From the NCBI GenBank assembly GCA_009602725.1, contig WELB01000020.1, positions 305,476-348,938 on the forward strand: a stretch of DNA of 43,463 bases. Reading direction: 5' to 3'. The translations under genes were made by a program, and so were the position numbers. The stretch comes from Spirogloea muscicola. Lineage: Eukaryota > Streptophyta > Zygnematophyceae > Spirogloeales > Spirogloeaceae. A model generated the notes under the pieces. The model was given only the letters and a program-made list of their open reading frames with translations. It had not been told where the DNA came from and did no database searches. Positions 1 through 43,463 of this stretch are shown here, piece by piece (within the stretch, counting starts at the first letter, position 1; each line of letters starts with the position of its first letter).

Positions 1-2546
1 CCTCCCTCCCCCTTGGTTTCCCCACCACCCCCCTCGCTTCCTCCAAACACTCCCCCCACTTCTCCTCCTCCACCTCTCCAAACGCCCCCTCCCTCTCCAC
101 CCCCCACGTCGCCCACTCCATCATTCTCCTCACCTTCCCCCCCACCACCTTCATCTCCTCCACCACATCCCCCTCCTCCCAAGTCCCCATCACCGCGGCC
201 CCCTCCTTCAACACCTTCTCCACCACCACCGGGTACTAAGTTACAGAACAGAGCAAATTAGCAACTATACTAGGCGCATTGGCAAGCCTTCTGCACTCAA
301 GTGCATCACAGCATCTGCACGCTTTTCCATCGGCTGCACCTCATATGCTTACTCCTATGTGCTGCTCCTCAGGGACAAACTGCACAGCGGCCCAATTGAC
401 AGTACCAGTCTACACGGCTGCGGACTTCATGAGCAGGGGCAGCTATCCTGCCACTCAGACGGTCGTTCTGTCGCTTCAGCAGAACATCACCTTTGCCAGC
501 ATGGTGCTGCTCAATGCGAGCTACTCATGCACAATCGTGCAGTCTGCTGCCGGCTCTCGGTACAGTATCTCTGGTGTCCGTGACGACCAGCCCATCCTGT
601 ACATTAAGGGCGTGCACGACTTCCTCTTCATGGGTGTTGATCTCAATGCAACTGTGACCAACAGCTCCACGTCAACTTGCCCGTTCAAGGTCAACACCAA
701 CATCCAGATTACCTACTGCCCGGCCATGGCAGTCAACCTGTGCGACCATGTCCAGATTGTCCAGAGCGTCATGAATGCAGCACTGCACGTCTTCCATAGT
801 AACAACTCACTCTTCGACTCCAACGACATCAGCTCACTGGACTGGGCCGTCATCCTTGGCGGACCTGGAGGCTACATCATGCCAAACTTTACCCTCCAGA
901 ACAACACTGTCAGTAACAATTACCTCCATGGCTACGTTGTGGGGATCAACTTGGCTTACGGAGCAGTGGGGAACACCGTGATAAACAATTACATTGATGA
1001 CTTCACCTTTGCCGGTATATCTGTGGGCAGGGGAGTGCACAACACTGGTGATGGTGAGAGAAGCAGCCCTCACCCACATTGTTCTCCTAGATATTGACTG
1101 CTGAGTAGCCTACCACTATGGCTGGACTTCTATCCTGATCCACTCCCTTGCCCCTAGATTGGTCCATCTCCTTCGTTGCTGACGTATATCTTGTACCGTG
1201 GCGGTCTGCACAGCCATGTCCAACGTCATCAACCACAACCTGATTGTCAGCCGTCCAGGCTTTGACGGTGTCCTCCCGGATGCCGGTGGCATATATTTCG
1301 CAACTCATTGGATCAATCCTAGTGCGTTCTCCTCACCTCACGTTGTGCTTTCTTTCATTATTCATTGATCTTCTAAACATCGTATTCACCCTCCTTACCT
1401 GCTGGTGGCCGTCCCTTACTGGCACAGAACACTTAGCTGAATTGGCTCTTGCTATCTGCAGACAATACCCTCTCGTGCAACTATGTCTTGGGTGGGGGAC
1501 AAGTTCCCCACTGCCTGTACATCGACTTCGGAAGCTCTGGCATTGAGGTTGACGGCCTGGTTTGCGTTGACACTGCCAATGGCCTCAAGATGAACACTGG
1601 GCACTCCAACATCATCACATCCCATGTCATTGTTGCCTTTCAACATCCGGGCTACATGGCAGACCAGGTCATCTTTAATTGTGGCGCTGATCCTGGCAGC
1701 TTCTGGGACCAGAGACGCCAACTATACTACGACAGCGCTGCCTTCCGAGCTGTAAGTGCTGACAGATCCTGACAAATACAAGCACCCACGGTGTGTCGCC
1801 CTGTTGGCTAGTGTGACTTGTGTGGCTTGCTGGCTTACAATACGTATGACTTATCGTGCACAATAACAATCATCCAGCATCCTCAGTAGACTGAAAGACT
1901 GAACTTGGACTTTGTTCTTTCCACCAGCTCTACCCCTGGCTAACTGATTTCTGCTCCATCACAACCATCAACGGAACCAACTGCAACGATCCAATGGGTC
2001 AGAACAACACACTCAATGCAACAACGACGGGCAACTGCTCGGGCATGCCCACAAATAATATCTGGCAGGTCAGCTTGTTGTGCTATTAAGCAAACCGATG
2101 AGCAGTCCGCAGAAGAGCAGGCCTCCATAACCCCCATGTGGCCTGGCCCTACATCCAGATAAAATAATGTTAGATGTCAATCTTTGACATCTATTGTGTA
2201 TTTCAGTTGGCTCATTCTGAGACGTGTGCTGTTATGCCTCCAGTCTGCAGTAGTGGCTACTGTGAACCAGCACGTGCCTGAGCTGTTGGGAGTAGCGCAA
2301 CTGCCAGCGCTGCCGCTCTTGAACAGTATCACCTACCAGTACTACGCGGGCAAGAACGTCTCTGATGCTGTGACCAAGAACAATGTACAGTTCAACGACT
2401 ACCAAAACAATGACTTTGGCCTCCGACCATCCTCCCCCATATACCAGGCTTACCCTGCATGGCGCTCCTGTCCAATAGCAGACATAGGCCCTAAATCACC
2501 TCCTGCCTCTTACTACCTCGACCGCTTTGCCAGGGATAGCCAATAA
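1..2546 (+). CDS. Secreted parallel beta-helix (pectin-lyase-fold) protein with proline-rich linker, 5' partial
   Basis: The 5' end lies left of the window. Exons read as ?-232, 373-1053, 1214-1321, 1462-1751, 1928-2068 and 2244-2546 (TAA), with GT-AG borders and matching phases. The first exon is an extensin-like linker of Pro with Ser and Thr. The rest is rich in Asn and short turn-strand repeats (for example SNNSLFDSNDIS, LQNNTVSNNYLHG, NTVINNYID), the usual look of a right-handed parallel beta-helix. There are many N-x-S/T sites and scattered Cys, as in a secreted or wall protein. I see no pectate-lyase catalytic signature that I can name, so enzyme activity is not claimed. The C-terminal part (LYPWLTDFCSITTINGTNC onward) has no helix repeats I recognise. 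Fold assignment is inference from composition; exon structure is well supported. Confidence 0.75.
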
Positions 2547-3414
2547 CCCCCTCCTGCAGCGTAGCTAGCTAGTAAAGTGCATGCGTCCCTAGCTTGGTGC
2601 TCACGTCTTTAGGCAGATAGGCTTGCTATGTTGTCAGACTTTCCCGGCTACAAAGGGGCTTGATATCTCCATACTACATACTACAGATACTACAGATACA
2701 GATTCATACTCGGACTACAGATAGTCTGCTACAAGCAATACGTGGAAGGCTTAGGCCAGTATAAGAGCTAGCTCAAGAGAGAAAGTCGCAAGTCCAACGG
2801 CTTGAGAATGCTAGCTTGGATCTTGGCCTTGGGCCTTTCCGCAAGCTGCACTTGCTTCAATTGCAAGAGAATCACAACCTTGTGACATACTATGAAATAC
2901 TTTTAATTACTTCTACACTTTCTCGTCATGTAAGTTGACCTTTTTATCACTACAATCATCATCCATATCATCAATAGATACTATCCAACTTGTCATGTTG
3001 CATATCCACCATCAGAAGGCTCAACACCGTTATGCCCTTGCGATCATATGGAAAACAGCTTATTTGCATATAAACGCTATCTCTGGAGTGTTGTCCCAAC
3101 ATAGTTATTTCGATCACATTAGCATGCTCCAGCTCGAAGATTTAATCTTATTTTCAACGGCCAACTCGCGAAGTATGTATCAGACAAAAACTCATGCACA
3201 TGAGGTAGCGTATGGAAAACATCTGACATGAATATTTGTCCACTACAAACAGATGTCAGATGGAGAGTCCAGGATATTGGAACTTAATAAGCAACACTGT
3301 AAACATCAATCGCACAATTGAATGCGAGATTGTAGATTGTACAACGAGTGCGTTTCAAGAAATGAGCGGACTCCCTACAATTTACAGGTCAAATCATCAT
3401 TGCGCAGGTGACAA
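2547..3414. other. Intergenic, no gene seen
   Basis: No ORF here has coding character. It contains a short array of CTACAGATA-like units at about 2664-2722 and then AT-richer DNA. A TGTAA, the usual chlorophyte polyadenylation signal, occurs near 2929, but that is far from the stop codon at 2546. Confidence 0.5.
2664..2722. repeat. Imperfect short tandem repeat (CATACTACAGATA-like)
   Basis: Units of the type TACTACAGATA are repeated imperfectly just after the beta-helix gene. The tract is short and degenerate. Confidence 0.5.
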
Positions 3415-5398
3415 CTACTTTTTCCTTGCCATCTCTTTGGGCTGCTTGAGATGGTGTGTAGAGTCCTCATCTGGCAAATATCCATCATCCTTGTCTTCAG
3501 TATCCCCATTGTTCTGTCGCAATAACCCCTCACCTTGGCCAGATGTTCCCACATCTTGCAGATATCCTCCTGCTTGCAGCTCCGCTTCCTCCAACCTCGC
3601 GGCATCCGCGAGCTGCTCCATTGCCAAGGAGGCCTGACACTCCAGGAAGCTGTCGCTGAGGTCGTCTGAGCCTGGAGTTGGGTAGCAGTGGTCATCACAG
3701 GAGTTACGGAGGTACACAGCTCAACTTGCAGATGGGGAGGAAAGCAGCAGTCAATGTGACAGTCAGGGTGAAGACTAGCGAGAGATGGCTGCAGAAGAAG
3801 CACATCAAGCACGCAAGTCCCTCAAGCAAGGTCAAGTGCAAAGCTGCTTTCAGCTTCTGCGACAGCCAGGCACAGATGGCCAGCAAGATGGATCCCTCCG
3901 AAGATTGCTCAAAAGCACATGTTTGACTGACCTCAACTGCTCATAAGGCCTAAGGCAGGAGAGGCAGGACAGGGTCTAAGGTGCACCTGATAGTTCGTCC
4001 TCTTCAGGTGCATAACCTGGGACAGCACGACACTATGCGAGCCCTGCGTCAGCCTGTTAGCTCTGCTGCTCCCTGCACATAGGATCACCCCCTCCTTAGA
4101 GGATTATGACGCATGTGTACAAGTGTCATTGTGGAGCTCCAAAGTAGCATTGCTGCTGACCTGACTGCGAGACACCAGAGGTCCTGGAGCCCGACCGCTC
4201 GAGCCCAAGCTCGTCCTTCATCGAAGTCAGAAGCGCATCCACTTCCGCTTCAGTCGGCTCCTCAGCTGGTTTAGAAAAGACATGCAAGGCCCTCAGATAG
4301 GGGCCTCCATACAATGCTTCTGGTAAAAGTAGCACACAGCAGGCCCTTTGCAGAGGACAAGCATCGCCGGTGTCGAGCACCCTTTGCCGGCTTAAGCGAC
4401 CTCTGCCAGCGTGCATGCTACCCGCAAGGACGGCTCTTTGATGGCAGCGTGAGCTCCTCTTGACGGTGGCTCCAGCTCCCGCAACTGCGCAGATATGCCA
4501 AAACCGCCACCTGGTTGTCCATCGTCTGAGACTCACCAGTGGGGCCCTCGGCCCGCTCGCTCGGGACAGCTGCACCGGCCCGGACGCCAGTTGGCTTCCC
4601 CAGCAGCCGGGCGAAGAAGCTCCGCTGAGGGAGTGGCGCACTGCCGCTGCTGCGAGCTCTGCCGGCCGTGAGCTGTGCCCTCAGCTCCGCTGCGTAGAGG
4701 TCCTCCTCGTCAGCCGCCTCCTCTGCCATTGTCGAGGCCGCCGCTGTCGTCCGCCGCTCATCAGCCAGCCCAGCCGAGCCTGCCGTCGGCCGCCCAGGCT
4801 GCGCTTCCCCGAGACTGCCGGCGGCAGTGGCAGGCCGACTGGGTGCCGCCGCCAGCGCAGCTCGTGCTGAGCCTGACCTTCGAGCACTTGGGCCCCCACT
4901 CTCTGGGCGATCGCCATGGCTGGCTTCTCTGCTGGCAGCTCGCGCCGGCATGCTTGTTGGCGGCCCCCCGGCGCTCCTTGCTGGGCACTCGCCAGGCCCA
5001 CCGCCGCCAGCGACCGACGGCGGCGGAGCCTTGAGGGCCGCGAGCCTGGCTGCGAGCTCCGCGTCGAGGCCGTCCTCCTCAGCGACGGGCTCGTGGCGAG
5101 GAGCAGCGGCTCTCGGCGCCTGCAGCCGCGCCAGCCTCGCGTCGGCGTCGAGGCCGCCGTGAAGCGGGGATCCTTGCAACGTCGGCGCTGCGGTGCGGTG
5201 GGAGCCTGCGGCCAGGCGCAGGAGGGCGGCGTCCTCGGCCTCGGACAGGAGCTCGGCCACGGCGGCGTCGTCCGGCGGCCAGCCCAGTTGGTCCAGCCTC
5301 TGGCTCTGCTGCGTCGCTCCGTCCATAGGACTGCCGCCGCCGCTGCCGCCACTGCCGCCTCTGCCGCCTCGTGGGCCCGTCGGCCTTCCCTGGCGCAT
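3415..5398 (-). CDS. Disordered Ala/Gly/Pro-rich protein with LAxLxA helices; possibly ANCHR/ZFYVE19-like
   Basis: A minus-strand open frame runs from an ATG at 5398 to a donor at 4536. It has Gly/Ser-rich linkers and short acidic-amphipathic helices: LDADARLARLQA, LDAELAARLAALKAPPPS and EEDLYAAELRAQLTAGR. A phase-matched next exon starts near 4270 (AEEPTEAEVDALLTSMKDEL) and ends near 4157 or 4168. Further downstream a frame at about 3415-3690 (DDLSDSFLECQASLAMEQL, then ADAARLEEAELQAGG) looks like the C-terminus. The exons between 3690 and 4157 could not be resolved. One frame at 3704-3886 reads as hydrophobic helices and another as Cys/His-rich. Repeated LxARLAAL helices are seen in the abscission checkpoint protein ANCHR, but I see no FYVE or clear B-box, so the name is a weak inference. 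The open frame upstream of 5398 overlaps repeat DNA and is not included. Confidence 0.42.
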
Positions 5399-5526
5399 GG
5401 CACCTCGCCCCGGGCGGGTTGCTCGAGCGCGAGCACCCAACCTGGCCAGACGCCCCTCGTTGTCTACTCGCTCCCGCGGCTCCCCGACCCTTCTTTTTCC
5501 CTTCGCCTTTCTCATACTTCGTTCAT

Positions 5527-5602
5527 TCTTTTTGGGCTGGCTTTTCCCCTTTTCCCCTTGGGCTGGCCTCTCCCAGCCACCAGTTAATCTGGCCGCGCTT
5601 GC
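5527..5602 (+). repeat. Retroelement 3' tail module, plus orientation
   Basis: It contains the hairpin GGCTGG-CCTCTC-CCAGCC at 5561-5578, followed by ACCAGTTAATCTGGCCGCGC. The same string recurs at 38547-38588 and, inverted, at 5874-5915. A partial first copy of the hairpin (TTTTTGGGCTGGCTTTTCCC) precedes it. Confidence 0.75.
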
Positions 5603-5608
5603 ACTTTC

Positions 5609-5665
5609 CCAGCCCCTATCCTCAAAGAAAGAGAGAAGGGCTCGCCCATTGAGGATAGGGGCTGG
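5609..5665. repeat. 17-bp perfect inverted repeat with 23-nt loop
   Basis: The left arm is 5609-5625 (CCAGCCCCTATCCTCAA) and the right arm 5649-5665 is its exact complement. It lies where a plus-oriented and a minus-oriented retroelement tail abut. Confidence 0.85.
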
Positions 5666-5940
5666 AAAAAGCAAGCCCAGAAAAGAATGAACGAAGGACG
5701 AGAAGGGGCCAGGGGAAGTACGAAGAACAACAAGCACAGAAACGAAGCAGCTACGAAGCACTCAACCTCTGCTAAGCAGCCTCAGGTCAAAGAAAGGGCT
5801 CGCCCATAGAGAAGAGGGGCTAGCAAAGCCAGCCCATCAAGAATGGACAATGTCCAAAGCCAAAGGTAAAAAGGCAAGCGCGGCCAGATTGACTGGTGGC
5901 TGGGAGAGGCCAGCTCAAAGGAATGGACAAGGTCCGAAGG
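5638..5940 (-). repeat. Three tandem retroelement 3' tail modules, minus orientation
   Basis: Copies lie at about 5638-5700, 5791-5865 and 5874-5940. Each reads, on the minus strand, a small hairpin (TGGACATTGTCCA or GGACCTTGTCC), then CATTC with T-rich sequence, then GGGCTGGC...GCCAGCCC-type pairing. Two copies then end in a GGGCGAGCCC tail and the third in the ACCAGT...GCGCTTGC tail. Confidence 0.75.
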
Positions 5941-5980
5941 AGCCGGAGTGCTAAGGACTAAGACAGCAGCAAGCGGACTC

Positions 5981-6385
5981 TCAGTAACCTCTAGTCAGTA
6001 GATGCAAGTCTGAATCGCTAGCAGGCGGAAAGCCGTCGCCCTGACGGAAGCCGGAGGCCGCCGCCAAAGCGCGGCCTGCGCGCAAGTGGACCGCGAAGGC
6101 AAGGGACCGCTGCAAAGAGATGGCCAAGCGCATCCGTAAGACTTGGGCGAGGGACCCGGCGACATTGAAGCCAGGCTGCTCTCTCTGCTGCCCGTGGCTG
6201 CGGGCCGCTGCTCGCCGCGCAAGGTGGTGAAGAAGGTCAAGCCATTTTGCGCCAAAGGCTCCGTGTACGTCGACGGTGAGTGAGACAAACTCGTCTCTCA
6301 CCTGGTGATCCGAGTATTGCCGTTCCTTGGCGCTTGCCGTTTGGCGGACTTCGTAGCCCGCCTCCTCCGACGAGCGTTTGGCGCT
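5981..6385 (-). mobile_element. Non-LTR retrotransposon fragment: C-terminal endonuclease domain, ends LLTRGY-stop
   Basis: This is the best preserved C-terminal copy. On the minus strand an open frame reads SSEEAGYEVRQTASAKERQY, then VSLTVDVHGAFGAKWLDLLH, then LAQVLRMRLAISLQRSLAFA and RAGRALAAASGFRQGD, ending LLTRGY and TGA at 5981. The K-x-x-Q/H-Y segment followed by D-V-x-G-A-F-G and an R-M-R-L-A-x-x-L-Q-R helix is the pattern found at the C-terminus of many reverse-transcriptase-encoding elements that carry a PD-(D/E)XK-like nuclease. The assignment comes from family pattern memory and was not checked by a search. It is 5' truncated, with no reverse transcriptase nearby. Confidence 0.65.
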
Positions 6386-6480
6386 CCTGGAATCAAAGAG
6401 TCAGTCAGTCAAAGAAAGAGGTGCCGAAAAAGGACTACACTATAAAACACCACAAAATACAAGACGATGCAGAGGGAAGC

Positions 6481-6684
6481 TCAGTACCCGCGAGTGAGCA
6501 ACATCAAGTCGGAGTAGCTCGCTGCAGGGAAAGAGGCATTCCGCCGAGACCCAGAGGCGGCGGCCATAGCACGGCCTGCTCGCGTGTGGACGGCGTAGGC
6601 AAGGGAAAAGAAAAGCGCGCCCATAGAAAAGAGGGGCTGGCCAAGCCAGCCCAAAAAAGAATGGACAATGTCCAAAGCCAAAGC
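6481..6684 (-). mobile_element. Retrotransposon end fragment plus tail module
   Basis: Minus strand. The terminal coding stretch at 6481-6600 (RAGRAMAAASGSRRNASF, then LLTRGY and stop) is preceded on that strand by a separate tail module at 6603-6684 with hairpins TGGACATTGTCCA and GGGCTGGCTTGGCCAGCCCC. The piece is nested among other copies. Confidence 0.65.
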
Positions 6685-6925
6685 AAGAGGAGCCGGAGAA
6701 AGGACTACACTACAACATACTGCAGAACACAGAAACGATGCAGAGGAAAGCTCAGTACCCACGAGTGAGCAACACGTTGAAACGATACCGCCAGGCGCAT
6801 TCGGAATACCTGGGCGAGCGAACCGGCGGCGTTGAAGCCGGGCATCGCCCCTGGCAGACCCGGCCGCCTGTCAATGGCCTGACGGGCAAGCCGCTGGAGG
6901 AGATCCAGCCAGCGGCTGCCGAAAG

Positions 6926-7079
6926 AAGTGGCTCTCCCAATGGGGGCAAGGGCTGTGCCAGCCCGAAAAGAATTGACAAGGTTCGAAGGGGCCAAAGTAC
7001 GAGCTAAGCAGCGACTACGGGGCCTGAAGAGGCTATGGCGGAACGGGGGAGGATGGACCACTCAGTAATTACGAGTGAG
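6926..7079 (-). mobile_element. 154-bp tail-only retroelement insertion with 9-bp target-site duplication
   Basis: The segment interrupts the endonuclease fragment exactly between the GAFG and WLDLL motifs. It is flanked by TGCCGAAAG at 6917-6925 and again at 7080-7088. On the minus strand the insert starts at the CTCACTCGTAATTACTGAG end of the coding region and runs through both 3' hairpins to GGGAGAGCCACTT. Near-identical sequence occurs at 33559-33716. Confidence 0.85.
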
Positions 7080-7159
7080 TGCCGAAAGCCCCGTATACAT
7101 CTATCGCCAGGGCCGCGACTTCATCACCAACCAGGTGATCGGCATATTGCAGGGCATGC

Positions 7160-7210
7160 GGTCGGTCCAGCCGGCTCGGGGCTCCTTGCCCCGGGCCGGC
7201 TGGACCGACC
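7160..7210. repeat. Strong hairpin: 23-bp stem, 5-nt loop
   Basis: The arms 7160-7182 and 7188-7210 pair over 23 positions with a single T/C difference (a G-U pair in one RNA strand) around the loop TCCTT. It lies inside the frameshifted retrotransposon fragment. Confidence 0.9.
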
Positions 7211-7518
7211 GAGGGTCCTGCAAACGAGGCCGACCTGGTGGGATTGGCGGAGTCGATGCAGTCAGTTGTCACACATCGGCGATGATGCGAGGACCGCCGC
7301 CTGGCGGGATGGCGACCAGGTCGGCGCGTCGAGTATGGGGCTGGCCGTCCGCGCCCAGCTGGATGGGCACTGTTGCGGTTGTTTTCCACAGCCACCTTGA
7401 AGCCCGCCTCCATGAACACCCCCTGCATGCCATCGCGCAGGAGATCGCGGGAACCGGTCCGCTCGCCCCCGTGCGCGCAACGGAGCATATGCGCAGCCAG
7501 CTCCGCTCAAAGGGCGAG

Positions 7519-7581
7519 CCCTTCTCTCTTTCGCTGGGCTGGCCTCTCCTCTCCCTGCCACCGCCCTCTCCTGGAAGCGTC
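7519..7581 (+). repeat. Retroelement tail module, variant ending CTCCTGGAAGCG
   Basis: GGGCTGGCCTCTCC is followed by CCACCGCCCTCTCCTGGAAGCG. The same ending recurs at 38449-38470 and, inverted, near 26205-26235, so this is a separate tail subfamily. Confidence 0.6.
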
Positions 7582-9182
7582 TTCCTCCCTTCCGGTGAAA
7601 AGATCCCTCGCCTTCTGAAGCTGAAGTGCTGGCAGCTGTTCTTGACCAACACACTGCACGTTGTCTTTCTTCACAGGATCCCAAAGTCTAGCCTGTGCAT
7701 CCAGAGTCAATTGCTCTATGAATTGCCATAGGCTCTGCGAGCCGAAATGCACGTTTCTTGCCTCCTATGGTGTCCTCTACACGTTATTTGGACGTCACGC
7801 AGTCAGTTACTTAGTCAGCTTCAGCTTGTACGTGGCCGCTAATGCCATCGTTTTAGTAGCAGCCAACTCCTTCCACTCTCCCTCTCTTTTCAAAAAACTT
7901 CTATCAGTTGTTAAAACTCAATCGTACAGCACCACTCCTCACATTGTTCATTCCTTACAGCGATTTTTGGCCCTTTCGGCCTTGCTACTGTCTTAGCACT
8001 TAGTATATTGCCTTCTGCGCCATCCGGCTCCTACAGACCTTGTCCATTTCTTTGGGCTGGCCTCTCCCAGCCACCAGTCAGTTGGGTCGCGCTTTCTTGT
8101 CGGACCTAGTGATTGTTTTGGGGCTAGCTTTTCACAGCCCTCGTCCCCGCCCTCGCCCCCTACCACAAGTGCCACATTCTTTGAGCTGGCCTCTCACAGC
8201 CATTGCCTTGCGTTGAAGGAGCTGTTACTCTCTGTTTCACCCACATCATCAATGCCTCCCCTCCCTCTCCAGTTAAATTGCATTTTACAGAATGCAGCTA
8301 TTGCTTAGCTTACAGCGCTTCCAAGCTCTGGGTATTCATCAGCATGCTGGGCTCTAAGTCAGGCCACCAGCTTCTGTGGCGGCGCTCCGGCTCCCCAAAT
8401 AAGCCTGTCGGATCTGTATGCGCTCATTCGTGGTTGTTACCTTCACGCTGTTACATCAGCCACCTGAGCATAGTGCTTCAATGAGTGTAGCCCCATACTT
8501 TGCACTCGCTTCTGCCTGTACAGTGTATTGGCTTCAGTTGGCAACCCTCTCTTATATGCGCACCGCGCGCTTTTCTCTACAGCCGCCTCCCCGGCCAGCA
8601 CTCCCTTCTTCCTCTATCCCGCTTTCTCCCCGCCTCTGCCACTTTCCCCATTCACTTGCTTGTAACAAGACACTGTTTCCAAGTCTTTCCCCCACGCTCA
8701 ATGTGCAAATGCTACACCTCTGCTTCCTCAGGCCCAGCTTGCCTTGACCTGCCACTCTGCAAGAAAGAGAAAGTTGATCCACTGAGGTTGCCTCTTGGCA
8801 ATTCCCAGAAGCTCTAACACTTCCTGCCACGTATCGCCATGGAGCACGTGAGAAAGGCGCGCAATTCGCACGTAATGAGAGGGAGGCCAAAAGCAAGCCA
8901 GTCCAGTGTTGGTATGAGTACAAAGGAATTTATAAGAGGTGTACGCAAACACTCCAGCCCTGCTATAGCTGAGATATTACTTGCGCAAGGCACAAGTCAC
9001 TTCCCCCCCCCTCTTCCCTCTTTGACATAAATTCATTGCAATCAAGGGATTAGCTTAAGAGCTTGCATGCTGTGAGCAGAGCAGCTCAATCACACACTGA
9101 CACTCAAGTGCTTGAACACTCCCGCTGGGCAGCAGCAATACTGTATTCAGCCGAGGACTCTGCCAAAAGTAAAGCTCAAGAA
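7582..9182. other. No gene seen; contains tail modules at 8033-8215
   Basis: The ORFs in this stretch are short and without coding character on either strand. Apart from three plus-oriented tail modules I see nothing I can assign. Part of it is presumably 3' flank of MPDU1, which ends at 9183 on the minus strand. Confidence 0.45.
8033..8215 (+). repeat. Three tandem retroelement 3' tail modules
   Basis: Copies lie at about 8036-8098 (GACCTTGTCCATTTC, then GGCTGGCCTCTCCCAGCC, then GCGCTTTCTT), 8101-8160 (GGGGCTAGCTTTTCACAGCCC) and 8170-8215 (GAGCTGGCCTCTCACAGCC). Each keeps the pairing of the second hairpin although the letters differ. Confidence 0.75.
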
Positions 9183-11420
9183 TCACTCGCTCTTCTTGTC
9201 ACCCACTTTGTCCACCTTGGGTGCCGGCTTGCTGTACATGAGAATCTGGGAGAAAACAGTCCCATGGGTGATGATGCCCAAGCAAGCTCCCAGAACCACT
9301 GAGCATCAGTCAAGGATAACGTGCCCCCATGTCCCACAGAAGGAAGTAGAAGCTTTGCTCAAGACAGCCAAACTGCTTCTGCACCTAAGTTTACGAATGT
9401 GTTAAGCCTTAACTACTCACTGATTGACAAATTAGAACTTATAAATTAGAAATGAAAGCTCAACTCTTGCAGCTTCTGATGTGGACCTTGAGCTGTGAAG
9501 GAGAATTTCAGAAAGAGAGGATACTGGTTGCCGGGGCCCTCTCTTGAATGCTTGTGAACAGGCGCACTGCACGTTATAGACAGAAACAGCAGGTAGGATA
9601 AGTCAGATGCCAAGTTTGTCATCGGGGCATTGCAGATTGCAGTGAAATCTATAGCAGTGCCAGCATAGCCAGTGCACCATACACTAATAGAACGAGAAGA
9701 CATGAAAGAGCTGCATGATATTTGGATGCCAGACATTCATGCCAGCATATCATACAGCTGAAAGGGACTTGATTTGCAATGACATTCTCCTCTTCACTGA
9801 CATCAACATGGAGGATGAAGGAGACGCGCGCACCAAAAATTGCCAGCACTCACCTAGGCAACCAGCAAGATTCATAAAGCTTGTAGCAAAGCTCAATTGG
9901 CCTGTGCTCTTATTCTACACAGCAAAGTCAGCGCAGGCAGTGAATACAAGGACATCGACGAGCCACATTCTGAAAGATGTGTAGAGATTGGACCTTGTCA
10001 TTGACAGTAGGTATGCTATTCTAATTTGGAGAGAGCTGACAGAAAACATGGGTGCATAGATGCCTCAGTAACTTCACTCAAAAACTGCTTAGCAACACGA
10101 ACGGCTGGTAGGACATTGAGATGCAAATTTTGACATACCCTGAAGTTTTCAATGATTTGAGGGAAGCGGGACAAGAAGAAAATGGCATGCTGACAGGCCT
10201 GCGTATGTCGTGAGAGAGTGGACCACTTTAGTAGATTGTCCTGGGGTTTGTCTCGCAATGATAATTCACAAAGCTGTGAAGTGGGCTGTAGAGCACAACC
10301 CACAGCTTGCACACAATTCCAACATGCAATGCTAAAGAGCAGCAAGACCTTGCACAGGTAAGTGAAGCTTACAAATAGGGTGTCAATAACCTTCTCCGAG
10401 ACATTTCCTGAGAGCAGTGGGGGCGCCGCAGCACAGTACCTGAGCTTATCATCAGAGATTCAGCTTCAGAAACAACAGAAGATAGACAAACATCTGCGGT
10501 GAAGAGGAGCAGGAGCGATAGTAGCTAGGAAGCGTCTGCTACTCTCAGCTCAAGTCATTGAGCTGCTGGGCTCGTAATTGCTCTCTTTTCAGGCCTGGAT
10601 GCCTTGATATTCTGACTAGAGAACTCACACCCCAGCCTTCAGCCAGGTGAGAGGGCCGAGCTTTGGCGAGAAGCGGTAAACCAGGCCAACAAGTATCAGT
10701 CCTGCGATAAGTGGCCTGCGTCAGCTTCACAGTACTTGCAAGGGTACCTGAAAACCATCCAGTTGGGGGCAGGCTCATCCGAAAGCCTGTTGGCAATCGA
10801 AGCAATCAGCAATACCTAGCAATTAGAGAAACTTGGAGCTGTAGGAAGTTTGGGACTTGAGAATCTGACTGGAACGAAAGCTCATGCAATGTTGCACCTT
10901 GGACAAGGAGCGGCAAGAGCTCGCCGTAGGCGCTGAACGGGATCTTCTTGAAGAAGCAGTAGGAGAGCGCGATGGTGAAGCCGACCAGCTCCATCTCAAA
11001 GGAGGCGGCGCTCAGGCCTTGCACGCTCTTGTTCTTCAGGATGATGTATATCTGGATTGGGGAGCCCGGAGCAGGCACGATGATGAGGAGTCCTTCTAAG
11101 CAGACCTTGACGTTACAAAGGGCCTCACAGGTCGCTGGCAAGTGGAAGAGGCCTTCTTTGATGGGGCAACGAGAGATCGGCACATCAAGGAATGGTGAGC
11201 ATGCGCTGAAGGTGCTGACCGACGCCTGCAGCCAGGTCGGGGCCATCGTCACCTGGGGGGCCTTGACGATGGTGGACGCCAGGACGATGGCATAGCCCAG
11301 CGCCTTGGCCAGGAGAGTGAAGGCGCAGTCGCGGTCGGGCACTTCGAGGTGCATCAGCGGCTGGAGCAGGCACGTGAAGTTCATCCCGGCCACGACGAGC
11401 TCGCCGTCGCGGAGCCCCAT
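9183..11420 (-). CDS. MPDU1: Mannose-P-dolichol utilization defect 1 homolog (MPDU1), PQ-loop membrane protein
   Basis: MPDU1 is an ER multi-pass protein needed for use of dolichol-linked mannose and glucose donors in N-glycan and GPI synthesis. Eight phase-consistent exons were read on the minus strand: 11420-11253, 11051-10898, 10701-10629, 10439-10373, 10198-10139, 9914-9854, 9566-9525 and 9298-9183, giving about 246 residues, the family length. Both PQ-loops are present: LASTIVKAPQ-IYIILKNKS and FFLSRFPQIIENFRNKSTGQ. FEMELVGFTIALSYCFFKKI, PFSAYGELLPLLVQ, RLFTSIQERAPAT and LGIITHGTVFSQIL also match the family. The lysine-rich tail (PKVDKVGDKKSE) fits an ER-retained cytosolic C-terminus. 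The ATG at 11420 was chosen as the first in-frame Met ahead of the conserved region. It is divergent from APC6, with 343 bp between start codons. Confidence 0.93.
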
Positions 11421-11711
11421 GGCGGCCAGGCGCCGCGCCGCAAGCCGCGCCGCGCGCCGCCTTCTCCGCGGCCTCCTGCCTGCGCCGCGCANGCGGATGG
11501 AAGCGAACCTTGTCGAGAAGCTACGCACAAGTTACCGTCGCCACAAAGGTAGCGCAGAGGTAGGATTCAAGAGGGTAACAGCAAGGGTTGCCGGGCGCTC
11601 TTACGCAGTTCTTAGCGGTAGACACGCTCCCGTTATGGGATGAGCTCCGCTCATTTGAACAGTGCCCCTGCCGCCGCAGTCGCGGCGGCCTTCGCGGCAG
11701 CCCCGCCGCGT

Positions 11712-11742
<31 letters not shown>

Positions 11743-11763
11743 ACGAGCACAAGCGCTGTTGTG
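11421..11763. promoter_or_regulatory. Probable bidirectional promoter between MPDU1 and APC6
   Basis: Only 343 bp separate the two start codons. The segment is GC-rich, holds a (GGC)n tract at about 11712-11742 and has no obvious TATA box. It must contain both 5' leaders and start sites. One ambiguous base lies at 11492. Confidence 0.55.
11712..11742 (+). repeat. GGC trinucleotide repeat
   Basis: About ten uninterrupted GGC units lie immediately upstream of the APC6 start codon, probably in the 5' untranslated region. Confidence 0.85.
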
Positions 11764-14700
11764 ATGGTAGGCCCTGCGGCGCGGGCACGGGCGCTCGAGA
11801 GGTTCCCGGAGCTGGCGCGCGACTGCCTGGCCAAGCACCTCCCGGCCTCGGCGGCCTTCTTCGCCGACAAGGCCGTGACGCTGTCCGGCGGCGCGCCCGA
11901 GCACGTCTACCTGCTGGCCGAGGCGCACCACGCCGGCGGGCACCACCGCCGCGCGCTGCAGCTGCTCCGCCAGCGGGGCCTCCTGCGCGCCAACATCCGC
12001 TTCCGCTACCTCGCGGCCAAATGCCTGGTATGCTGGCGCCACTCGTGCCCGCCTCGGATGACCTGAGCTGCCATGCAGCGAGGTGCATGTGCTGCCAGTA
12101 GAATCTGCATACAAGATCTGCAGCGGACGTCCTTTGCAGCTGTGACCTCCAGCTCGAGTCAAAGTTCCAGCTAGCTTCTGGAAGTAGGAGCTACTGTACT
12201 GTCGGATGTGCTTGCTTGTCCAGCTGATCAAGCGGCACGTGCTGTAATCAAAAGGATGGCATGCCAACTTCTTCAGACTTGCGGCCAAGGGAGGACTGTC
12301 TTCTACTGTCAATGCCAGCTTCACAGCTTGTCAGCAACTGCTCATGAATGTGTGCTGTGCTGTCCGGATGCTCACGCATCATGGACGGCAGGCACTGGCA
12401 GTGGTGTTGCAGCGCCGGCTTCTACTGACAGAGTGATACTTGGTGAGCTTCAGGAGGCTTCTAAGGACTGGGAGGAGTGCCTGGCTATGCTGGGAGAGGA
12501 TATGGATGTAGAGGAGGACAACAGGGCCCTGCACAACGATGGTCGAGCTGGCCGTGAGATAGATGTACGCCCAAGCGCTCCAACTCCAGAACATGTAGGG
12601 GAGGAAAGCTGCAGTATGTCTGCCTGTGACTTACGGCAAAGCCTGTACTCTGTATAGTAATGGTCAGCGACTTTTCACAGACTCCTGTTTAACATGTTTC
12701 AAATCGGGTGGGCAGCTTTCATAGCTATACAGTCTTAGACAAGTCTTTGGATGCATCGAGACACACTGAGTTTTGAATTCCAACCATCAAAGGTTGTTGA
12801 GCACTTGTGCTTGTTGTCTAGTATTTCCACAGATCCCCAGCAATTCCTCATTGATCTCCAGTATTGCTTCTCAGTGACTGCAGATTGTTGCTGCAGCTTG
12901 CCTCCTCCGTGGGAATGCATATCATGCACTGGATAACCGCGCTAAGGCCACGTATTGGTTAGTGATCAAAGCTCTCCACAGTCAGTGGCGCTATCAAACA
13001 GTAGGTCTTCAGACAACCAAACAGAGCTCTGTCCCTGTTGCTGACACCTTGGTTCCTTGTTAAGCAGGAGTCATGCTCAACAAGTCCTCTCTCAACGCTG
13101 GCACCTTGGTTCCTGATCAGCTGCAGTCATGCTTAGCAAGTCCACTCTTAGCACAGGGAAAAGAGTAGCCGAAAAGCAAAGCAACAGCTGCTATCAGGCT
13201 ACACGGTTGCGCCTAAGATGGGCTAATATGACGGGTTCACATGTCAATGACAGGTACAGAAGCGCAATACAACGTGATCCCTACTGCTTTGAGGTTATCA
13301 CACAGACCTGAATGTTGTGCTCGTTGTCTGCTCCAGAAATATCTGTCAGGAACACACTTCCGTGTGAAAGAGCCACAATACGTCTGCTGCTTATACTGCC
13401 TGCATTGGAAGCTTAAACCCAATTGTGAAGCTTGTGTAACACAATGTGCCAGGCCGTAATTCTCTACACAGCCAAGCCCTCATTTCCTTGTCTTACACTG
13501 CCATGACCTTGCAGGCCCTGGATCAGCTCTTCAGCAACCACATGCTAACTGGGAAAGAAGGTGATGTCTCTAAAGAAGACGAATCTTGATGTGTATTTGG
13601 AGTTGTCCATATGGTTGTACTTCTGACACAGACATTGTGAGAGCAGGAGCCAAAACAGGGCAAGTGTGTTGTGGGGTGGTGGGAGGGGTTTACAAATTGG
13701 AGAGGTGCTGTGTCAAGCTGTACATAAGAATGATGACATGCACTGGGCACCGAGGCCAACAGTTGTTGGTTCCTAATGAGCGACATGCTTCGTGAGCCTA
13801 GAAAGCTCCTGTCTGACTTTTGCTAGTTTCTCAGTCAGCATATGCAGTTAGGATGGTTTGACTGGAGCCTTGTGACAAGTATTTTGGGACAAAATATTTA
13901 TCTGCGTCCCATTGACTTAGATAGTCTGACAGCCGAGGGCTACTGGGCATTACCCCTTGGAGCTCTTTAGACAGCACTGAGATGGCAGGACGGCTGCTTT
14001 GAATGCTATGATGATTTTCTGTACCATCAAATTCCTAGCTGCCGGCAGGCAGTGAGGAAGTTTTTAAATCTGAGCACTTTACAACAGGCTGAGATGGGAG
14101 CGGGGGGCAGGTTGGTCGCACCCAGAAACGTGCGACTTTTTCTTGTCAAGCTGATCAAGGCGCAGCTCAACCATCTCAGGCATATCCATATCTGCACATA
14201 CAAGCATAGACTGCTGAAGAAGGCAATTGATTGGCATGTGTAACTGTTTCAACCTACAGAGCAGGACTTACTTGCAGCCATTCACCTTGGGCCACACGAT
14301 GATTGGTTGTTGATCTTGTACACTTTGCAAGCAAAGAAGGTAAGCTGGCCCATGCTACTCACGATCCTTGTCAGGATGATACAAGTCACCTTGGATTTGG
14401 TTGATTATGACAGCACCAAATTCCCTTCCCTTGTGCATGCTCAATCTAGCATAACTGAAGAGAAGAACTGACCTTGAATGCTGGGCTGGAGAACACCGCA
14501 TTATCAGAACCATATGTAAAGGACCGGTGGTTGTGGGAGCTGCTTACTTTGTTGAGCTTCTGACCTTGATATGCCGCAGTATGGTGAGGCTGAGGTGATT
14601 GAGAAGAAATTTGCTGAACTGGAGGCAACCATAGACGACGCTTGTGAACGTGATAGAGGTGCAGCAAGTACGTCAATGTCGATGAGTACAAATGGCATTG

Positions 14701-17464
14701 TCATCAGCTGTAGAGCTGACCTGCATTTCCAAAGGGGTGAATACCAGTGCTGCTATGACATCACCAAGCGGTATTCAACACATTCACCCACAACTTGTGT
14801 ATGTTTGTAGATTGCAGGAGTTTATATGTATAAGTGAAAGTGTGTGCAGCAGCCCAGGCAGTACTGTTGCTGATGGGGGTTTGGAGATATATGTGCTGTA
14901 GGTTGTTGGAGCAAGACCCCTATGCTTTACAATGTATGCCTGTTCACCTGGCGTCTGCTTTGGAGCTTCGAAAGAAGAATGAGCTCTTCTTGACAGCTCA
15001 TAAACTTGTGCAAGAGTATCCGCAACTGTGAGTCAGAAGCTGCCACTAGAAGGCACCGTCCATGCCAGGCTGTGAATGCACCACGCATGAAGAGCCCTTT
15101 GTTCAGGCTGTCCATAACTTCTGCTTGCCGCTACCAGCAAGCACAGAAAGTATTGCGAAGCATTCCTATACATGCATAAGACATGCAGAAAGTTTATATG
15201 ACATCCACAGCCTATGTATTGCCAATCAATTGCGCCATCATTGCTTGAGGAAGCACGTATCCCTTAATCCTAGATAAAACTTGTAACACTTCTGGGGGAA
15301 GCAAAGGCATGTTTGAGCACGGAAAGTGCAAAGTATTAATCAACGCAACACACCTTGTACCGCTTGCTTGTGGTACATGACAGTGCTCTCTCCTGGTTTG
15401 GCGTGGCTTGCTATTACTACTGCATACAGCACTTTGATCAGGCTCGCCGATATTTCAGGTTCAGTCCTTTGCAATATGTGCATCTGTCTGAATTACCTTG
15501 CATCTGTTGTTCTAGGAGTTGTAAGGACGAGGTATGCTTGCTCATTACATACCTGTGCATTTTGTGTAATGTGAGAGATGCTAGACTCACTTGATTGTAC
15601 TTGTCTGAGGGGATTGACCATGGCTTGTTGCTCTGGCATGCTCAACTAAGCCTTAATTTGGCAGTCTGACACTTCCCACTTTACACCTCTTCATATCAGC
15701 AAAGCAACAACACTGCAGAGCTCATTTGCTCCTGCTTGGCTTGGCTTTGGCAATGCTTACGCTGCACAAGATGAAAGTGATCAAGCAATGGCTGCCTATC
15801 GGACTGCAGCTCGCTTATTTGCAGGGTGAGCAAGTCGTGCACTCATTTCAGTGCAGCCTTTAGCGAAGGGGCATGCATCACTATGTCTCACACTGGTCCA
15901 CACATTCCAATCATGTGAATCTCTCCTTGCTTGGTAAGTGGTGGAGCTTCTCGGCCAGCTCTGCTGCCCAGCTGCACTGTCTCTTACGTCTTGTCTTGCA
16001 ATGAAGCAGGTGCCACCTGCCAATGCTGTGCATTGGAATGGAGTATCAGCGCACCAACAACTGGGTTCTTGCCGAGCAGGTGCTTGTACATATGGCACAT
16101 GGACTACTGCAAGAAGATCAGTGTCTGGTTTTCTGACCAAAACGAGTATAGCTAAGCACAGGTTAAGGACCACTCTACTCTGTTGTAAAGGACAATCTTC
16201 TCCTTGGGCTGAGTGGCTCACTTACTTTGCTGCCCTGCAGTTCTACATACAATCAAGATCAATTTGCCCCGAGGATCCGCTGGTCCATAATGAGCTTGGA
16301 GTTCTTGCCTTCCTCAACGGAGAGTGCGAGCCAATCTCCAGAATTCCTTTCTCTCTTACACCTGCTTGACGTCAGCTCCTGTTGTGAAAGCAAAACAAGG
16401 AATGTCTATACTAGTCATTGATAGCTTTCCTGGGATTCTTGTTCATGTCACATATCGCAAAGTATGCTCTGTCTGCGCGCATTTTTGCAGTTACCCTTCT
16501 GCTGCCTCCTCTTTCGCAAAAGCGTTGCAGTTTGCTCCACACCCGACCACTCCCGCATGGGAAACAACACTGGTCAACCTGGCCCACACCTTCCGGAAGC
16601 AGAAGTGCGTTTCTTGGACAACATATTGCCACATTCATTCACCTCAGAAACCACAATTGTTGAGGACCTATGCATGCAAGCAGAGTAGATTTTGAGCAAG
16701 ACAAGTTGCTACAAAAGTGTGATGCTTGATTCCTTGCATGCATGCAGCTTGCACAAGAGCAAGTGTAGGCCTTGAATCTCAATGCTGCAAGCAATGTTAT
16801 TGGGCTGGACATTTGGCACTTTTTACCAATTTAGTTCATGTTATCAAAGCTGGCACCCTGTTACAGGCTGTACGAAAAGGCAATTAGCATGTATGAGGAG
16901 GCAATTGCTCTTGTCCCCAAGTCCATTAGTACTTGCGCAGGTCTTGCCTTCACTCACCACCTACAGGCATGTCCTCTTCCCTCTTCCCACTTAGATGGTG
17001 TTTATACTAATCGCCATTCAAATCGTTTGTTTGTGTGTACTGTCTTGCTCTTTATAGTTGACTACACCGAATATCAGAGCAGCTGACTCTTCTTATTCTG
17101 ATGCAGGGTAACTTAACGCAAGCCATCGACTACTATCACAGGGTGCATATTTGGCCCAGAACTTCGACATGATACAGTTGATATACTGTGTGCAGCCAAA
17201 TGCAAATTGCAAATTGAAGTCTGGGTCAGCGAGATTGCAGCATGGGTATTGCAGTAATTCATGCAGTACTGTGATGATGATGATGCATTGGTAGTGATAC
17301 ATTCACAGCTCAGGTTCTTGCCCGTGACCTGGCAGGCACTTGGACTGAGACCAGGAGACGCCTTCGCCACAGAGATGCTGACACAAGCCCTAACAGAGGA
17401 GTGCCAGCAAAGTGCAGGCAGCGACTTGGACGCCATTCTGAGAATACCTGCACTGACTGTGTGA
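11764..17464 (+). CDS. APC6: Anaphase-promoting complex subunit 6 (APC6/CDC16), TPR protein
   Basis: APC6/CDC16 is a TPR scaffold subunit of the APC/C ubiquitin ligase. Sixteen exons were read: 11764-12027, 12454-12564, 12897-12957, 13254-13293, 13515-13560, 14260-14339, 14580-14770, 14902-15027, 15384-15458, 15700-15825, 16010-16079, 16241-16323, 16491-16604, 16867-16966, 17107-17142 and 17336-17464. Phases match throughout except at 12564/12897, where a micro-exon of 3n+1 nt is missing from my model. Total is about 550 residues, as in plants. Diagnostic stretches are HLPASAAFFADKAVTLSG, FRYLAAKCL, ALSWFGVACYYYCIQHFDQA, WLGFGNAYAAQDESDQAMAA, CHLPMLCIGMEYQRTNNW, LVHNELGVLAFL and NLAHTFRK. The intron after 16966 starts GC, not GT. 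The first ATG of the conserved frame (11764) is taken as the start. Confidence 0.95.
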
Positions 17465-17775
17465 CGGCTGATTGGGCCAGCCAAGCCGGTGCCCAATGTG
17501 CAGCCCACTTTTGCAAAGAGTTACCTGCCTTGGCCTGCCAATCCCTTTTATCATTGTGGGGCCAAGAAGCATCAAGCTTATCCCAAGTGCTCTTGGCATA
17601 GATTGAATCGCAGGACTGTCACAATGCCATCAGACAAAGCTCCCGCATGTGAGCAAAGTGATGCCAGGTGAGACTGGGGTGTCTTACTGTCCTAGTGTGC
17701 AGCACCTGGGCCTAGGGGATGATGGCTACAAGCAAGCCTAAGGACAGGTGACGAGAGGATCGAGCAGGTCCTAGG
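17465..17775. terminator. Convergent 3' flank of APC6 and PSB33
   Basis: About 310 bp separate two genes that end towards each other. No gene is seen here, and the 3' untranslated regions probably meet or overlap. Confidence 0.4.
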
Positions 17776-18913
17776 TCACTTAATGAGGGGGCCCCCAGGG
17801 AGTGCAGTGCGGTAGATGAAGTCGAGGAAGCCGGTGCCAGAAAGAAAACCCTTGCTGGTGACAAGCTCTTGTACAAGGAGGAAGAAGAAGCCGAGCATTG
17901 CCGCACGCCCATTGATGATTTCATTCTTGCGTGAAAACCCAAAGCCCTGCTGGGACTCGTCCACCTGCATTCTCGTCTGCTAAGTGCAGACATGTCAGAA
18001 AATGGTGCCCGCCGATTGCAAAATAATAGTCAATGTGCCCAAACCCTGCTCATTTCAGATGTTAATGACTTGGAAACGCAACTGCAGGTCAGCAAATGAC
18101 GTCATCCCGAGAATGCAGCTGTTAGATGTGCTGCTACAACATACCTCGTCCACAGCGACGTCCGTCGCGGTCTGGCCCACCTTTGCGCCGCTGCCAATGA
18201 CGACCTCGGCGGCCTCACTGGACGTATTGCGCCGCATGTCGACATAAATAGACTCGCCATCCACCTTGACGGGGTATATCTCCACCTCACGCAGTGGCCG
18301 GGTGAGGACGCGCAGCACAGGGTTGGTGGGGTACCACTCGCGAATTGCGCCCGTTTTCAGGTCGTATGTTGTACTTGTCGTCGGGCAGACGATGGAACCA
18401 TCCTGCACATATATGAGCGATGCATTAGCTCACGCATGATAGCCCTCGTAGAAGCCTCTTCCAGAGCAGCTCGCTTGCACACAGTCCCTGGCATTACAGG
18501 AGAGGCAGCGCAAGCTTGTCCTCCACAGCCCTGTTCTCAGCAATGTCTGCATTGTGAGTCAGTACCAGGCCCGCGCTCTTCTTGGTGCGCACGCAGCGGG
18601 CAGAGACGACGAGCTCTCGGGTTTCTCGACATGGGCCGCCCCAGCGGCGACGGCGGCATTGGAGGGCGCAACAACGGAGACTGCAGACCTGCGTGAGCTT
18701 GGCATTGATGAAGCCCTCAGAGTAGGCGCCCTCGGCAGGGGAGGTGTTCTCCAGCGCGTAGATCTGGTCTCGGTACCACAGGAGGAGGATGGTCTCGCCG
18801 TCCTGACGGACCAGCCGCCGCTCGCCGCGCGGGAGCGCCTCGACGGGGATCACCGGCACCCAGTTGGCGGATTCGCCGGTCGCCGCCTCTGCCACCGACG
18901 GCTCCGCCGCAGC
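17776..18913 (-). CDS. PSB33: PSB33/LIL8-like thylakoid protein: Rieske-like domain plus LHC-like helix, 5' exon unresolved
   Basis: PSB33 is a thylakoid protein that supports photosystem II organisation and light acclimation. Three minus-strand exons are phase 0 throughout: 18913-18689, 18402-18145 and 17964-17776. The Rieske-like fold reads ANWVPVIPVEALPRGERRLV, YALENTSPAEGAYSEG and DGSIVCPTTSTTYDLKTGAI. The usual cluster ligands C-x-H and C-x-x-H are absent apart from one Cys, as known for this family. The last exon carries FSRKNEIINGRAAMLGF, the E-x-x-N-G-R-x-A-M-L-G-F signature of LHC-like helices. The transit peptide must lie upstream of 18913, and I could not choose between frames at 18940-19090. 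It is divergent from the PfkB kinase across the N gap. Confidence 0.9.
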
Positions 18914-19297
18914 CTGCGAGGCGCGGCAGCTACACGGCGTCAGACGGGAGCCTCAAGGAAGGCCGCCATTACGACGAGAGCAGGCAGGGCTGCCAACGTT
19001 GGCGGAGCCCAGCGTGCCAGGTCGTCGGCTGGCCCCGCCGCGGCATTGCCACCAGCTTGCACAGCCGCGGGCATAGGTAACGAGAGGGACCCAGGTCGCG
19101 CAGCTGGGCAGCCGCTGTGGTACCTGGACGAGGGCCGGGGACCGCCGAGAGGGCTGCGCCGGCCTGGGCAGGCCGCCGACGGCGCAGAGGCTGCTCCGGA
19201 CCCTTCGGCCCTGGAAGACCTTTGTGCCACCGGCAGCGGCTGCGACGCGCCGAGGCCGCCGCGTCGACGCCGCCGCCGCCGCTGCCGCCGCCGCCGC

Positions 19298-20097
19298 NNN
19301 NNNNNNNNNNNNNNNNNNNNNNNNNNNNNNNNNNNNNNNNNNNNNNNNNNNNNNNNNNNNNNNNNNNNNNNNNNNNNNNNNNNNNNNNNNNNNNNNNNNN
19401 NNNNNNNNNNNNNNNNNNNNNNNNNNNNNNNNNNNNNNNNNNNNNNNNNNNNNNNNNNNNNNNNNNNNNNNNNNNNNNNNNNNNNNNNNNNNNNNNNNNN
19501 NNNNNNNNNNNNNNNNNNNNNNNNNNNNNNNNNNNNNNNNNNNNNNNNNNNNNNNNNNNNNNNNNNNNNNNNNNNNNNNNNNNNNNNNNNNNNNNNNNNN
19601 NNNNNNNNNNNNNNNNNNNNNNNNNNNNNNNNNNNNNNNNNNNNNNNNNNNNNNNNNNNNNNNNNNNNNNNNNNNNNNNNNNNNNNNNNNNNNNNNNNNN
19701 NNNNNNNNNNNNNNNNNNNNNNNNNNNNNNNNNNNNNNNNNNNNNNNNNNNNNNNNNNNNNNNNNNNNNNNNNNNNNNNNNNNNNNNNNNNNNNNNNNNN
19801 NNNNNNNNNNNNNNNNNNNNNNNNNNNNNNNNNNNNNNNNNNNNNNNNNNNNNNNNNNNNNNNNNNNNNNNNNNNNNNNNNNNNNNNNNNNNNNNNNNNN
19901 NNNNNNNNNNNNNNNNNNNNNNNNNNNNNNNNNNNNNNNNNNNNNNNNNNNNNNNNNNNNNNNNNNNNNNNNNNNNNNNNNNNNNNNNNNNNNNNNNNNN
20001 NNNNNNNNNNNNNNNNNNNNNNNNNNNNNNNNNNNNNNNNNNNNNNNNNNNNNNNNNNNNNNNNNNNNNNNNNNNNNNNNNNNNNNNNNNNNNNNNN
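19298..20097. other. Assembly gap, 800 Ns
   Basis: It is flanked on both sides by (GCC)n-rich sequence, which probably stopped sequencing. The round 800-base length suggests an estimated gap. It hides the shared upstream region, and perhaps first exons, of PSB33 and the PfkB kinase. Confidence 0.99.
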
Positions 20098-21697
20098 CGC
20101 CGCGCCGCCGCCGCAACCCACCGCCGCCAGGGCTTTGCCTCCGGACCCTGCCCGCAGCGGCCACCGCCAACGTGCTCCGCTGCAGCTTGGCGCCGCAGCT
20201 GCACGGCCCGCCGGAGCGCGCCTTGCCTCGCAGCTGGGACGTGGTCGGCCTCGGCCAGGCCATGGTGAGTCCTCGCCGCCGCCGCCGCCGCCGCCGCAGC
20301 CGCCGCCGCCGCTGCCGCCGCAGCATCAGGCCCGCCCACCTTGGCGGCTCTCGGCCTCAGCTTCGCGGTCTGGAGAAGTTGCTCGGATCCAGTTGCGGGG
20401 ATGCCCAGCAAGTAAGCGGCGTCCGAGGAGCTGACGGCGCCGCCCCGCGCCGTCGTGCGTTCGCGGCGCAGGTGGATTTCTCGGGCATGGTGAGCGACGG
20501 CTTCCTGCAGACGCTGGGCTTGGAGAAGGGCGTGCGCCGACTGGTGGACCACGAGGAGCGCGGCGCTGTGCTGCGCGCTCTCGACGGCTGCTCCTACAAG
20601 GTCTCGGCCGGCGGCTCGCTCTCCAACACGCTGGTCGCCCTCGCCCGGCTCGGCAGTGCGGCAGCACTGGACGCCTCCGGCAGCGAGCAGCCGGCCATCA
20701 ACGTCGCCATGACCGGCAGCGTGGGCAGCGACGCCCTCGGCGACTTCTACCGGGCGAAGCTGCAGCGCGCCAACGTGTGCTTCCTGTCCCGCCCTGTCGC
20801 CGGCGGCACGACCGGCACCGTCGTCGTCCTGACCACGCCCGACGCGCAGCGGACGATGCTCTCGTACCAGGTGAGCCCCCTGATGGCCAACTCTGAGAAG
20901 TTGCACTCCGCGTCATAGGTTGAGCCACTTGTGCACAAGTAAACGCCAGAGTTTGAATCAGCCTCTATGTGTGTGGTGGTTTATTTGGGCAGGGAATGTC
21001 ATCATCAGTGGAGTGTGACGCAGCATTGGGGGCGGCCGTGTGCTGCTCGAGCTTCCTGATGGTGGAGGGCTACCTGTGGGAAATCCCAAAAACGGTGGCA
21101 GCTATTGCGGAGGCGTGCCACATGGCGCGCTCGAAAGGTGTCCTCGTTGCACTGTCGACCTCCGACGTCTCGTGCGTCGTCCGCCACCGCGACCGCTTCT
21201 GGCAAGTCATGTCGGAGAGTGCAGACATCCTTTTCTCCAATGCAGACGAGGCGCGGGCACTTACGGGCTTCAGCAAGAGCACAAGCCCCGCGCTGGCGGC
21301 GCGTCATCTCTCACGCTTCTGTCCGCTCGTATCAGTCACAGACGGCGCGCGAGGGGCGTACCTCAGCCTGCGTGGCGAGGTAGTGTACGTCCCGCCCTTT
21401 CCGTGTACTCCGGTGGATACTTGTGGCGCTGGGGACGCGTATGCAGCAGGCCTCCTCTTTGGCCTCCTCCGTGGTGTCCCAGACCTGCGCTGTGCCGGTG
21501 CCCTGGCAGCCCGCGTCGCATCTCTCGTTGTTGCTCAGCAGTGTGGACGGCTACGCGCTGAGGATGCTGTTGAGCTTGCCCGGTGCATCCGCCCCATGGT
21601 CACCACCTTGCCCCCCTTAGGGCAGCTCGTCTCAGCATTGCGCCTCAATCGTGACGGCAGCCCTGGTGACCTGCACCTCAATAACGTGCACTTATAA
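20098..21697 (+). CDS. PfkB-family (ribokinase-like) carbohydrate/nucleoside kinase, plant At1g19600 type, 5' end in gap
   Basis: Exons: before/at 20098-20264, 20472-20870 and 20993-21697 (TAA), with in-phase GT-AG introns. The start codon is not identifiable because it may lie in the N gap. The stretch before WDVVGLGQAM is basic and Ala/Ser/Pro-rich, as in a chloroplast transit peptide. PfkB features are GCSYKVSAGGSLSNTLVALA (substrate-binding glycines), NVAMTGSVGSDALGDFYRAK, GTTGTVVVLTTPDAQRTML, ADILFSNADEARALTGF and the catalytic PVDTCGAGDAYAAGLLFG with Asp as general base. It is closest to the plant group that includes At1g19600; its substrate is not settled by sequence. Ends convergent with the Rab gene. 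Confidence 0.92.
20270..20330 (+). repeat. GCC-rich trinucleotide tract in first intron
   Basis: GCC units with a few interruptions lie just after the donor at 20265, inside the PfkB first intron. Confidence 0.7.
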
Positions 21698-23064
21698 CCC
21701 TGGTTGATTGCTACACAAGAGAAATAGTCTGCATGAGAATCCTGGCCTCATTGTTCAGACCACAGCCGCCTTGCTTTGTGCACATATCAAGGAGCTGCAC
21801 ACCTTAGCCATCGTACTTACTTGGCCAGGCCCTTCCGTGGGTTCTCCCTCAATTTCGCCACAATTGTTGCGCCAGTGACTAGGCTGCCCCCTCACATGGC
21901 TCTGCCAGCGGTGATAGGCTGCAGCTCTTTGAAAAGACTCGGTGCATTGACATGGGGTAGCTTGAGCTCTTATTGCTCCGAGTAGCTCATCTCCTGTACA
22001 TTTATTAAAAGCATGCGTGGCCCATTACCACGCACATCAGGACTACTTCCCTTGATACGATTTACAATGATCTGCTGGCCGCCGCAACTTGTCCAATAAG
22101 TGAGTCACCGTGAGGGTCCACCAGCTGCATCGATTTTGCAACTTTGACATGGTATCAACAATCATGATGACTCTATTGATCAGTGTAAGTCACATGTGGC
22201 AGGTCAGAGTGAAAATAGTTGGCGTACTCAGTCCACCCTCTTCATCTGCTCGAGGACTGGGGTACTCCTGGCTGGCCAAGAGACTAAGATCGCGTCAAAG
22301 GCTGACACAATTTAAGTCAAAAAGCCTAAGTGTTGGCTCCTGCACTAGTGGTTTTAGGAGCCTCCATCTCTATGGCTTTATCAACAAGGATGGCCGCATA
22401 CACCAGCCTACAGGTGATTCACAAGGCATATTGCGTTGAGGTCTTCCATGCATTGGCCTTCTCAACTCTTAGTGGTCGCAAAGGAACAGCCAGCTTGAGT
22501 GGCTGCGGCTTCCTTCAGGCCAGTAGGACGTCTGCCTTTTGCAACACATATTGGTAAGGTTCGAGAGGGTTAGCAACAGCCGGGATGCAAAGCACCATGG
22601 GGCAACAGCCAACGTCCTTCTCACACACAGATGGATAATCCAGCGAAATCAAGGTCAACAAGACCAGATAAGCAAATACGCGAAATGACCTCCTCAATGT
22701 CCGCCTGCCTGAAGACGGTTCTGCCCAGAACAAAGCTGCCAGCTCGTTCTACAGGCCAGGTGCAAATGGCGCTGCAGCATGAAGCTGCCAGGTTCACTGG
22801 CGACAGTTCCTCAGGCATGCCCGGCTGTGTATTGGCCAGGACAGCTCCTCGCAACAGTCAGAAGATTCTTACCATTCCAAAGTAGGTGGACCTGATCCGC
22901 TGGATCCATCTTGGTCACGTCTGATACTATAGATCCCAAGGAGGTAGCTATATGACCCCAAGGGCCAGCATGAAGAAGTACGCCCCTAAGTTAGCCAGGC
23001 TGGCCGGCTAGCTGGCCTCATTGACAACCCTTCTCACGCCAATCGAGCACTCTCAAGGAACATA
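21698..23064. other. Between convergent genes; no confident gene
   Basis: Nothing here resembles a known family. A minus-strand frame at 22515-22733 has an uninterrupted hydrophobic run (FRVFAYLVLLTLISLDYPSV) and could be a stray exon or chance. Upstream of it on that strand I could not build a gene. Confidence 0.4.
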
Positions 23065-24854
23065 TCAGCAACAATTGTTCTTCTGTGGCAGAGGCCGGCT
23101 TTCCCCAGGGCGGACAGTGCTGGCTTTGGTGTTCAGCGCCGGCTGGCTAGCCATTCTGCATCAGTGACATTGCCGACCTCACGGTATCAATGAAAGACCA
23201 CCATTATTAAACATCTTATACTCAGGTAGGCTGACTTCTAGTGTATGCTTGTCAGCTACTTGATGACCTATCACTTACGCTACAGATCACGTGAAGACTG
23301 ATATGCATGACAGAGACAGATCAGACTCAGTTGTGATGTATTAATCTACCTGTTTTTAATCTCAGCTGCCATGGTCATGAAAGCTTGCTCAACATTTGTT
23401 GCATTCTTTGCCGATGTCTCTAAGAATGGGATACCAATCTCGTCAGCAAAAGCCTGCACAGCAATGTCAGCAACATATATAAATAACAGTCGTTGCATTG
23501 CATTTGATAGAATCACAATAGGAGGCTTACGATGGCAAAAGCAGCATTGGATACAGCTGCCTTTGACATCTGCTATCAGGTGACAGCAGTAAGCATCAAG
23601 GCCTTCTGACCAAAGCACGTCAGCTTTTGAGGACAGGTCTCTCAGGTCTATGTACAGAAGCTCAAAAATGTCACCAGGACAACAATTGATGTACACCATC
23701 TCATACCTTGGCGGTCTGATAGTCCACCACCTTCTTGGCAGTCAGGTCGCTCTTATTACCAACCAAGAGCTTGTTCACATTCTCATTTGCATACCGGTCT
23801 ATCTCATTGAGCCATTGTTTGACATTGTTGAAGCTCTCCTGATCAGTCACATCATAAACAACCTGCATGTCAACCAGCAACTTGACTTAGTGATGCTCAA
23901 ATATGTCCTACCATATTGACAACCCAAGGTCTATAGATTCCGTGTCAGCTGGTAAGGCCTAGCAGATGATGAGCTACAAGGACAACAAATGCTTCTAAGC
24001 TCTACCCTGCAACTCGCAAACATGTCGCAGAAGACTCAGATATGCAAGACTTAGGACTTGTCTTTCACTTGCTCTGCACATCCCCCATGGACGCATACAG
24101 ATCAAGCACTCGTCGACAAGCCCGGGTGCAGCTGACCTAAGAAGACCTCACTTCGTGCAAAGCAGGTGAGCTGCACTTCTCGACTTGAAATGTAGCCATA
24201 GGCGTACACGATTACGAAATAGCTGCGGACTTACAATAATACCGTGGGCGCCCCGATAGTAACTGCTTGTAATTGTCCGAAACCTCTCCTGTCCAGCAGT
24301 ATCCCACTGCAGAAATACCAGATAGATGACACTGATCTTCTTCGTCCAGAGCAATGGATGACCCTGACCAATATTACTTTTGTCACGGACACACGCTTGA
24401 CCAATTAGGTGACGAGTTCGTCCTATGCACTGAAGAACAGCACCTCTTTAGGGTAGGCACACTTTCCGACTGCTGGAGGGAGACTGCATAGTATCTGCAT
24501 AGATCTACAAAGCAAACCCTCGCACATGACACTTACAATCTGCAACTTGATGGTCTTGCCGTCAAGCTCCACTGTCCGGATTTTCTGTCCATCGTATTCA
24601 AACCAGACTCGTCCTTAGCAAGTAGAAAGCAACAGAATTGATGCCGAAGTCCTCCACTAGTGACAGCTGCTCAATCATTGGGCACCAGAGAGTCAAGCTT
24701 GGCAGGTGGGAAGCCTCACAAAGTCTACACCGATGGTGCTGATGTAGCTCTCGAGGTAGGAGTCGTCCGCAAACCGCAGCAAGAGGCAGGACTTCCCGAC
24801 GCCAGAGTCTCCGATGAGCAGGAGCTTGAAGAGGTAGTCGTACTCAGGGTTCAT
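23065..24854 (-). CDS. RAB1: Rab1/RabD small GTPase (YPT1-type)
   Basis: Rab1/Ypt1 controls ER-to-Golgi vesicle traffic and sits on membranes through C-terminal geranylgeranyl groups. Six minus-strand exons: 24854-24720, 24584-24537, 24306-24235, 23862-23707, 23453-23350 and 23155-23065. All phases agree and give 201 residues. All GTPase motifs are present: P-loop GDSGVGKS, effector YISTIGVDF, switch [26 protein letters not shown] and ETSAKN. The Rab family sequence [16 protein letters not shown] is intact, and the protein ends NNCC for double prenylation. The start [18 protein letters not shown] is the canonical Rab1 start. Confidence 0.97.
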
Positions 24855-25690
24855 CTTGGCCGAAGGACTTGGACGACTCGCCACAGGCAGGAGAGAGAGC
24901 AAAACCGACGGGCGCGCGCTCTGGCTCGGCGAGCCGACACAGCGGGAGGGAGATCTGCCCCTCGACAGCCCTGCACGGCAGTGGCGAGCGAAGGGCGCAA
25001 GTTTCCGTCGGCAGAGCCTCGGCGCGAATAACGAGAGCCTGAAAATCCGAACGGCAGCAAGACCGGCAGCCGACGCGGACTACGGCGGGCGGCTGCACGG
25101 CGCGGCAGGGCCGGCGCGCGGCGCGGCGGAGATGGCGCGGGGGAGGCGTTGGAGTCCGGGGCGGGTCAAGTGAATGGCGAATTGGCGGGAGGGGCGATGG
25201 AAAAATTTAATTGCCGTCCCGCCTGTGGTAACGGGACTGGGCTGGGCTGGGGCCGCGCTGCCCCCGGCACATCATCGCGAACGGACCCGCCGGGCAAACC
25301 CCAACCGCCCGCTGCGCCTCGCGCGGCGGAGGGCCGCACTGCTCCTTCCCGACGCAGGGGTCCTGTTCACATTGGCCGAGCCGCCTCCGCCGGCGTTCCG
25401 GCGGGCCTGACGAGAGGCGCGCCACTAGGATATGGTTCCGTTGACGTTCTTGTCACCAACCGTGACAGGCCCGGTGTAGCTCCTACTGAAGAGAGAAGGC
25501 GCGCGGAGCGCATGGTATTAAAGGGAGGCCAATTCAAACCAATACATTGTGCAGGCAGGGTCTAGTGCAAATTAAACAAGGCTACATAACACGGATACCT
25601 AAATTGAGGTGCCTAAGCTTACATCAGTACCCACGGGTGAGCACAAACAAATCCGACAAGCTAACTTGGGGGGCTGGAGCGCCGCCACGA
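24855..25690. promoter_or_regulatory. GC-rich upstream region of Rab1, no gene
   Basis: The first 350 bp or so are very GC-rich and presumably hold the Rab1 promoter and leader. Towards 25600 the sequence becomes retroelement-like (ATCAGTACCCACGGGTGAGC at about 25622, compare the LLTRGY-stop end of other copies). Confidence 0.4.
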
Positions 25691-26238
25691 AAGTCGGAGG
25701 CCTGACTTAGAGCGTGCCCTGCACGTTGATGAATAGCCAATGCTTGCGAGCGCTGCAAATTAAGGGAAAGCCGCATTTCATAATGTGCAGCTTAGGCCTG
25801 CGGAATGCTGGAGTGGCCCAAGCTGCCCCCCCGACTTCGACGACGCGCATCAACCAGCCGGGCCAGATGCTGGATCAGGGAGGACCATTATACGCCGTAG
25901 CCTCTGCAGATATCCATGGAATACGGATAAAGATGGTCCCCTCGGGGTTGGTCCTGGTAGTGCCGCTCCTTCTTGCGCTCCGCGCTGGACGTGGCCCAGC
26001 CAGACACGGTTGACGTGGGTGCGCCAGCCTTGTATGCGTCGATCAGTACCACGTCCAGGAGTAGACGAGGCCCCACCGCCACGGGGGTTGGCGACCACGT
26101 CCAGACGCCGCACATATGGCTTGCCGCGCCCTGAGGAGATTGGCACAATACCGGAAGAAGAAAGAGAAATTGGCATTATGCCACCAAAGAAGAAAGAAGA
26201 AGGACGCTTCCAGGGGAGGGCGGTGGCTGAGATGAATT
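25690..26238 (-). mobile_element. Retrotransposon endonuclease fragment with nuclease core
   Basis: On the minus strand, two frames joined by a frameshift read PISSGRGKPYVRRLDVVANP then RLLLDVVLIDAYKAGAP, AERKKERHYQDQP and LYPYSMDICRGYGV. The R-R-x-D-V-V ... L-L-D-V ... K-x-x-x-H-Y order matches the other copies and is the clearest PD-(D/E)XK-like core in the window. Upstream, at 26205-26238, is the CTGGAAGCG tail variant of another copy, so copies are stacked head to tail. Confidence 0.6.
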
Positions 26239-26318
26239 AGTGGCTCTCCCAATGGGGGCAAGGGCTGTGATAAGCCAGCCCGAAAGACATTGACAAGGTT
26301 CGAAGGGGCCAAACTACG
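26239..26318 (-). repeat. Retroelement 3' tail module
   Basis: The sequence AGTGGCTCTCCCAATGGGGG, then GGGCTGTGATAAGCCAGCCC and TTGACAAGGTTCGAA, matches 6926-7010 and 33559-33640 closely. The second hairpin pairs across TGATAA. Confidence 0.8.
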
Positions 26319-26543
26319 AAGGGGCCAAAAAGCGCTATTTCAGAAATGGTGTAGAACGTACCACTCAAAAACTAAGAGTGAGGAGCCTCAATTCGGCAGA
26401 CTAGCTGCCGGAAAGGCCAGCCCAGAAAAATGAACGAACAAAGAACTAAAGCTCTTCCAATAATTTAATGCACGAAGCGGGGGGCGGCTTGTGAAGATAA
26501 GGGGTGAACGTAGCTCCGTTCACGAGCTGAGAGGAAGCCTACT

Positions 26544-26609
26544 TCCAAGGGGGCGACGGCTTTGGAAAGCCAGGCCAAAAGAGCACGGACAAGGTCCAAC
26601 GATCCCAAG
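26544..26609 (-). repeat. Retroelement 3' tail module, diverged
   Basis: GGCTTTGGAAAGCCAGGCC is followed by GGACAAGGTCC, the same two-hairpin order as other copies. Confidence 0.6.
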
Positions 26610-26729
26610 AATGCTGAACCACGGCCAAGCAAGTGGCGACTATATATGGGTGCTCAGTGGCCCCCAGTCAGCAGCCCCAAGTCACAGTAGCTTGCCGGAA
26701 GGTTGCCTATGCGGCAATTTTGAGAAGCA

Positions 26730-26939
26730 TCACCAACCGGCCTGCTCACAAGTGTAATGCAAAAGCCTGCAAACGCTGGAGCGAGGCTGACAGGCAAATG
26801 CTCGACACCTAAGCGAGCGACCAGCGGCATTGAGTCCGTGCTGCTCTCCTTTCTGGCCTTGGCGTCGGGTATTGCATTCCGGGCAAGCCGCTATAGAGCC
26901 CACGACTTCAAACGCCCCGTGAACGTCTATAGCCAGCAC
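26730..26939 (-). mobile_element. Retrotransposon endonuclease fragment, diverged
   Basis: Minus frame LAIDVHGAFEVVGSIAA followed by GLNAAGRSL corresponds to the DVHGAFG and FNAAGSLAQ motifs of the other copies. The rest is out of frame. Confidence 0.5.
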
Positions 26940-26969
26940 ACGATCATATTGCTGGCAGAGTGTCCCTAA

Positions 26970-27978
26970 TGTCCTCTTGCCGCTCGAGCTGGTCCCAACT
27001 CAACATGGGAGTCATTCACCATTGTGTTGTGATGTGAGGGAAGACGCAGCTCTCGCAAACGGAAGTTCAGGGCCCGACAGGTACCACCTAAGAGATACGA
27101 CATATGCCTGGTTTCTGGTGTTATCGTCATTGACCACAGCATCGTCATCAAAGTGCTGTTCTAATTGCTTTGCTGGGATCTGCTATGTTAATCAGACAGA
27201 AAGTACATGGAGCTCACCTCTGGCTTTGCCTGTGCAACAAGAGTATCACGATATCTTGCGACCTGAATGAGAAGTCTACATGCTGGAGCTTGACACGCAG
27301 CTTGCAAGCGTGGCAACTGAGAGAATCTGAGTGCAAGCATGCACAGCACAACTGACTGCAAAGAACGCAGACGGTGTGAAGAGCTCTTCATTGTTCGATG
27401 TAAGAATGCCATGACCAAAGGCAGCGTGAGCTCTCAATAGGTCGAGGTAAATTAAGTATTACCTAATGGTGGAAGGTAGAGGAGACAGCTTCACCAGAAG
27501 AAGCGAAGGCTGCACAGGGCCAGCCCTATATAGCATGACTAGGTGCATAGGAGATGGGAAGGAAGGCAGGGCCTTAGTATTCATGACAGTCAGCTATGAC
27601 GGGGCAATGTACCGTACCCACTGTTTGTAAGCGCCCAATTTTTGAAACCGTTCCAGATTGTTGGCGCCGATTGTGAAGGCCAGCCCATAAAGCTTTGCAG
27701 GAAAGAGCATACTCACACATCTACGCAGGTGGCTACAACACATGGGTGCTCAATAACCCCTGGTCAGCAGGCAAGTCAGAGTTGAGTTTCTCACCCACAA
27801 TCGAACCCATGGACCTTGCCCATGCAGAGGTTGTTGCTATATTACATTTGCAATTCCCCCTGCAATTCCCCGGTTGCATAAATTGCGCTGCTCACTAGGG
27901 GATAGTGGGCACCCAGCCACTTTGAGTCGCTGTGTGCCCTAACGGTTTGCTGGCCTCTACAAATCTCGTTCAATCTTA
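26970..27978. other. No gene seen
   Basis: Short ORFs only, with no recognisable domain or splice pattern on either strand. A small GGCCAGCCC motif near 27677 may be a remnant tail module. Confidence 0.4.
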
Positions 27979-28401
27979 ATCTGGGCTGGCAAATTACAGC
28001 CATCGCCCTCTACTGAAAGAGTCTCTTCTCTTTGGGGAGCTGGATAACGGCAGGGAGACTGCGTGGAGACCATGCCACGCTCTTAGAGGGGCAAACGTGC
28101 AGGCCCGTAATGCTCAAGCTGGACACGAGCAGAGAAAGAAGGAGCTCTTCACAGAATGGTAATGGTCATTACAGGCCAGAGGGGCCTGTGCCCCAACCTT
28201 TACGAGATACTTTACGCTATTGTTGCTCAACCACCGGCAGCCCAAGCTTGGCAATCCGGTCGCATTTGTGACAATTCGTTGCAAGAAGCGCAGCTCGACG
28301 ACAGTGCCGCTAGCACGCTCCCTCAGGTGTTCTTTGTTCGCATGGCAGCCAAGCTTCAGCGGTCCCTGGCTTTTACAGTGACATTTGGCGGCTCTTTCTA
28401 A
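27979..28401 (+). mobile_element. Plus-oriented retroelement remnants: tail module and endonuclease fragment
   Basis: At 27979-28020 the sequence CTGGGCTGGCAAATTACAGCC is a diverged tail hairpin. At 28156-28401 a plus frame ends QVFFVRMAAKLQRSLAFTVT, which aligns with LAQVLRMRLAISLQRSLAFA of the 5981 copy. This is one of the few coding fragments in plus orientation. Confidence 0.5.
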
Positions 28402-29360
28402 GTATCATCGGCGTGACATTTCTTCGGTTGCACGCTAATCTGACTTGCCCAGATAAAATGTCCACATGGTCCTCAAATAGATGCGACCAGTTTTTGTGAG
28501 CTTGAGCGAAGTATGAGGCCATCAGCGTCGTGTTACGTGGCATGCGTCACCCTTTTGACACGCGTGCCGGCCTGGCACTATTCTTGTTGCTGCGTCCTCT
28601 TTCAGATCGTCCAGTGGCCCACCGCTTGCCGGCTAGCCTGGGATGTTCGGACAGCAAAATGTCTGGCAATCTCCCATTTGGGCACGGGGTACTGTCCGGC
28701 AGCATGACCAAGCTGCCAGCTGGTGCTTGGCAGGCTGCCATGACGCTGGGGACAGCCTGCTGAAATAGATCATACTGTGTTATTATATATACGTTACAGT
28801 TTATGATATATATGTGTAAACATATCATTTGGAGAGAGGAAGAGCGGCACTATGAACGATATTTCTATGCATCTCCTTTATGGTGCGCCTCCAAACGGTA
28901 GACTAGACTAGACGGTGAAACCCTACGACACTGAGGAGGAAGGGTGGCGACTTCGCACGATAGAAGTGGGCCAAGACCTGAGTGAAGGAAGAGTTGAAGC
29001 CTGGAATGAGGCAGTCCGGCGATTGCCCTGCTGCTGCAGCTGCCCTCTGTGACTTTGCCTCTAACACTCGCTGCCGGCTGCCAGTAGCTTGGGCCCGTGG
29101 AGTGAAGCTGCCATTTGCATAGGCTGCGGAGCCGTCGGCTCCGAAGTTGTGAGTGCACTTCAGTGTAAGGAAGTTATCCCATAACCACTAAAGCATGACT
29201 TAAGATGTCTGTGCTGACTCTGTACTTCTCGTGAAAGGTAGTAGTACGTCAACCCTGAAGGGAAGGAGATTGTATTTCGGGGATATGTAAGAGGCCCCAC
29301 CTACATTTGAGCCCCTTAGGACTCGTTGCTTGTTTCCCGTTTGGCCCTGACACCTGACTT
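28402..29360. other. No gene seen
   Basis: No coding signal. There is a short AT-rich patch with TATATA steps at about 28775-28825. Confidence 0.4.
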
Positions 29361-29369
29361 AACACAATC

Positions 29370-29690
29370 TCCATCTCTGCCAAAGAGGCCGAGCGCTGGG
29401 GGGTGTAACGACTGAAGACAAGGCCCAAAGGGCATAATCTACGACCAACATGAGAATTTGATGACAAGTCGTCGACCTTCCGTGTTGAAAGAAACAATTC
29501 CTCCAAAATCGGGGGATGGCTGTCAGAGGCTGAAGCCCGAACAGAGAGCCCATCAAGAAAGATGTTCTCATCACCGAACGTAGCATATGAGATCGGGGTA
29601 ACTTCTCCAAGGGGAAAAGAGGCTCCAAATGGCAGAGGCAGAAGACTGGTAAGAGATATGAGATGTGGTGTATCCATGATCAGGTTCTGA
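29370..29690 (-). repeat. Dispersed repeat B, copy 1
   Basis: On the minus strand this is clearly related to 37262-37520 on the plus strand. Shared pieces are CATCTCATATCTCTT, TTGGAGCCTCTT-like, CAACACGGA(A/C)GGTCGACG and TTCTCATGTTGG(T/C)CGTAGA. Translated, both contain TSHISSL/TPHLISL and SHVGRRxCxLGL. Probably a fragment of an unidentified mobile element. Confidence 0.65.
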
Positions 29691-29759
29691 CTAGAGACTC
29701 CCTCTTCTCTGACCGAGAGACAAGGCAAAGGGCGTGTGTACTAAGGAACGATGTCAACT

Positions 29760-30937
29760 ATATCTCAATGACATGTGTCACAATTTGTCATTCTTGACTA
29801 AAGGGTGACAAATTTTTCAAGATGTTTCAAAACCAACGCACTGTGTTAGTGTCAGTGTCGTAAAGAAAAAGAAAGTTGCCATCATTTGGTATCTTCGTCA
29901 GCTTTTACCAAACTCGATGATCTTGCAGGTAGTCAATCCTTCAAGAAAACACTGACATGAGATTTACCTCATTTCGTGACAGATGAAACGATTTTAAATG
30001 ACCAAGACGCAAGATGCAGTAATTTGAAGCAGCAGATTGCTTTGAGCAGGTGTTTTATAACACAAAACTTTGTTAAATAATCAATCTGCACTTCTAAACG
30101 TGGAAAAAGCGGAATGGAGGTTAAGACATAATCAACAATTACAATTATGCGAATCAAACAATGTGGTTGATATTGTGAGAACCTGGTTAAATGTTCAATT
30201 TGCTACGATGATAATTTTGAAAGTTGATGTATAAGGTAGTTGTGCTTTGTGGAGATTTACACTTTTTTGATGTGAAATCTTAGGTGAGATTGAATCATTT
30301 GTGGTTTGTATTCTAAGAATATAGATTGGACATGTGTGCAAAGACTGGGCATATGAGATTTATAACAGATAAATATCTTGCGAAACTAGGTGGACCACCA
30401 TGTGAAGTACGTTAACACACCAATCTCACATGTCAAAAAATGCAAGTGTTAGGGTAACATGTGAGGTATATGTTACAAAAATATTCTAGGTATCTAAACA
30501 GATTGATCACACCAAGTACATTCTTATTTGCTAGTGTCTGCTTGAGTGCAAAATAGTGTGATTTTATCCGTCTATTTAGATTGGCTGACGATCAGAAAAT
30601 ACTGTCAAGCGTGCTATCTATTATTTTGATGGAAAAACTTTAAGGTGCGCAACGTTATTGAAGATATCACTTTCAACATAAACATTCATGAGTGTCATTT
30701 GAAGCACATAATGCACGTAATATCATTAACAACAATAAGATTTTTAGGAGCACATGATGCACATAATAATGTTTGCACATCATGCCATCAACAATAATAG
30801 CATACAATTGTACACAATAATCAACAACACTTCGTGTTGGAGAATGAAAAGCTGGATAGACAATGATCCTGTATGTCTTTAAAATCTCTCTGACCTGTGT
30901 CAATTCTAAAAATTGACATTTCTCAAACTCCTTTGAT
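29760..30937. other. AT-rich 3' flank of PstS-like copy 1, no gene
   Basis: This is about 1.2 kb of markedly AT-rich DNA with no ORF of coding character, in sharp contrast to the GC-rich gene beside it. The frame-shifted ORF of copy 1 runs into it as far as 30673. Confidence 0.6.
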
Positions 30938-32161
30938 TTACGCGATGGTAGCAACTGCATTTCTGTTCTGAGTGAGCAGGCTGCTGGGATCTGGGACGAA
31001 GTTGAGGGGAGCAAGAAGGCCCTGGCCGCTGGAAGAGAACATGAAGTTGAGGAAAGCCTTGGTTGCGGCAGCATTAGGATGCCGGTGGGGTAGGTCTTGC
31101 GAGCCCAGATGTACACGAACGAGACCATTGGGCACACGCCTGACCCCGGCTGGTAGATGGTGTTCACGCCAGACCAGGTGGCGGTGGCAGAGGGCAGGGA
31201 GACGGGGATGGCGCCAGTCACGGAGCATGAGTTGCCCTTGTAGTTTTGCCCGGCCTTGTTGTTGGTGGCAGCAATGCGGACGTTGCCGGTTACAAACGTG
31301 ACGGCTACGGGATTGCCCAAGTAGCCGATGGATCCGGGGTGGGAGAAGACATAGGAAGCCACGCCGCTGGAGCCGCTGGCGGTCACCAGGCGGGGAGAGC
31401 CCCAGGCCACCACCTCACCGACCTTGCTTGAGGGCCACGGGCGCGCGCCACCGGCGGTGCACAGGTTCAGGTAGGAGGAGAAGACGAACGACGTGCCCGA
31501 GGAGTCGGAGCGGGCCACGGGGATGGTGATGGCACCACTGCCGATGGAGGTGGAGAAACCAGAGTAGAGGTCAGCCAGGCTCTGGCAAGAAATGGTGAGC
31601 TGAGTGGCGCCGTTGTAGAGCATGGAGTAGGCCTGGAGGCCCTGGGGGACGGTCAGCTTGCTGAAGCCCAGGCTGGACTCCTGAGCGGTGGTCATGGCAG
31701 CATCGGACGCGGCCACCTTGTAGTCGTTGGTCTTGAAATTGGCGTAACCAGCGCCGGAACTGCCAGCAGATCAAAAGCCACAGCGTGGCCAGTCAGTGGT
31801 GCTGCCGTGCCACGGAGGTGGAGGTCGTTCGGAAGCAAATCATGCATGAAGTTCAGCCGTGGTAGACCGCTCATGATTGTCTACCGTGATATTTAGGCCC
31901 TTAGCTGAGGTTCAAGAGCAGGCAACAACAATCCGGTCGAAGTCAAGACTTCCTCCACCATATCTACTTGGAGGCAAGGTCTGAGCTGACTCACCCAGTT
32001 GCGCCGTAGCAGCCATAGGTGCCGTAGCTGCTGAGGACCTGGTTCTCAAGCCCCTGCACGGAGGTGGCACCTCCGAAGTAGATAGCATTGGATGGGGAGC
32101 AAGTGGCGATCACCGCAGTGGCGAAGGCCAGGACGACGATAGCGATGGCGAGGCGGGCCAT
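30938..32161 (-). pseudogene. PstS-like phosphate-binding protein, copy 1, frameshifted near the C-terminus
   Basis: PstS proteins bind phosphate outside the membrane. Exon 1 is 32161-31995 and exon 2 starts at 31759, with GG|T split at the intron as in copy 2. It has a signal peptide (MARLAIAIVVLAFATAV), SDAAMTTAQESSLGFSKL and the phosphate-binding-type ARSDSSGTSFVF and HPGSIGYLG. At about 31072-31085 the sequence is 4 nt shorter than copy 2 right after YIWARKTYPTG. The frame then leaves the conserved C-terminus, which continues in another frame as NAAATKAFLNF to VATIA and a stop at 30938. The unshifted frame stays open to 30673. This may be a decaying duplicate, or a 3-bp deletion plus a 1-base sequencing error. 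Confidence 0.8.
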
Positions 32162-33100
32162 GGCTGCGGCTCTGGCACAGGCCTGACTGAGCTTTGGGGT
32201 GGGCGGTGAGGGTGCAGAGGGCAGGGTGTGAGCTGGTTTGGTCCTGTGCGGCGGTCATATACTTCTGGCCGGCAAGAGCTTCCGGGGCTTCCCGAGGCCA
32301 CCACCCCCTTCCTCCACCCCTCCTACCTCCCCCTCCCTCCTCCCTTGCTGCGCATCCGCCGTCAGTGGAGCCCCCCCTCTCCCCGTCAAGCGGCCCGCCC
32401 GCCCGCCGCCGTTACCCAGCATCCAGCGCCGCCGCCGCCGTCGCCGCCGGCGAGCACGCCGCCGATCGCGCCGCCGCACCCGCTGATGGGAAGATTCCTC
32501 TCGACAGGCCCGCCGCCAGGTACGGCTTGATGCGCGGCCGTGCCTTCCTGGACGCGGCGCCTCGCCACCGCCAGGCGAGGGTCCCGCCCATCCCAGTCCT
32601 GGTACCTTGGTAGATCCAGGGGACCTTCCCCTGGTTGCAGCTGCTGATTGGCCCACCCAAAAGCTTCCCCAGCCCCGACCTGAAACAACACCCGCCGCCT
32701 ACAGCGTGTAATTGGGTGTCCTCTAGATCGCTCTTGGGAAGTATGGCAGCATCCCACGCATTCCAAATAGGCAGCTTCTGGTACGTTAGATTCTGCGGCT
32801 TGACACTTGGACGCACTCGTAGCCGCCACCACCGTGGCTTCGGCGCAGAAGACGCTGCTCGACTCTTCGCCGTTGCAGCGCAGAAGCAGTGGCGGGTTCT
32901 TCTGCGGTCAGCCCTACTGTACGTGTTAGCCAAGCATGTGCACACCTCAGCTGCTCATTTTGGCTCCGTGAAGCGGCGGGTACCTTGTGCAAATATACCC
33001 TCCTGTTTGAGGCTGGCTGGCCAGCTGTCCGCTGGCGAGCAAGCCACCGGCGCGCGAGCCAGCCTGATTTTACTCCCCAAATTGGGCTAGTCATCCACAG
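32162..33100. other. Upstream region of PstS copy 1; GC-rich, no gene assigned
   Basis: GC-rich DNA with CCT/CCC and GCC runs at 32300-32470. A minus-strand frame at 32412-32945 is long but has no recognisable motif, and I do not call it a gene. Confidence 0.4.
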
Positions 33101-33228
33101 CCCCCCGCCCCTTTGAAAGAAGCTCATTTCTTTGGGGCAGGGTTTTCACATCCCATAGCCCAATTTCAATATCAAGTCTAGTCCGCTGAAGTGAGCTCTT
33201 CCGAAGGGGGCGAGGGCCCAGAGACAAG

Positions 33229-33480
33229 AGCTCGCCCAACTTAAGAAGTTGGCTGGAAAAGACCAGCCCAAAAAGAATGGACAAGGTCCGAAGAGCCGCA
33301 AGCCGGGAGCCGCGTAAAACCACACAGCTATGCACGAGACTACTTCGGAGGGGACCTTAGTAACCCCGGGCAGCAAGTCGGAGTAACTTGCACCTGGAAA
33401 AGAGGCACTGCGACGGGACCCAGAGGCAGCAGCAATAGCACGGCCTGCCCTCGGCAAGTGCACGGCGTGAGCCAGGGAGC
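33229..33480 (-). mobile_element. Retroelement tail module and end fragment
   Basis: The module at 33229-33294 has GGCTGGAAAAGACCAGCCC and GGACAAGGTCC. Next to it, at 33354-33480, the minus frame reads RAGRAIAAASGSRRSASFPG, then diverges before the usual LLTRGY end. Confidence 0.65.
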
Positions 33481-33558
33481 GTTAAAAGGAGACAGGGAGC
33501 CGCATGCGGACAGGGAGGAGAGTCACGTAAGAAGCTGGTGCCCCTGTACGAGAAGAGA

Positions 33559-33935
33559 AGAAGTGGCGCTCCCAATGGGGGCAAGGGCTGTGAGAAGCCA
33601 GCCCGAAAAGAATTGACAAGTTTCGAAGGGGCCAAACTACGAGCTAAGCAGCGACTGCGGGGCCTGAAGAGGCTATGGCAGAACGGGGGAGGATGGACCA
33701 CTTAGTAGTTACGAGTGAGGAGCCTCACATCCGACAGACTAGCTGCCGGTAAACTATCCACCTGACGAAAGCCGGAGGCCGCAGCGAGAGCACGGCCAGC
33801 ACGCAGATGCAAGGCGTGGGCCATGGACCGCTGGAGGGAGACGGACAAGCGCATACGATACACCTGAGCCCACGAGCCAGCGGCGTTGAAGTCAGCCGGC
33901 TCACCGCGCCTGCTGGTGGTACGAGGCATTAGTGT
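33559..33935 (-). mobile_element. Retrotransposon 3' end: endonuclease C-terminus, LLTRNY-stop and complete tail
   Basis: This copy joins coding end and tail without interruption. At 33702-33935 the minus frame reads DFNAAGSWAQVYRMRLSVSL, HALHLRAGRALAAASGFRQ and LLTRNY-TGA. The next 150 nt at 33559-33716 match the 154-bp insertion at 6926-7079. It is therefore the reference that links the structured tail to the coding region. Confidence 0.75.
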
Positions 33936-34206
33936 GGAGCAAACTGGGTTCACGCAAGAGGCAGTGGTTGTGACGAGCCATAACTGATGAGAAATTGTCA
34001 TATGATGTCACATGATAGCTTATGAATAGGCTGAGAGTGTTAGGTTAAGAATTGGTGATCATGGACACAATCGGTGGACGTAACCCGAGTACACAAGCAA
34101 TGTGAGGCGACAGCAATGCCAGTGGCCACGAGACAGGCGGAAGCTCGGCCGACGTCCACGACTCAACGCTTACAAACGAGCGCCATTCGGCCCCTCCCGA
34201 CTTTGA

Positions 34207-34256
34207 ACTTTCTTTTGGGGTGGCCTCTCACAGCCACCAGTTATTTCGGAAGCGCT
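34207..34256 (+). repeat. Retroelement tail module, plus orientation
   Basis: GGTGGCCTCTCACAGCCACC is followed by AGTTATTTCGGAAGCGC, a diverged version of the ACCAGTTAATCTGGCCGCGC tail. Confidence 0.6.
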
Positions 34257-34609
34257 GTTCGTTAGGACCAAACAACAATAACGAAAGCGGAAATTGGGTC
34301 GAGTGGGCGCGCGCAAGATTCTGGTCACCGCAAGCTTGGTCAGCAGACGCGGTTTTGGAGGTACGGATCTTGGAGGTACGGGAGGAGGATTCCGGTGGAT
34401 CTGGATGTTTCCCCTCGCGGGGAGGGGGTGTTGCCGTTGGCAGGTGGAAGAGGGCGGGCAAGCGGGTGGCCGCTCCAGCGGCGGCCGGAAGGGAAGATTC
34501 CGGTATATCCCCGGAATCTCCCACCGGAAGGAGCCGGGCGCCCCCGCTCGGGCAGCGGGGCAGTCGCCCGGCGGGCGGCTCCCGGCGAGGAGCCGCCTCG
34601 TACCTCCGC

Positions 34610-34671
34610 AGCAGCCATGGCGGCGGCTGCGGCGGCGGCAACGGCGGCGGCGGCGGCGGCGGTGCTGCGGA
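34610..34671 (+). repeat. GGC trinucleotide repeat tract
   Basis: GCGGCGGC units with interruptions, ending at an ambiguous base (34672), upstream of PstS copy 2. Confidence 0.75.
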
Positions 34672-34888
34672 NAGAGGGAGCTGCACAGTGCTCAGAGCGC
34701 TGGCCTGGGAGGAAGGGTAGAGCTTTGGAGCTTTTGGAGGGAGGGGAGAGGGAGAGGGCCCGGGGGCCCCCCTGCCAAGGGGCATCGGGCAGGGTTACCC
34801 GGGGTACAAGTTGTCCGGCATAACTCCGGCGCTGGACACACTTGCAACTCGACGCACAGTCCTCCCCACCGCCTAGCTGTCAGCAGTC

Positions 34889-36104
34889 ATGGCCCGCCTC
34901 GCCATCGCTATCGTTGTCCTGGCCTTCGCCACCGCAGCGGTCGCCACTTGCTCCCCGTCCAATGCTATCTACTTCGGAGGTGCCACCTCCGTGCAGGGGC
35001 TTGAGAACCAGGTCCTCAGCAGCTATGGCACCTATGGCTGTTACGGCGCAACTGGGTAAGTCAGCTCAATCCTTGCCTCCAAGCAGATATGGTGGAGGAA
35101 GTCTTGACTTCGACCGAATTGTTGTTGCCTGCTCTTGCCTCTCAGCTGAGGGCCTAGCTGTGACGGTAATGGGCGGTCTACACACATTTCATGCATGAGC
35201 TGCTCACCAACGACCTCCACCTCTGTGGCACTGCAGCACCACTGACTGGCCACGCTGTGGCTTTTGATCTGCTGGCAGTTCCGGCGCTGGTTACGCCAAC
35301 TTCAAGACCAACGACTACAAGGTGGCCGCGTCCGATGCTGCCATGACCACCGCTCAGGAGTCCAGCCTGGGCTTCAGCAAGCTGACCGTCCCCCAGGGCC
35401 TCCAGGCCTACTCCATGCTCTACAACGGCGCCACTCAGCTCACCATTTCTTGCCAGAGCCTTGCTGACCTCTACTCTGGCTTCTCCACCTCCATCGGCAG
35501 CGGTGCCATCACCATTCCCGTGGCCCGTTCCGACTCCTCGGGCACGTCGTTCGTCTTCTCCTCCTACCTGAACCTGTGCACCGCCGGTGGTGCGCGCCCG
35601 TGGCCCTCAAGCAAGGTCGGTGAGGTGGTAGCCTGGGGCTCTCCCCGCCTGGTGACCGCCAGCGGCTCCAGCGGCGTGGCTTCCTACGTCTTCTCCCACC
35701 CCGGATCCATCGGCTACTTGGGCAACCCTGTAGCCGTCACGTTTGTGACCGGCAACGTCCGCATTGCTGCAACCAACAACAAGGCCGGGCAAAACTACAA
35801 GGGCAATTCATGCTCCGTGACTGGCGCCATCCCCGTCTCCTTGCCCTCTGCCACCGCCACCTGGTCTGGCGTGAATACCATCTACCAGCCGGGGTCAGGC
35901 GTGTGCCCAATGGTCTCGTTCGTGTACATCTGGGCTCGCAAGACCTACCCCACCGGCTCCGTGCCCAACGCTGCCGCAACCAAGGCTTTCCTCAACTTCA
36001 TGTTCTCTTCCAGCGGCCAGGGCCTTCTTGCTCCCCTCAACTTCGTCCCAGATCCCAGCAGCCTGCTCACTCAGAACAGGAATGCAGTTGCTACCATCGC
36101 GTAA
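34889..36104 (+). CDS. PstS-like secreted phosphate-binding protein, copy 2 (intact)
   Basis: Exon 1 is 34889-35055 and exon 2 is 35279-36104 (TAA), giving 330 residues, close to bacterial PstS length. The N-terminus MARLAIAIVVLAFATAAVA is a signal peptide. IYFGGATSVQGLENQ followed by GSGAGYANF and VAASDAAMT matches the PstS start (G-A-G/S-T ... G-S-G-A-G ... F-x-A-S-D-A). IPVARSDSSGTSFVFSSYL is the R-S-D-x-S-G-T phosphate-site motif, and HPGSIGYLGNP the later G-S-I-G-Y motif. Phosphate as ligand is inference from these motifs. No GPI signal or second hydrophobic segment is evident, so it may be secreted or held in the wall. It is divergent from copy 1, and even the intron is largely conserved between the two. 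Confidence 0.9.
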
Positions 36105-37180
36105 ATCTTTAGAATCCTTAGATACTTGTACTCTAGAGAACTGTATTCAAATTGAAGCAAAGTCATTGATCGATTGGCAATTGACATCTGCTAATAGATC
36201 TTGTGATGGCATTACATTATCATCTGCTCGTAACCAAGATTCGTAAAGACATGCGGTTATGCACCTCAGTGCACCCCAGCGAGTACAAAATGAAAATACA
36301 TCAAACGATTAATAATACAAATTAAAAAACATCAATCATGTGTCATCAGATCCCAAGAAACTTCTCAACACACTCCATTTTGTCTAACAATTATTTATTT
36401 CCGACAACTATCATTCGTTAGTATACATTCCACATGGTGTCGACCTGATATCTGCATAATTGTATTTTCCACTCGCAATTTACATTTGGCCCCAACTTCG
36501 TCCACCGTAACATCTCACACTCGTGATTACAAACCAAGAGATTCCTCGCGATTCTCTCGTTGCTCCAACATTTGTCCACTATACCATTCCATTAAAAGTT
36601 TCTTTCTCTTTACGTACAAAGTTGACATTGAAGAAGAAAATTGTAGACTTACAAGTAAATACTTGGTGTTACGAAAGATGAAAATAAGTCTAATCTAGTC
36701 CTAAAATATACTATGATGATGTGACGCTGCATTCGACAAGTGCAAAAATCAGTATCTAAAAGATCATTTGGACAATGCAGAATCGTCGGATCCACTGACC
36801 ACATTTCAAGGTCACATGAATCCCACCACGTTCAAAACCTCAAGTGTTGTTACGAAACAACCATGTTCGTAGGATTTGCTCACAACAATTTGCTGCATCA
36901 AGTTGCTGCTTTTGCATCACGAACATGTGAAATTGGCGCATGTCACTAGATGATGTTACATATAATGTCAACGTCAACTTGTAAAATCTACCATCTTGCA
37001 ACTTTATTTGGTTGCGTATAAGCTGGCTAGCACACCACTGAGGCAAGCAATACATCTGACAATACTGACACTAACATTGTTAATTTTGAAATATCTGGGA
37101 CGCTGTCATCACTTAACAAAAATAGCAGATTGTGTTAAGAAGCTGTAATAGTGACTGCACTTCGGTGACTGGCTACTAGA
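36105..37180. other. AT-rich 3' flank of PstS-like copy 2, no gene
   Basis: About 1 kb of AT-rich DNA with no coding ORF, comparable to the AT-rich flank beyond copy 1. Confidence 0.6.
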
Positions 37181-37261
37181 TCTTGTTGACATCGATCCTA
37201 AGTACATATGCCCTTGCTTTGGCTTGCAGTCGAAGACGAGGCAGTCCCTACTCAAGCCATG

Positions 37262-37520
37262 CTCATGGGTACATAACATCTCATATCTCTTCCTTAATAT
37301 CTGGCTTTGCCATTCGGAGCCTCTTCCTTTTTCTTGCAGAAAAGAATTCAGTCTCATGTGCTACATTCAGTGACGAAAGCCATATCACCGTTTGGACTTA
37401 GCCTCCGCCAGCAATACCTTATCTTGGAAAATTGTTCATCTCAACACGGACGGTCGACGGGTTTCATCACGTTCTCATGTTGGCCGTAGAACATGCCTCT
37501 TGGGCCTTGTTCAATCTTTT
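37262..37520 (+). repeat. Dispersed repeat B, copy 2
   Basis: Related to 29370-29690 in inverted orientation, with small indels that break the frame. A shared protein-level string is SHVGRRTCLLGL here against SHVGRRLCPLGL there. Confidence 0.65.
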
Positions 37521-37739
37521 GTGGGCTCGCGTTTGGCAGCCCTCGCCCCTTCGAAGAGGTGGCGTACATTTGTCAATGTGCTTGCCTTTGTATTTGGCCA
37601 CACAGGCCCTCCATCTCTTAATACACAATCCATCCCTTTTGAGGTGGAGCTTGTACTGAGTGCTGGAGGGTCTGAGTAGCCAAGCACATAGGCAAGCACA
37701 TCAACAGGAAAACCATCACCTGCTGCTAAGCTGACCCGC

Positions 37740-37931
37740 TCAGTAACCACGAGTTAGTACGTAGAGGTCGCTAAGTGATGCCCGAACATCGGACGGCAAA
37801 TGACAAGCTCTCATGCCACCAGCTAAAGCTCGACCAGCTTTCTGGTGCAAAGCATGAGCCTGAGCTCGCTGCCAACAGGCTGACACACGATGTCGCAAAA
37901 ACATTAAATATGCTGCCGGCGTGATATCCAT
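37740..37931 (-). mobile_element. Retrotransposon end fragment, LLTRGY-type end
   Basis: Minus frame HALHQKAGRALAGGMRACHL, then SLSDLYVLTRGY and stop, a diverged version of the 33702 copy. A related frame (AEITPAAIDNL) may extend it towards 38195. Confidence 0.6.
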
Positions 37932-38406
37932 CTCGGCTGGAAGCGTATCCTCATCTCGTGCATATCCCAGACTACAATGTCCTCAAGCAGGATCAATACG
38001 AGGACCTATGCAGCACAAGTTGTCAATTGCTGCTGGGGTAATCTCAGCAGTGCAGCAGCTTTCTCTGCTCTGCATTTCCCACTGCGTGACCAGCAATATG
38101 GTTCGATGCTGTACGCTTGAAGCCTCCGTCACAATCCCATCACCAAGGCTTGTGGACCTCCGCCAGGTTGTACACCCGTAATGTCGAAGGTGCAACGGTG
38201 ATGGCGTCCCTAAGCATCCGTGGTTATGGCGTGAAGTTGTTCACCTCCACAGGGAGGTTTGGAAGAGAGCTGCTTCTGTCTGTTGGGCTTGGCATGCACA
38301 ACCACAGCCCTACTTTGCAATAGGAAACGCTTCCATGGCTGTCAACTCCATCCAAGGGCGTTAATAGGAGAGTCCTTGGCAAGGGGCCCCTTTCCCTGGC
38401 CCCTTT

Positions 38407-38591
38407 CGACCTTCTGTTCATTCTTTTTTCTGGGCTTACCTCTCGCAGCCACCGACCTCTCCTGGAAGCGTCTCTCGTTCCTCTTGGGGCAGGGGAGAGG
38501 AGCAAGGAGCGAAGGGCGCCAACTAGTGTGCCTTGTCCATTCTTTTGGGCTGGCCTCTCCCAGCCACCAGTTAATCTGGCCGCGCTTGCTT
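38407..38591 (+). repeat. Two retroelement tail modules, plus orientation
   Basis: The first, 38407-38470, carries the CTCTCCTGGAAGCG ending. The second, 38531-38591, reads CCTTGTCCATTC, then GGCTGGCCTCTCCCAGCC and ACCAGTTAATCTGGCCGCGC, almost the same as 5558-5602. Confidence 0.75.
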
Positions 38592-38935
38592 CGTGTGGAG
38601 AGGCCCTGCCCTGCGGTTGGGAGCGGTGACGTGGCAGGCGACGTCTCCGAGGGAGACCCGGGCGGGCCACGCGTCAGCCGGAGCAGCGCCGGGTGACCTG
38701 GCGGGCCCCGGCCCCCCCTTCCGTGGGCGAAAGCCCCGGCGCTCCGCGGGACGCCCATCTCGTGAGTGCCCGCCGATGATTTAAATCGCCTCCGAAAGGG
38801 GGGGAGCCGGGGGCGGGCGGCCAATCCTGGCCCTACCCCGCTTGAGCCCCCCCCCGCCATCGCCCCCCCGGCTGACGCAGCGCCCACTTGGCAGCCCCGC
38901 CCCGACAGGAGACGCCGACGAGAATGACGGAAAGA
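38592..38935. other. GC-rich stretch, no gene
   Basis: Very GC-rich with long C and G runs (for example at 38848-38870). No credible coding frame was seen. Confidence 0.4.
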
Positions 38936-39150
38936 AACGGCGTCTTCCAATGCAAAAGCGATGGCCGTGAGAGGCAAGCCCAGAGAAGAGAAGCACTGTC
39001 AAATCCCGTCAATGGCTGTCAGAGGTCAGCCCACAGAAATGGACAGTCCAAGAGGAAGTGGCTCTCCCAAAGGCTGTGAAAAAGCCAGCCCTAGATGATT
39101 AACAAGGTCCCGAGAAGAAGTGAGCTCGTCCAAAGGTCTGAACAAGGCCG
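38936..39150 (-). repeat. Four tandem retroelement tail modules, minus orientation
   Basis: Successive copies contain GGCCGTGAGAGGCAAGCCC, GGCTGTCAGAGGTCAGCCC, GGCTGTGAAAAAGCCAGCCC and AGGTCTGAACAAGGCC. Each is followed, where preserved, by a short ACAAGGTCC-like or GGACAGTCC hairpin. The spacing is about 50-60 nt. Confidence 0.7.
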
Positions 39151-39374
39151 GGATTCAGGTTAGCCCTCGCCGCTTGCCCCTCCATGTGGGCTGTCTCCCG
39201 CGACCACCGTGCACTTCCTTACCTGTCCCCCTTCATCCTTCCCCACACTTCGCTCCCGCTCTCCGTCGCCTTCCTGTGCCGCCCAAGAACGCCGAGGCAG
39301 CGCTCCTCAGCTCCCGTCCCACAGCCGCGCAGCGCTCAGCCGGTCTCACAACCCGTTCGCCGGCCTCGGTAGCC

Positions 39375-40465
39375 ATGGCCGACCAGTACGACAACAGTGG
39401 CCAGGTGAGGCCGCGGCCCCCCTCCTCGTCAAGGGCATTTGGTCTCGCCAGCTGCGTCGGCCTTTCCGCTCCTTCATGACTCGGATGCAGTAGTGCACTG
39501 CTCTGCCCTCCTCCAGCAGTCGGGCGTACTTTGCAAGCATAGCTGTGCTTGGCTTGAGTTGGGGGCGAAAGCATTGTGCAAGCTTTGTCCACCTCTACCT
39601 GATCATGTTCTTGTAGGAAAATATGGAGCAGTACAGGCACCTGTAAATTTTTTGAGTTGTCTTGCTTGCAATACGAGCTGCTGACCTTGGAGCATCCCTA
39701 ATGAGCAAGCCGTACTTATTACAAGGGCCAGCTCAAGAAGCACAAAGTGATGTCAGCCCAGTCAATTCTTGCTGAGATTGCAGCTGTTTATACAGCCAAA
39801 GCTTGCGGCAACCACCATCTCCAATGAAGTCGTGTAGTGAGGTGCCTTTGCAAGCAATTGGAGCTCCCAACAAGAACCTCACCACAATCTTTACGATGCG
39901 CTGACAGGACAACCAGCAAGGTCAGTTTGGCAGCGGAATTGGTGGTGACCAGTCAGGCGGCCTGAGCGGCGACCAATCCGGCGGTGGGTTCGGTAATGAC
40001 CAATCTTCTGGCGGGTATGGTGGTGACCAAGGTGCAAAAGGGGGCTTTGGTGACAGCAGCGACCCCAACACCGGTGGCTTGGCCTCGGGCATAGACGGTG
40101 GCGGCGGTGGCATGGGCGGTGGCATGGGCGGTGACCAATCTGGCGGGGCGGGGGGTGGCGGCGATCAGTCTGGTGGCGGTGGTTACGGTGGTGACCAGTC
40201 TGGTGGAGGTGGTTATGGTGGCGACCAGTCTGGTGGAGGTGGTTATGGTGGCGACCAGTCTGGTGGAGGTGGTTACGGTGGCGACCAGTCTGGCGGCATT
40301 GGGGGTATTGGTGGTGACCAATCTGGCGGCGGCGGTGGCTTTGGCGGCGACCAGTCCGGCGGTGGCTTTGGCGGCGACCAGTCCGGCGGTGGCGGCGACG
40401 GCGGTGACCAGTCTGGCAGTTATGGAGGCGATCAGCAGTCTACTGACAACCAGCAGTCCTTCTGA
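39375..40465 (+). CDS. Glycine-rich GGDQSGGG tandem-repeat protein
   Basis: Exon 1 is 39375-39404 ([10 protein letters not shown]) and exon 2 is 39908-40465 (TGA), in phase, giving 195 residues. Nearly all of it is repeats of GGDQSGGG with Tyr, Phe, Ile or Met in the spacers ([32 protein letters not shown]), ending STDNQQSF. At the DNA level 40165-40290 is a near-perfect 30-bp tandem repeat. There is no signal peptide, RRM, zinc finger or Arg-Gly-Gly motif. The Tyr/Gln/Gly/Ser composition is like the low-complexity domains of proteins that form condensates, but no function can be read from it. Gene status rests on the clean splice junctions, the ATGG start context and strict frame-keeping of the repeats. 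A TGTAA at about 40654 may be the polyadenylation signal. Confidence 0.8.
40165..40290 (+). repeat. 30-bp coding tandem repeat
   Basis: Four near-identical units of the type GGTGGAGGTGGTTATGGTGG plus CGACCAGTCT encode [10 protein letters not shown]. They differ only at third positions, which points to recent expansion. Confidence 0.9.
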
Positions 40466-41176
40466 GCGAATGATGACAGCGGGCTACTCCGACTCAGCAG
40501 CCAGCATACTTTTGTCCACTCACAGTGCATAGCAATCTAATCTAGCAAGATGACGCATAAACACTTTGCTGTGACGACCATGTACATAATGCATGTCTAT
40601 AGAAGTGCAAGAGATCCCGAAGTGGACTGATGGTCATGATTGTCATGGTTTCCTGTAACAAATAATTTGGTCATTATTGCACTTGATTGGTGGTGCCTGA
40701 TGAATGCTGTCAACTTTGTAAAAACCTTGCTTCATCTGGTCGTCAGGTCATATTACGCAAATTCGATTTCCAGTTGTCAGCTGGCCAGGGGCAAGTGGCC
40801 TCCTTGTACTACTTGGCATATATTTTCTCTCATTGTTGGAATGTCTGCTAGGTCGACTTGAGCACACTCATATCAGATAACTGTACAAAGACACCTTCTG
40901 GCAGGCACACTTGCTCGGCTGAATGTCAAATTGTGATTACCAGTATACAGATGGTGTAGAAGCAAATCATGTGGTTGCATGTACACCTAATTATCGTTTT
41001 TTATTACAATATTACTACTTTGGAGCTCGAAATGGACAACTGAAACTGAAGCTAGGGTTTGGCTTTAAAATCTTTTAACGTTTTGTGGTCTGTAGTGTAA
41101 CAAACTTACCAGGCCAGTACTTCTGAATGCTTCTCTCAAGGTGTATGACTTCCTATGCTATAGACTTTGACAAATC
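40466..41176. other. Convergent 3' flanks of the glycine-rich and ORAI-like genes
   Basis: No gene seen. It must include both 3' untranslated regions; the middle part is AT-richer. Confidence 0.45.
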
Positions 41177-43463
41177 TCAGTCCTGCATCATGGGCGCATT
41201 GTGCCAGTCGAATGGCAATCCCATGGAGCCGCCCCACGGGTCCCCCTGCTGATCTCCGCTGGGCCGCTTGCGCATGTACAGACCCCACACAAATTGCACG
41301 TACCCCCTGCCCAAGTTCAGAGGCAATAAAGCCAGTAGTCAGGTACAGCCGCGGACCAAATATCTAGTATCAAATGCATTGCATACTGCATACTGGCTCC
41401 GCCCTTTCAGATTGATACGGCAGCAAGCTGAAGCAGCCTAATTTCCCTGATCATACCATCCAAGGAGAGCGAGGAGGCAGATGGATACAAAGAGTGAGGC
41501 CGTCAGCTTCGCACGGCTGAAGATGATCCATCTGTTAGAAGCCAGAGATCTTGACTGCTGTCAGTAACGCCTTGGTCAGCATCCGGCAAGAATTGCGTTT
41601 TGCAAGGAGTAATTAGCAACCACTTAACAAGAGCACAAGAAACAAGAGCTGTAGTACTGTGCTGCTCACCCAACTGGCACCATGCTAAGCAGGAAAGCCG
41701 AAACCCCTGAGAAAGTCCTCCGAGTCAACGGAAGCTTAGAAGTGGAGCCGTGTCTCCAGGTCAACGAGGTTAATATGTTGAATGGTCACAGAGGAGCAAG
41801 CAGTAGCGTCTGGCGACCTACCCCAGTTGAAGCAGTAGAAGGCCAGGGTCCAAGCGCCCTCGCACCTGTACATAGGGCAGTCCACAAGATGAACGAGCAT
41901 CACGATCACCATATGTAAACACCAAAGTCACCAAAGTAAGTCGACCTTAGTCAAGGTCATACTGAAGATGCTGCTCGCTGTGGCGGCACCTTGTAACTGC
42001 AACGAAGAGACCAGCTGAGGGACCTTGATTGGTAGAAGATAGGGGCGTGCAAAAGGCTCCAGAGGAGAGAGGGCTGTTTGGTAAGAGGCGGTTTGTGGGC
42101 AGCGGACCGGAGGTCCCAGAAGGACTCAAAGGTGCGCTTGGGAGCAGGAGGACGGTCGCCTGCGCGGAATGTCTCGCAGAATTGGTGACACCGGAACATG
42201 AACTCTTCCTCTGCTGCCTCGCCGACGTACTTGCGGCCGCTCTTGAGGATGCTGCCCAGCACAAGGGCGCACGTCACCAGCGATACCGCCATGCAGCCCT
42301 CCTGCGACGCAAGCAACTGATGGATGAGGTCCCCACACACCAGCAAGCAAAGTGGGTTGCCTTGGCAGCTGGCGTTGCTCACATTGGCGGATGGAGTCTA
42401 GACAAGCTGCTCACCACTATCGCCGTGAGGACGCCGTACATGATGATCAGGCCCTGCAGAGCAGAGGGGATCAGGAGGCACGAGGCCCCAGAATGAAGAG
42501 TGCTCGACCGAAGACCTGCAAGCGAGCGGCAGCTCTTGCAATGACCAGGCTCCTTCATCGGCAGCCTTGACCCTCACCAAGGGGTTGGCGGGGGGTGGTG
42601 CAAGGTTGAACTGTGTGAGAGTGACGGTGGCAAAGCCAGCAAAGAGCGCCGAGAGGTTCAGGATGGCCTTGAGCTGCTCCGACTTCTCCTCCACGTCCCG
42701 CCGGTTCTTCTCCACGAACCTGCGGGAAAGGAAATACTTAAGTGATAATGAGTTACGAAATACACATGTTTGTAAGCAGCCCAATGCTAGCAGAAAGAGA
42801 GAGTGCAACCAGCTACGGCTGCAGCGGAAAGGCAAGTTTGCAGGGAGGACGTGACAAGTGATAAGCCCAAAGGGAAGGGACTGACGAGGGAGAGGGGGCA
42901 TGACAATGCATAATACGCTTAACCAGACCAATTTGGGGGCGGTGGATTTTTACATAGAGCAGCAAAGGGAAGGCGAAGGGGCGGTGCTGCAGTGATGCGG
43001 AGCTGGTACCTGAGCCAGAGCGTGCGGGCGTTCTCCACGTTGCGCTGGTCGAGGTCCCCATCTCGCCACCTGCGCACACCGAGTGCGGCTCAGGTCAGAG
43101 CTCACAGGATGAAACTCTAGATAGTCAAGGTATTTGTATACTCACACCGACCGCTTCCGTTTGCTTCCGCTTGCTTTGTCATACGCTTGCATTCTTAGCT
43201 GATAAGGCCAAATCCCTAAACAGTTAGTCCTTAACCCTAAACCCCAAACCCTTACCTTAAACCCTTGACCCCTAATCTATCTACGTCTAGACGTCGAGGT
43301 CGCGGGCAGTCAGAAGGGTCCGCACCACCGCCTGCATCAGCGGCAGAGCGAGCTCAGCGACGGAGCGAGCGGGGCGGCCGGCGGCGGCACGCACTCCTTG
43401 GCGGCGTCGCGGCGCGCGCGCTCGGCCTTGCGCGCGGCGCGCTCCTCGCCACGCCAGCCGGCG
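41177..43463 (-). CDS. ORAI-like four-transmembrane channel protein, 5' partial
   Basis: ORAI proteins are plasma-membrane channels of store-operated calcium entry. Nine minus-strand exons, all phases consistent: >43463-43395, 43069-43010, 42719-42578, 42453-42415, 42301-42108, 41865-41822, 41706-41670, 41531-41457 and 41306-41177. TM1 is QLKAILNLSALFAGFATVTL, TM2 GLIIMYGVLTAIV with CMAVSLVTCALVLGSILKSG, TM3 WTLAFYCFNWGVSAFLLSM, TM4 LTASLFVSICLLALLGW. The loop EEEFMFRCHQFCETFRAGDR and PPAPKRTFESFWDLR is typical of the algal/plant ORAI-like branch. In ungapped alignment of TM1 with human ORAI1, the selectivity-filter Glu (E106) is Gln here, so calcium selectivity is doubtful. The basic Arg/Ala/Glu-rich N-terminus continues beyond the window edge. 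Confidence 0.88.
43213..43277. repeat. Degenerate telomere-like CCCTAAA repeats in an intron
   Basis: About eight imperfect units of CCCTAAA/CCTTAAA type (AACCCTAAACCCCAAACCC, CCTTAAACCCTTGACCCC) lie in the ORAI-like intron between 43069 and 43395. The pattern is that of plant/algal telomere repeat, interstitial and decayed. Confidence 0.75.

Follow-up and report, generated by a model that had tools for sequence, protein, structure and literature searches.

Tail modules and open frames in the window

The window, a stretch of 43,463 nucleotides of Spirogloea muscicola DNA, contains many copies of a short tail module together with the ends of several open frames. A tail model built from sequence only matched the window 24 times at E < 0.001 and 29 times at E ≤ 0.1, in both orientations; 6 of its 13 seeds (A2, E, F, H1, J, and G) were taken from the window and match by construction. 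The first-pass annotation had described dispersed modules in both orientations with a constant internal order. Both points are borne out: the matches overlap all 12 of its example intervals, and the modules share the order GTCC, ATTCTTTT spacer, GGCTGG-loop-CCAGCC, linker, TGG..G.GC, and end. The three or four kinds of tail that it had distinguished are replaced by ten letters (A–H, J, and K), which are hand labels rather than the product of formal clustering. Genome-wide, TGGACATTGTCCA has 1,986 exact copies (970 + 1016; reversed control, 0 + 1) and TTTTGGGCTGGCTTTGCCAGCCC has 666 + 707 (control, 0 + 0).

At the left of the window, the plus strand carries the 5′ part of an E-type tail that is broken off in the loop of hairpin 2 (5508–5548; E 8.9e-08) and an A-type tail (5553–5600; E 5.6e-09). 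The minus strand carries an E-type tail (5634–5705; E 4.5e-15; model seed), a B-type tail (5793–5859; E 4e-14), and an A-type tail (5873–5943; E 6.9e-18; model seed). This last tail lies downstream of a 5′-truncated A-family open reading frame (ORF) end (5984–6400, minus strand) that specifies the C-terminal 139 amino acids, the restriction-like endonuclease (RLE)-like region. The 139-residue segment occurs at no fewer than 150 places in the genome, and no Pfam family matched it above the cut-off. By eye, the B tail at 5793–5859 lies directly downstream of an A copy that seems to split that B copy. An open frame ending in the B-family C-terminus (..LMLLTRGY; 6484–6870, minus strand) runs through a B-type tail (6609–6678, minus strand; E 4.4e-15), and a C-type tail occupies 6927–6992 (minus strand; E 1.3e-14). 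Four plus-strand tails complete this region: a partial H-type tail (7529–7586; E 4.7e-06), an A-type tail (8028–8096; E 3.4e-15), a partial tail (8099–8147; E 6.4e-06), and a D-type tail (8176–8226; E 1.6e-08).

In the middle of the window, a family-C copy with a C-type tail (26240–26309, minus strand; E 3.2e-16) splits an H-type tail into a 3′ part (26198–26232, minus strand; E 0.0031) and a 5′ part (26410–26446, minus strand; E 9.8e-05). Nearby are a J-type tail (26533–26603, minus strand; E 6.7e-13; model seed) and an H-type tail (27963–28027, plus strand; E 1.7e-06). Further along, an F-type tail (33225–33296, minus strand; E 3.7e-18; model seed) is followed by a C-type tail (33562–33632, minus strand; E 2.2e-17) downstream of a C-family ORF end. 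The C-terminal frame of that ORF (..LLTRNY; 33705–34007, minus strand) is found at 150 or more genome places. An A-like tail lies at 34191–34260 (plus strand; E 5.3e-09). An inverted repeat in this area (30935–32167/34883–36107) was considered as part of an element and rejected, as it is a pair of gene copies.

The right-hand group begins with the 5′ part of a tail (37497–37551, plus strand; E 4.2e-09) and a C-terminal frame from a more divergent family (..LSDLYVLTRGY; 37743–37982, minus strand). An H-type tail (38399–38476; E 1.2e-14; model seed) and an A-type tail (38529–38589; E 5.1e-15) lie on the plus strand. On the minus strand, a partial tail (38944–38982; E 0.0015) is followed by a G-type tail (38987–39056; E 3.5e-12; model seed), which is directly adjoined by another partial tail (39057–39110; E 1.1e-05).

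Fixed 3′ ends and the element upstream

The modules had been proposed to be the 3′ tail of a retrotransposon family, and the ends of the copies agree with this. Identity falls abruptly at the 3′ end in the three sampled families, from 0.93 to 0.28 in family A (n = 18), from 0.98 to 0.27 in family C (n = 19), and from 0.75 to 0.27 in family B (n = 45). Copies of families A, B, and C thus share a fixed, non-poly(A) end nucleotide, and scattered ends are rejected. Between families, the tail (identity 0.74–0.78) is better conserved than coding DNA (0.64–0.72) and than the upstream untranslated region (UTR), which is mostly unconserved. Fixed ends and a conserved tail behind a mostly unconserved UTR are expected if the element's own reverse transcriptase recognizes the 3′ end, and the tail is probably the end of the element RNA that this enzyme reads. 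The 3′ UTR of R2 is required for retrotransposition, and in stringent-type LINEs (UnaL2 and ZfL2) reading of a 3′ tail stem-loop by the element's own protein was shown by assay (PMC4176376); recognition in Spirogloea is instead suggested by conservation and fixed ends.

The tail directly follows an ORF stop and UTR in copies of A, B, B2, and C. At least families A, B/B2, and C exist, plus more divergent tails, and 5′ truncation of copies is observed. One copy (L058) contains a single ORF of 1,358 amino acids with a reverse transcriptase (RVT_1, E 2.3e-13; 1.5e-14 in a further copy, L014). Over 4,284 bp, two element copies with different flanks have 99.93% identity. Among the matches to ORF ends, very long open frames (up to 7,120 amino acids) were discarded; the three inspected were runs of N.

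At the C-terminus, HD, RRADLV, DVV, and K..KY are invariant in four sequences, two of them nearly identical, and these may correspond to RLE motifs. The region is a putative, RLE-like endonuclease identified by motif only; no Pfam domain matched it in the 1,358-residue ORF, and AlphaFold2 models (mean pLDDT 40.7 and 34.6) were too low in confidence for use. Two finger-like motifs were seen by eye at the N-terminus, where Pfam zf-C2H2 scored E = 1, below the cut-off. A search of L058, L060, and L014 against Rfam found no ribozyme and only a single nuoG match, which was below threshold. The closest solved chains are R2 proteins (E 0.026–0.071), mixed with unrelated chains.

From its sequence, the element looks like an R2-like non-LTR retrotransposon. 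It resembles R2-type RLE LINEs (R2, Utopia, and NeSL) in having a single ORF that combines a reverse transcriptase with a zinc-knuckle/endonuclease-like region at the C-terminus (PMC4640811, PMC5678591). It differs from them in its weak similarity to solved R2 (E 0.026), in showing no rRNA or snRNA target, and in its C-terminal knuckle spacing. This spacing, C-x1-C-x12-H-x3-C by eye on the alignment, departs from the published CCHC spacing before the endonuclease, CX2-3CX7-8HX4C (PMC5678591), and we therefore do not claim membership in the R2 clade proper.

Conservation and folding of the tail

The first-pass annotation had argued from apparently compensated stem changes that an RNA structure is under selection. 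We examined covariation with a tree-based, R-scape-like script of our own, using 109 distinct tails among 139 full-length rows from sampled loci (L001, L041, and L053 omitted as duplicates). No column pair rose above the phylogenetic null (best E = 2.9). The main stem (GGGCTGG/CCAGCC) does not covary but is invariant; hairpin 2 is paired in 90.3% of 746 cells, with no two-sided changes. The leading short hairpin (hairpin 1), which had been placed at the start of every module, is not general: by eye, the stem is lost in TTCGAACCTTGTCAA, the family-C version, as well as in E and H tails. Hairpin 1 shows 3 two-sided changes in 435 cells, and we rejected it as a core structure given its absence from families C, E, and H. 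It is mutually exclusive with a helix, GTCCAT/ATGGGC, that is paired in 79.8% of 649 cells with no two-sided changes; a family-C change in this helix looks compensated only with a one-base alignment shift and was not counted. Whole-tail folds, one for each of seven family examples, gave z-scores against shuffles of −3.08 (B), −2.68 (F), −1.55 (E), −0.45 (A), −0.29 (D), −0.22 (C), and +0.85 (H). Because covariation is absent, the tails do not demonstrate an RNA structure, and the argument for selection from compensated stems is not supported. The structural claim is corrected accordingly: the sequence and one hairpin shape are conserved, without covariation.

Insertions within tails

We assembled 92 insertion 3′ junctions: 45 of 65 B matches (20 lacked the GGGCGNGC end), 18 of 20 A loci (L041 lies inside L015; L042 lacks the end), 20 of 25 C loci (L149 and L150 are mostly N; L112, L114, and L148 lack the tail or end), and 9 of 10 B2 3′ flanks (L143 is mostly N). 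For coverage, 8 of 10 blind chunks were used (L063 is all N and L067 nearly so). Twenty of the 92 junctions lie inside another tail, compared with 39 of 4000 random windows and, in further comparison sets, 110/4000 and 1/1840. The nested copies comprise 17 rows, some from one event, plus L035, and carry duplications of 6–18 nt by eye. Within tails, the insertion sites in these samples fall mostly in pyrimidine tracts, which lie in the spacer, the loop of the hairpin, the linker, and the end; loop-specific targeting is unproven. Apart from pyrimidines, no target motif was apparent at 71 junctions located outside tails. The tail is thus also a frequent landing site for new copies in the samples.

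Several processes could generate such clusters. Copies may pile up in gene-poor, repeat-rich stretches, where tails would be struck according to their local density and without a special role as target. At the same loci, of 580 windows placed 70–190 nt beyond the junction, 77 begin within a tail (13–18% at offsets of 70–150 nt), and dense local tails explain much of the excess. The junctions nevertheless remain enriched over this control (Fisher p = 0.027), the share drops to 4/75 at +170 and to 4/65 at +190, and nesting itself would produce such density; we consider local density as the whole account possible but somewhat unlikely. Template jumping, in which the reverse transcriptase passes between RNA 3′ ends during one insertion and joins tails end to end, is known for R2 and would account for same-orientation tails that directly adjoin, as at 39057–39110 and 38987–39056 and at L034. 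It fits poorly with inserts flanked by the halves of an older tail with a short duplication (L018, L016, L034, L037, L093, and L035) and with the occurrence of opposite orientations (L036, L037, L045, and L055), and we doubt that it is the main source of the clusters. It is highly improbable that the element later captured its tails from an independent SINE family or a host RNA. Very short tail-only pieces are present, and the sole Rfam match at gathering score in the window is a snoRNA lying elsewhere in it; such pieces are, however, compatible with 5′ truncation, and in copies of A, B, B2, and C the tail sits directly behind the UTR that follows the ORF stop, which argues against capture.

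We consider it likely that the modules represent the 3′ termini of R2-like non-LTR elements belonging to a recently active group, in which the tag is recognized and the tails are often hit by newcomers. Each element would encode, in one ORF, a reverse transcriptase and, at the C-terminus, a restriction-like endonuclease; the group would comprise at least families A, B/B2, and C plus divergent tails. The last ~70–77 nt of the element RNA would constitute the tag: first a GTCCATTC block and the near-invariant GGGCTGG-loop-CCAGCC hairpin, then a linker of pyrimidines, a block resembling TGG(G)CGNGC, and an end that differs by family. The element protein may recognize this tag and start target-primed reverse transcription at its end. 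New copies would insert into the tails of older ones in either orientation, giving the nested clusters seen in the first-pass annotation.

One could speculate that a single sequence has two roles, as an RNA handle for the reverse transcriptase and as a DNA palindrome preferred by the endonuclease, an extension that we regard as unlikely. Each new copy would then be a new landing pad common to several families, and growth would proceed by tail-in-tail nesting. If true, this would suggest how an element becomes very abundant while often landing in itself. The more than 1,000 near-identical tails and the recent, near-identical long copies form a large natural data set for studying side by side, in one genome, how an R2-like retrotransposon recognizes its 3′ end and chooses its targets.

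Self-nesting is described in other systems. Zepp and Zepp-like LINEs of green algae insert into themselves to form arrays mostly of 3′ ends, and Zepp is an L1-type element with one cluster per chromosome (PMC8226300, PMC3446292). The Spirogloea element likewise nests in existing copies; in apparent contrast to Zepp, its copies lie on many contigs, although contigs are not chromosomes, and its C-terminus is RLE-like. CNL1 of Cryptococcus, a member of the R2 superfamily near MoTeR, is said to prefer its own copies as target. The available text on CNL1 describes no shared tail, in contrast to the conserved tail here, and reports 5′-truncated insertions with duplications of 0–13 bp in subtelomeric arrays (PMC12810828). 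Self-insertion, 5′ truncation, and short duplications are features that the Spirogloea element has in common with CNL1.

Carrier, ends and conservation of the tail

The tail is carried by a recently active retrotransposon. A tail model built from sequence only matches 29 sites in the window at E<=0.1, of which 24 also reach E<0.001. Each of the 12 intervals that the first-pass annotation offered as examples of a shared 3' module is among these matches, with 6 of the model's 13 seeds being window tails. Across the genome (153 Mb in 471 contigs, the window lying on contig C20 at 305476–348938), TGGACATTGTCCA is present in 970+1016 copies and TTTTGGGCTGGCTTTGCCAGCCC in 666+707, versus 0+1 and 0+0 for their reversed controls. 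Ten blindly chosen 8-kb chunks (80,000 bases including N) hold 14 tail matches, and tails cover 3.76% of the window versus 1.19% of the eight blind chunks with readable DNA (55,757 bases).

The tails are preceded, in the same orientation, by a conserved C-terminus (..LLTRGY or ..LLTRNY) and its stop codon; a genome search scored at least 150 places for each of three such C-terminal ends. The ORF of the long copy at sampled locus L058 encodes 1,358 amino acids from the first Met and matches RVT_1 at E 2.3e-13. L014, a long copy of element family A, matches RVT_1 at E 1.5e-14 and is 70% identical to L058 over the final 400 amino acids. L058 and L060 share 99.93% identity across 4,284 bp, and their flanks differ, which indicates two separate recent insertions. 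The C-termini of four sequences, two of them nearly identical, keep HD, RRADLV, DVV, and K..KY motifs that we take to be a restriction-like endonuclease (RLE). The C/H motif ahead of this putative endonuclease is spaced C-x1-C-x12-H-x3-C, which departs from the CX2-3CX7-8HX4C given for RLE elements in PMC5678591. Two finger-like motifs at the N-terminus were recognized by eye only, with Pfam zf-C2H2 at E=1. The closest solved chain is an R2 protein at E 0.026, in a list where unrelated chains appear at 0.066 and 0.23.

Copies share a fixed 3' end and are truncated at the 5' end, ranging from full length down to tail fragments. Averaged over locus pairs, identity drops from 0.93 in the last 25 nt of the tail to 0.28 in the first 25 nt beyond it in family A (18 loci), from 0.98 to 0.27 in family C (19 loci), and from 0.75 to 0.27 in family B (45 loci); GCGCTTGCT is the exact terminus of 16 of 18 A copies. 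Copies of all three families therefore end at a fixed position, the outcome that the first-pass annotation had asked to be checked.

The tail is also conserved between families. We compared one copy each of A, B1, B2, and C, keeping the close pair B1-B2 apart. Identity is 0.74–0.78 in the tail (shuffled mean 0.42–0.48) and 0.64–0.72 in the final 300–423 nt of coding DNA (shuffled mean 0.49–0.55, maximum 0.64). The stop-to-tail UTR (39–68 nt) shows identities of 0.30–0.67, which lie at or under the shuffled mean for A-B2, A-C, and B2-C and between the shuffled mean and maximum for A-B1 (0.67 vs 0.54) and B1-C (0.55 vs 0.39). For B1-B2 the values are 0.91 in the tail, 0.87 in coding DNA, and 0.75 in the UTR.

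Possible RNA structure of the tail

Hairpin 2 of the tail (GGGCTGG/CCAGCC) is paired in 90.3% of 746 cells (slid partners 37–65%) with 0 two-sided changes, and hairpin 1 in 85.5% of 435 cells (slid partners 22–52%) with two-sided changes in 3 cells. An alternative helix, GTCCAT/ATGGGC, which is mutually exclusive with hairpin 1, is paired in 79.8% of 649 cells (slid partners 8–51%) with 0 two-sided changes. Covariation was assessed in 109 distinct tails with our own R-scape-like script, using a FastTree tree, 150 simulations, a null in which Fitch-counted changes were put randomly on the tree, and APC-corrected G as the statistic. No column pair fell below E=2.9, and the top pairs resemble family markers rather than base pairs; the compensated stem changes described in the first-pass annotation were thus not borne out in these tails. 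RNAalifold predicted 7 pairs from the 13 seed tails, 0 with a two-sided change, and whole-tail folds were clearly better than shuffles for B and F only. Invariant pairs are uninformative either way, so an RNA structure in the tail is possible. The F-type tail at 33225–33296 (-) has an additional 7-bp hairpin in its linker, CCAACTT-CTT-AAGTTGG, that is absent from the other seed tails.

Insertion of copies into tails

Copies sit inside tails. A scan for copies bracketed by matching 5' and 3' halves of a tail returned 17 rows, of which several represent one shared event and some are probably spurious. Duplications of 6–18 nt were identified by eye in nested cases at L018 (GCTTTGC), L016 (TTTGCTAGC), L034 (TCTCCTC), L037 (AGTCAAT, opposite orientation), L093 ((C)TCTCCC), and L035 (ATTGGGAGTACCACTTCT). 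At 26198–26446, an H-type tail is interrupted by a family-C copy without clear duplication. By eye, the A copy at 5873–6411 seems to interrupt a B copy just ahead of its tail (5793–5859), and full-length L058 seems flanked by two parts of another tail. A dispersed repeat, GGCGCGCGG..GCATG..GGGAGGCCAATTCAA..CCAATACATTG, was also seen by eye beside tails at 25490–25600, L060, L073, and L078; the L060 copy appears inserted in it.

We scored 92 insertion 3' junctions (45 B, 18 A, 20 C, and 9 B2) as lying within a tail when the DNA immediately past the tail end was the middle of another tail. Twenty qualified (B 12, A 3, C 4, B2 1); L110, L121, and L129, in a tail by eye, were left out of the 20. 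Controls gave 39/4,000 blind-chunk windows, 110/4,000 from the window, and 1/1,840 shuffled flanks; tails contain 1.3–5.7% of pyrimidine 5-mers in blind chunks and 4.0–13.6% in the tail-rich window. A local control at the same loci weakens the preference for tails: at +70 to +150 nt, 12/91, 14/91, 16/91, 15/91, and 12/76 windows start in a tail, and at +170 and +190, 4/75 and 4/65. Pooled, these 77/580 windows, which overlap, reduce the junction excess to a one-sided Fisher p=0.027. Local tail density may be high from causes other than nesting, yet such density is the outcome that nesting itself would give.

Of the 12 sense cases among the 92 junctions, 9 begin at model positions 33–38, the hairpin 2 loop. 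Genome-wide, B-type ends join the loop motif at 60 junctions (some apparently spurious), the spacer preceding TGGGCTGGC at 170, and TTGTCCATT at 29. Of 109 tails, 35 carry the loop motif, 73 the spacer motif, and 75 the TTGTCCATT motif, so the spacer is hit no less often than the loop. Twenty B tails stop short of their own end, some of them decayed rather than interrupted, with the last match in the linker (6), loop (4), last block (4), arms (4), or spacer (2). A purine directly past the loop was found in 28 cases and one at a control position four bases further along in 14, compared with 1,373 intact tails. Tails are frequently hit, and the hits fall in several of their pyrimidine tracts; loop-specific cutting at hairpin 2 is only a lead. 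At four B/B2 junctions (L035, L084, L091, and L141), GTAGCTGCT was seen by eye directly past the tail end, and the L035 and L091 instances resemble the UTR of C-type copies, perhaps a second favoured target.

Possible mechanism and other window features

We infer that the element protein would bind tail RNA and prime reverse transcription where a pyrimidine tract has been nicked; base pairing between the CUU-rich RNA end and the target may help. Some tail clusters may also have been enlarged by template jumping. In the open-access literature, titles and abstract starts yielded no description of this tail family and no RLE LINE targeting its own 3' tail. Published accounts cover nested insertion by Zepp in green algae (PMC8226300, PMC3446292), the CNL1 element (PMC12810828), RLE architecture (PMC4640811, PMC5678591), and stringent tails (PMC4176376).

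The window also contains a gene pair in opposite orientation (30935–32167 and 34883–36107) with arms 92–98% complementary; a frame of 278 amino acids at 35268–36104 matches PBP_like_2 at E 4.2e-14. The segment 13726–13819 (+) matches the C/D snoRNA snoR118 at 44.7 bits vs a gathering threshold of 44, a family whose name points to a green alga or plant as the likely source. A Gly-rich frame at 39905–40465 (+) is built of ~30-nt repeat units.
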